The notes below the pieces were generated by a model, which saw only the letters and a program-made list of their open reading frames with translations, was not told the origin of the DNA and did no database searches. Shown one piece after another: positions 1 through 64,000 of a stretch of 64,000 bases of DNA (its first letter is position 1; every line of letters starts with the position of its first letter). The DNA lies in contig NC_068575.1 in NCBI RefSeq assembly GCF_025698545.1, forward strand, positions 53,515,980 to 53,579,979, read 5' to 3'. The DNA is from Gossypium raimondii. Taxonomy: Eukaryota; Streptophyta; Magnoliopsida; Malvales; Malvaceae. Made by a program: the position numbers and the translations under genes.

Positions 1-144
1 GTCCTACCGAAAAACGCTTGTAAGCTATTCTCTTATCGTGAAACAACTCTGTTTTGTCTTTATAAATGTGAACATTCTCGTAGGCATCATTGCGAATTTC
101 TTCTAACTCTTGGATGTCTAATTTCCTTGCCTGTTCTACGGGTT

Positions 145-375
145 CTAACTCCAACTCTGGTGCCTGTATAACAAAAGATAACAATTAGTATTTGGAGATA
201 ATAACCCATTAACAAATTCAATTTCATTAAGTTCAGAATTATCTCCATAAATTGGCTCAAAATTCTCTTCCACCAAAGAGTCAATTATGTCGATACGATT
301 TACGCTCAATACTTCGCTTGGATGGCTAATGGCGTTGTAGACATTAAACTTTACGATCTCCCCATCAAACTCCAT
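145..375 (-). pseudogene. Athila polyprotein fragment between protease and reverse transcriptase
   Basis: This open stretch of 76 residues (MEFDGEIVKFNVYNAI...) is the segment that follows the aspartic protease in Athila polyproteins. It is in frame with the protease ORF upstream but separated from it by a stop at 430-432. The bases between still read PFLSTTNTKIDVRSGTLT, so the stop has replaced an arginine in an LLGRPFL-type sequence. A CGA to TGA change would do this, as expected from deamination of a methylated CpG. It is a decayed coding remnant with no expected function. Confidence 0.7.
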
Positions 376-429
376 CGTGAGAGTTCCACTTCGAACATCA
401 ATTTTAGTATTTGTTGTACTAAGGAACGG

Positions 430-1224
430 TCAACCCAGCAGGAGATCTGAAGATCCAGGAGTGCTATCCTCCTCCATTTTGATCACATAAAAATCTGCAG
501 GGAAAATAAGCTCGTTAACTTTTACCAGAACATCCTCAAGGACTCCTTCTGGATGCACAACAGACCTGTCCGCCAATTGAATGATAACACATGTTTTTGT
601 CAAAAAACCTGCGTTAAGTGATTCATAAACAGAATATGGCATTACATTTATAGAAGCCCCTAGATCACACATAGCCTTTTTAATTCCCAGATGGCCTATT
701 TTGCATGGTATTGCAAACATGCCCCTATCCTTGCATTTTGCCGGCATTTTCCGCTGTAACACTGCGGATACATTCTCACCAACATTCACCCTTTCATTAC
801 CTGTTAATTTTTGCTTGTTGGTGCAAAGCTCTTTAATAAATTTAGCATACCACGGTATTTGCTTAATGGCATCCAACAACAGAATGTTGATCTCGACATT
901 TCTAAATGTTTCAAGAATTTCCTTGTCCTCTTTACCTCTTTGACATTGGATGAATCGTTCCGGAAATGGAGGTTGAATTTTAGGCAATGGAGGCTTCGGT
1001 CGGACCTGTTCGTCTTTTTCGGGTTTTTCCTGGGCGATTTCTTGGACAAGATTCCTGTCAGGAATCGATTCCAGTACCTTTCTGCTTCGTAACGTCATTG
1101 CATTTGCATTTTGTCTAGGGTTTGGCTCTGTTTGTGACGACAGCTTCCCTTGAGAGGTTAATTTCTCGATCGATGTGGTCAACTCTCTGATGGACGCCTC
1201 GGTTTTCTGTTGGAAATCCTTCAT
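430..1224 (-). pseudogene. Athila gag C-terminus and retropepsin-like aspartic protease
   Basis: The 264-residue frame begins in a charged gag-like region, has a proline-rich stretch near residues 74-90 (KPPLPKIQPPFPERF), and contains the protease core CDLGASINVMP near residues 186-196. Athila-group proteases typically have DLGAS where other retropepsins have DSGA or DTGA. Downstream hydrophobic segments (VIIQLADRS, VHPEGVLEDVLVKV) fit the protease fold. The frame ends at LLG with a premature TGA. It belongs to the same decayed element as the gag frames at 1304-1855 and 2040-2558. Confidence 0.8.
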
Positions 1225-1303
1225 CTCTTTTTGGAAATTAAGATTTTGCTGCTAAAAATCAAGAACATTAGTCGCTAACTTATTGACCATGGTTTCTAGA
1301 AAA

Positions 1304-1855
1304 TTACGAACCTTGCGGTACATTGCTATGAAACTGATTTTGGTATGGCTGGTTATTTCGTGGATTGGCCCCATAGCTTAAGTTAGGATGGTCCCTCCAT
1401 CCTGGGTTGTAGGTATTAGCGTAGGGGTCGTACTGCCTTTGTGGTGGCCCAAGGAAATTTCCAACAGCATCCAGATGGGCCGTGGTATCATCATACAAAC
1501 TGGGACATGCATCAGTTGCGTGATCAGGTGTAGCACATATTCCGCATAATCGAGCTATCTTCGCTTTTTCTGCAATAAGGGAATTTATCATATTAGTAAG
1601 TCTATCAACTTTATCTTCTAAGGTTGAATTACTTAGCTGGTGAACCCTTCTAGGGAGTTTAGTATTGGCTCGAAACTGCTGAGAATTTGCAGCCATCGTG
1701 GAAATCAAGTCTTTCGCTTGTTGGGGAGTCATGTTGACCAATGCTCCTCCACTAGCAGCGTCTACCATATTCATCTCCATAGGCTTCAAACCTTCGTAAA
1801 AGTATTGGAGGAGAGATTGCTCTGTTATACCATGTTGTGGACAGCTTGCACACAA
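1304..1855 (-). pseudogene. Athila gag middle region
   Basis: The 183-residue frame carries the gag sequence that follows the capsid core (CPQHGITEQSLLQYFYEGLKPMEMNMVDAASGGALVNMTPQQAKDLI). A cysteine-rich patch follows (CGICATPDHATDACPS) that resembles a zinc knuckle, C-X2-C-X4-H-X4-C. It then ends in a Gln/Asn/Tyr-rich tail. It is shifted in frame and cut by stops relative to the gag start at 2558, so no intact gag can be made. Confidence 0.75.
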
Positions 1856-2039
1856 CTTTTTAAATCGCTCCTAATAATCGTAAAGGGACTCGACTTCTTT
1901 TGTCTTATTCCAACGATCTCTTCTTAGCTCAATTTGCCGAGATCTTGGAAAAACCTATTCAGAAACAAACGAGATAGATCAGCTCAAGTTGTAATAGATC
2001 CAGGGGGTAAATAAAATAACCATTCCTTAGCAGAATCTG

Positions 2040-2558
2040 CTAGGGAGAAAGGGAAAGCACGCAATTTAATCGATCCTCGCCACCCCGAGGTTTCATGCTA
2101 AGACAAACCATATGAAATTCTTTCAGATGCTTGTGGGGATTTTCATTTTGTAACCCACGATAAGTTGGCAGTAATTGGATTAAACCTGACTTCAACTCAA
2201 AATCAGTATCAATACTAAGAAATGCGATGCACAATGGCGATTGTTCGTTTGAGCTTGACCGATTGTTAATCGTTTGAGCCATTGGTTGGTGTGCTAGATT
2301 CGGGTTTTCGTTAACCCTAGCGTTAAACACTTCTTCTGGTGAGTCGACTTCTACTTTTTCGCTTTCAAGTGTTCGAGTAGGGTTTTCGTTAACCCTAGAC
2401 TCAGCTTCGTCGTCGACTTCGATTTCTGGCGGTGGGTTACTTTGAGTTCCAACCACCGCTGACTGCTTTTTCCGTAACTTTGTCTCTTTGCGATTGGCTC
2501 TAGCAGTCTTCTCAATTTCTGAATCGAACGCAAGAGTACCTGGAGCAGATCTGGTCAT
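2040..2558 (-). pseudogene. Athila gag N-terminal part
   Basis: The likely gag start is the ATG at 2558-2556 (MTRSAPGTLAFDSEIEKTARANRKETKLRKK), about 35 bases after the primer binding site. Later the frame reads LIQLLPTYRGLQNENPHKHLKEF, the usual start of the gag capsid domain. The natural continuation (LADSAKEWLFYLPPGSITT) is present in another frame just beyond 2040, so a frameshift followed by stops has broken the gene. The open frame runs back to 2765, but that part lies in the LTR and primer site and is not gag. Confidence 0.75.
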
Positions 2559-2592
2559 AAGAAACAAAAAAACAAGATTAGTACGTTGCCAA

Positions 2593-2610
2593 TCCCCGGC
2601 AATGGCGCCA
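2593..2610 (-). other. Primer binding site, tRNA-Asp type
   Basis: On the minus strand this 18-base site reads TGGCGCCATTGCCGGGGA. It matches the complement of the 3' end of plant tRNA-Asp except for one base (ATTG in place of GTTG). It sits five bases after the end of the LTR and just before the gag start, the normal place for the site that primes minus-strand synthesis. This fixes the orientation of the element and the LTR end at 2616. Confidence 0.85.
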
Positions 2611-2615
2611 AAATT

Positions 2616-5600
2616 TGATGCGGTCGTTGAAAGCACCAAAAATATCCTATCCCTAATAAATAATGAAAAAGAATAGTAAAAGGGAAGTAGGGTCAAATCC
2701 TCAGGCACTGGACTTGCAAAATATCTTGTTCCGTGAAATCCCAAGTAGAGTCTTGCCCAAGACAACCTGCGTTCCTGAAAAAAATAAAAACAATAGCAGA
2801 ATTAAATTGTTGGATCTAAAAACAAAAAAAATAAAATAAAAACAGAATTAAGAATATTGAATTGAAAATTCGAGAAATTAAAAATAGAGTTAAGAGAAAG
2901 AAAATTCTTATGGGAGATTCCAGCCTCCAGTTGTCTCGTTCCGCCTTGGGTTCAATCCTCGTTTTTTAGATGATCCTTCCCAAACCGAATAAGCCAGTTA
3001 TAGTGAAAGAGGACGCCTACGACCACCAGCTCCAAGGATTTAGACTTACAATTTAGTGGAACCTGACTCTAGCCAACAATCGCTTCTGTGGGATCGTCTT
3101 ATGCTAGATCAACGCTTCTCAATGGCAAATCCCACGCCATTTTGTCTCTTGGGCTCGCCAACCTATGACGCAATAAGCTAACGAACCGACTGTGCAACCT
3201 TTCCAAAACATACAAAGTGGCCGTCTTTGCATACGTTGAAAAACTTACTTCTTAAGGGACTTGGATGGAAGCGTCAGCCCCGTAGTGCGGAGAAACGATG
3301 AATACTCAACGAGGAGGCTAAGTACGGATTCTAAGCCTCATGAACCCTTTTGGGGATTTTTGACAACTTTCGGCTAGATGGGTTTAGTGGCTCATGGTTG
3401 TGGTAGAAAAGAAAATAAATAAAATAAAAATAAAGATTTTATTGAAAGGAAATATGAAAAGAACAAAAGCCTAGACTTTTGGGGAGAGAGTGTTTACAGA
3501 AAAAGAAAGATGATATCCCCTTTTGAGTCACTTCACCCCCTATTTATAGTGCTAGGGGAGATATTCTAATCCTACTTAAATTCCTAAAAGATAAATACAT
3601 TTAATTGAAGATAAATAAAGATAAAATAAAATCCTAAAAATAATCCTTAATAATTATCTCAATATTAATTATCCTTGTACAAGCCCAATAATGCCCGGGC
3701 CCAAACCAATAAACAAACCCAATAAACTAAACCTAGCCCAAAAACAAAAATAACAGAAGCCCTAAGCAGAAAAAACCACCACCGCCACCCTCAACAAAGA
3801 CCCACGTTAACACCGCCTTTATGCGCCTTCCCCACATGTTCTCCTCCGGTTGGCTCTGCAACAAACAATAAATGACCACGAAACAAGAAAATAATAGGAA
3901 AATACGGGAATAATAGAAAATATATAGATTCGATTTTTGATTATTTTCCTTTCGATTTTCAACTATATAAGGGTGATTTAAATCTTTAAAATGAGAGATT
4001 TTGGGAAGAATCAATAAAAAAGATTCAATATCAACAAACAAATTTTCTTTCCGAATACAAAAGGTGTTTTTCATTTTCTCAAAGATTTTGAGTTTCGTTT
4101 TGTTTTTTTTCTTTTAGCCTTTTTATTGTTTTATTTTTCATTGAAAATAAAAAGAAAGGAGGAAGAAACTTACACTGTCACCGAGTCGACGGGTCAGCGT
4201 CTTCTCCGTCGACGGAGGCCGTGGTGAAATCAACCCAAAGGGTTAAGGAAACCCTAAAAGAAGCGGTTTACGCTTCAAAGGAAAGGCAAAATATTTCCCT
4301 AAATTTGTTTTTTTTAAAACTTAAAACAGAGCGAGCAAGGATGGCGCTTTTTATTTGGGGTTTACGATATCAACCTTAAATGGGATAATTGCGCAATAAG
4401 TCCTTCCCCTTTGCGCCATGTTTTATTAAGCCAGTTATCTCTTTTTAATTTGGCCCGAATGTTTTTTCCTCGTTTCAAATCGGTCCCCATTGCGGTGCAG
4501 CGTTTTAAGGAGGCGGATTATTTCCATTTGGGCCCCCTCATATAATGCGTGTGTTGCAAATTGGTCCCTGTTCTATTTTAATTTCATTTTTTTGGCTATT
4601 TTGTTTTTGTTGCAATTCGTTTTTTTAAATTTTTATTTTTAAAATTATTACTATATTATTTATTATCATTTATTACTATTTCTATATTCATATACAATTT
4701 TTTTATATATAGTACATATATGCATAATTCTTTATATAATATATATATATATATTCTTAAAATGCATGCATTTTACATACGTCTTTTATTTTTTTATTTT
4801 TTACTCATATTTTTTACATTATATATATACTTATACATTTCTTTTATTTTTTAAAATGCATACATATCCACATACTTTTATACCTATCTTTTTTTCATAT
4901 ATTAGTTTGTTCTTCTAGTTGTTTGCATTCATATATGTACACATACATATACATATTTTAATACGTGCATAATTTATATATTTGTTTTTTTGTTTTCATA
5001 GTTTTTATAAATAAATAAATATATATATATATGTATGTACACTCATATTTTACAATACATATGCATTTTTCCTATTTGTTGTACATATACATGCTTTATG
5101 AAATATACGTACATATTTTAGGAGATTATTATAAGTTCGCTATACATGTTTTTTATATGTATACTTGTATATGTGTGTTAAACATACGCATGCACATATT
5201 TTCAAATTTACTTGTGTATTGTACTTGTATATATATTTTGTAAATACATGCATATTTATAATTTAAATTAAAGTACGTGTTCCATGTTGTTTATTAACAT
5301 TTTATCTTGCTTTTAAAGAAGACATATTTTGGTTTTGTCAAAACATTGAAATCATCATATTTTATAAATTTTCAAAGTATTTGGCGTTCATTATTCTCAA
5401 GAAAGACCGTATCCTAACTTACTGGATTGCGATTATTCTTCGATGAATTTAGAACGCTAAGTATTTGTTTTGCAATAAATCCACAAATTTCAAATAAAAG
5501 CTTATTCTCGGGAATTCAAAAATGTTGGGTCCTAACTTACTGGTCATGACATTTTATTATCTCCAAATAAGTATTTCAAAAACAAAAGGCAATATTCGGT

Positions 5601-6243
5601 ATTTTGAAGATTTAAAAATATTGTGCCCTAACTCACTGGGTGTGGTGTTTTATTTCTTTGAAATAAGAATGTCTTATCGTTTTAATTCATTCACAAGTTA
5701 AATGTTCTCTTTTAAAATCTTTTCAAATTTTCGACACCAAGACATTACAGAATCAATTTGGTACCGATTTTGGGCGTTACGAGGGTGCTAACCTTCCTCG
5801 TGCGTAACTGACTCCCGGACTCGTTTTCTCAAAATTCGTAGACCAAAATAATTTTTAAGGTGGGCCGGTCACACCTTAATAAAGGATCGGTGGCGACTCC
5901 CATTTTTATTTTTAAAGTCGACAACTAGATTTTTGTTTTTCAAAAAAACGGTTTCGACAATCCTAATATAATTAAAATAGAGTTTAATAGAATAAAATCT
6001 CTTTTTTTTTTTGCATTTCAACCCTTGTGTCCTCCATGCTTGCACTTTTGGCACCAACTTTTCCTTGTGTCACACATTGGCCCATTTTATCTCTAAATTC
6101 ACGCTTTTGGCCCTTAATTTCACTTTTGCCTCAAATTTAGTCCCTATGAGATAAAAAATCATAAATAGCTCAAATTAGCAGGATAATACTCAGAATAAAT
6201 ACATAATTAATACATAAAAATACGTTATTCTAGAGTGTTATCA
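2616..6243 (-). repeat. 5' LTR of the Athila-type element
   Basis: The LTR is 3,628 bases with TGAT...ATCA ends. A promoter TATA box (TATAAATA at 3541-3548, minus) and an AATAAA signal about 100 bases further on (3438-3443, minus) mark the U3-R-U5 order. The U3 part contains a very AT-rich stretch with TATATA and TGTATA runs (about 4640-5260). It also has three spaced copies of CCTAACTTACTGG (5413-5425, 5531-5543, 5627-5639, the last with CTCACTGG). The length is large for the family, so a second nested element inside U3 is possible but I could not delimit one. Confidence 0.7.
3541..3548 (-). promoter_or_regulatory. TATA box of the Athila LTR promoter
   Basis: TATAAATA on the minus strand, within CACTATAAATAGGGGG, precedes the probable transcription start by about 30 bases. 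The poly(A) signal lies just downstream, as expected for an LTR with a short R region. Confidence 0.65.
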
Positions 6244-6681
6244 CAATTTCCATTTAATTCACGTACAATTGAATGACATTAAGTTCAACACTAATACGTA
6301 TTTACCATTTAACTTAACGTTTATCGATTATACCATTCAATAACACATTTATGAAATTCTCAATTTTGCAATGAAAATATCACTTTAGCTTAAATAACAA
6401 CATCATCCTGGTATAAATACACTACCACTTATCCATTTACTTTAATTCATTTGGGCCCATTTGTCACTTACCATCCTTAATCAAATTAGGGAACGGTTAC
6501 GGAAAATTAAGTACTTCACTTTGACTTTGCCATAGTATAACTATGGTCTTACGTATGATCACTTATCACTTGTCCCTGATCAGATAAGTGTAGCTAAGGC
6601 TACCACTTATCACTTTGTCACTTGATCAGATAAGTGTAGCTAAGGCTACCACTTATCATTTTGTCACTTGATCAGATAAGT

Positions 6682-9600
6682 TGTAACAGCCCGATTTTGG
6701 TTCTAGTCGGAATAGTGGTTTCGGGACCACAAATCTGACGAGGAAAAATGTAATGGCCTGAATTTTCAAAGGTGTCAGAACGGTGATTCGAGATCACTAA
6801 ATTTGAAAAATGAGTAGAAAATATTATTAATTTAGTGAGTATAAGTTAAATGTGAAGTTAGGAAAATTTTTTAAATAGTGAATAGTACACTAGAAATAAA
6901 TATTAAAATAATTAGAATTGAAAACGAGGTATTGAGACATCGGAGATTTTAAACCGAGCCATAAATATTTTTATAAATATTTATGGAGTGTTAAAAAGTT
7001 AGTATTAAAGTTTCGTCAAGAAATTTTAAAGTTCCGATAATTAATTGAACAAAAAGGACTAAATTGTAACAAATGCAAAATTATAGGAAATGATTAAATA
7101 GCTTAAATGATAAAAGGAAGAGGACTTAAAAGGAAAATAGACCCAAGGTCTATTTGGGCTGGACGGCAAAGGCATGAAATCAGCAAGAAAGTCAGGAGAA
7201 TTAAGGGTAAAATTGGAATATTGCAAAATTTGCTTAATAAAGTTAGGACCAAAGTGGAATTATCTAGATTTCTCTTCATTTTTCTGCATTATCATCAGCT
7301 AAAACACCATAGAAGGGTTTCTTCAAGCTGGTTCTTCATATTTTTACTGCAGGTAAGTTCAATTCTTGATTATTTCTTGAAATTTTTGTGTTTTTGGGAC
7401 TTTTACAACTAGGCCCAGTTGTTGAATTCATTAGTTTTTGATTCTATGAAAGAATTTGAAAGTTTCTATAAATACATGCTGGAATTATATGATGATTTAG
7501 CATGGAATTAGAGCTTTAAATTGTTCATATGCTGATTTTATTGAAAGAATTGAATAGAAAGTGAATGTTTGGGACCTAATAGTAAAAGAGTTTGAAGATA
7601 GAGTTATATGTGGAAATTCTGAATTTCAATAGTTTTGATACAACTTATAATGTCTAGGTAAAGTATTAGTTGAGAAAATTAGATTAATTGAGGGGTTAAT
7701 TGAGAAAGGACCAAATTGTATAAACTGTGAAATTTGGGGCAAAATAGAAATCAGCATTTTGCACTAAAGTAGTTTTGGACAGCAGCAGTAGTATAACTTT
7801 GAAAAATCACCAAAAATTGTGGGAATTGAATTAGAGGGTGAATAAAATATGAAATTAAAGCTTATTGAGTCTAGTTTCTTATAAAAGAAACGGTGTAAGC
7901 AATAGAATTATAAATCATGAGATATAATAGATTTTGTGAGACAAGGTCAGAATGAATTCAGGTTCCCCTGTTTTGATTTTGTAAAATCATTAAAAATTGT
8001 ACAAAAATGATTATGAGTTATAACTTATATGTTTAGAATCCTTAATGAGTCTATTTTCATAAGAAGCAAATGAAAACATCATCCAAGTTTTGTAAAATGA
8101 GATGATTAATTTTAGTGAAGAGTGGTTGAAACTGTCAGACAATGAAATAGGGAAATTTAAAGAATAAACTGTACTATTTTGCTAAACAAAAATTCTGAAA
8201 ATTTTATGGTAAGAAGATATGTGAGTCTAGTTTCAGGGAAAATTTACGGATCTTAATTTGGAGCTCTGTAACTCTAGATAAAAATAATTTAGTAAATCTG
8301 ACTCAGACAGACAGCTTGAATTTTACATACAAGAAAATAGTGAAAGTATGAATAATGTTGTTTAAGTGTGTTATACACATTAAGGATGTGGAATGGAGAG
8401 GAGGAGGAGGAAAATTGAGAAATATATGAATGATTTGTGTATAATTGGTCATATGCTTGATTATAATTGATAAACGATGAAATAGAAATGATGCTTATAT
8501 TTGTGCATTATTGGTCATGGTTTAAGCTCATGTGTGAAAATAAAGTTTCATAGTATGTGTGTATGGTATATTCGGTATATGATTGGCATGAAATAATGTC
8601 ATGAATGGTTTATGAATTAACACATGTTGGTAAGCCTGATACATGAATAAGTGTTGTGCTCATCCATGCTTATAATGCTTATGCTATATGTGTATTTGGC
8701 TGACATATTTGGTGTATATACTTAGGCTTTGGCCAAGTAGTGGCTAGATTATGCTATGTTAAATTTATAAGTTATGCATTGAAATGGTTTATCATGTGGT
8801 TAGCCCCAAAAAGAGTTATATTTAAATACACTAGCTTGCGACTATGGTTGAATGATATGTTTATATCTTATGTGATGTGCATAGAAAACGAGTGTGGAAA
8901 GATGATGAAATAATAAGTTCATATGGCTGAAATTTAATGATTAAGTGTTAATTTCATGAAATATATAATGTATGATGAAATGTATTTAGTGTTGAAATGA
9001 GAGTAAAATAAAAATGCGAAAATCGAATAAATGATCAAATTAAGCGGAACGGCGAATTTGAGTACTTCTGATCAAGAGATAAAGTGATAAGTGGTAGCTT
9101 TAGCTACACTTATCTGATCAAGTGAAAAAGTGATAAGTGCTATACTTATCTGATCAAGTGACAAAGTGATAAGTGGTAGCTTTAGCTACACTTATCTGAT
9201 CAAGTGACAAAGTGATAAGTGGTAGCCTCACTACACTTATCCGATCAAGTGAAAAGTGATAAGTGGTAGCCTCACTACACTTATCGATCAAGTGAAAAGT
9301 GATAAGTGGTAGCCTCACTACACTTATCGATCAAGTGAAAAGTGATAAGTGGTAGCCTTAGCTACACTTATCCGATCAAGTGAAAAGTGATAAGTGGTAG
9401 CCTAGCTACACTTATCTGATCAAGGACAAGTGATAAGTGATCATACGTAAGACCATAGTTATACTATGGCAAAGTGAAAGTGAAGTACTCAATTTTCCGT
9501 AACTGTTCCTTAATTTTGATCAAGGATGGTAAGTGACAAATGGGCCCAAAAGAATTAAAGCAAATGGATAAGTGGTTGTGTATTTATACCAGGATGATGT

Positions 9601-10041
9601 TGTTATTTAAGCTAAAGTGATCTTTTCATTGCAAAATTGAGAATTTCATAAATGTGTTAATGAATGGTATAATCGATAAACGTTGAGTTAAATGGTAAAT
9701 ACGTATTAGTGTTAAACTTAGTGACATTGAATTGTATGTGAATTAAATGGAAATTGCTAGTGATATGATTTAAATTGTGAGCATGAGAAATTGCGAATTG
9801 AATGAAATGGAAACGAAGCATTGAATTGCATGAGTATGTATCGGGTCTCGTAGGCCCAATTTTATTATGATTATAATGTTTTGAGGATATATTGTGAAGA
9901 GTTATAAAAGCATGTTAATAATTTTGAAAGTTTTAATTTAGATGAAATTTTATAACTCGGTTAAATACGTTTGCAAGTGTATGTGTTCTAGTACTGCCTC
10001 ATACCCTATTCCAGTGTCGGATATGGGTAAGGGGTGTTACA
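6682..10041 (+). mobile_element. Solo chromovirus LTR A (plus sense)
   Basis: The 3,360-base repeat begins TGTAACAGCCCGATTTTGG and ends AAGGGGTGTTACA. It is flanked by taagt (6677-6681) and taaat (10042-10046), a five-base target duplication with one difference. No internal coding region is present, so it is a solo LTR. It inserted into the hairpin array of an older, oppositely oriented copy of its own family. Sense is inferred from the related element at 29894-34625, where the same LTR end is followed by a tRNA-iMet primer site. Confidence 0.85.
9086..9440 (+). repeat. Tandem hairpin array in LTR A
   Basis: About eight copies of a 43-46 base unit each contain GATAAGTG-g-TAGC facing GCTA-CACTTATC, which can fold into a stem of up to 13 pairs with one bulged G. 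The first is at 9086-9114. Copies differ in the loop (CTTTAG, CCTCA, CCTTAG), and one copy is shortened. Matching arrays occur at 6583-6681 and 10050-10215 in the older copy. Confidence 0.85.
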
Positions 10042-12611
10042 TAAATGTAGATAAGGCTACCACTTATCACTTTGTCACTTGATCAGATAAGTGTAGCTAA
10101 AGCTAACACTTATCACTTTGTCACTTGATCAGATAAGTGTAGCTAAAGCTAACACTTATCACTTTGTCACTTGATCAGATAAGTGTAGCACTTATCACTT
10201 TATCTCTTGATCAGAAGTACTCAAATCCGGCGTTCCGCTTAATTTGATCATTTGTTCGATTTTCGCATTTTAATTTTACTCTCATTTCAACACTAAATAC
10301 ATTTCATCATATATTATATAATTCATGAAATTAACATTTAGCCATTAAATTTCAGCCATATGAACTTACTATTTCATTATCTTTCCACACTTGTTTCTAT
10401 GCACATCACACAAGATATAAGCATATCATTCAACCATAGTTGCAAGCTAGTGTATTTAAACATAACTCTTTTTGGAACTAACCACACGATAAACCATTTC
10501 AATGCATAACTTATAAATTTAACGTGGCATAATCTAGCCACTACTTGGCCAAAGCCTAAGCATATACACCAAATATGTTAGCCAAATACACATATAGCAT
10601 AAGCATTATAAGCATGGATGAGCACAACATTTATTCATGTATCAGGCTTACCAACATGTGTTAATTCATAAACCATTCATGACATTGTTTCATGCCAAAT
10701 CATATACCGAATATACCATACACACATACTATGAAACTTTATTTTCACACATGAGCTTAAACCATGACCAATAATGCACAAATATAAGCATCATTTCTAT
10801 TTCATCGTTTATCAATTAAAATCAAGCATATGACCAATTATACACAAATCATTCATATATTTCCCAATTTTCCTCCTCCTCCTCTCCATTCGACATCCTT
10901 AATGTGTATAACACACTTAAACAACATTAGCTATAATTTCACTATTCACTCACATGTATATTTAAAACTGTTTATCCGAGTCAGAGTCACTAAATTATTT
11001 TTATCCGGAGTTATAGAGCTCAAAATTAAGATCAATTAATTTTCCATGAAACTAGACTCACATACCTTCTTACCATAAAATTTTTAGAATTTTTGGTTCA
11101 GCCAAATAGTATAGTTTATTCTTTAAAGTTTCCCTTGTTACGCTGTCTGACAGTTCCGACCACTCTTCACTAAAAATGAATTATATAATTTTACAGAATT
11201 TGGATGATGTTTCCATTTATTTCCTTTGAAAATAGACTCATTAAGTATTCTAAGCATATAAATTATAACTCATAATTATTTTTCTTCAAATTTTTATGAT
11301 TTTCCAAAGTCAGAACAGGGGAACCCGAAATCATTCTGAAATTGTCTCACAAAATTTATTATATCTCATGATTTACAATTTCATTTCTTACATCAGTTTT
11401 TCTATGAGAAACTAGACTCAATAAGCTTTAATTTCATATTTTATTCACCCTCTAATTCAATTCCCACAATTTTTGGTGATTTTTCAAAGTTATACTATTG
11501 CTGCTGTCCAAAACTGCTTTAGTGCAAAATGTTGATTTCCATTTTGCCCTAAATTTTACAGTTTATACAATTCGGTTCTCTCTCAATTAACCCCTCAATT
11601 AATCTAATTTTCTCAATTAATACTTTATCTAGACATTATAAGTTGTTTCACAACTATTGAAATTCAGAATTTCCACATATAACTCTATCTTCAAACTCTT
11701 TTACTATTAGGTCCCAAACATTCACTTTCTATTCAATTCTTTCAATAAAATCAGCATATAAACAATTTAAAGATCTAATTCCATTCTAAATCATCATATA
11801 CTTCCAGCACATATTCATAGAAACTTTCAACTTCTTTTATAGAATCAAAAACTAATGAATACAACAAGTGGGCCTAGTTGTAAAAGTCACAAAAACACCA
11901 AAATTTCAAGAAATAATCAAGAATTGAACTTACCTACAGTAAAAATAGGAAGAACCAGCTTAAGGAAACCCTTCTATGGTGTCTTTGCTGATGAGAATGC
12001 AGAAAAATAAAGAGAAATCTAGATAATTCCACTTTGGTCCTAACTTTATTAAGTAAATTTTGCAATATTTCAATTTTGCCCTTATTTCTCCTTACTTTGT
12101 TGCTGATTTCATGCCTTTGCCGTCCAACCCAAATAGACCTTGGGTCTATTTACCTTTGAATCCCTCTTCCTTTTATCATTTAAGCTATTTAATCATTTCT
12201 CATAATTTTGCATTTGTTACAATTTAGTCATTTTTATTCAATTAATTATCGGAACTTTAAAATTTCTTAACGAAAATTTAATACTAAATTTTTAACACTC
12301 CATAAATATTTATAAAAATATTTATGGCTCGATTTAAAATCTCTGAGGTCTCGATACCCTATTTTTTTGTTCTAATTATTTTAATATTTATTTCTAGTGC
12401 ACTATTCACTATTTCAAAAATTTTCCTAACTTCACATTTAACTGATACTCACTAAATTAATAATATCTTCTACTCATTTGTCGAATTTAGTGATCTCGAA
12501 TCACCGTTCCGACACCTCTGAAAATTCAGGCTATTACATTTTTTTTCCTTGTCGGATTTGTCGTCCAAAAACCACTGTTCCATCTAGACCCAAAATCAGG
12601 CTGTTCTAGCC

Positions 12612-13538
12612 TTGGTACTTGGTTCGAGCGCAAGGGGTGTCAAAGCCAAGAAGGTCGAAAGCGAGAAGAAGCCAGTGGAGTGCTTCTTGTGTCATGGTCC
12701 GCATAGGTTGCGGAAATGTCCGAGGAAGCCTGTCATCGAAGGGAACGATGGAGCAGACAAGGAGCCTAAGAAGCTTGGTTCGAGCAAGGGAAAAGTCGAA
12801 GCCAAGATGACGAAGAGGAGCAAAAAGAAGCGAGTAAAGTGCTTCTTGTGCCGTGGTCCGCATGAGTTGCGGAACTGTCCAAAGCAAGCCGGAGTCAAAA
12901 GAAAGGCAACGTTTGAGCTTTGTGAGTCATCGGAGGGGCTTCCACCCAAGGAAGAGGTGAGTTTGCCATTAGACTTAGAGGAAAGAGTTGCGATGAAAAC
13001 AGTGAAGCTGGGACCAATGAGGCTCAAGTTGAGTGAAGTGTCGGAGTTGGCCGAGTCATCGACAAGGCTTCCACCTATGGGAGAGGTGGGTGGTGCATCA
13101 GACTTCAAGGAAAAAGAAGTGATGCATGTGGGACAGTTGACCAGAGTAAATGCGAAGGTACATTCAGAACACTGTGATAGTGTTTTGCATTCTAACTCGT
13201 TGACTTGGCAAGAACGTAGGGGCCCTTTTGAAGTTCTTGAGCAAAGAGGCCGAGAGACTGTGGGCAAAGTGAAGCCAAGGGTGGTGAATCACGAGGATTC
13301 TATTCGAGCAAAGTTAGAATGTGGACAAGAGAGTGACATAACTTCTTGTCATCGAGATGTACAAACGAGTAGGACGGTTCGAGTGAAGAAGCGACGTAAG
13401 CCGAAGCAAAAGTCCCGAAGGAAGGGAAAAGCTAAAGAGTCGAGACAAGACCAAGGCGAATCAAGTCAGTGCCATTCGGAAGTCACAACGAGGACGTTGC
13501 GAGAATGGATGGGGAGAATGTCACGGGCCGCAGTTTAA
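12612..13538 (+). pseudogene. Retrotransposon gag C-terminal fragment with two zinc knuckles
   Basis: The 308-residue open frame has no ATG-led natural start and stays open upstream to the truncation, so it is a 5'-truncated gag. Two internally duplicated modules carry zinc knuckles CFLCHGPHRLRKC (residues 24-36) and CFLCRGPHELRNC (77-89). Both have C-X2-C-X3-H-X4-C, one residue short of the canonical knuckle. A second duplicated module (SSEGLPPKEEV, SSTRLPPMGEV) follows, then a very basic C-terminus (VKKRRKPKQKSRRKGKAKE) suited to nucleic acid binding. The last residues run into the LTR. Confidence 0.7.
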
Positions 13539-14129
13539 AGCCCGTGACCATCGCACCAAATGCATCCAATGGAGGCCTATTGCTCAGATGGGGATCATTT
13601 GGCCTACGAGAACTGGCTCGATTCAAATAGCTATTGGAGAAGCCTGTCAGATTGAAGCCTGGTTGGTCCGATAAGCAAGAAATGGGCTAATATGGTAACT
13701 AATCTTAGAAGATAGAGGGAATCATATCTTGTAAAGATTAGATTAGATTTGATAAGGCTTATCTTGTAAATCCCTAAAATTAAGGGATATGGTTAAATCT
13801 CATCCGTCGATGTAAATGTATCTTAACCGTCGATTTTGGGAGAGCTCAACTATAAATAGAGATCTTCCCCCTCAGTTGTACTCACTCCATTCATTGTTTC
13901 ATTATTCTTTGTGAATAAGAGAATTGTGAGCATTTACTCAAACACTTTGCGAGCATTCTTTCTGTTGTTCTTCTTTTGGCACAATCGCTTCAGCTTTACA
14001 AATGGGTGCCTTGGAGGAGTTCTAAAGAATCCTCACTTTTGGGTGTAACGGCTGACTTAGGCGAGTTTGGAGCAAACGGATCGCCTAAGGCCGCACGGAT
14101 TGTGAGACGAAAGGTCTAGCCCCGTGACA
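13519..14129 (+). repeat. 611 bp LTR with TGTCACGGGC...CCCGTGACA ends
   Basis: The ends are an extended imperfect inverted repeat (TGTCACGGG and CCCCGTGACA). A TATA box (TATAAATA, 13851-13858) lies near the middle. The polypurine tract sits immediately before the start, so this is the 3' LTR of the gag fragment upstream. Confidence 0.8.
13851..13858 (+). promoter_or_regulatory. TATA box of the 611 bp LTR
   Basis: TATAAATA within CAACTATAAATAGAGATC sits at a typical promoter position inside the LTR, followed after about 30 bases by a pyrimidine-rich probable start region. Confidence 0.6.
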
Positions 14130-15383
14130 CTAGCACAAGCTGAGTAACAAAATTTATCCCTTCTTCAACGCTAAGAAATATCAAGTTACTTATATATTAA
14201 AAAAAAGTTTAAAAGCTCCACTGGGGTTTATCTATCTATTCAGACATTTTTTTCTTAGAAATATATGAATATATATAGAAAGTTGTTAATTTGATATATT
14301 AGTCGGTTCCATGACGTCCACCAAACAATATTCTTCAAATCATTCATGTACATGAATCGTATTTGATTGAAAATTGCTTACATTTTGACTTTGAGACGAA
14401 AAGCGCATTGTATCCCTACTCAACTCTGGTTAATGTCTTCTGAAGTTTACTCAAAGCTGCATCAGTTAATTTTAAACCCAAATTGATGATATGGAGTTTT
14501 TACCACAAGTAACCAACGTTGGTTATGTATTACAGTTCTGCTTCAAGAAAAAAAAAATCAAGTCCTTCGATAAATAAACTATACAATATCAGATAATCGT
14601 ATGTATCTGCCTTGAATGTTTTTGTAAATCAAAAGGAGTTATCAAGTTTCATCCCAAACATTTAAGATTAAACCTCATTTGTCAGCGTTAATGATTGATC
14701 AATCAGTTAAGAGGATATACCCGCCGCCTTTTGAAATACGCGCCTGTTGCATTTCCCGGGAAGCTATGTTCATAAGCTCTATGTGTAGAGTTAGATTCTG
14801 CTGAGATTTACGAAATTCTAACACATGTTCTTTCCACCAAATCCAACAGCAAACTGGTTTGCTTTTGTTTGGGGAGAGTCATAAAACGTGTCCGTGTTCA
14901 GGATTTTTGGTTTAAGATAAGATTTGAGGATTGTCAGCTTGCAAGTGGAAAATTGATTGTGTGTGGGAACAAAACTTGGCTCAAGCCGATGGAGTGGAGG
15001 ATGGGCCCCGCCCCACGAAATATCTAACACATTTATATGCTGTAGCTGTCTGGATGGTTTTATTTTATTTTATTGCAAAGGTGGATGTGGAGGGAGGGCG
15101 AGTGATTGGTGATTTATGCATAGCATTGTTGCAAAATAACTTTAATATTAAATGAGTGACAAGAAAGGGAAGATGCAAGTTGCGGGGGTTTATGTCTTGT
15201 TGCCTAACTCCTTTTATCTTTCTCACAATCAATTGGTTGGAGATCTTTAATCCTTTTGATTTTTATCTGTTCCCATGACTAGTAAGTACTGTAGGTTCAT
15301 TAACTCTCCAAACAGCTCCGCTTGTCTCTTTTAATCATTTTGGCAGTAAGTAATAACATTGCAACAGGATACAGGAAGTGGTG
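14130..15383. other. Intergenic region and WRKY gene promoter
   Basis: No convincing coding region is visible. One TTGACT W-box core lies at 14385-14390, about 1 kb upstream of the WRKY start. That would fit the auto- or cross-regulation common for WRKY genes, but one six-base site is weak evidence. I see no repeat or RNA gene here. Confidence 0.4.
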
Positions 15384-16579
15384 ATGGACGATTCTGTCTC
15401 TCCAAAATTGGCTTCAGATGATTCCGAACTCAACCCAACTGGTACTCAGGCATCCAAAAGAAGGTTAGTGGTATTTAATATATACTCAAATTTTCTAGTC
15501 TTTGGCTAGTACATGGCTGTTTTGACATCTTTAGCAATGGTTTATTTCAGGGATAACATTTCTAAGTCTTAGATATGTTGTATTTAGCAGGAAGGTGGTT
15601 GAGAAGATTGTTGTTACAGTGAAGGTAGAAGAAAATGGTGGAAAGCTAAAGAGCGAGGGGCCACCTTCTGATTTATGGTCCTGGAGAAAATATGGGCAGA
15701 AACCTATCAAAGGATCTCCTTATCCCAGGTGTGCTTTCTTCTGCGTCGCGATTTCTTGCTTTATATCGTCCTTAAGATGAACTCATAAACTTTATACTTT
15801 GTCAATACATCCAAAACTTACATCATGTTTCTTCAGTTCTGTGCATGTTTTTGTTGAAGTTTGAGTTAGAACTACATTTTTCCTCCCACACCTTAAAATT
15901 TAGCCAATAAGGGTTTTTTCCGCCCCTTCACTTTGTCCCATTCCTCCTTTCCCCATTAAGAAATCTCACAAGGTTTCATGTTTCATCATGCAGAGGCTAT
16001 TACAGGTGTAGCACATCAAAAGGTTGTTCAGCCAAAAAGCAAGTGGAAAGATGCAAAACAGATGCCTCGATGCTTATCATCACTTACACCTCTAGTCATA
16101 ACCATCCAGGTCCTAATCTCCACTGCGCCGACCTAAAACAGTCCCCTAAAGAACCCGAAACCACCCATAGTGATGATGATAAGCCCCCAACTACTACGCT
16201 GAAGCAGCTCCCGGAGGTTTCAGAAAAAGAGCCAGAAGAAGTAAAAAAGGAGCAAAACAAAACGAGCAGTACAGATGAAGATGCAAGTGAAGAGCAGCAT
16301 TTTCACTATTTACAATCCCCATTAAGTTTTCCCCAGAATAACATCATTAGCCCTGAAGATCCCTTCAACGGGAATCTAGAGAAAACCCATGACACACTGG
16401 GGTTTCTGTTGGATGAAGAGCCACTGTCTTGCCTTCATATAACAACATCTTCAATACCAAAATCAGAAGAAAATGATTTCTTTGATGAGCTTGAAGAACT
16501 ACCCATATCTTCAGCTTTCACAAGTTTGATGATGAGAAGCAAGTTTTGGGATGAAGGAATTCCTGTTGTCCCTTCTTGA
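15384..16579 (+). CDS. Group IIe WRKY transcription factor
   Basis: Three exons (15384-15463, 15591-15728, 15994-16579) with GT/AG borders join in frame to a 267-residue protein. The DNA-binding domain has WRKYGQK at residues 58-64 and a zinc finger C78-X5-C84-X23-H108-X1-H110, the group II pattern. The [26 protein letters not shown] sequence is typical of subgroup IIe (WRKY22/27/29/65/69 relatives). Intron 2 splits the Arg73 codon, the conserved intron of this class. A basic KRRK patch (25-28), with intron 1 in the Arg27 codon, may be the nuclear signal. The C-terminal half is acidic and rich in Ser/Pro/Glu, as in an activation region. Such proteins bind W-boxes (TTGAC) in stress and developmental genes. 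I cannot assign an orthologue. Confidence 0.93.
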
Positions 16580-17005
16580 TCAGTAGTGTTTATGGGTCTC
16601 AGGAAAAAAAAATAAAAGTAGTTAAAATGTTCATAATGAAGTGATTATGCCTTCCACTACTAATGGTTCTAGTTTAGCATCTTCTATTTTTATCTTCTCT
16701 CTTTTTTTTTTTGCTTTTTTTTTTCTTGTTTGAGGGTTCACACAAAAAGTGAAAGTTGGATCACTTTGGCAACCAAAAGGTCCGTGGTTGCTATAAAAAA
16801 AAAAAAAACAAATCTTTTTTAGCAAACAGGGAAAACCATAAAGTCTAATGGATAGAGACAACCACACACGCACGCCCCAAGAGAGAGAGAAGGTGTGGCT
16901 ACTTTTGTTGGGTGGTAGTAGGTGTGAATTAATGAAGGCACGAGGTTCACGCGAGGATGCTTTGCTTAAGATCCTCTTTTATCTTTGTTTTTCTTTGGTT
17001 TATAA
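16580..17005. other. Intergenic, downstream of the WRKY gene
   Basis: Contains homopolymer A and T tracts and a short GA run near 16880. I see no gene or structured element. Confidence 0.4.
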
Positions 17006-18143
17006 TGCCTCGTCAAATTAACTAAAAATTTAATCAAACTAAATGTATTTATTAATTAATAATATAGTTATGGTGAATAAAAATATTATTCCCATAAAAA
17101 TTACAAATATTAATAATTATCGTCTTTTTATTTTTTAATCAAATAATTTAAATGATTAATTAAAAATTAAAATTAATTAAATTAATTAACTAACGAACAC
17201 CACAAATAACAAAATAGGAAAATAATCGATTAATAACCAAGAAACAAATACTAGAAAAGAATCCGCCTAGATTTCAACTGTCACTACCCATCTAAATTAC
17301 GCAATTTCTTTACTTAGCATATTGATTCGTAAAAATTCCTAAATTATATTAATATCTCTTTCGAGGTTGATTAATTAATTTTTTAATTAAAGCCCTATTA
17401 AATTTGACTCTAATTTGGTAAATTTATGTTGTCATATTTCTAGGATTAGATGCAACTCCAGTCAATTACTCAAGATTTAATCTTGAACAGGGTCTATTTA
17501 ACCATCGATTTAAGCACATAAAAATGAATCAATAATCTAGAAATATCAAATCAAGAATTAAGCACACATATAACCGAAAATAAAAATCAAACGACAAAAT
17601 CCATCATAGGGTTAATCTCTTTTAGGTATTTAAAAAATTAATTCATACTTGAAAATAAAAAATCCAAGACACGTATAACCGAAAGAAATAAAAAAAATCA
17701 TGATAACTTCCTAAGCAATCAAATGAGAATCTTCAATCTTGATGGAAATTTACTTCAAAGTCTGCTTTAATAGTGTTTTTCGAGTTGTTTTCTTGAGTTT
17801 TTTTTTACGGCTAACTTTGATCTTCTTGTTTTTTTCATATATACGTGTTAAAATGCTCAAAAAACCTAAAAATCGAGATTTTCGTTGTTCAGTATGAAAT
17901 CTCGTGAAATCAACACAGCCTATCACATGCCTGTGTGGGTCACACAGCTGTGTGGAATAGTTCGTGTGACTCATGTAGCTTGCTCTGACACTCCGGTTTT
18001 CGTCCCTTTTGTTCCCAAATGTTCTGTTAAGCATTAAAACACAAATTTAAAAAATTAGAATTATAAAATTCACAATTAACATTGAATAATCAACCAAAAA
18101 CATATTAAAAATAAAATTAAAACATGGTACTTTTAACACTTAT
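17006..18143 (-). mobile_element. Athila-type LTR remnant
   Basis: This stretch aligns along its length with the solo LTR at 35660-36734. Shared anchors include AGAATCCGCCTAGATTTCA, the CTGTCACTACC segment that follows, and the terminal CACAATTAACATTGAATAATCA. It begins near TGCCTCGTC at 17006 and ends near 18143. I could not find a clear target duplication, and the 5' portion has diverged. It is interpreted as an older minus-sense LTR of the same family; borders are approximate. Confidence 0.65.
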
Positions 18144-18846
18144 TCGTAACATCAGTAGGTTGGATTCCATTGGAAAAAGCGAGTAAAATAACAAAGAAAG
18201 AATATAAATTGGTCTACAAAGTCCAAATGCCACGTCATTTTTTTTTACTAAGCCGATCCTTGTTACTAACCTCAGGGGCTGAGAGATTCGGATAATTTAG
18301 TTAGTCAGTAGTTAACAGATTCCTTGTACAAAATGCCAAACTAAAAGTATATCACGTCAGCCCTGGTGGTGACAGAATTTGAAGACCTTTTAGTGTTGAG
18401 TAAATTTTAGTCATTTACGTTAATTTTATTGGATGATGTTTTCAGTCCTACTGTTTCTATGAACCTGTCACACCGGTATGGTGGAGAACCCAAAAATATC
18501 TCTAAAGTATGGGTGGATGGTTGCCATGTCAAGGCTGTATAAGGAAGGCCCATCAACTTCGGTTCATCACTGCCTGCGTGGCAATCTGTACCATGTTGCA
18601 TGAGCTTTATAGCTGTAGAGAAATTTCAGTACTTTTTGCAGCAAAAAAAGAAAAAAAAAAAAAAAAGAAAACCCTTCATATTAACTGTTTAATATTGTTT
18701 ATATAATAATTAACATCAAAATTCATATTTCTTTACCATAATATCATCATTATTCAACACTGAAAGAGGCACTCAGATATGTGGACAATTATTTCCAGTT
18801 ATCTCTAAAGAGTAAGGCCATGTCATTGATACCAAACACGCAATGG
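18144..18846. other. Intergenic, downstream of CLPP5
   Basis: No supported gene. Short frames here have neither splice context nor recognisable domains. A poly(A)-like run lies at about 18643-18670. Confidence 0.4.
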
Positions 18847-21800
18847 CTATTCATTACTATCAGCTGTAGAAGCTAGTGGCTGAAGTGCTTTCAAAGGATT
18901 CATGATAACACCATCAATAAGTCCATATTCCTTTGCTTCTTTTGCGCTCATGAAAAAATCACGGTCTGTATCCTGGTTAATCTTCTCCAAACTTTGACCA
19001 GTGTGGTAAGCAAGATATCCGTTTAAATTTGCCTTATGGTGCAGCATTTCATTCGCCTGACAACTCGTGTGTAACAGTCAGGGTGTTGTACAACAACTGA
19101 ACAAGATTGAAGCTACATGCTAAACAGTTCAACAAATCAAAACTGTTGATATCTAGCCATGAAGGCATACAGCATACCACTGCTGCATTGTTTTAATCTT
19201 TTCTACTCTTTTCTCCCCTTAAAAACAAAGTATAAAAAACATGAGGTTTGCCAAGACAAATGCGTACCTGGATATCAATATCAGTTTGACCTCCTTGAGC
19301 TCCACCAAGAGGCTGATGTATCATTATCCTCGAATTAGGTAAACTGTATCGTTTTCCTAGGGGTTTCAAGAAAAACAAAGGGTAAACTACACTTTGTAGA
19401 CTGGAGGGAACCATACCAAACAACAGAGCTATGAATGTACAAATCACCAACGTTAGATACCTTTAGTTCCAGCACTAAGAAGAAAAGCTCCCATGCTGCT
19501 CATTTAAGAACAAAATACATCTTTTATCAAAAAAACAAACAAACAACAAAATACATCTCATTAATCATAGCAAACAACTGCATCCACATGCACATAGAAA
19601 ATATTGCTCCCAAGAACATCCGCAGACATCTTACTCTAGAAATATATTTCATATCAAAGGATTTGCGATTTCTAACATTCATCATTAGGCTCTTGCACTA
19701 AACACATTACTTTCTCATATAACTAACAGAAGTCAAGCTACATCCCGATCCTTACTTCTAAGCATTTAGGAAGGATTACATAAAAAATATAAGACTATTT
19801 CGTCAGAATGTTGTCTGTGTGCCTATGCCAGAATTTAGATTAACAGAAGCAACTAAGAGATTTATAAAAGTCTTGAAACTGCCTTATATCATCCATCTCA
19901 AATTGACAGCAAGTAACCAATAATTACAATTAGAGCATTCCATCACAAAAAGGAAAGTCATTTCAATATTAATAAAAATGCTTTAAGCATTTCATTCACA
20001 TAGAATTGAGTATCAGCTTATTTGAGGAATGTCAATCCACAACATGCAGGGTAGGGTTCTTTTCTGCAAAAAGAGCACACAGTTAAGAACCGGCCCATCC
20101 TCCAATCCTTCACCCATCCTTACCACCCTCATACCAATTGCTACTGCTTTTCCCTTTACCCATCTTGTGCCAAAGAATCAGTTTCCAACCCAGCCCCTAG
20201 TGCTCATAAAATCTGTTATCATGCATAATGATGTACAATCGAAACTGAGTGCAAGTCATCTGGCAAGATGCAGCCGTACAAGCTACTATGAAGATATAAA
20301 TGCCAGAATTAGGCCTTACTCTATAACATTCCGGCACCTGGGACACCAACCAAATGCATATAACCTTTTCCAAAAGCAGTGAGTAAACTAAATGTGGCTT
20401 TGAAATGCAAAGCTCAGGTATCAAGTGGGGGAGACATTAAAAATAAAACAATCTCTATCACCATGCCCCTTCTATCTCAAACAAATTGGAGTATTACAAC
20501 CAATTTGGCCAAAAATATATTTTACACGCATTAAGAAATATTCTCAGCAAGAATAGAATGTCAAAATGAACCAAACAACGTGGTTTAAGTTACAAAGTTA
20601 AGACCAATAAATAGTCCATAAATAATAGAAAAAGCAGCTATAGTTGCAAAACTACTGCTTTCTAATGTTCCATACTGAGATGTAAAAATAATTGCATCAT
20701 AAATAGAAACAGTTGCATCAAAGAATTTATACCTAGCAGCAAGTCCGACACACACAGTCGAGACATCAGGCCGGATATGCCTCATAGTGTCAAATATGGC
20801 CATACCTAAGAAAATTCAGAACAGGCAGGTAAAGAAAATGCCTATTGCTTGCTATTTGAAACAAACCAATACGATCACAAATACATTTGATAGGTACATT
20901 ACCAGCTGTAACTGACCCTCCAGGGGAATTCACATACATGACAATGTCCTGTTGACGAGATAAAAAAAGAAGAATCTCAAGTATTAACTTTCACACTGGA
21001 ATTCAAGCTTCCTTATTTCGTTAATGAAAACCAAAGAGACGGTAAGCACAGAACCAAACAGACCTTCTCAGGATCAACAGCATCAAGATAAAGAAGCTGA
21101 GCTACAATAATGTTTGCCATATCATCATCAACAGCTCCACCACAGCGAATTATTCTCTTAACAATCAAAGAAACAACCAATACAAGAAAATAATAAGAGA
21201 GAAAACTAAGTCTAGTGAAGCCAAATTCACAACCAAAACAAATCTGTACATATTGGAATAGCTGGGTAATAACACTCTGAAATCGCTCTTGCACCATTGG
21301 AGGGGCCCCCTGCCCTTGTGCATATGCAGGGAAATAAGGTGACGACGGGATTTGCAAATCATCCCTGCATATTTACAAAATAACATCTCTGATGTTTTAT
21401 CACATTTTTTTTATTAGAAAAAAAAAAGTTAGACAACATAGGGTTGTAATTTCATTCCAGTTCTTTTTGTACCTTATTGACCAAATTCCATGTCGAGAGC
21501 TTTTCTCTGGAGCCCAAAACTCACCTGTGTAGACAGCCTTTGGCTGAGAACCCCTCGCATTCTTTTGATTACTAAATAGCTTCTTCAGTTTCCTGAAAGT
21601 AAAAAGAACAACAAAAAGAAGAGTACTTTTCAAACTTTAGCCAATTAGGTAAAAAGGAAAAAGGAAAAAAAAACACACATCAGGATTACAATCCGGCTTG
21701 CACCCTTTCTAAAGAAACAAACATTAATTCAAGACATGGGTTTTAATTAACGTTGGAAGAACAGAAAATCTACCTCCTTGATTCTAGAACCTCGAATCAA

Positions 21801-22002
21801 ACGTTTAATTGAAATCTAAAACTTCATTACATTTTCCTAGTTTGGATAAGAGAAAGAGAAAGAAACGAAAATACCTGGGAGGAAGGGGATGGAAAGGAAG
21901 AGATAAGTTATGAGAGTCAAGATTGGTGCTTGATTTTGAAGAGAAGGGCAGGCTAGTCAACCGAAGAGACGATGCCGATGTCGAAATGCACGTGTGCGCC
22001 AT
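18847..22002 (-). CDS. CLPP5: Plastid ATP-dependent Clp protease proteolytic subunit 5
   Basis: Nine exons on the minus strand join in frame: 22002-21875, 21592-21473, 21364-21250, 21156-21064, 20948-20903, 20805-20733, 19495-19461, 19356-19268 and 19056-18847. All have GT/AG borders and encode 302 residues. The N-terminus ([14 protein letters not shown], Ser-rich, few acids) is a chloroplast transit peptide closely resembling Arabidopsis ClpP5. The catalytic triad is complete: Ser192 (AASMGA), His217 (MIHQPLGG) and Asp266 (DTDRD). Their spacing (25 and 49 residues) equals that of E. coli ClpP Ser97/His122/Asp171. The PGGSV strand is at 161-165. The protein is one of the serine-type subunits of the stromal ClpPR core that degrades unfolded or tagged proteins with ClpC. 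Intron 6 is 1,237 bases; the others are 93-282. Confidence 0.96.
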
Positions 22003-23965
22003 TCTTATCTTTAACTAACCTGTCTGTCAGAACAACCAAGATGGGAGAACTTGTTTCAGCCAATTTTGGAGGCCTGTTCTTCTGGGTTTTTGGCAATGGC
22101 GAGGGAACGATAAGGGTAGCGTAGTGTGTAGCTCTCCGTGGAAGTGTAGTAGACCAAGGAACTAGTTTTTTCTTGGAACAGCGACTTCCTCAATATCTTT
22201 TCCCGGGCAGAGACGAGTGACAGCAACAAATCTTGTTGTTTGACCCGATTTTTAATTACGGACGGGTACTGATTTCAACCCATTTAGTTTTTATTTTTTA
22301 AGTTTGACAAAATAGAATCAAAGGAAAAATACAAATATATGTGTGTATAATTATAAGTATAAAATTAGTATAACACTAATTTTTTAAGGAATCACAAAAA
22401 TAAAATTAAATTAATACGGTTGTTTAAGAATTTGTATAGTCCAAATAAAACTCAACAAACTGAATTAACCAAGTTAAACCTACATATGAAAATTGCACAT
22501 AGTGTAACCATAAGATTCACACATAAAATAAATAATAATAAATCTCAAACCTGAATATTCAAGAATATGCATATATTACACTTTTTTAGTAATAAAATTT
22601 CACTAATTTAAGGGGAGCAAAACTTGTGTATATCAAAAATTGGAATGAATACATAGTTTAACCAAGTTGAAAGTTATGCCATTATAGATATCATCTTGGG
22701 TGGATTTTGTTATGTTGTACATTAGCAGAAAGGTTCAGCTTGCAACCGTAGACTACAAAGGGGAATCGTGATACTTGTATGGGTTAGTGGACGATCAGAA
22801 TAAAGCAAAAACTGGAAATTGAATCAGTTTTATACCTACCTAGAGGCCGAGAGGGAAACCCGTATGCCGTCCCTATAAGACCCATCACCATTCTAATGGT
22901 ATTTAATGCAAGCATCTCATCTTTAACAGCCTTCTCCTGTATATATATAAAACAAGGTTCGAGTAAATCAGCCAACATGATCACTATCAAATTAATTAAA
23001 ATACATAAATGTTCTAAAAAAACAATTTTAAATCATTATTAAAGTAATTATAGAATATTTCATTTCGAAAAGTGATTGTAATTATTAAATTGGCGTAAGC
23101 AGAGAATGTTGTACAACAACGGTTTTAACAATCTAATAATTAAAATAAAATTTTAAATAGTTCAATGATCATTTTGTAACTTTTTGAAGTTGAGTGACCA
23201 AAACGTAATAGTTTAGTGACCTCGGTATAATTTACCCAAAATTTTCTAGGATTTTGTGGATACCATATTTAGTTAATTGAGTTTTTTAATTTCCATATTC
23301 TTTTAATTGTTAATAGAGATTTAATTATTTACGATAATATTGTAATTAACTATTAATCTAACAAAACCTAAAATAAATGAAAAATGACTTTACATTTTAG
23401 GTCTAGAATGAATAGCAATGAATAACTCTTGATCTACTTTAAATAAGTCAAGCTTTGATTTGTAATTAGGATAGGAATATACCTAATTAACATGGGTAGC
23501 CAAAATTTGAGTTTGTTTATAATCAATTTGGAATATAACTCAATAATTAAATTAAGTTAGTTGTTTAATTATTTGAAAGACAATTAAGTAAATATAGTAC
23601 CCAAGTGGTTAATAAACCCTGTTAGGATAATTTGAATGGAGATAAAATATTTAGCTAATGTATTGGATGAAAATGAAATCCTTGATTGTTTATTTAAAAT
23701 GTATTGTCCATTTATTTGGATATATTATAGAATAATAGTTAGTAATTAGCATTATAATTAGTAATAGTTTTTTGTGAAAATTATGTTTTATATCACTTGT
23801 TTTAATATATATATTTACGTGTGTGATATTCGACTAATACATATTATTATAAACTGAAGCTTTTTTATTAGACAATATGATAATAAGACTTTTCGCAAAA
23901 AAAGAAATGAAAAAAAAGTGAAAAGATTTTCATTGAAATCATTTTTTTATAAATTGAGGATATTT
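22003..23965. other. Intergenic region upstream of CLPP5
   Basis: Includes the CLPP5 promoter side (about 22003-22250) and AT-rich DNA beyond it. The only coding-like patch is the short possible exon near 22840-22940, listed separately. The stretch 23100-23240 reads like diluted LTR or untranslated sequence but I could not assign it. Confidence 0.4.
22838..22938 (-). pseudogene. Possible isolated exon or gene remnant
   Basis: On the minus strand a pyrimidine-rich tract ending ATACAG is followed by an open stretch reading EKAVKDEMLALNTIRMVMGL and then IGTAYGFPSRPL, and then by GTAGGT, a good donor. The composition and the splice-like borders look like an internal exon. I cannot identify the family, and no flanking exons are evident in the next kilobase on either side. 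It could be a captured or decayed fragment or chance. Confidence 0.3.
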
Positions 23966-24173
23966 TGTAACACCTCCTACCTGTATCCGTTGTCGGAATA
24001 GGGCACGAGGCATTACCGGAGTTTACTGAACATTTTCAATAATTCTGAGTCATTTATTATTCATATTCTGAAAATAATCATAACGTCCCTCTATTGGGCC
24101 CTCGAAGCCCAAAACATTCATTAGGAACCTACTGGGATTAACTCGGAATCATAGAGAATTTTTCGCAAAATCC

Positions 24174-24209
<36 letters not shown>

Positions 24210-27200
24210 TTTTAGAAATTTTTTTATTTCCGAATTAGGTGCAGGATTCATACGGGCGTATCACATAACAAATCTTTTCATAAGAAATTGCATAACTGAA
24301 ACCTTTCCACTCTTTCATAAGCTCAATTATATTTTCATCTAAGCACTTACCATTCCAATGTACCTTATAATTAAACATATTACCATTCAACAGTAATTTG
24401 GCTCTTGCCAAAACTTCAAGCAACAACATTGGTTAGCGTACTTTAATATTGACAAACTTATTTTCTCGCCATGTCTCACTTAAATTTATTACTCGTCTTA
24501 ATACACATAAATTTCCTTGTATCAACGTATCAAAGATAGTCTCATATTTACATGTCATGATACATATCATTTTCTTGTTGTTTCTTCTTAAATATAAATC
24601 ATTCAATTCATTATGACAATATTTCATGTACCATAATTTTTATAAGTTCAATGTATATTTATTCCAGTAGCAGTTCATAATCTTGAATATGCATAATTAT
24701 CAGGCAAGTTTCACATACATGTATTTTCCATGTCATATTTCAGTATATCAAATAATTATCATTTCTATGTATTTCAAGTTTAATTTCATGATTTTAAGTA
24801 CTTATCATTTTCTATTTTTATCCCGTTGAATTTATCAGAATTTTGATGGATTTTCAGGGGTACACTTTAGTGTACAAATTCGGGTCCGTCAATTCATATT
24901 AATGTGCGCACATTTTCCAATTCAGAGAGCACACTCTCGCGAACCTCATTTCTTACAGCGGGATTACCAGTCCAGGCTAAATCCCCTTTAAGAGAGCACA
25001 CTCCCGCTAATCTCATTTCTTACAGTGGGATTACCAGTCCAGGCTAAATCCCCTGTAATATAAATTCATAGAGTATTGTCGGGATTACCAGTCTAGGCTA
25101 AATCCCCTGCAATGACAATTACTCTAATGAGCTTGGATCTGAATTACCAGTTCAGGCTAAATTCAGACCCTAATTCGGATTACCCGTCCGGGCTAAATCT
25201 ATTTTCCACATATTCTTCGGGAGGGCTATATCAAGATCACCCGTCCGGGCTAGATCTTTTTCACACATATTCTTCGGGAGGGCTATATCAGGATAGGATC
25301 AGCCGTCCGGGCTAGATCCTTTTTACCGTCAATTCCTTTTCAAAGATCCATCAAATTTTCCTTTCATTCAACCGGGATTTCTTCCCCTTTTTATCAATTA
25401 TATCAATGTTTCAATGAACATTTAAATCATATTCACATCAATAACATACATTTCAAGCATTTAAGAATATAATTCAGGTTACACGAACTTACCTCGTTAC
25501 TTGTTCGTGTTTACAATTTCACTAATCCGATGTTTTTTCTTTTCCATGTTCAAGTCTCGTATTTGAGTCATTCGGATCTTTATAAATAAATTTAATCATC
25601 ATTTTCATTCATTTCATATTCTGATACATTCAATTAATGCTCTAGGCAAGATTACTATTTTGCCCCTAAGCTTTTAATTAATGACGATTTTAATCCTTAG
25701 GATCAGAAAAATAAATTCTTGTAATTTTAATCCTTGTTTTAAGCCTAATTATTCCCATACATGTTGATAACAACCCATGAATTCTATAAAATATCAAATT
25801 TTTTCATAATTTCAACACTTTTCAATTTAATCCCTAAAACATGTTTTCACCCGATCTTGTTCTAATTTCATTCAATTTTGTAATTTAAATAAATAAAAAT
25901 CCATTTCATGCAATTTGGTCATTTTGACATTTTACAAAATTACCCATAAAATTTTACTTTTATTCAATTTAGTCCTTGAGCCTAAAACGTGCAAATTATC
26001 CATGCTATCTGAATATTCATTCATATATATATATATATAGATTTATTTATTTTTTCCTCCTCCTCTCCATTCCACATCCTTAATTTATATAACATGCTTA
26101 TAAGTAACATTATCTATGATTTCATTATTTACTTGTAAATTTATTCAAAGCTGTCTATTTGAGTCATAGTCACTAAATTATTTTTATCTTGAGATAAAAA
26201 ACTCCAAATTAGGATCCGCTAATTTTACCTGAAACTAGACTCACATATCTTCTTACCATAAAATTTTCAGAATTTTTGGTTTATCCAATAAGTACAGTTT
26301 ATTCTTTAAAGTCACCTCTGTTCTGCTGTCTGACAATTTCGACCCTTCTTCACTAAAACTTAATTATCTCTTTTTACAAAATTCGGATGATGTTTCTGTT
26401 TGTTTCTATTGAAAATAGACTCATTCAATATTTTAAACATATAAATTTAAGCCTCTAATTATTTTTATTAAATTTTTTATGATTTTTAAAATTCAAAACA
26501 GGGGAACCCGAATTCATTCGACATTGTCTCACAAAATTTATTATATCTCATGATTTAAAATTCCATTACTTACACCATTTCTTCTATGAGAAACTATAAT
26601 TAATAAGATTTAATTCCATATTTTTTCATCCTCTAATTTGATTCCCATAATTTATGGTGATTTTTCAAATTTAACCTACTATTGCTGTCCAAAACTGTTT
26701 TAGTGCAAGATATTTATTACCATGTTTATAACACCCTTATTTTCTTTCTCTACACTATTTCTCATCACTTTCTCTTATTTTCTCTTAACTAACATATCAA
26801 GAACATAGGACCATATATACGAAAACTTTACATTAACATCATTTCCATACTTTTCAATAATATCAAACTTAAAAATATATTAAAATCTTGATGTTCTTAC
26901 CTTGTCATATTGATTTCAATCTTTAACTTGATTTTCTCTCTCCTCCAGCTTCTATTTCTTGAATCTAACTTGATATTCTAGCTCCCCATAGTCTCCTTGT
27001 TATCTTTCTCTCTTCATGGATATGGAAATTCTTTTGATTTCTAGATGAAAATGGTAATTTTTTGGTGAAAGGACCAAATTGTAAAGAAAAGAAAGTTTCT
27101 TTCTCTATTTTCTCTTCATACGTTGGAATGCATGGGAGAAAATGATGATTCTTCATCTTTCCTTCCATATATATATACTAAATAAAATAATAATAAAATA

Positions 27201-27717
27201 ATAAAATATCATTTAAAAATCAAATTAAAATATTAATAAACTAATATTTATTTATTTAATTAATGTAAAATATCTCCAACATCATCATTATCTTCTAAAT
27301 TTCTCTCTCTTCTAATTGACCATTTTTCCCTTTATGATCTTTTAAAATTTCATCCTTTGAGTCATCACTTAATTTGGTAAAATTACGATTTAATCCCTCA
27401 AAATTCTTCACCTTTTTCAATTTGGTCCTAATCCATCCATTTTCCTTAGTTTCTTGATCATTCCACCCTTAAAATATTTACACCATTGGTCCTTCAACTT
27501 TTTCATATTTACACTTTAACCCCTTAAATTTTGAGCATTTACTCTTGGGCAACAAAACTTTTCTCACTTTTACGATTTAATCTTTTCTTGAACTAATATG
27601 TTATAATATACTTCTCAATGTTGACATAACTCCAAAATTTTCTCTTTTTGTCGCTTTATTTCCTTATTTTATTATATCAAAGATAATATCTTATTGTAAA
27701 ATTTTTGGGGTATTACA
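23966..27717 (-). mobile_element. Solo chromovirus LTR G (minus sense)
   Basis: The plus strand begins TGTAACACCTCCTACC and ends GGGGTATTACA, so in sense it starts TGTAATACCCC. It is flanked by perfect five-base duplications tattt (23961-23965 and 27718-27722). The length is 3,752 bases with no internal coding domain. It contains an AT microsatellite (about 24177-24208) and the hairpin array at 24960-25320. The stretch 26040-26700 is related to parts of LTR A and LTR E. Confidence 0.88.
24960..25320 (-). repeat. Hairpin repeat array with covarying stems in LTR G
   Basis: Seven units share a loop of the form ACCAGTCCAGGCTA or ACCCGTCCGGGCTA, flanked by complementary arms that differ between units. 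Examples are GGGATT/AATCCC at 24960-24985, TTACAG-t-GGGATT/AATCCC-CTGTAA at 25020-25058, TCTGAATT/AATTCAGA at 25138-25167, AAGATC/GATCTT at 25233-25258 and AGGATC-AGCC/GGCT-a-GATCCT at 25295-25320. The arms change together, so pairing is kept. Confidence 0.85.
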
Positions 27718-28568
27718 TATTTTTCTCTAATATTTCTTCAATTAAATTTTATAATTTAAGATACTTGAGATTTAGTCTTTGTACTATCTAATTAATGAAA
27801 TAATCAACTTACTAACAAATTTTCATTTCTTAACCCCTATTTGACTCCAAGCAACCCATCTTATTATTTCAGTTCGAATTTGACTTTTCCAACCCCGACG
27901 AGAATCAAATTGTTACAGAATTAGATTCATTAAAACACATTGCAAAAAAATATGTATAACATTTTGTATTTATGATAATTGTTAATTATTTTGAATAACT
28001 AAATCAAATTAAATTTGATAATAATAAATTTAAAATCTTTATAAAGAAAAAGCGACGACTTAAATAATTGATGAAATAAATGAATTAATTTTCAATTTCA
28101 CTTGATTAATTCTGTTGACTCCAAATTGGAATAACATACATGCCAGAAAAGGTAAATAGATTAGTATGAGGAGTTGAATTCTTATGCTTGCACTAATTGG
28201 GGTCTTCAGTTTTCAAATATGAAATCTCTTCTTAACAAAGTTTGATGATTAAGGGCATCATAGGAATTAATAATTAGGCTCTAGAATTTCAGCATCAGGT
28301 TTCGCTATTGAAGATGAAAGTTAGACGTTCAAAAGAAGATATTAATGTAGTTAATTTGATGATCCAATAGCGTGGAAGGTAACTAAATGGAGAAATTATA
28401 AACATGAAAAGTAACTCTTGAGCAAATTATATCTTCATTTAACAATAAGAAATAGTGACTAAGGTTCTTATATACTTCCTGCTTCTTTTCAAAGGATGAA
28501 ACAATAAAATTATAATATCCCACTTAGGCTTCATGTGTTTGTAGTCGTCCTTTTAATCGTTTGTTCCT
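27718..28568. other. Intergenic AT-rich DNA downstream of the first inhibitor gene
   Basis: No supported gene or structured element; some LTR-derived filler is possible. Confidence 0.4.
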
Positions 28569-29246
28569 CTAAAAGTGGACCATGTCGACACCAATGGTCA
28601 AGGTGTTGCTAATGATACTTGCAAGCATTGCATCCATGTCCTTCATTGGAGATTCAAGCTTAGCCTGTTTGAAAGCATTGTCACAACCGAGTACATTTTC
28701 CACATTGGTGCCTAGCTCTGTGCTCAACTGAACAAGGTTATGGTTGGAGATGGCTTCAAGGGATTTTTGATCACTGTTAAGAATGCTATTGTAGACATCA
28801 ATGCATGTTTGAAGGATGGGAACAATAGTTTTAGGGGTAGTGGGGTCCATTGAAAGCTTTGTAACCTCCGCCAATGCATTTTTGGTCTGGTTATCCATTG
28901 CTTTAATCCCAGCTTTAAGGACAGAAAGAGGCTCAATAGGAGCATTCTCATCTAGGAATGGCATAGTTGCTATGATACATTCGACGGGGTGATCGGTGTT
29001 CCCACAGATTTGCTGAAGGGCAGGGTCAACACCACCAGGTAGTATGCTCAATAAATCATCAATGCTTTCCAATGTTGTACCATCAAATGCAAATGGTGAC
29101 GGTGATTCAGACATGACCTCGATCATATCATAAAGTTCTGAAGAAGCAGGGCTAGAAGCATTGGAAAGGGGTGGAGGGGCATTAGCAGAGACAGAGAAGA
29201 GACAAGAGAGAGAGATAAGGGCGAGGATGAAATGGTTGACCTCCAT
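28569..29246 (-). CDS. Secreted pectin methylesterase/invertase inhibitor-like protein, copy 1
   Basis: Intronless, 225 residues. The N-terminus is a signal peptide (MEVNHFILALISLSCLFSVSANA, cleavage expected near residues 22-23). The inhibitor domain is marked by the cysteine hairpin C81-GNTDHPVE-C90 (C-X8-C with the T-D-x-P core), then C148 in ILQTCIDVYN and C188 in VLGCDNAF. This is the two-disulphide pattern of the PMEI/invertase inhibitor family. About 55 residues lie between the signal peptide and the first cysteine, longer than the usual spacing. Family members are four-helix bundles that bind pectin methylesterase or acid invertase in the cell wall or vacuole; which enzyme is not predictable here. 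A TATA box is at 29328-29334. Two paralogues lie in this window. Confidence 0.85.
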   Translation of the reverse strand: MEVNHFILALISLSCLFSVSANAPPPLSNASSPASSELYDMIEVMSESPSPFAFDGTTLESIDDLLSILPGGVDPALQQICGNTDHPVECIIATMPFLDENAPIEPLSVLKAGIKAMDNQTKNALAEVTKLSMDPTTPKTIVPILQTCIDVYNSILNSDQKSLEAISNHNLVQLSTELGTNVENVLGCDNAFKQAKLESPMKDMDAMLASIISNTLTIGVDMVHF

Positions 29247-29651
29247 GGTCTCTTCTCTTATTTTGGATGAAACACAATAGGAAAATAAAATGAAAGAGGT
29301 GAATTAAGGAAGTGGAACTAGTGAAGCTTTTATAGTATTTTTTCGACCCTCATAAAAATAGTGTCTCACCGTAAGATATGTCCACACAATCTAATTTTAG
29401 CATATAATTAACTACTTTTTATTTTATTTAATTTCCCTTCTTAGTTAGAGAAAAAACAGATATATGAAACAAGAAAATCCTAAAAAAAAAATTCCAACAA
29501 AAAATAATTTATTAATAAAATGACAAAATTACCATGTTACAAGCAAAAGAAAAGTAAATTTGAAATTTGAAATCATTCAAAATTGTTAAGAAAATGAAAA
29601 TAAAAATAAAAATAAAAATAAAAACCTATGAGGTTGAAATAATTTAGACAT
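29247..29651. other. Promoter region of inhibitor-like gene copy 1
   Basis: Shares blocks (for example CACACAATCTAATTTTAGCA) with the promoters of the other two copies, so the duplication included upstream DNA. A run of AAAAT repeats is near 29595-29625. Confidence 0.5.
29328..29334 (-). promoter_or_regulatory. TATA box of inhibitor-like gene copy 1
   Basis: TATAAAA on the minus strand, 82 bases upstream of the ATG. The same position and context are kept in the other two copies. Confidence 0.7.
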
Positions 29652-29978
29652 TGTTGAGAATCGTACTTGCTCAGGTGAAGTGGTGCTTAAGAAGGTGGGC
29701 ACTCTTTAAACCACCAATTGTAAAATAGTAAACACGGGAAAACATGGAGTTGTTCACGCAGTTCGATTTTTCTATGTCTGTGGAGCCTAGATTAGAGAGA
29801 AATATCCACTCTCTTTAACAATTATACAAAGTGAACCTAATCAGTCGCACCCTATAATAATTTCCCTTACGTTTGTATTTTTGAAGGCTCGATTGTAACA
29901 GCTCGATTTTCAGTGATGTCGGAAACAATGGTTCGAGGCCACCAAATCCAGCGAGTAAGCCCGTAAATTTTATTATAA

Positions 29979-29992
29979 CTCTCCCCCTTAGG
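29979..29992 (-). other. Polypurine tract of element F
   Basis: CCTAAGGGGGAGAG on the minus strand follows the conserved CGAGGACGAAATTT sequence that ends chromovirus polyproteins. It is the plus-strand primer. The LTR start that should follow is absent and replaced by an inverted piece. Confidence 0.75.
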
Positions 29993-32218
29993 AAATTTCG
30001 TCCTCGAAATTTATCACATTAGAATTCATATTAAAATTGATATCATTTCAGAACTTAACTGAACAACTATGATCTTCTCCCGTCATGTCTTTATCATCAG
30101 TAACACAATTATCGAGAAACTCCTAGTAATCGTCTAACGAAACATAACCAAGAAACCTTATTTATCAAAACTAATGCTTCTAGCATGTCTACATCTGTAA
30201 CTCTCAACTTATATTTATTTCTCCTTAGATGGAAAGTGTCAAGCAATATTGTTTAACACAAGCACAATAGCTTCACTATTGAAACGACTTTAGTCCATAA
30301 TACCATTTCCTGATTAGAACTGATCTAATAGATAGATTTCTGTATCATGTCTACTAGAATATGAATCGCTTATTCTGACGGTTCGTCAATTTACCCGTGA
30401 ATGCACAAAATTTATTTTCGGACCTGAAGATAAACTCAAATGTGTATAACTCAATTAACCTTTCAAATGAATAACCCACTCTGATTAGAATGACTGAGTC
30501 GATTATATCTATCAAAGAATAATTTTTTAGAATAATCCCTTCTTATTGTTAAGACAATCCAGATATACCATATATTATAATTCTCTCGGAATACCAACCG
30601 AAAATTACCACAAACTGCACTAACTCAAACGAATTATGACATCTCGTTATTTACTTGTTGACATAATTCGAGATTACCTAAAGAATGAAAACCAATGTAC
30701 AAATTTGAGCTCAATCTTCCACCATCTACACTTTTGCCGATGTCAACCTTTGTCTCGAAAACTAAAGAGGGATTATATATTATAGGGCTATTTCAATTAT
30801 TAACATCGAAGCTTTGAGCTATACCAAAACCACAACCATCAGATAGATTACAAACCATAATACTATAATGGGACCAACGTTTCAACCATATAGATAGAAT
30901 AATACCTCAATATCAATAATGCACTCTAAGATCTTTATACTCTGAGATCTACATTTCCATGCTTCCATGTTCAAACCAGAATTTATAATAGTAATATATG
31001 TAATTATCTATGGCCCATAAATATCTTTTACAGACGAACCATGTTTGATAGATAAGATTAAACCATAAGAATGATAAAAAAACTGAGATAATAAAATCCC
31101 AAATATGAAGCTATACTGAATTTTCGAGAATATAAACCACATTGAATAATAAAGAGATCGATAATATCCCAGAGAAAATCCAGAAGAAGAATATCGCTCA
31201 TATGCACTGAAATTAGTTGTGACAGAGACAACATAAATTACAAATATATATTTCAGAGCTTCAACCAGTAGAAGAAATAAAATAACATTATATGTGTTTT
31301 ATCATTAAATCTTCTACCAAACATAATATAATAGAATGCCAAAGAAAGATAGAGCAATGCCAATCATAAATCAACCAGACCAACAATACTTTCGTCCAAC
31401 GTTATGATTAGCTAGCCTTTCCATATGATAAGAATCACATCTGAAAATGAACAATTTCATATACCTCTGAAGATAAAAGAATATAGAATACCCATAAGAG
31501 ATCACTCTAAGATACTCGAATATAACAGCTGCATTGAGATATTTTTGAAATTTTAACACTATTCCTCTGACTACTAAAGTCATCAATATTCTTACATTAT
31601 CCCAATCACTAAAGAAATCAATTGAAAAGAATTTTCCAGTTAACCCATTCTTTAGATACCATACCTTAATAAGTTGATTACTCGTGAATAACTTCTTCCT
31701 TAATAACAACATTATGTATCTCGAATAATCTTCAGAAAAATCTGATATCTCTTTTAAAACCGTCTTTACTTGTTAACCCATTCTCAGTTCTGACCGCATT
31801 ATTAATCATTCAGCCACTTAACTCTTTGATTTCACACTTGTAAACTTAATCACTATAAATCTTGTGAATTTCCACTGTATAAGACGCACAAGTAAGGGGG
31901 TGAAGGTCGTAAAGCCTTAAATTTGACTCTCATATACACAAACATATAACATAACATTCATCATTGACATGTATTATAAAACATTTATTTCATACCTTTA
32001 TAAGTTCCGTCTCTACCCATCATAAACAACTTTTTAATCAAATACTTGAGTATCACTTTCAGCATTATCGAAATTAGCTCGATTGGAAAGTATCTCTGTC
32101 TAAAAATAAAACAAATCTCATTATAGTCGGGAGATATCACACTATCATTGGTTATATAATGGCATGTATTTCTAAACTTCTCATATGCTACGTTTAGTTG
32201 AGACCCGACTAAATCATA

Positions 32219-32230
32219 GCTTTGATACCA
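32219..32230 (-). other. Primer binding site, initiator tRNA-Met type
   Basis: TGGTATCAAAGC on the minus strand, five bases after the end of the LTR at 32236, is complementary to the initiator tRNA-Met 3' end. It fixes the sense of this LTR family: it starts TGTAACAGCCC and ends GGGGTGTTACA. Confidence 0.85.
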
Positions 32231-32235
32231 ATAAA

Positions 32236-34625
32236 TGTAACACCCTTAACCCGAATCCATTGCCAGAACAGGGTTACGGAGCATTACCAAAATTTACAAA
32301 TTAATTATCAGACATTTCATTTCATCTAGCATTCATATTTGAAACCAATCAAAATAAAAAAAATATTAATGAGCCAACGTTGGCCAAATTAACTTATACA
32401 TGCCATTATAACCAAAATCAAATCATCCAAAATTACCGATAGAACCAATGGATAGTGTGATAAAACTCCGACAAGCTTCCAACCCAATCGAGCTTCTGAT
32501 AATCTGAAAAGTAAAGAAAAACAAGTACGTAAGCAATAAATGCTTAGTAAGCTCGTATAAACTTTAATCATGACCATTCATTTCAAATATGAAATTTATA
32601 AATATCAAGAATAATTTAATATTGATACCACAATGCTCATGTGGCTATATTCATAAACTCACAAGGTAAATAAATCCACATCATCGCTTGTACATATTAT
32701 CCCTAGTAATATAGGATTTTAAACAACTTTATACTCTTTCGAATTTCTTTATTTTCATTTACATTTCTTTACTTTCTACACTTATTCCATATGCATAACA
32801 CACCAGTCATGACCATATCATTCAACCATAGCCACAAGCTAATGCATTTAAACATAGCCTTTTTCGAATTAATCGTATAATAAGTCTTTTCTTAAGAAAT
32901 TACATAACTTTAAACTTACCACTCTTTCATGAACACAAGCATATTTTCATTTGAGCACTTACCATTTCAATGCATCTTATAATTAAACATATCACCATTC
33001 AATCAATAGCTTGGCATTTGCGTAAGCATCAAACAACAACATTTGTTAGCGTACTTGAACATATTTCATATAATTTCAACATCGATAACCTTACTATCTC
33101 AACATGTTACACTTGAGTTCATTACTTGTCTCCACTTACATAATTTCCATATATCAACATATCAAGATATTGATATAAATACATATCATAATACATATCA
33201 TTCTCTTACCATTTCTTCATATACATATATATAATATTCAAGACAACTCCCGATATTTTACCTTTCGAAGAACGACTTACGGATATGAGTACCTCGTTTT
33301 TAGAAGCCCGAAGGCTGAATAGAAGCTCATGAGAGCTAAACAGATAGTAAACACAAAAGTTCACAACAAATGTTGAACCTCGGTTTACTTGGGTAATTTG
33401 TCGTCAATTCATCTTTTACATTTTTCGTCAATTCATTCTTTACATTCGTAGTGCCATAACTGTGTTATGGTCTTATCATCAGAATGCCATAAGCCAGCTA
33501 TGGTCTTACATATAAACACTGTCATAATCCAACCATGATCTTACGTTCATAGTGCCATAACCTAGTTATGGTCTTATCATCAGAATGCCATAGTCCAGCT
33601 ATGGGATATGGTCTTACACAGTAGCACATATCACACTAATGCCATATCCCAAATATGGTCTTATGCAGAAACTCATAATCACATCACACCGATGCCATAT
33701 CCCAGCTATGGTCTTATACGGAAATCACATATCACATGTTTCCATGGTCCAACCATGGTCTTTTCCATCAATTCATCTTGGCCTTTGAACGAAAGTACTC
33801 AAATCCATCGTTCCAACTAATTTGTACTTTTACTTAAGCATTATTTTACAATAATCAAAATTTTATAACATTTATATACAATAATATACCATAATATTCA
33901 TGAAATTTTCATAACAAAATATTGAATTTAGCCATATGAACTTACCAGGCTAAACTGTAGAAATACCAAGATTCAGGGGCATTTTGATAATTTTATATTT
34001 TTCTCGATTTTCCTCTCAATCTTAATCTGTAGCAAAAATATGAAAACCAGCTTGACCACTCCTCCTTCTCTATTTGAACCGAAAATATGAAGAAGAAATG
34101 TCTAGAAATTCTTTTAAATTCAATTTGTCTTATTTAATTTCAAATTATTTACCATTTTGCCATTAAATGGCTTTATTTTATTATTTTCTTCTCTTATCTT
34201 TGCCTCATCCTTTTCCTTTAGGAAAAATTGCTATTTAGATCATTCTTTATTTATTAATCATTCCATTTAATCATTTAGTTATTATAATTAGCAAATTTTG
34301 CACATTTTCAATTTAGTCCTTTTAATTAATTGACTACCAAAACAATAAAATTTTTCAACGAAACTTTAATACTACCTTATTGACACTCCGTAAATATTTA
34401 TAAAAATATTTACGGCTCGGTTTATAGAAACAAGGTCCCGATACCTTATTTTCTAAAACCACTTAATCGAATAAATCATTATAAAGCACAAATTACTAAT
34501 TCAAAAACCTTTCTAAAATCATATTTGACTCGTAAATATTAAATAATAAAATGTACGAGCTTAATCGCCAGATTTGGTGGCCTCGAACCATTATTTTCGA
34601 CATCTCTAAAAATCGGGATGTTACA
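32236..34625 (-). repeat. Complete LTR of element F
   Basis: 2,390 bases, sense minus, with TG...CA ends. It contains the 17-base palindrome array at 33454-33758. Confidence 0.8.
33454..33758 (-). repeat. Array of 17-base palindromes with covarying stems in LTR F
   Basis: Eight 17-base units sit before GTC or GATC and mostly a TCTTA or TTTTC sequence. Perfectly paired stems are CCATAAC/GTTATGG (33454-33470, 33555-33571), CCATAG/CTATGG (33588-33604), CCATAT/ATATGG (33642-33658) and CCATGG/CCATGG (33742-33758). Three units (33487, 33522, 33695) have one or more internal mismatches. Both arms change together at the inner pairs. Confidence 0.88.
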
Positions 34626-35066
34626 TCAATATTCTTACCACTAAATTCATAATGAATTTAGCAAGTAAAACTACGAGACAAGGTTTTACTAACAAAATAG
34701 CACGCGCACACTAATATTATCACAAGAACAAATTAAGTGCCTAAAACTCTCAATACATTTGCCTATGCAAGTCTCTTAAATGTATGAAATTAATATTGAG
34801 ACTTGCTTACACATAAAGATCCAATTCAATCCCACTAAATCAACAATAACATAATACATTATAATAAAGCATAATTTAAATAAGGACTCTTGGCAGCATA
34901 TCCAACAGAATCACGATCCAATCAAACATTTAAATCCATGGGCTAGAAATTAATCGTATAATCAACATAGCCCAAATAAACAATTCAATAAATTACCAAT
35001 ATATTAAATGTTAGAGTTGTGTGACCTGAATCTCATTTGATCTGGCTTGAAAGCATATGGTTCCTG

Positions 35067-35267
35067 TCATGTATATTTTCTGGCATCGTACTTAATCTTC
35101 TTTTTTTGCGCCCATGTTGCATCAACTGGGAAAATGACTTGGGCTAAATAATTGACAATGTCTGCATACCAACGTGTTTTAGAAATCGTCTTAAGTTGAA
35201 ATAACTGCTCCTCAAAAAAGTTTTTGTTTATTTCCATTTCCCTTTTTCCTTCAGCTTCTAATTCCAA
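35067..35267 (-). pseudogene. Athila pol fragment between RNase H and integrase
   Basis: The frame contains EEQLFQLKTISKTRWYADIV and ends ATWAQKKKIKYDARKY, the linker typical of Athila polyproteins just before the integrase zinc domain. It is a remnant. Confidence 0.7.
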
Positions 35268-35426
35268 TCATGACAAATGATCAGTAACTTGATTTTTTGT
35301 CCCTTTTCTATCAAGGATCCATAAATCAAATTCTTGGAGAAGCAACACTCATCTCATTAGTCTCACTTTTGTTTCTTTTTTCTTCATCATGTACTTCAAT
35401 GTTTAGTGGTCCATATAGACATAAAC

Positions 35427-35658
35427 TCAGTTTGACATCAGATACAATATGAATTTCTCACATGAAAATACAATTGCTAACATTTCTTTCTCCTTGGTAG
35501 TGTAATTGCATTGAGTTGGATTAAGTGTCTTACTTGCGTAATGAATAACGTGAAATACCTTGTTTTTGTCTTGTCCCAATACTACTCCAAATGCATGATC
35601 ACTTGCATTGAACATAATAACAAAAGGCTTTGTCCAATTAGGGCTGGCTATGATGGTT
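35427..35658 (-). pseudogene. Ty3/gypsy RNase H domain fragment
   Basis: The sequence IIASPNWTKPFVIMFNASDH, then GVVLGQ, HYASKTLNP and TTKEKEMLAIVFSCEKF is the RNase H domain that follows reverse transcriptase in gypsy elements. The usual catalytic CDASD is NASDH here, losing the first acidic residue. The open frame begins within the adjacent solo LTR, so its first residues are not part of pol. Confidence 0.8.
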
Positions 35659-35659
35659 G

Positions 35660-36734
35660 TGATGTCCACGAAACTAACTAAAAGTTTGACTAAGGCAAGT
35701 GCACCTATCAATTAATAGTATAGCTACGATGAGCAATTCCCACGAGGACTATAAGTACTAGTAATTACCGTATTTCTATTATTTAACTAAATAATTCGAG
35801 TGATCAATTAAAAATAATACCCATGAAAGAATCCGCCTAGATTTCATCTGTCACTACCAATCTAAATTACGCAATTCCTTTACTTAGTATCTTGATCCGT
35901 AGAAATCCTTAAATTATAGATTCCTCTATTAGATTTGACTCTAATCTAGTAGATTTATGTCATCCTATTTCTAGGATTCCATGCAACTTCAGTCAATTGC
36001 TCAAAATCTAATCTTAAACAGGTTCTATTCAACCACTGATTGAAGAACATCAAACATGGATCAATAATTTAGAAATATCAAACAAAGAATTAAGTACACA
36101 TAATTGAGAATAATATTTAAGTATTTATTGCGTAAAATAAAAATCAAAAGACAAAATTCATCATAGGGTTCATCTCCCCTAAATATTTAGAAAATTAGTT
36201 CCTGCTTGAAAATAGAAACATCCAAGACACAGTATAACCGAAAGAAATAAAGAACTCATGATAATCTCCTAAGAAATCAACTGGGAATCTTCAATCTTGA
36301 CAAAAATTTGCTTCATGATCAGCTTCAATGGTGTTTTTCGAGTTGTTTTCTTGAATATTCTATGACGACTCCCTTCTATTTTCTTCTTTTTGTCATATAT
36401 ATACGTCTTAGAATGCTCGAAAAACCTAAAAATTACGTTTTTTCTCTGTTCAGTGTACAAATTCGCGCAATCGACATAGCCTAACACATGGCCGTCTGGT
36501 AGCCCGAGTGGGTCAAATGGTTGTGTGGAATGGGTCAGCCCATGTGACTCTTGTAGCTTGCTCTGATTTTTTGATTTTTACACTTTTTTTGCTCTTTTTG
36601 CTCCCAAATTCTCTACTAGGCATAAAAACATGACTTTGAAAGATTAGAGGCATAAAATTCACAATTAACATTGAATAATCACCCAAAAAAGCCTTAAAAA
36701 CAAGGTTAAAATATGTTACTTTTAGCACTTATCA
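35660..36734 (-). mobile_element. Solo Athila-type LTR inserted in a dead pol gene
   Basis: 1,075 bases. In sense (minus) it starts TGATAAGTGC and ends GGACATCA, with the same TGAT...ATCA ends as the LTR at 2616-6243. Flanks are ggttg (35655-35659) and gggtg (36735-36739), a five-base duplication with one difference. Removing it rejoins SAP to IIASPNW in the host pol. A related LTR lies at 17006-18143. Confidence 0.85.
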
Positions 36735-37499
36735 GGGTGCGGAGACTAATTTCTAGTTTAGAATGTCGAAAGCCTCGATGCATTTTTCGTTGAAATCGAA
36801 AGGGACATCTTTCTACAATAGTTGGCTCAACGATTTTAAGACTTGTGCAAAGTCTTTTATGAATCGTCTATAAAAGTCAGCGTGTCTTAAGAAATTTTCA
36901 CTCTTCGAACATTTGTTGGGTATGTTAGCTTCTCCATCACTTCAATCTTGGCTTTATCAACCTTCAAACCTTTTTTGGAAATATGATGTCCGAGAACAAT
37001 TCCTTATTTTACAATAAAACTTTATTTTCCTAATTGAGCACCAAATTAGTTTCTTCACATCTTTTTAGAACTCGTTCAAGATTGTGTAGACATTCTATGA
37101 ATGAATCTCTATAAACAAAAAAAATCATCCATGAATATGTCTAATCCTTCTTCTAACATGTCCGCAAAAATTGCAGTCATACAACACATGAATGTAGCTG
37201 GAGTGTTGCATAGTCCAAACGACATCCTTCGAAAAACATACATTCCAAAAGGACATGTAAACGTATTCTTTTCCTGATTACCCGGATGGATAGGGATTTG
37301 ATGATATCCATAGGAATTCCTTACCTACCATCTGGTCAAGCATTTGGTCTATAAATGGCAGTGGAAAGTGATGCTTTTTAGTTGTGTTATTATGTTTCTT
37401 GTAGTCAAAACATACCCTCCATCTTGTAACTGTCCAAGTAGGAATCAATTCATTCTTCTCGTTTGTCACCATTGTCATTCCTCCTTTTTTTTGGAACAT
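36735..37499 (-). pseudogene. Ty3/gypsy reverse transcriptase fragment
   Basis: Recognisable blocks are KKGGMTMVTNEKNELIPT, WRVCFDYKKHNN, FPLPFIDQMLDQMVGKEF, the metal-binding FMDDF motif (37121-37135) and DVPFDFNEKCIEAFDILN followed by a stop and KLVSAP at the LTR insertion. Several stops and frameshifts are present. Confidence 0.8.
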
Positions 37500-38700
37500 A
37501 TTGTGTTGGCCTCACCCATTTGCTATCATAGATGAGGTAGACAATTCCTGCATCCCAACACTTTATCAGTTTCTTCTTGACCACCTTCTTCATTGTTGGA
37601 TTAAGACATCACTGAATGTTGACCACTGGATTTTTTCCTTCATCCAATCTTATTTTATGCTGATATAAAATTGGATTGATTCCTTTAATGTTTGCAATTT
37701 TCCACCCAATAGATTTTTATGAGCATTGAGTAAATCCAAGAGTGTTTTCTACTATTCCACCGATAAGCCTTGTGCAATGACTACTAGTAAAGTGTTATTA
37801 TCACCCAAATACTCGCATTTTAAGTGTGCGAGAAAGGGGTTTAATCCCAACACGGGTGCTTTGATAATTGACAGAGTCATCTTGGCTGAAAGATTATCTG
37901 ATTGGTGTAGAGGTTTTTTATATTGTCTTTTCCAGTCCAGTTGATAGATGTGTTTTAACTGCTTTTCGAGCAGTTTCTCAAAAAATTCGTCTTCTAGGGT
38001 TTCTTCAAAATCTGAAGTGCAATCTTCATCTTCGCTCAATTGTTCTTGCATGTCTTCCTCGTTGCTTTTTTCGTCTCATCAGTTCTCATTACTTCTTCTA
38101 TCAATTCTATTTCTCTGATTTTTCTCCAAGTATAATCATTACTGCTCACTATTTCAAGGTGCATAACAATTTCCTGAGCAGTTTTTGACCAAACGCTTCC
38201 TCTAACCATTACATCAAATTATTCTTTGCTCTTCTAATCTAAACCTACAGAAAAGTGTTGTAATTGAATGATTGTATTAATTCCATCCTCCAGAGCATTT
38301 TGCACAATTATTTTGAATCTATCTCATGTTTGACCAAGCATTTCGATGGGACTTTGTTTAAATTGCAATAGCTCATCATTTGTCTTTAACATCACAAGCA
38401 TGGATATAATCCTTAGTAAGAATCATTGCAAAAAAACTTCCCATATTGTAATAGTTCCCGGAGGCAACGCTTCTAACCATTCTTGAATCTAGCCTCTAAG
38501 GGCAAAAGGGATCAGCAGTAACTTGATTGCTTCTTCTGAAACTCCAACATAGCCTACCATGATACATATTTGTTCAAACTGTCTCGGAAAAGCTACATAG
38601 TCCATGGTTGAGTCGTCATTAAACTGCTTATTAGTTCTTAACCATGTCAATAAGGAGGGATTAATCTCAAATAGAATTGTATTCATTACTGGTCGGGCAA

Positions 38701-39549
38701 TACTAGGCTTTAACTATATTCAGAGTTCTTGTTAGGATGACAAAATCTAAATTGCTCTATAACTTTTGTAATACTCTACTCTAAATAAGAGGGTTTTCTT
38801 TTAAATGGTAGGTCAGCAAAATTGAATGAGGAAGTTGTGGTAAATATTTGCTCCGCTCTATCCATCCTTGACTCTTTAAATTACCATTTTACCCCTTATA
38901 ATATCTAATAAAAATGTTTCTAGACTAAAATTTTAAAATCTAGTAAATAAAAGATAAATAACATGAGTTATTGGTATGTTCTTATAATCTTTGTTTTATG
39001 ATATTTTTAATTATTGTTATAATTATAGTTTTATTGAAAAAGAACTTCACTTTACCATATTAAGTTCTTATTATCTATTATGATAATTTTAAATTATTTA
39101 AATAATTTAAATTCCAAAAGAATTTAATAAATACGTTGCAAATTAATCTAAATATATTAGGAAGGATGAGTTGAATATAATTTAAGTAAAATGAAGTATA
39201 TATTTATCTTATTTCTATTAATATTTTATTATCTAATGTATATAACATATATCATATATATATATTTAATTTTCAAATATCTTAAGTACATAATTAAATG
39301 TTTTCAATAATAAATATATATTACATAATTTATTTACTGTTTTTAAATACATGTACCTTTTTGCATTTCTAAAGTAACAATTACATCTATGATATATATA
39401 AAAGCACGTGTTTTGAAAAAATTTGGATTTGAAAATATCATTTATTATATGATAATAATAAAAGTAATATTAATTAATATGATAATATGTCAATGTGAAA
39501 TTAATTAATATGGCCATATCTTTTAAAATTTCTACTAAAAAAATAGCAT
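38701..39549. other. Intergenic AT-rich DNA
   Basis: No supported gene; long A/T-rich stretches with short TATA repeats. Confidence 0.4.
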
Positions 39550-39718
39550 AATATATTAGAGTGATTCTATTTTAGTCTCTAAACAAAAACAAATTTCAAT
39601 TTCATCATTAATATTTTCAACAATTGATTTTTTTAATCGCTTTTCCATTAAATAATTAAAGAACGCTGACATGGCCTATTTTATTGGCCTAATCACAAAC
39701 ATTTAATAAGTTGTTCCT

Positions 39719-40403
39719 TTAAAAGTGGACCATGTCGAGACCAATGGTCAAGGTGTTGCTAATGATCTTTCCAAGCATTGCATCCATCTCTTTCATCGGC
39801 GATTCGAGCTTAGCCTGTTTGAATGCATTGTCACAGCCTAGTATGTTTTCCACATTAGTGCCTAGCTCTGTGCTCAATTGGACAAGGTTATGATTGGAGA
39901 TAGCTTCAAAGGATTTCTGATCACTGTTAAGAATGTTATTGTAGACGTCGATGCATGTTTGAAGGATGGGAACAACATTCTTAGGGGGTAGTAGGGTCCA
40001 TTGAGAGCTTTGTAACCTCAGCTAATGCATCTTTGGTCTGGTTATCCATTGCTTCAATCCCAGCTTTAAGGACAGAAAGAGGCTCAATAGGAGTTTTCTC
40101 ATCTAGGAATGGCATAGTTGCTATTATACATTCGACGGGGTGATCAGTGTTCCCACAAATTTGCTGAAGGGTAGGGTTGACACCGCTAGGTAGTATGCTT
40201 AATAAATTGTCAATACTTTCCAATGTTATACCATCAAATGCAAATGGAGATGGTGATTCAGACATAACCTCAATCATATCATAAAGTTCTGAAAAAGTAG
40301 GGCTAGAAGCGTCGGAAAGGGATGGAGGTGCATTGGTAGAGGTTGAGAAGGACAAGAGACAAGTGAAAGAGATAAGTGCAAGGATGAAATGGTTGATCCC
40401 CAT
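39719..40403 (-). pseudogene. Pectin methylesterase/invertase inhibitor-like gene, copy 2, frameshifted
   Basis: The copy starts MGINHFILALISFTCLLSFSTSTNA (signal peptide) and is close to copies 1 and 3 through the first two domain cysteines. After DPTTP there is a run of five G (39984-39988, plus strand) where the other copies have four. This +1 shift takes the frame out; the remaining sequence (CIDVYN, GCDNAF, final VHF) is well kept in the other frame to a stop at 39719-39721. The last two cysteines are lost from the product. The low decay suggests a recent break or an assembly error in a homopolymer. TATA box at 40496-40502. Confidence 0.85.
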
Positions 40404-40495
40404 GGTCCCTTCTCTTCTCCTCTCTTGGACCAAAGCAACACAATAAATTATAGGTAAGAGGGTTTGGTGTGTTAGGGAGTTGAAATTAGTGCAAA

Positions 40496-40502
40496 ATTTA
40501 TA
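40496..40502 (-). promoter_or_regulatory. TATA box of inhibitor-like gene copy 2
   Basis: TATAAAT on the minus strand, 93 bases upstream of the ATG, in a context shared with copy 3 (CACTATAAA). Confidence 0.6.
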
Positions 40503-43500
40503 GTGTTTTCTAGGCATGTATTGTGGATGGTAATTATGCCACACAATTTAATTTTAGCATATAGTTAGTTTTACACCTATTTTAACAGTTGAAGTTCACT
40601 TTTATCAATTTTCCTTCACATAAATTAGAGAAATTGGAAGTATAAAACAAGAAATATATAAATTAATTGTAATATGTAGGTTTAGACATTTAAGAAAATG
40701 AGACTTTATTTAAATTTGAAAATGTTGAAATTAGTGAATAAAATAAAAATAAAAATTCCCAGGTAATTACCTAAAATTACATCGTAACAAGGCTAGTTGT
40801 CAAACATGAAAAAAATATTGTTTTCAAAAGTTTGACACAATACACTTAGCAATCAAGGTCATTAAGCCAAGAGTTAGTTATTGGTAATGAGGCAAACCAA
40901 CAAAAAGTAGTTAAGCAGCCTAAGAACCAGGTAGAGACACCTATAGGGAGGAACAGCACTAAAAGGCAACAGCCCTAAAAAACTATACCTGACACTCGCC
41001 AGGTTCGGGTATCGGATGATACAATAACCCAAATAACTTAATGATATTTCTGATTTTGCTTTAATTACATGCTTAAATGACTTAAATTTCAAAATCCAAC
41101 TGTTATTAAAACTCATACATAATCAGTGATAAATTCTTACTACTTCGATCCCAAAAACTATTTAAAAATTGTAAATTAAGACTCAAATACATATATAAGA
41201 AACTTAAACCCTGAGGCATGACCTTTAGGGATGCCCCTCTATATACATGAACAACAACCCCGCCCATCACTAGTCTCTGGCAGTGTAGAGCTTAGTCCCT
41301 CCACTAAATTCCTGAGTCATCACCTACCCTGCATAAAATCAGTAAAAGTTATAAGTTCGGGAGAACTTAGCAAGATCCTATACAATGGTATCCATAGAAT
41401 ATTTCTTTGAAATTAAGAAAAATGAATATTTAAGCACAGATGAAAAACTCCCTGAAACTCGTAGGAAGATCTATAATTTCTCTAGCGTAGCCATTGCCTT
41501 GTTTTTTTCAAAAAAATTGTCAGTGGACATTACCACTCGCCAAAACTATGTTCTAAAAATTATTTTCTTATGGGTCTTAACCATGTTTATCATTATTCCA
41601 AACTTCTCTTAAACCCGTCAGGATATGCCTCAACACGGATTTTCCGCATTTGCTACCATGGATGTGGCACAACCAACTGGCATTTTAACCTAAACCTCGC
41701 CATAGCAGCAAATCTCTTCCTTGATCCTTTTGATCTACCCTGATCTCTATGCAAATTTGTTGTACTATTTCAGCAGTAACCTTCTTTTTGACTTAACCTA
41801 TACATGTATCCTTTTTTTATATAAAGTCTTTTTTTTATCATCCTCATTCGCGGACTTGAATAAGATAATTGGTTGAATGAATCAGCACCCTCATTTCTTT
41901 CCCTAGCGGACTCGTACCCGTAATGTAACCCTAGAGTGCTTACTCTCTAGATCCCAATCTTCTTAAGATACTCCAATTTCTTAACAGTTCTTAATGGACT
42001 ATTCCTACCAAACTTTACCTTTGGTAGTCCGACATAGTCTTCCCAATGCTATATAGTCTTGATGGACTTTTGTTTCTTCCAATAGTTTTTAACGGATTCA
42101 AAATAGTCCTTCACAGGCTTCTTTGATAAATGGTCCCCATAGACTTTTTCACACTAACAAGTCTTAGCCTAACATCCTCTTTCTTTGAAGATCTCTGGTG
42201 GACTTGTCGATCAAATCATTTAGCTTAAAATCTACTTCATTGACTCACCCATTGTACCCATTGTTAGATTATTCGCCAATCGTTGGTGAACTAATAATGA
42301 AGGATATCCCATACCTTAAATAGGGTACCCCTTCTATTACCCTTGCCTTGATAATACCACATATATACCAAATTCCTTTTTCCGTCACAATGTGGCGAAT
42401 TCCCCTATTAACAGGCTTACCCGCATTCTCGGGCACTTCTATTAGCTATTCTCCTCTTCATAGTTAGGCTGTAACAGCCCAATTTTGACCCTAATCGAAA
42501 TAGTGGTTTTGAGACCACAAATCTGAGTTTGAAAAATATTTTAATATTATTTTGTGTGTTTATGATGTGTGAATTTAAATGTGTGAAAGTTTCGTGAATT
42601 AATTTTGTTTTTTTTATGTGTTTAATTTGACAAAAGTATCAAATTGCATAAAATGTGAAGTTTGATTATTAAGGTGTAAAGTGTTTATTTAATGGTGGCT
42701 TTTAAATATGAGGTTCTTAAAGGGCAATTAGCCCATTTTAAAAGATAGTGGACGGCAATGATAGTTAATATATAGTTTTTATATATTAAATATAAAAGTT
42801 ATAATAGTAATAGTATAATATTATATTATTATATCATTAAAACATAAAAGAAATAAGTTTTTTTTCTTCATTGTTTGTATCATGAAAACAAAAGAAAGAA
42901 ACTTTGTTCTTCAAGCTTTAGCATTCGCCATCTTAGGGATTTCAATTCAAGGTTAGTTTGATTTTAGTTTTGATAATTTTTACGTTTTTGTGATCGTTGC
43001 TTTGAATACTTCAAAACCCATGTCTTAATTTTGTGAATTGTTGATGATTTGAGAAATGCCATTGATGAATGCTTGAGCTTGTGATAGTTGATGATGAAAT
43101 ATGAAAGATATGTGAAAGATTAACATGCTTTGTCTTTGAATTTTGATGAATTTGAGTAATTAGGGTTAAGTTGTAAAATAAAATTTTGAGGACTAAAATG
43201 TGAAATAAATGAAATGTGTGGGTTTGTATAGACACTAGGAATATTCGCCCTTAAGGAGTGTAGTCAAATTTTGTGTATTTTGTGTTTTGAGCAAAAGGAT
43301 TAAATTGTGAAAATGTGAAATATTGGGGTTAAAAATGTAATTTGCCCATTTATATGTTCTTAGACTAAATTGAATGAAAATATGTTTAAATGAGATTTAT
43401 TTGAATATGTTTAGATCAAGAAACCAAGAAATCAGATTTAGATCGGGGGAAATCAAAGGTAGTTGAGTAGTCGATCTATTAGTCGACGATATCCGAGGTA

Positions 43501-43629
43501 AGTTATTAAGCATACATATTTGTGTCGTTTTAAATTATCTTAACATCTAGGTAATTATGCTGAATTGAATTGATATATATATGTAGTGATAAAATTTTTG
43601 AAATATGACGAATTGAGTTGTCAACTTCC

Positions 43630-43775
43630 AACACTAAGTGTGCGAGTATGAAAATATACGATAATGAGATTAGCACTAAGTGTGCGAGTTTAATTGAAAT
43701 GCACTAAGTGTTCGAGTATAAGGGTAAAGCACTAAGTGTGCGAGTTTGATTATTAAGCACTAAGTGTGCGTACTT
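43630..43775 (+). repeat. CACTAAGTG palindrome array in LTR B
   Basis: Five copies of GCACTAAGTGTGCGAG or close variants are spaced about 28-41 bases apart. Each core can pair CACT with AGTG, or GCAC with GTGC. Stems do not vary between copies here. Confidence 0.8.
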
Positions 43776-44726
43776 ATTAAATATTTTCGAAAGATTATTA
43801 ATATCAGTATTTGATTTATCGAGAAATCATGAGTAATAAAGTGAGTAATAATTATTTTGGTGGTATTCAAGATTAAGTTTTGTAAGTATTAAACCTAGGT
43901 GGTGATTATAATTGGAATCATATTTATTTAAGATGATTCTTTATATTTTATGATAATAAAATGCATAATGTACTTGGCCTTGTACTTAAATTTGAAGAAA
44001 TGCTTATAGTTGTGTTATTATATTGTTTTTTTTTTTTTTTGTAAATCATAGTATGAATTGAATAATTATATTATGCTATGGTAAGCTAAAGGTAAGATGA
44101 TTTAGAAGTATGAATTGGTTAAATATTATTCTAGATGTCAAGTTAAATTGTAGAGTTTATTTGCTTGTAACTTACTAAGCTAAATTAGCTTACAATGTGT
44201 TGGATTATTGTTTTGATGTATAGATTTTGGTGATCGCTACGTGTTCGGGTGTCGTCAGCTAAGCTCATCACACTATCGGTGTCTTCTTTTGGTATTTTGC
44301 TACATTGTTTTCAAATATATGGCATGTATGCATAGTTAAAAATGTTGATTTTGAAACCAATGTGTTTGTGTAATTAAAAGCCATGCGAAAATGGCTTATC
44401 TCTTTTTGTTTGAATTTGATTTTGATACATATAGTTTAATGGACAATTTGGGGTATATGCTTATGTATCATGTGCATGATTAATTAGATTTGGATAATGT
44501 ATATATTTGGCTTAGATATAAGTTCAATATTTTTTTTTCTTTTTAAGGATGTGATGACCGATTGTGTGGTGTAGGTTTGATTTAGTGTATGCATATTAAG
44601 CATGTAAATTGGGTATAAAATTAGAGGTTAATAGTGTATAATATGGTTCAAGTTTATCAAGGTCATATGCTTTAAAAATGGTAGTGAGAAAATAGGTACA
44701 TTTTTGTGTTATAATTTGATGTATAA

Positions 44727-45090
44727 TGCTGTCCATTTTGAGTATATTGATGCTGTCCATTTTAATGTATAATGCTGTCCAATTTTGAGTGTATTGATGC
44801 TGTCCATTTTAATGTATAATGCTGTCCAATTTTAATTATATTGATGCTGCCCATTTTAATGTATAATGCTGTTCAATTTTGAGTGTATTGATGCTGTCCA
44901 ATTTTGAGTATATTGATGCTGCCCATTTTAATGTATAATGCTATCGAATTTTGAGTGTATTGATGCTGTCCATTTTTAATGTATAATGCTGTCCGATTTT
45001 AAGTATATTGATGCTGTCTAATTTGATGTATAATGCTGTCCATTTTGAGCATATTATTGCTGTCCAATTTGCTGAATAATCACTGTCCAA
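44727..45090 (+). repeat. Tandem repeat with GCTGTCCA core in LTR B
   Basis: A unit of about 47 bases alternates TATTGATGCTGTCCATTTT and TGTATAATGCTGTCCAATTTT half-units for some seven turns. Variation between copies is by point changes. It is not palindromic, unlike the array at 43630. Confidence 0.8.
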
Positions 45091-46306
45091 AATAGGGTTG
45101 GTTCCTTATGTCTGTAGTATGTTACATAGTTAATCATTTATTAATGAAATAAATGTATGCAAATAGTAGTTTTAATATTGGCTCGGCATAGGATATTTAT
45201 TGATAAATGTAAATTTTAAAATGTTTTAAGTACATGATTGATATTTGATGTGAATTGTTAATGACTTATATTTTTGGCGAATAAATTGTTTTTGATAATT
45301 AAGTGAAATAAATTAGGATTTTAAATTTATATATTTACATATTCAAAACACATATTTATATACAGCTTGATATTTGGTTCATTCTGTTAAGTGTAATATT
45401 TCAATATTTAGTATCACTCCTTAATCCTAATTCGGCGACGGATATGGGTTAGGGGTGTTACATAGGCAGATTCTCTTACTATCCCATTTACCCGCATTCT
45501 TAGACACGTCGCATTCATCCAAATTTACTACTCTCTACATGAGTCATACAATGATCTCCCTTTTCCTGCCCTATTAGCTTATTGGTTCATCATCCTGGTA
45601 GACTTTATCTGACGTCATAGCCCAGCTATGGTCTTACACAACATACCTCTAATTTAATGTCCTAACGGACTTTTGGGAAATGTGCCCATATTGTAGTAAA
45701 CATGTAGTTATTTTCTATGTATTTAAACGATGAATAAATAAATTTCAAATTTCACTGTTATGTCTTTTTTATTTCTATCTCTCATATTTTACATGCATAG
45801 AAAAATTGTGACAATCAAATATTAGCTCATTGATTATTTAAGTTCAAACTGATGATAAGTGGCATTGTAAGAACATTTACATTACAATAAAGATAACTTA
45901 CTTCAGTAGATAATCTAAACGAGTCTGTAGTTCCGTAAAAGAATCAAAGTGAGCATTTGATTCAAATATTGAGAATGATTATTATGTCGTTTACAATTCC
46001 AATTGAGGAGATGGCTAGTCTTGGCTACCGGAGCAGTTGCCTCCACGGGTAGAGACATAGATGTATTTATTGGCAGAATGATACATTGGACTAGACTCAA
46101 GATGAACTAATTCTAAATTCGTTTGTGAATGAATTCACTTGTGACATTCATGGTGTGATTTACCTAAATCCTGAGTTAGTCACTGACCATGCGTATGTAA
46201 CTCATGTGCTTTTATAAGTGGAGGCTTATGCTCTAAAGATGATCGAGCCGATAGCCGGTATGTTTGGTACATGACTTGTGTATGGCATGACTTTACTAGC
46301 AACAAT

Positions 46307-48549
46307 TGTAACAGCTCGTTTTCAATAAAATCAGAACAGTAGTTTCAGAACCACAAATCTGAAGTCAGAGAAAGAATTTATTTTATTATTATTTTATGGT
46401 CTACTGTATGATAAAAATACAGTATAAAAATTTCGTTAAGAAATTTTACCGTTTACATACCTAATTTGATAAAAGGACTAAATTGCATTAAGTACAAAAG
46501 TTGAGTTCTAATAGCTATTGGTATTAAATAGCTATAGAATTTTAAATTGGAGGTCCTTATATAGTAAATAACCATTAAAATGCTTAATGGATAAGCATGA
46601 CTTTAATGAATTATTAAAAGTAATTTTGGAAAGTAATGATTAAAGTTATATTAAATAAAAAATCTATTATCATTATCATCCACCAAAATAAAAGAAAAAA
46701 AAGAAACCTTAGCCATGGAAGCTTGAGATATTAGCAAGCTTATTTTGCTCAATTAAGTATGTATAATTGTCACGTTTTAATGATTTATATGTTTCGAGAT
46801 CGTAGTAGCTTAATCTACCTAACTCGGGATTAATTTGCAAAATAATTAAAGTATTAGGGTTTTCCATTGATGAGTATGCTTTAATTATTACTTTTATGAT
46901 AGAAAATGAAAGGTTGTTGTTAGATAAACAACTTTTGTAAAGAGAATTTTCTTTGAAATTATTAATTAGGGACTAAATTGAAAATATGAGAAATTTATGG
47001 TAAAATTGTAAATTTTATAAAATCTATGGGCTTCTATTAATAGGTATAAAAATTTGCTAGGCTTGAGTAAGGATTAAATTGCATGAAAGTTATATTCCGA
47101 GCCTAAGGACTAAATTGTAATAAATTAACAGTATAGGGGAAAAATAGTAATTTTGCCAAAAATATGTGTTGGACTAAATTGAATATGAATTATATTAAAT
47201 TGAGTTAAATTCATTCGTATAGATCTTGTCAGACCTCGTACAGAGCTAAATCGAGATAAAGAGAAAATATCAGATTAGTTGCCTCTGTATCTACGTACAC
47301 TTATTGAGGTAAGTTCGTGTAATTAAATTGTACATTAACATGTGTTAAATTGATTTATTGTTTGTGAATTGTACAATTATCATGTATAAGTACCGATCGC
47401 ATATCCGATGATTATCGAGTCTAGTTTGAACTTTATGAAATCCGTAGGATACAAATGACATGTCATTAGGGTTACCAATTTTGGTTGGAGTCTTGCATGT
47501 GTTGCGGACACACCACAGCTCTTATGAGCTTTCCGATAATTTTCTCACATGAACTTCCCGTTATTCAGCTCGCATGAGCTTCCTGTTATACAGCTCGCAA
47601 GAGCTTCCCGTTATTCAGCTCGAAGGAGCTTCCCGTTTATAGCTTGTATGAGCATACATGAATATGTATTGACGAATTACAGTTCAGTACACCTTGTGTG
47701 TACTACCCGTGCATCCAACAATATTCTAAATGGTTCAACAGGCACAATCTGTTTTGAAATTATATGAGTCCGATATGAACTATTACCGGTATATACATGA
47801 AATTCATGAAATGTGATTACTTGATGAATTCATCCATGTGAGATGAATCTTATATGTGAATTACATGGCTAACATGTTGAAGATATGTGTTTAGGCTTTT
47901 GGCCAAAATGGTTTGGATATGTTTATATTCTTACCTTAAATGTGATTAAATGGTAAGTTAAATTTTGTATTATACGAACTTACTATGCTTAAGTTGTCAT
48001 TTAGGTATATATGAATTTGTTCATTTAGGTAAATGTCAACGCATATATGAATTTGGTCATTTAGGTAAATTTGAATATTTGGTTGACATGTTTTTAAGTT
48101 GTCATTTGAGGTGCCTAAGGGCACATTGGTTGTATGTGATTATAATTCATGATTAAGACTTGAATTTGGTTTGTTTTGAATGGCTTGTTGTGGCTTGTTG
48201 ATGTGCAAAAATATTGGGTTAAGTTGATGTCAAATTGGGTAAGAAATGTGGCTTGGAAAATGACCTATTTTTATCCACACGGGCAGGGACACGGGCGTGT
48301 GTCTCAGCCGTGCAACTTTGAAAATTTTAATGTTTTTTGAAAAATTCTTTGAGTACCCGATTTAGTCCCGACTTGATTTTAACGTGTATTTTGGGCCCCG
48401 AGGGCGCGTATATGGGACAATATGTATGATTTCGATTGATTTTTGATATGAATGTTATATTATGTGAAATTTCTGATTAATTGATCTATAAATTTTGGTA
48501 ATGCTCCGTAATCCTGTTCCGGCGATGGATTCGGGTTAGGGGTGCTACA
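46307..48549 (+). mobile_element. Solo chromovirus LTR C (plus sense)
   Basis: 2,243 bases, TGTAACAGCTCG to AGGGGTGCTACA, flanked by acaat (46302-46306) and acagt (48550-48554), a duplication with one difference. The shortest copy in the window. It contains the AGCTC/GAGCT array. Confidence 0.85.
47517..47654 (+). repeat. AGCTC/GAGCT palindrome array in LTR C
   Basis: Units of about 25 bases with AGCTC-nnnn-GAGCT at 47517-47530, 47567-47580, 47592-47605 and 47617-47630, a decayed unit near 47545 and a last one at 47641-47654. The four-base loop varies (ttat, gcat, gcaa, gaag) while the arms are kept. Confidence 0.85.
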
Positions 48550-50083
48550 ACAGTGGAATTCATAACTCAATTAAAGATTTAACGATATCCTCTCATTGGT
48601 ATTGTGTGGATTGATAAATATGGAACGTGGTCACGAGTTGCTTGTTCTCGAATGAGCAATTTATCACAGTCATTTGTTGACAGTGATCATATTAATCATT
48701 AAAAAAAATTGTGACAATGAGATAAAATAGGATTGTATTAAGTGAATATATTTAACTCAAAGGAATCAATGACATCATATAAGGGTAACACATACATAAC
48801 GAGGTCATTGGATAAAGTAATTGGATGAATTGCTTTCGTAAAGAGTATACAATAAGGAGTTTTCAATCATGGTACTTCTTGTGGACTGACTCCATGATTA
48901 AGTAATGACGAGTTATCGAAACGATGCTTCCGGACAAAATTGCAATTACTAGAGCCTAATTGTATATGTCTGATTGGTCCCTCTACTAGCTCAACAAAAG
49001 CTCAATCGGACTGCTTTTGAATCAGAAGAAAATTCTACGACTTTGAAAATAATTTAATTGAGTCGATTTATTCGATGTGGAATTAAATTGGGCGGTCGTA
49101 AAAATTGTTCAACTAGAGAATTTGATTAAAGAATTTTCTTGAAAATTTAATATGGAAAATCTATGTGATTTTTTGGAAAATTAATTTTGGTCAAGTAAAA
49201 TTAAATTAATCAAATTAATTAAAATTAATATGATATTTTTAGAAATTAATTTTCAAGTCAGACAATTGGCTTAATGGGTAATTGAACTTGGAAATTGGAC
49301 TTGACATTGTAAATTGGGCCCGATAGCCTAAAATCGAGACCAAGACCCAAAAACTAGTTGAATCGGGTTTGATACATGAAATCGGGCCGATCGTCCAATC
49401 GGTGGCTGGATTGGAGTGGTCGAGCTATCACTGGCTCGGATCGAACTAGCGACAATCGAACCTACTCGGGTCTTGGTTGCTTTCTGATCATGCATTTGAT
49501 TGCCCGGCAAATGGTCGACGGCGAATGTTTTTCAGTGGTTGAGTAGTGGAAGAATTACACTCGTATTGGGACTCTACCAAAGAATTTTATTTCAGATTAA
49601 CTATTACAAAAATAATATTATTTTAATAGATTTAATATTAAATTTAATTTAATACGTATCTTAAAAATATTTTATTAATTTAATATTAAAGTGATTATCT
49701 TAATATTAAATTTAATTTAATATTTATCTTGTAGATAAATATTCTATTAATTTAATAAGATTTAATATTAAATTTAATCCAAGATAAATATTATATTAAT
49801 CTAATATTAAAATGATTAAGTTTAATCATAGTTGAACTGTTTAAACTCTCCTATATAAAGATAGTCTTGGGTCATTATTAACACACACTTGAATTCAAGA
49901 GAAAGTTTAGAGAGAAAATTCTTTGAAGATATTATTTTAAAAAATTTCTAGAGTTATTTTTCTTATTTACAACTTGGCTCAAAAATTTAGAGAAATTGCA
50001 AAATTACCCCATTGGTAATTTTTGTGAAATATTTTCTAATTCGAAGCGAGTCCACAGTTTATATGACAACCATATATCGGTTG

Positions 50084-53000
50084 TGTAACAGCCCGATTTT
50101 AGCTAAATCATAAATTTGAAGTCGTAAAAATTATTTTAATATTATTTTTGATGTTTACAGTATGTGAATTAAAATGTGTGAAAATTTCGTGTGAAAATTT
50201 TATCGTTTGTGTGCTCAATTTGATAAAAGGGTTTAATCGCATAAAATGCAAAAGTTGCATGCTATTTGTTAAAGTGCTTAAATGATGATCGTTGAGTAAT
50301 ATGAAATCCTCATTATGCAATAAGACCTTGCTTGATGATGATGGACAATAATGACCTTATATAAGATTTTTGCATGTTATTTCATTAATGGCTTTTAGGT
50401 AATTTGGGAATTAAATTAATAAAACAAAACAAATTTTTTGTTCATATTTTTCATCACCATTGCCGAAAAACAAAAGAAAAAGAAATTTTTGAAGCTTCAT
50501 TAAGTTAGGCACTTGTATAGCTAGATTAAGGTATGTTCTTTGCTCGGTTTTTTATAATTCTTACGTTTTTGAGATCGTTGTTCTGAATACTAGAAAGCCC
50601 ATGCTTGAATTTTTGAATTTGTTGTGGATTTTTTTATTTGCCATTGATGAGGGCTTGTTGTTTTTGTTGTTTGATGATGAAAAATAAATTCTTGTTGATA
50701 GATTATTATGTTTAATTAAGTGATTTTTAGTAAAAATGTGTATTAAGGATTAAATTGTGAATTTTTTAAATTGAAGGATCAAAATGTAAAATAAATTAAA
50801 TATATGGGCTTATATGAACCAATGGAATATTCAGCCAAGCTTAGGTGTGGTAAAATGTTGAATATTTTGTGTTTTGTGAATTAGGGACTAAATTGTGAAA
50901 AATGTGAAATATTAGGGGCTAAAATGCAATTTGCCCATTTATGTGTTTTTGGATGAATTTGAATAAATATATGATTAAACAAGTCAAAATTTTATTGAAT
51001 TAGATCAAGAAAAGAAGAAATCGGATTTAGATCGGGGGAAATCAAAAGTTGTCGAATAGTCGCCCCGTTCCGTTCGTCTTCGTCCGAGGTAAGTTCGTAA
51101 GTGAATAAATGATGTTAAATTGAATGTATTTATTTTATACATAGCTGAATTGTATATAGGTATAACTATATTGTCGAATTAAATTTAGCATAGATTGATT
51201 AGTTACGAGCTTAATTTGATTGATTTACAACATCCAAAAGCTGTTCGAACCACAGGAAATCCGATATGTGATATCGTGTAAGACCACGTCTGGGACGTTG
51301 GCATCTATTTGAGATTTACGTGTAAGATCATGTCTGGGACATTGCCATCGTATATGATTACGTGTAAGACCCTGTCTGGGACAGTGGCATCGTTATTTGA
51401 TTACATGTAAGACCACGTCTGGGATGTTGGCATTGTACAAGCTTTTTGAACTATCTGAGTAACCTTTTTGATTCTGAATGGTACAAAGGGAAATGATACG
51501 GAAAAAAACCGAATGTGAATTCAAATTAAATGATTCATGTATGTTTGAGTTATATGAAATTGGGAAGTAAAGGTAAGTAGTGTAGTATAACATAAAAGTA
51601 TGAACTAATCACTTGATTATGAATTATATATATTCTTTGAAAAGAAAATTATTTGCTTATGACTTACTAAGCTATTTAGCTTACTGTGTGTGTTTGTTTG
51701 TTCATTATTTTATAGATTTTGGAAGCTAGCTACGAGCTTGGGGATCGTCAAGAAAGTCCGTCACACTATCGATTTTTATTTCGGTATTTTAAAAGCTTGA
51801 AACTTTGAACATATGGCATGTATAGGCTAGTATTTGTTTTGGTTGGTCTTGAAACTTGTATATATTTAGCCATGCGAAAATGGCTCAATCTTTATGCTAA
51901 AGCTCTAATGTTTAAGTGATTTTTTATCATGAAACATGCGTGTGGAAATCTTAATATATAGATGTGTTTTGATTGTTAATGAAGTTTATGTTATGTATTT
52001 TCGGTAATGGTGTATATTATGTGGTGTGTTAGTATTTGATTTTGGTATGAAGTAATGATATATAGATATGTGACTTATGATTAGTTCACTTTGGTATTTG
52101 CTTATTACTTGAGTTTATTATAGAAAAATGTTCCATTGTATATATGCTTGTGTTGTTTTAAAGTATGATTCGGTAATGGATGATTACAAGCTTGGTTTAT
52201 GGAACATAGGTCAAGTAACGGTTAAGTCATTATTTTTGATTGGTTATTTAGATGCGAATGGTGATAGTAAATTATGGATATGTTTTATGGTGGCTTGGTT
52301 TGATCATAAGAGTTTGAATTTCTGGACCGAATATATGAAAAATGAAACGGTTGAACATATGTTATTTGGTTGATTGTTTTAGTACGAATCTAAATGGTAA
52401 ATGATGATTATGAATTTGGTATGTTTTGGGTAGATTAAATGGATAGTTAAAAGTATCAAAATAATGTTAATATTATAATAGGTATGCACATATGTGTGCT
52501 TGTAAATTTAGTTTAGATATATGGTTTATTTTGGTAAGCCTAAGATCTTCATAACAGTGTGATCGAATCACTGAACTAGTTTAAGTTATTAAGCTTATTT
52601 CCGAGTATATATGTGTATGATGTTTGTTATGTGATTTGGTATGGAATAATGATAAGCATAATGTACATTCGACCAAGATGTTAACTTATTTTAAAGTATG
52701 TTTGTGGCATATGATATGGGATGGAATGGTATGAAATTTTTGTTTATATTTGGTGATTGAATTTATGACCATTTAGATAGATAACAATGTTAGTTAACGG
52801 TTATAAACGACTAGTTATAAGTAAAATAAATGTGCTTGCTAACGTTAAGATCATGTGTATTTGGTTATAAATTCGGCTTGTGATGGCTAGAAATAATCAT
52901 GATTTCTAATGACAAGGTTAGATTAATATTGAATGGTAAAATGGTTGTGTTACTTTCAAGTTTAAATTTAATAGCCGTAATAGGTAATAAGTGAATTGGT

Positions 53001-53381
53001 TGTGTGAGTGCAAATTTTTGGCATCATAATTAGCATGCAAATGGGTGTATTACGATTGTATTTTGTGCTTTTATTATGGTTTATAGTGATAGGATAAAAT
53101 GCGCATAATATATGTTACATTAGAAATATGTTCGGATATATGGTAATGACATTAAGGTTACATATATGTTTGAATGCCTTTATGTATGCACAGGGAAATT
53201 ATCATCTATTAAGATCATTTAAAATTTGATTATTTGAATGATTAAAATGAAATGTACTTATGATTTGTATAATTGGGTTTATATTACCTTAAACATGAAT
53301 AGTAATGGACAACTCTCCTAAGTTGTGTACTGTTCGTAATGCCTTGTAATCCGACGACGGATATGGGTTAGGGGTGTTACA
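50084..53381 (+). mobile_element. Solo chromovirus LTR D (plus sense)
   Basis: 3,298 bases, TGTAACAGCCCGATTTTAG to TTAGGGGTGTTACA, with perfect ggttg duplications (50079-50083 and 53382-53386). No coding domain; short frames inside are noise. It contains the hairpin array at 51275-51435. Confidence 0.9.
51275..51435 (+). repeat. Hairpin array with covarying stems in LTR D
   Basis: Four units spaced about 43-46 bases share GTAAGA, then a stem around a TGG loop, then GGC or GCC. Stems are ACGTC/GACGT (51286-51298), ATGTC/GACAT (51330-51342), CTGTC/GACAG (51372-51384) and ACGTC/GATGT with one G-T wobble (51415-51427). The changes keep pairing in every unit. Confidence 0.88.
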
Positions 53382-54478
53382 GGTTGTCCCAATGCCAACT
53401 GGTAATACAGAAACTCACCTTAAATCATTTCTCCTTGTTAGCTTAGCTTGTCCAAATGCCAGAGTCTTCTTCGTCCTGGCAGTTGAGCATGACAATCATA
53501 TATCAGTTAAATCGAAGACGTTTAAACCTTAAAACCCATAACCCACTTTACAAAAACTTAATAGGAAATCTTTATTCTCTCCCTTCCTCGAATACTTGAG
53601 TATAGAAAGATAAGAAAACTTATCGGTTCCCCTATTTCTCTACTTCCAGACTTAAATTCTTGCGACTTTCACTCCATGCAGGGCTCTCTTAGATCTTCCT
53701 CTTATTCGGAACAATTGAAGAAGACGATATAAGGAAAAAGAAGGTTATAAACTGATTGAGGAGAATTCCTCAGACACACACACACACATAAACATATATA
53801 TATCCTAATTTAACACAGATTCCATAGTCCATCCAAGCCAACCATCGCTTATTATTCTATCCACCACTAAGGAACCGGCCGATTCCAACCTAACCAAACT
53901 AGAATCGAAATCTAATTATTTGCCTGGTAGTTACAAAGCTTTCCAAAAATTCCCAGTAAAGTTCGCCAACTCACTAATTTGCTCAATTAACTCCCAAGGT
54001 TCCTTTAAGTTCGAGTCCTAAAGGAAATCTGGGTGTGACAAATAGCTAACTCTTGGCTTGACAACCATTGATTACTAAATGTACTATGTCAAACTATTGA
54101 AAACAATATTTATCATGTTTGACAACTAGCCTTCTTATTTTGACATAATAATTGTCAATCATATAAGCCATAACTTGTATTGAACAAACATAACAAAACG
54201 TTGCAAATTTAGGTAATTACCTTAGAATCTTTTATTTTATTCACTAATTTCAACATTTCCAAATGTAAAGAACATCTCGTTTTCTTAAAGTTTTAGACAT
54301 ACATATTACCATTAATTTATAATTTTCTTGTTTTATATTTCCCATTTCTCCTCCAATTTATGTGAAGGAAAATTGAAGAAGTGAAATTCAACCATTAAAA
54401 TATATGTAAAACCAACTATATGCTAAAATTAGATTGTGCGGACATAATTACCTTGCACAATACATGCTTAGAAAACAC

Positions 54479-54485
54479 TATAAAA
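54479..54485 (+). promoter_or_regulatory. TATA box of inhibitor-like gene copy 3
   Basis: TATAAAA in CACTATAAAATTTGC, 96 bases upstream of the chosen ATG. Confidence 0.7.
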
Positions 54486-54580
54486 TTTGCATTAATTCCA
54501 ATTCCCTAACACATCAAACCACTTTACCCTTTTTCTCTTATTGTGTCACTTTTGTCCAAGAGTGGAGAAGAGAAAAGACC

Positions 54581-55264
54581 ATGGGAATCAACCATTTCAT
54601 CATTGCACTTATCTCCCTCACTTGTCTCTTCTCCTTCTCAGCCTCTACCAATGCACCTCTACCCCTTTCCGACGCTTCTAGCCCTACTTCTTCAAAACTT
54701 CATGATATGATTGAGGTCATGTTTGAATCGCCATCTCCATTTGCATTTGATGGTACAACGTTGGAAAGTATTGATGATGTATTAAGCATACTACCTGGCA
54801 GCGTCGACCCTGCCCTTCAGAAAATCTGTGGGAACACCGATCACCCCGTTGAATGTATAAAAGCAACTATGCTGTTCCTAGATGAGAAAACTCCTATTGA
54901 GCCTCTTTCTGTCCTTAAAGCTGGGATTGAAGCAATGGATAACCAAACCAAAGATGCTTTGGCTGAGGTTACAAAGCTCTCTATGGACCCTACTACCCCT
55001 AAAAATGTTGTTCCTATACTTCAAAAATGCATCGATGTCTACAATAACATTCTTAATAGTGATCAAAAATCCCTTGAAGCCATCTCCAATCGAAACCTTG
55101 TCCAATTGAGCATAGAGCTAGGCGCTAATGTGGAAAACGTACTTGGCTGTGACAATGCATTCAAACAGGCTAAGCTCGAATCGCCGATAAAGAAGATGGA
55201 TGCAATGCTTGCAAAGATTGTTAGCAACACCTTGACCATTGGTGTCGACATGGTCCACTTTTAA
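54581..55264 (+). CDS. Secreted pectin methylesterase/invertase inhibitor-like protein, copy 3
   Basis: Intronless, 227 residues from the ATG at 54581. The frame stays open to 54434 but that part is promoter and leader with the TATA box, and both paralogues start at this ATG. The signal peptide is MGINHFIIALISLTCLFSFSASTNA. The domain cysteines follow the family pattern: the hairpin CGNTDHPVEC, a third in KCIDVYN and a fourth in GCDNAF. It is intact where copy 2 is frameshifted. An AATAAA signal is at 55298-55303. It probably acts on pectin methylesterase or invertase in the cell wall; the target is not predictable from sequence. Confidence 0.87.
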   Translation: MGINHFIIALISLTCLFSFSASTNAPLPLSDASSPTSSKLHDMIEVMFESPSPFAFDGTTLESIDDVLSILPGSVDPALQKICGNTDHPVECIKATMLFLDEKTPIEPLSVLKAGIEAMDNQTKDALAEVTKLSMDPTTPKNVVPILQKCIDVYNNILNSDQKSLEAISNRNLVQLSIELGANVENVLGCDNAFKQAKLESPIKKMDAMLAKIVSNTLTIGVDMVHF

Positions 55265-55440
55265 AGGAAGAACTTATTAAAAGTTTGTTATTAAGCCAAT
55301 AAAGAAGGCCATATCAACATTCTTTTAGCAAATTAATGGAACAAGAAAAAAAATTCAAATGTGACACTGAAAATTTGTTTTTATTTGGTGACCAAAATAG
55401 AAGCACTCTAATATTTGGATGATAGTTTTTGTAATTTACC

Positions 55441-56329
55441 CTATATAAATATTGATAATAATATTACAAAAATTGTTCTTGCTTCAACCATTGCTTTAGG
55501 TTAGGTTTGAAGAAGAGTAAAAGAATAACATTATCTTGAACTTTCATGTAAATATTTCAAAGATTAACTTTAAAAATTAATTAAGTATTTTGAGATAAGA
55601 TCAAAGTTTATTATGTACACCAAGAATTCGAGGCTAACTATTAATTTTTAAATTTAATATCATTAAATTTAATCCGCTATTGATGTATTTAAGCTTAAAA
55701 CATAATTGGTAACACTTCATTAAATTTTGAGAATAAATTAAAACAAATTAAATAATATTAAAAATTGTTTTAGATAAAATAAAAAATCCAACTTCCCAAA
55801 ATTAGTTTGAAATAAATATAATTAATATTAAAAAATATTTAAATATTATAATTCTTGATTTTTTCCTCAATCATCTCCGATGAATAAGGATTCCTGCTTG
55901 TCAAGTTGTTGAATTTGTAATGCAATTTCTTCGTTTAACTTCATAAGCAAAAAGTCATTTTTCTTTACAAAGAATCAATAAATTAACTTGCTTTTCTTTG
56001 CATCATAGTTATCTTAAAATAAATAACAGATTTTAAGTATTTTAATGTTCTAATCAGATAGTTTATCTCGTCAAACAAAATCACATATAAGCTCTATTGT
56101 TATTTAGAATATTTACTTTTTTCATTAATATTATAAATTTCGAATCACATTAGTCATTTTGGCCTTCTTTTTAATCAATTGAGCCCTACATCTTTCAAGT
56201 TTGGTTAAATTGATAAAATTTGGACGTAAAATGTCTGACTTATTTGTTTATGTCGCACTAAATGCAATTAATTTTAAAAGAAAAATTTTAAAATTGTGAA
56301 TATTTTATAAAATTAGAAAATATTAATTT
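55441..56329. other. Intergenic AT-rich DNA
   Basis: No supported gene; simple A/T-rich sequence between the inverted arm and an LTR remnant. Confidence 0.4.
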
Positions 56330-57150
56330 TACATCATGTGATAAACTCAATTGAGTACATATGTAATCGATTTTCAATTACATGTATAAACTCAACTAAT
56401 TTCAATTCCATCCTTCTATAACCCTATATTATAAAAAATTATAGAAATATTATACCAATTTCAAAATTCATGCATTTTTGTCCTGATTTTCAAAACTAAC
56501 AATTAAACTTTACAAACTTGTCATTTTTCACTTCTAAGCTTAAAATCTAACAATTTAGCACCAAAAACTTCAAAAAATCAAAAATAAAAACTTTAACAAT
56601 TTTACAAATTGGTACACAGATTAGCTAAATTAAGCTTCCGGAACCTCAAAAATATAAAATTTACAAGAAACGGACTTAAAATCACTTTCCAATTTAGGGA
56701 CCAAAGTTTGAAAGCTTTGAAACCCTTTTTTTTCTTCTTAGCTACAGTGGGGAGAATATGAACATGGAAAATGACCATTTTTTCTTTAATTTATCTTTTA
56801 TACTAAAAATTAAACTTTAATTAATTATAATTAACTTAATTAATTAACAATTAATAATGTTAGCCTTAATTAGCGAATTAGGTGGATGATAGTTGTACAC
56901 CATCACCATTCACTATATCAAAAAGAGGCCCAATTGATCAATTGCTCCTTCAATTAATTAAAAATTTATAGCGATAATTTAGTCCTTATATCTTAATTAA
57001 CTACTCAATTGACAAAATTAAGGGATTAAACTTTAAGTAAACTTTATACTAACCTCGTAAATATTAAATAATGATATTTAAGGACTCGAATATCGAAAAT
57101 GGGGTTATGAAACCACTACTTCCGACACCACTGAAAAACGGGTTGTTACG
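56330..57150 (-). mobile_element. Chromovirus LTR remnant (start of the LTR, minus sense)
   Basis: The right end reads in sense CGTAACAACCCGTTTTTCAG, followed by TGGTGTCGGAAG, a mutated TGTAACA start of the same family. Similarity runs left for several hundred bases through the usual TAAATATTTACGAGG region and then fades. No other end was found, so the left border is approximate. Confidence 0.6.
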
Positions 57151-57373
57151 ACTCTGTCGTCGGTTGCATGGTTTCACTTCTGTTCACCACCTCCCACAAG
57201 TCTTGGCCACTCAAATCCCATAACTCACATTCAACCTTTAATTTGAATCCATTGGGGCAAAAATTACATCGTTGCCCTTCTTCAGTAGAAATAAAAAATT
57301 TACCATTTAGTCACTATACTTATCATTTTTGAAGAAATCTAGTCTCTATAGGCTAGAAGATTATTAAATTAAA

Positions 57374-57545
57374 GAATTGTTGTGGTAACTGCTTCACCAT
57401 GGTTCTACACATTTCAACAACAGTGCAACTCTTGCATTTTGCTACGCGATTCTACTCAGATGTATAAGGTGTTGTGAACTCTTTGTTGATGCTATTTGCT
57501 TCACAAAAAGTGTTGAATTCTATTGACATAAACTCACCTCCCCTA
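57374..57545 (-). pseudogene. Copia integrase core fragment
   Basis: On the minus strand the frame reads GGEFMSIEFNTFCEANSINK, then EFTTPYTSE, a stop, and NRVAKCKSCTVVEM. This matches the GGEF...TTPYTPEQNGVAERKNRT block of Copia integrases. The stop replaces the glutamine of EQNG (CAG to TAG). The rest of the polyprotein is not recognisable nearby. LTR E inserted 440 bases to the right. Confidence 0.75.
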
Positions 57546-57983
57546 TATATTTGGAGAGTCGTTTTATTTTTTTCTTGTTCCTACTAGAATTCAACCATTT
57601 GGAAACAAGGGGTTTGCATGCTGTATGTGCATGTTTCACATGTTGCCAACAAATAGAAAAATGGGTGGAGTTTATTATATGATTATCTTGTTGTGGCGGA
57701 GGGAGGCAATATCTGCATGCAAGCTTAATAATTTCTACACATATTGCCTACAAATTAAAAAAAGGGTGGAGTTTAATGGTTGATATTTGGCAATAAACTG
57801 GCCTCACCATTTTTCATCAATCGAAACGTGTGGTAGATATGAATTTGAGCTTGTTGTTATCACTATTAGTGCATGTATCCGAGTGAATGAATTAATAAAG
57901 GAATCTTAACAACCTCAAACTTGATAAATTAATTGCATCGAAGAAAGTAAAATACAAAAAACCAAGGTTAACTTTGTTTCAGT

Positions 57984-60900
57984 TGTAATAGCCCGAATTT
58001 GGGGCTAATTGGAATATTGGTTTCGGGACCACAAATTCGACGAGAAAAAAATTTATTTTCATTATATTTTTATGGTCTATGATTTCACAAAATGATTTCG
58101 TGAAAATTTCGTTCAAAAATTTTGACGTTTGGGCACTCAATTTAGTCAAAAGGACTAAATTGTAAAAAGTGCAAAAGTTGAGTTCTATATGTTAGAGGTG
58201 TCCAATTGTAATGAAATTTTAAATTGGAGGTCTTTATATGGTAATTAGACCATTGGTTAAGTTGGTGGACAAAAATGGGTATGGTTAGGCTTGTTTCCAA
58301 AGTTTTTCATTAAGGGCATTTTGGTCATTTAGTTATTAAAATGAATTAAAAACAAAATTAAAAGCCAATTTTTGTCCATCTTCAACCCCTAGGCTGAAAA
58401 TTGCATGGAGAAACCATGGCTAGGGTTTTTCAAGCTTCCAAGCTCGATTGTAAGTCCGTTCTATCCCCGTTTTTAATGATTTTTACGTTTTTAAAATCCT
58501 AGTAACAAGATTTACCTATTTTTACCATTGTTTTGAACTAGGGTTTGTGTTTAAAAATTTACCCATGAATGATATGCATGTATTTTGATTTTTTATGGAA
58601 GAATATGAATGTTTGGAGTGTGATAAACGATTTGTACTAAGTAATTTTCGATGAAAATACCTAAAAGGATTAATTTGTAAAAGTTACAAAATATGTCACA
58701 AGTGTGTGAATAAGTGAGTATTGTGGACTGCTATAGTTATGAAAATGGTTCAGCTAGGCCTAAAATGCAAGGAAATTGAATAAAAATTATTTTACGAGCC
58801 TAGGGGCAAAATCATAATTTTGTGAAACTTTAGGGGCAAAAACATAATTTTTCCAAAGTATGATTTTTGGACTGGAATGAATAGTGTGAATGTTATATAA
58901 GTTAAATGTATTGTTATAAATCAAGAAAGACGAGAAATTGAAATTGATCGATAAAAAGAAAAGTGAGAAAAAGTGAAAAATTCTCGAATGAACCTTTGGA
59001 ATAAAAAAGGATACGAATGAAGTGACAAAAATGATCACATGTGTGGCATGGATTGTGTGTAAGCCACTATGTAAAAGTGAAAGTGATGGTCACGTGTGTA
59101 GTACTATGTGCAGGCTACTATGTGTACCGGATAGTTTCGATCACGTGTAGTACTATGTGCAGGCTACTACGTGTATCGGATGGTAATGGTCACATGTATA
59201 GTACTATGTGCAGGCTACTATGTGAACCGAACATCATTAATTAGTAAGGTGGTTGCTATGTGCTGATTCCACCGGACATCATTGATTAATAAGGTGGTTG
59301 CTATGTGCTGAATCCACCGAGTATCTGTTATTATTTCGAAGTGTTCATCGGTAAATTGACTAAGTGTAATTGAATAATGAATATAGGTGTGGAATTAAAT
59401 TAAATATCGACTTAGAAATGGAAAAGTGAATTTTGAATTGAATTGTGATTGAAAGTGAAAAAGTGAAATTATGAAAGAGTACATTTAGCAATAAAACAGT
59501 TTAGACAGCAACAGTTGTGTGACTTTGAAAAATCACAAAAATGGTGGAGATTGAATTAGAGGCTGAATAATATATGAAATTGAAGTTGAATGAGTCTAAC
59601 AGAGCAAGCAAAAGAGTTATATATTTTGAGATTTTTGAATTTTAGTTAGACAGAGTCAGAATGAGTTCGGAATCCCCTGTTCTGACTTTGGAAAATTGTA
59701 AAAAATTTTAAAAAAATAATTATGAGATAAAGTTTATATTTTTAGAATTCTCAGTGAACCTATTTTCAAGAGAAACAAACAGAAACAATATCCGAATTCT
59801 GTACAATTAGATAATTAATTTTTAGTGAAGAGAGGTCAGAACTGTCAAGCAGTGAAATAGAGGAAACTTTAAAGAATAAACTGTACTATTTGGCTAAACC
59901 AAAAATTCTGAAAATTTTATGGTAGTAAGATATATGAATCTAGTTTCGGGAAAAATTTATGGATCTTAATTTGGAGTTCTGTAGCTCTAGGTAAAAATAA
60001 TTTAGTGACTCTGACTCGAATAGACAGCTTTGAATATACATGTGAGTGAATAGTGAAATTGTAGTTAATGTTGTTTAAGTGTGTTATGCACATTAAGGAT
60101 GTGGAATGGAGAGGAGGAGGAAAATTGGAAGAACATATAAATGATTTGTGTATAATTGGCCATATGCTCGATTATAATCGATAAACGATTGAAAAGAAAT
60201 GATGTTTATAATTGTGCATTATTAGTTATAGTTAAAGTTCATGTGAGAAAATAAAGTTTCAAAGTATGTGTATGTGGTATACTTGGTATATGATTTGGTA
60301 TGTAGCAATTTCAGAAATGGTTTATGAATTAAATCATGTTGATAAGTTTGATACATAAATAAATGTGGTGCTTATCCATGCTTATAATGCTTATACTATA
60401 TGTTTATTTGGCTAGCATGTTTGGTGTGTATGCTTAGGCTTTGGCCAAGTTGTGGCTGGATTACGCCACATTAAATTTATAAAATTATGCATTGAGATGG
60501 TAAATGTCTAGATGGAAATATGCTTGTGATCATAAAAGGGTGGTAAGGTTTAAAGTTTGTAATCTTTATTAAAATGGTTTATCATGTGGTTAGTCTTCAA
60601 AAAGACTAGCTTGCAACTATAGTTGAGTGTAATGTTTATATCTTGTGTGATATGCATAGGAAACGGGAGTGGAAAGGAAATGAAATACTAGGTTCATGCT
60701 TGAAGTGTAAAATGATGCAAAAAGGGGACGTTAAGTTAAACGATAAATATATATTAGTATTGAACTTAATGAAATTGAATTGTACGTGAATTAAATGGAA
60801 ATTACAAATGATATGATTTGAATTAAATGAATTATTGTGGTATTGAAATGTATATTGGATTGAGAAATTGAATTGAATCGTGAACATGAGAATCGTGAAT

Positions 60901-61207
60901 TAAATGAAATGGAAATGAAGTATTGAATTGCATGAGTATGTATTGGGTCTCAGAAGCCCTATTTGTTACAAATATAGTATTTTGAAGTTATAACGAAGTT
61001 ATAACGTGAAGATTTATAAAAGCAAGTTAAAAATTTGAAGAGTTTAAATTTGAATGAAATTTTATAACTCGGTTTAACATGTTTATAAGTGTATATGTTC
61101 TGGTAATGCCTTGTACCGTATTCCGGCGTCGAATACGGGTAAGGGGTGTTACAATGTGACATCGCCAGATTTAGTCATAACGTTTAGACCGAATTTTGGG
61201 TGTTACA
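57984..61207 (+). mobile_element. Solo chromovirus LTR E (plus sense)
   Basis: 3,224 bases starting TGTAATAGCCCG, flanked by perfect tcagt duplications (57979-57983 and 61208-61212). There are two candidate ends: AAGGGGTGTTACA at 61153, usual for the family, and GGGTGTTACA at 61207. Only the second gives a matching duplication. It contains hairpin repeats at 59030-59330 and a region (about 59500-60130) closely related to LTR A. Confidence 0.88.
59030..59330 (+). repeat. Two tandem hairpin repeats in LTR E
   Basis: Three units of about 60 bases contain CACGTGTAGTA or CACATGTATAGTA facing TACTACGTG or TACTATGTG across a GTGCAGGC loop. They are followed by two units of about 52 bases with GGTGG facing CCACC. 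The middle unit of the first set reads TACTACGTG with CACGTG, the third TACTATGTG with CACATG, so CG and TG/CA changes match across the stem. Confidence 0.75.
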
Positions 61208-61512
61208 TCAGTACTATCTAATTAATGTTTTACGAAACTTTTTTGTTTTCTTGGATGAAAAGAAGGTTAAAACAAATGCTACTGAAGAGGAAAAATAACT
61301 GGCAATGATGGTAATAGTATTAGCAAAACAGAGAGCTTTTGTCGTATGGAAATGGTAAAGAGTATGTATGTATGTATGTATGTATGTATGTATGTATGTA
61401 TGTATGTATGTATGTATGTATGTATGTATGTATGTATGTATGTATGTATGTATGTATGTATGTATGTATAAGATTTCTATACATCATGTAATACAAAATT
61501 TGGTTTGGTTTT
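61208..61512. other. Intergenic, including a TATG microsatellite
   Basis: Short gap between LTR E and the DUF241 gene stop. The only notable content is the TATG tract. Confidence 0.5.
61362..61470. repeat. (TATG)n microsatellite
   Basis: About 26-27 perfect four-base repeats, starting 43 bases beyond the stop codon of the DUF241 gene and so probably within or next to its 3' untranslated region. Uninterrupted tracts of this length are usually highly variable between individuals. Confidence 0.95.
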
Positions 61513-62331
61513 TTACAGGGTAAGGATGTTAAGAAGCGAGACTCTTGCTTTGATCATACACCTGAAGAGGCATTCAAGTCCATCTTCAAGATCTTGAATA
61601 AACAGCTCCAAATCTTTTAGCTGGTTTTGCATCTCAAGATTTATGATCTCAGATTTGGTTGTTCCGAAGGATTTCAAAGCAACATCAACCTTTCCGAATT
61701 CATTCACGTTTCTTGAAGCATCTTCGCACGCTATTCTTCTTTGATGCAATAGTTTTGAAACTGATAACCAACTTCTAGGCTTTGGTCCGGTGATGAGAGA
61801 TAACAAATCCTCAAACATAGAACATGTCACTGCTTCAATCTCCTTCAGCATGCTAACAGTCTCTGAAGGTGAGACTGTGTTTTTCCTTTGTACGACCTTC
61901 AAGTTCCCCAATGCCTTGTGGATAGTCTTTTTGGAAACTTTCCTGGAGCTTATGTATTTCCTCACTTCACTTGCAATCTCGGATTCACCGATTTTCCTTC
62001 GACGCAAAGCCGATTGAAGTTCATTTGTGCTTTCTTTTGTTTGCAGCACAATATCTTTCGTAGTGCTGCAAAGGTCGAGGAGTCTAAAAGAACCATCCAA
62101 CAACTCATCAGCGCATTCATGGGTTAAAGCATGGTGGGACAGATGCAGCTGAAGAAACTTAACAACACAATCATACAAATCTTGAAAGCCATTTAGTTTA
62201 TGGCTTATTGATGATGATGAAGTAGATGCCTCTATAGAAGTCCTCAATCTATTCAAATGCTCATTAACTTCTGTTGCTAGTGGATGTTGTCTAGATGAGC
62301 GGGGGAAACTGTTGGATCGAGTGGCTGCCAT
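61513..62331 (-). CDS. DUF241 family protein, tandem copy 1
   Basis: Intronless, 272 residues from the ATG at 62331. An in-frame ATG at 62349 would add six residues, but MAATRSNSFPRSSRQHPLA matches the usual start of this family (RSNSxP, HPL). The protein is helical: DLYDCVVKFLQLHLSHHALT, DELLDGSFRLLDLCSTTKDI, an ELQSALRRRK segment, and a C-terminal coiled-coil-like stretch (LEMQNQLKDLELFIQDLEDGLECLFRCMIKARVSLLNIL). These blocks define the plant-specific DUF241 family. The molecular function is unknown to me. A paralogue lies 980 bases upstream on the same strand. Confidence 0.9.
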   Translation of the reverse strand: MAATRSNSFPRSSRQHPLATEVNEHLNRLRTSIEASTSSSSISHKLNGFQDLYDCVVKFLQLHLSHHALTHECADELLDGSFRLLDLCSTTKDIVLQTKESTNELQSALRRRKIGESEIASEVRKYISSRKVSKKTIHKALGNLKVVQRKNTVSPSETVSMLKEIEAVTCSMFEDLLSLITGPKPRSWLSVSKLLHQRRIACEDASRNVNEFGKVDVALKSFGTTKSEIINLEMQNQLKDLELFIQDLEDGLECLFRCMIKARVSLLNILTL

Positions 62332-62349
62332 TGTTTTTCTTCTGAACAA

Positions 62350-63310
62350 AGAAGCCTATTTGTCGAATCAATGTTTCTTGCAATTTTCACTGAAATACTA
62401 GGCATCTGCTCCCAAGTTATATATATGTATATGCATATCAATCCATGGAGACAAAGGGAATCTCAAATGCTTCTTCTATATGCTAATGTTAACATGATTA
62501 AGATCTCGATCAAACGGTGACAGCAATGTTCATGCAATGTCTCCCCTTTACCATCTCTCCAGCTCACTATCCAAGCACTTCAATATATATATATATATAT
62601 ATCCTTTCCATTTCTTTGCACACGTTGAAACCATCCTAGTTGCCAATGCACGGGAGTTGGTGACATTTTTCAAATATATTAAGGAAAAACAGACAACCAA
62701 TCCATTATTTCCACGTGTGTGTTAGCACTTACATTATTTTTCATGTAATTTGATAAGCAAGTAAAGAAGGGTTTGAAGTTGAACAAGATCCACTTATGAT
62801 CCTTGCTTCCTTTTCCCCTAACATAAGAAAATTTTATGATTAACATAATATCAAATTAGCATCTTTTCATTGCCATTTTCCATGTAATAAATTAATGGGC
62901 ATCGAGCTTTTAGTTTTTAGCAAGTCTTCCATTGTCTTCAGTGGGACAAGAGGAATCCTGGCAGCTCACATATTCATAGAAATGTTTCATGAGATATTCC
63001 AAGATACCAATTGTGATGATGAGGCTCTATAATTCAACTTGGTAAAATTAAAGGTAGGTCTAAGTTACTCAGATTCAGGTGTAAGTTTTGGATATTAGCA
63101 TGTACTGGATAAAAGTATTTTTCAAGTTTTTTCTTGTTCGTTGTTGAATATGCTTGAAGTAAAAAATTCCTGCAACCATTTTGGAAATATAACTAAATGA
63201 TTTCACAAGAGGTAGAATTTTGAGAATGAAGATTGTATAATCTTTGTATTTCTTTTCTATTGTATAACCTCTGTAAAATTACAGTATATGTACAACTGCG
63301 ATGCCCATAT
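62350..63310. other. Intergenic between the two DUF241 genes
   Basis: Includes the probable promoter of copy 1 and the 3' region of copy 2. An AT microsatellite is at about 62583-62602. No other gene is seen. Confidence 0.5.
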
Positions 63311-64000
63311 TTAACAGCTGATGATATTAAGAACAGTAACTCTAGTTTTGATCATACGCCTGGAGAGGGTTTCAAGGCCTTCTTCAAGATCTTGGATGCT
63401 CAACTCTGAGCTTTGAAGCTCCTTTTGTACGTTCTCGACATGCTTCATGTTTTCGGATTTAATGCAGGAACGCACTGCAGCTTCAGCACTCAAAATTTCA
63501 TTTGCTTTCTGTTCTTCCTCGCACATTACTTTCTTCTGGTGCATTAGCTTCGAAACCAGCGACCAACGGCTCGATTTTGATTCTGCCTCTGACGCTGAAA
63601 TAAAGGACAATACGGATTCTAGCACGCTGATGGTAACTGCTTCTACATCTCTTAAGATGCTAATCACAGCTCCATTCTCGCCAGGAGTACTGAGTTTATT
63701 CTGTATATGCTTCAAGTTCGCTAAGGCCTTCCAGATTGCCTTTTTCATGGCTTTCCTAGATGTTAAGTAGTTCCTAAACTCATTAGCAAGCCTTTCGGCT
63801 CCACGTCTTCTGCGCAAAATTGATTGAAGCTCTTGTGTGCATTCCTTTGTCTGCAACAAGGCATCCTTAGCAGTGGTACATACATCCAAGAGCATGAGAG
63901 ATCCATCCAAAAGCTCTTCAACCATTTCCCTTTGCTTCTCTTGGGCTAGAGCTTGTTGAGTGAGTGGAAATTGAAGCAATACATCAACACAATCATGCAA
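63311..64000 (-). CDS. DUF241 family protein, tandem copy 2, cut by the window edge
   Basis: The last 229 residues are visible, open to the edge; about 50 N-terminal residues are missing by comparison with copy 1. Shared blocks are DCVDVLLQFPLTQQAL, EELLDGSLMLLDVCTTAKDA, ELQSILRRRRGAE and the C-terminal LSIQDLEEGLETLSRRMIKTRVTVLNII. Differences from copy 1 are spread evenly, so this is not a very recent duplicate. Function unknown to me; the frame is intact. Confidence 0.88.
   Translation of the reverse strand: MHDCVDVLLQFPLTQQALAQEKQREMVEELLDGSLMLLDVCTTAKDALLQTKECTQELQSILRRRRGAERLANEFRNYLTSRKAMKKAIWKALANLKHIQNKLSTPGENGAVISILRDVEAVTISVLESVLSFISASEAESKSSRWSLVSKLMHQKKVMCEEEQKANEILSAEAAVRSCIKSENMKHVENVQKELQSSELSIQDLEEGLETLSRRMIKTRVTVLNIISC

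Follow-up and report, generated by a model that had tools for sequence, protein, structure and literature searches.

A homologous, covarying hairpin module forms arrays in LTRs of related cotton retrotransposons

Is a short hairpin that recurs in the LTRs of a 64,000-nt stretch of the Gossypium raimondii genome (the window) one structural element, and what could have kept its shape? The middles of plant retrotransposon LTRs are usually regarded as fast-changing filler. A sequence-only reading of the window had proposed that a single hairpin frame is shared by different LTRs and by unrelated LTR debris. The frame, GTAAGACC-stem-loop-GGC, is fitted by 15 units in the window; it was confirmed at the coordinates of all five places, and the LTR units all lie in LTR sense:

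6525..6555, minus strand: A2 unit, in an older copy of LTR A; stem and loop as in the LTR A unit
9444..9474, plus strand: LTR A unit, located on the distal edge of that LTR's own array; stem CCATAGT/ACTATGG, loop TAT
33446..33767, minus strand: LTR F array of eight units (F0-F7)
45610..45640, minus strand: single unit X, with sequence matches for the unit alone
51275..51437, plus strand: LTR D array of four units (D1-D4), with a period of about 43 nt

In the LTR A unit (9453-9469) and the A2 unit (6530-6546), the core consists of a perfect 7-bp stem and a 3-nt loop. The inner arms of the D array are ACGTC/GACGT, ATGTC/GACAT, CTGTC/GACAG and ACGTC/GATGT, and a T in the 3' arm stays unpaired. 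The inner arms of the F array, in the order listed, are ATGGT/ACCAT, ATAGC/GATAT, ATATT/GATAT and ATAGC/ACTAT for the first four units, and ATAAC/GTTAT, ATGGT/ATTAT, ATAGC/CTTAT and ATAAC/GTTAT for the last four. Of the eight units in F, four have ATAAGA in place of the flank GTAAGA, described earlier as kept, and F0 starts with AAAGACC. In F3, additional bases separate the flank from the stem, and its core was used in the alignment. Units are 27-28 nt long and mostly form arrays of 41-44-nt period within LTRs, unlike dispersed insertions such as those of MITEs and other terminal-inverted-repeat transposons. The whole window gave no Rfam 15 match at the gathering score, and no published description was found in the open-access literature searched, in agreement with the proposal of a candidate undescribed module.

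The units of A, D and F all lie within TGTAACA..TGTTACA LTRs:

6682..10041, plus strand: LTR A, which interrupts the array of its older antisense relative
32236..34625, minus strand: LTR F, TGTAACATCC ... GGTGTTACA, then a primer-binding-site-like TGGTATCAAAGC
50084..53381, plus strand: LTR D, TGTAACAGCC ... GGGTGTTACA

LTR A and A2 agree at 94.5% over 439 nt and at 91.5% over 2,576 nt. Sequence kinship indicates that the two are one family and that the unit-bearing LTRs form one related group, rather than the different LTRs and unrelated debris first described. Unit X had been taken for LTR debris; its flanks have no matches among the searched sequences, and no LTR context was found for it. 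As to membership in the Ty3/gypsy type, the primer-binding-site-like TGGTATCAAAGC lies behind LTR F; a linked pol was found neither in the flank of LTR F nor in the four flanks examined of LTRs that bear units. An antisense ORF across the D units matches two predicted proteins of Gossypium arboreum, both small (E 1.2e-6 and 0.024), and the ORF across the F array had no protein matches. The public viral and prokaryote collections yielded no plant relatives; the matches found there were rejected as relatives, two viral ones being phage-like coding sequence in our own reading and three being bacterial by title.

So short a motif could be a chance resemblance picked by eye, and roughly every second TAAGAYC site in the window is not a unit. 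A covariance model built from D, F and X, with LTR A omitted, gives both A and A2 28.3 bits (E 1.6e-5; as members of the same family they are not independent), and its top non-unit in the window reaches 12.8 bits. A second model, from A, F and X with LTR D omitted, recovers D1-D4 more weakly, at 17.6-22.0 bits (E 0.0026-0.043), its top sense-strand non-unit standing at 14.5 bits and the antisense of F7 at 16.3 bits. Bacterial and viral loci used as a model control scored 18.5 bits at best; because they had been fetched with the motif, this control is biased and was not used as a null. In the genome, the pattern GTAAGACC...GGCATC with a free interior (13-14 N) has 2,930 matches, versus 0 for the reversed pattern used as a control. 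The corresponding counts are 1,637 versus 0 for an outer-free pattern, which returns 28-nt units only, 368 versus 0 for the frame of the LTR A unit, and 10 versus 1 for a frame one base off register. Chance and off-register matching are thus rejected by the leave-out models, the genome counts and the off-register control, and the explanation by chance is refuted. The proposal of a common, homologous element that is expanded into arrays, of four units in D and eight in F, is supported.

Pairing is maintained while the stem changes. The window alignment comprises 14 distinct rows, with 94.9% of 98 cells paired and two-sided changes at six of seven pairs; none of 500 shuffles reached the observed value on four of five measures, and 97 of 500 did so on the remaining one, further pair types. 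Taken by themselves, the D and F arrays, none of whose units was chosen for pairing, have 95.2% of 84 cells paired and two-sided changes at six of seven pairs. Their score was reached in 0 of 500 shuffles, their number of pairs in 1 and their pair types in 50. Among the first 100 matches listed of the 2,930, 469 of 500 inner cells (93.8%) are standard pairs, and two-sided changes occur at all five inner pairs. The 60 distinct rows from these 100 have 271 of 300 cells paired, and 2,000 whole-arm shuffles of them gave a mean of 217 and a maximum of 235. In the same first 100 matches listed, the loop is TGG in 69 and TAG in 16, and an additional unpaired base is found in the 3' arm of 76, across four perfect stem types; flanks and loop are strand-fixed and non-palindromic. 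Six perfect stem types are present, ATGTC, ACGTC, CTGTC, ATAGC, ATATC and ATAGT. Covariation is therefore strong in the window, in D and F alone and in the genome rows, as anticipated for paired change with flanks and loop mostly kept. Fixed flanks around stems that change in pairs suggest that a folded shape, and not one fixed word, has been kept.

This genome evidence comes from cotton (Gossypium) alone; the sequence-only reading had proposed a candidate module of plant LTR retrotransposons. All of the 46 unit loci compared, which are the first by coordinate and were grouped by hand from their coordinates into 27 arrays, match LTRs of the window, compared with one of ten off-register control loci, which matches weakly; the expected enrichment in LTRs is thus observed. 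Neighbouring units less than 130 nt apart are spaced at 41-44 nt in 41 of 52 pairs. The unit order ACGTC-ATGTC-CTGTC is common to the D array of the window, to the arrays at loci L018 and L038 and, apart from single-base changes, to that at L019; the other arrays have other unit orders. The exact 28-mer of the LTR A unit has 333 copies in the genome, and each of the eight loci fetched with it is an LTR A copy.

The sequence-only reading went further and suggested that the element is functionally constrained. Functional constraint on the hairpin is putative: templated palindrome correction could also yield paired changes, and single-change variants display no G.U preference. Near the ATGTC/GACAT stem, 42 variants are of the G.U type and 53 of the A.C type (p 0.30); in array units the numbers are 16 and 12 (76 of 79 units, three with four mismatches being omitted). 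An early hint of G.U preference, 25 versus 10 in the first 100 matches listed, was not confirmed, and this strand test thus lends no support to action as RNA. A mutational origin with no selection on shape, in which template-switch copying during replication or reverse transcription perfects quasi-palindromes, tandem duplication multiplies single units and the stem of a source copy, whatever it is, spreads by transposition, is possible, if on the unlikely side. It would account for the dominance of a few discrete stem types, for the neutral appearance of single-change variants and for an array in LTR C that behaves alike. Many matches are transposed or tandem copies, so that the rows greatly outnumber the independent paired events. 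What this origin explains poorly is the persistence of the asymmetric unpaired base, the flanks and the loop while adjacent pairs change. The 13-nt interior of the LTR A unit is also intact in 333 of 368 frame matches, against 44 of the first 100 matches listed for a control frame of the same size, placed about 116 nt further downstream in LTR A. That local control (164 matches, reversed control 6, counted by hand) mixes subfamilies, since 29 of its rows represent a second form and 4 are unrelated.

The surroundings of the arrays provide a further line of evidence. Intron-like frames were recognized in three LTRs of the window:

32504..33945, minus strand: LTR F, CTG/GTAAGTTC ... TACTAAG ... 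CTTTTCAG/, enclosing the F array
43498..44223, plus strand: LTR B, enclosing a different array, with both sides homologous to D
51089..51715, plus strand: LTR D, GAG/GTAAGTTCG ... TACTAAG and pyrimidines ... TATAG/, enclosing the D array

The motif AGGTAAGT (5' site AG/GTAAGT) occurs 100-420 nt upstream of the array in 20 of the 27 arrays and TACTAAG downstream in 21; both are found in 18, and YAG in addition in 17. With loci cut at 1.5 kb, the upstream motif is missing in 7 arrays and the downstream one in 6. In 39 oriented loci, some of them overlapping, AGGTAAGT is present 52 times in sense and 0 times in antisense, and it is absent from both strands of the 10 off-register loci. The window has six copies of it preceded by A, C or G, all in LTR sense (shuffle mean 1.17, maximum 5). 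It stands 1.7 kb before the array in LTR A, the 5' site of LTR F is TGGTAAGT, and neither splice-like motif was seen in LTR E. The intron in these LTRs is thus a putative one, read from motifs, and shared LTR descent explains part of the sameness. What is new is the enclosure of many arrays by an intron-like frame and the presence, in related LTRs, of other arrays at the same place:

24961..25319, minus strand: LTR C array, seven units of a different hairpin, GGATTTAGCC..GGTAATCC, shortly after GAGGTAAGTTCG
43630-43770, plus strand: LTR B array, unit GCACTAAGTGTGCGAG, which differs from the D/F hairpin

At that place, D and F carry arrays of GTAAGACC-GGC, C of GGATTTAGCC-GGTAATCC, H of AGCTC-GAGCT and B of GCACTAAGTGTGC. 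Covariation keeps the shape in two of these array kinds, with two-sided changes at three of eight pairs in C. One conserved place shortly after G/GTAAGT might accommodate exchangeable, unrelated hairpin arrays, with selection on shape and place and not on sequence, the array serving as a switch for splicing or RNA export by which the LTR withstands its own intron; we regard this broader proposal as doubtful.

Action at the DNA level, with the palindrome acting as a binding site or as a cruciform in the LTR promoter or U3 and the arrays as enhancers or phasing signals, appears rather unlikely. Short tandem repeats located in plant LTR U3 regions are described as regulatory (PMC3601003, citing tobacco Tnt1), and the tight unit spacing, the boundaries of the A array (GAGTACTT..AAGTACTC) and the lack of G.U preference would be consistent with such a role. 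It is opposed by a half-site that is not constant across the six stem types, by the strand-specific loop and flanks, and by the position of the array after a 5'-splice-like site, which suggests transcribed sequence. The Tnt1-type repeats, as described in that source, resemble the cotton units in being short tandem repeats within an LTR; the cotton units differ in being covarying hairpins, with many arrays after a 5'-splice-like site, and are known by their position in the LTR, not by U3.

Folding predictions for whole arrays gave z values of -7.8 for A, -4.2 for C and -2.5 for both F and H, and weak values for B (-1.4), D (-1.31) and E (-0.7). In the predicted fold of the D array, units pair with one another, and its stability is not unusual. 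Thousands of similar LTR hairpins could also yield hairpin-derived small RNAs that contribute to the element's silencing. This is very improbable: a 7-bp stem is by itself much too short for Dicer, and the window has no Rfam match.

Homology, pairing, covariation, LTR location, orientation and splice-like motifs were all observed, which confirms the earlier observation of a shared hairpin frame and partly supports its interpretation. The best explanation, which we hold tentatively, is a homologous LTR hairpin module whose arrays lie in an intron-like stretch and act as an RNA-level splicing or export element. One module is shared by the LTRs of this group of cotton elements; the unpaired flanks GTAAGA and GCATC and the loop, in most cases TGG, are kept while the stem drifts through two-sided changes. 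It is amplified into arrays, mostly of 41-44-nt period and often inside the stretch AG/GTAAGT, array, TACTAAG-pyrimidines-AG, and would be read as RNA in LTR sense. We infer from the motifs a working intron, in which the array may be a structured element that either leaves part of the transcript unspliced or allows unspliced RNA to leave the nucleus. The LTR would thereby be spared the loss of its middle during retrotransposition. Against this explanation stand the missing G.U preference, the unremarkable fold of the D array and the weak ones of B and E, the part of the sameness that shared LTR descent explains, and the arrays and LTRs in which the splice-like motifs are missing, distant or altered.

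The export variant is proposed by analogy with structured transport elements of some retroviruses. The constitutive transport elements (MPMV CTE, SERV-K/MER11) described in PMC11379458 are alike in the proposed exit of unspliced RNA from the nucleus in cis; the cotton module is from a plant, lies inside the LTR and is likened to them by its proposed job, not by sequence. Stem-loops of the retroviral LTR R region, as presented in PMC3601003, likewise conserve both sides of the stem within the LTR, whereas the cotton hairpin forms a tandem, exchangeable array placed within the LTR and not assigned to R. The enod40 stem-loops are hairpins whose sequences recur in plant genomes as tandem repeats, and they are related to tandem repeats and transposable elements according to PMC10578108; by contrast, enod40 is a host RNA gene, and the related monomers described there are mostly 60-210 nt.

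If the explanation holds, the module would be a rare structure-constrained cis element in the middle of the LTR, with thousands of copies, covarying stems, a fixed orientation and a splice-like frame. It would bear on how these retrotransposons produce spliced versus genomic RNA and on the length of their LTRs, and the related LTRs that carry different arrays within one genome would constitute a natural experiment.

The hairpin unit with the frame TAAGA-CC-stem-loop-GG-C is real, is not a product of chance, and extends well beyond one window. The window, which lies at C11:53515980-53579979 of the 750,779,957 bases searched, contains many nested LTRs that start with TGTAACA (TGTAATA in E), end with GGTGTTACA (GGTGCTACA in H) and share piecewise similarities of about 68-95%. 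The LTRs, and a second hairpin array considered below, are located as follows.

LTRs and the second covarying array in the window
6682-10041, plus strand: LTR A
12605 to 10042 and 6681 to 6244, minus strand: LTR A2, older antisense copy of A (start not located)
End at 23966, minus strand: LTR C (start not located)
34625 to 32236, minus strand: LTR F
42470-45462: LTR B
46307-48549: LTR H
50084-53381: LTR D
57984-61153: LTR E
24924-25319, minus strand: second covarying hairpin array, in LTR C, GGATTTAGCC..GGTAATCC / AGATCTAGCC..GGTGATCT

The sequence TGGTATCAAAGC follows LTR F and closely resembles a methionine-tRNA primer site. Protein matches mark the window as cotton DNA: the open reading frame at 12588-13535 has 259, with 119 of the 120 listed named Gossypium and the other one bearing no name, and several relatives among the matches listed carry a retrotransposon gag domain. 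Seven LTR 3' ends (10041, 45462, 48549, 53381, 61153, 32236 and 23966) look alike by eye. Each seems to end in a stem with family-dependent letters, most distinctly in E (CCGTATTC..GAATACGG). Between the LTRs lie three copies, related to one another, of a pectin methylesterase/invertase inhibitor-like gene, at 28569-29303 and 54410-55264 (Pfam PMEI) and at 39981-40547 (DNA similarity), and a perfect (GTAT)27 tract occupies 61362-61469. LTR A is inserted into the palindromic hairpin array of A2, an older, opposite-strand member of the same family whose two parts lie within 6244-12605. According to PMC6911290, plant LTR elements, those of cotton included, insert into one another and weakly prefer palindromes; LTRs are uncommon targets there.

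Fifteen units in the window fit the frame: those of A and A2, D1-D4 in the LTR D array, F0-F7 in the LTR F array, and the lone unit X. The F0 flank is AAAGACC, and in F3 additional bases separate the flank from the stem, with the core aligned. All A, A2, D and F units read in LTR sense. The sequence-only reading had named five places; the common frame stands, but A and A2 are one family, so the independent cases are fewer than five. A covariance model built from D, F and X recovered the units of both A and A2, each with 28.3 bits (E 1.6e-5; top non-unit 12.8 bits). The model from A, F and X recovered D1-D4 at 17.6-22.0 bits (E 0.0026-0.043), above the top sense non-unit (14.5 bits) and the antisense match of F7 (16.3 bits), so that by this test the link to D is weaker than that to A. 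Stem types are also mixed within single genome arrays (for example, ATGTC beside ATAGC, and ACGTC beside ATGTC and CTGTC), and these arrays, together with the leave-out models, bear out the proposal of a single shared element. Rfam gave no matches within the window.

The paired stem changes claimed earlier are seen both in the window and across the genome. Standard pairs fill 94.9% of 98 cells in the window units (95.2% of 84 in the D and F arrays alone), with two-sided changes at 6/7 pairs; the number of pair types, alone among the five measures, was not clearly above shuffles (reached in 97/500 for all units, 50/500 for D and F). A genome pattern with GTAAGACC and GGCATC fixed and the 13-14 bases between them free matched 1,441 + 1,489 = 2,930 times (reversed-pattern control 0 + 0). 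The first 100 matches, all on contig C1 and many of them neighbours within one array, were read as 5-bp arm, 3-nt loop and 5-bp arm, and 469/500 cells were paired. Their 60 distinct rows had 271/300 cells paired (mean 217, maximum 235 in 2,000 whole-arm shuffles). At most pairs in these 100 rows the double-changed states outnumber the single-change ones, as at pair 2 (T-A 73, C-G 19, T.G 2, C.A 1); pair 5 is an exception (T-A 3, T.G 5, C.A 3). Freeing the outer bases gave 1,637 matches (control 0) and added the stem TAGTC/GACTA; the off-register frame gave 10 (control 1).

The enrichment in LTRs expected by the sequence-only reading was found: all 46 unit loci compared, the first by coordinate and comprising 27 separate arrays, match the window's LTRs, versus 1/10 off-register loci, and that one weakly. 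Spacing is 41-44 nt in 41/52 neighbouring unit pairs less than 130 nt apart. The order ACGTC-ATGTC-CTGTC recurs in D and two arrays from elsewhere in the genome (L018, L038), and with single-base changes in a third (L019); other arrays differ.

Judged from its motifs, the array looks as though it sits in an intron-like stretch inside the LTR. In LTR sense, AGGTAAGT lies 100-420 nt upstream of 20/27 arrays, TACTAAG lies downstream of 21/27, and 18/27 have both; in 17/27 with both motifs a YAG follows 25-62 nt beyond TACTAAG. The usual contexts are GAG/GTAAGT upstream (slash, putative junction) and TACTAAGC..GCTTAC, a pyrimidine-rich run and TATAG/ downstream. Among 39 oriented loci, some overlapping, all 52 occurrences of AGGTAAGT are in sense and none is in antisense; the window has six [ACG]AGGTAAGT, every one oriented with its LTR, against a mean of 1.17 and a maximum of 5 in shuffles. 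Common descent of the LTRs accounts for part of this sameness.

In LTRs B and D the array is flanked on either side by homologous sequence (42532-43510 with 50127-51101; 44157-44329 with 51649-51823), and the arrays between differ (43630-43770 in B, 51275-51437 in D). The H and C arrays also lie shortly 3' of GAGGTAAGTTCG. The C hairpin has two-sided changes at 3/8 pairs and 95.8% of 48 cells paired; shuffles reached the observed score in 2/500, the number of pairs in 21/500 and the pair types in 500/500. Predicted folds of the B and E arrays are weak. An AGCTC-NNNN-GAGCT hairpin is tandem in LTR H (47518-47650) and present once after the F array (AGCTCTCATGAGCT, 33320-33345, minus strand), as if hairpin types were shared between LTRs. 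Inverted flanks GAGTACTT..AAGTACTC / GGTACTC enclose the A (9060-9490) and F (33287-33800) arrays, and close the entire A array in the predicted fold. A 12-bp-stem hairpin, CC[A/G]TAAATATTT..AAATATTTA[T/C]GG, occurs in A, A2 and F (6959-6986, 12300-12327, 34388-34415) with a paired change of A-T to G-C. LTR B has a further tandem array of 47-nt period (44715-45070) downstream of the intron-like frame.

Paired changes of this kind could come from selection on RNA, from a role of the units in DNA, or from templated correction of palindromes. In a palindromic stem such as this one, G.U-type and A.C-type singles should arise equally under neutral change; selection on sense RNA would spare G.U. Around ATGTC/GACAT the genome holds 376 - 334 = 42 G.U-type and 387 - 334 = 53 A.C-type singles (p 0.30), and the array units 16 and 12 (76/79 units; three with four mismatches left out), although the first 100 rows had hinted at 25 versus 10. 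Present copies thus bear no RNA signature, which counts against the RNA reading, despite the low power of the test for past selection where most copies are presumably dead and decaying neutrally. Templated correction could explain the paired changes, but an extra unpaired base (76/100 rows), the loop and the one-sided flanks speak for shape recognition over simple palindrome copying. The LTR A frame with free interior has 368 genome matches (control 0), and the interior is intact in 333, the count of the exact 28-mer; it is thus better kept than an equal-sized control frame about 116 nt away (164 matches), where 44 of the first 100 rows, counted by hand, are modal, a comparison weakened by the mixture of subfamilies in that control.

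No description of the unit was found, by letters or by concept, in a largely open-access literature, and the published account under another name that the sequence-only reading had allowed for did not appear there. PMC3601003 describes stem-loops within LTR R regions and, for U3, tandem repeats (Tnt1); the hairpin unit is a new form within such known structured repeats. Retroviral transport elements free unspliced RNA, according to PMC11379458. Weighing the unpaired base, loop and flanks and the retention in LTR A, with the neutral single changes counted against an RNA reading, we favour with modest confidence a model in which the hairpin arrays of these LTRs would act at the RNA level, in splicing or export; templated correction and a role in DNA are nearly as likely.
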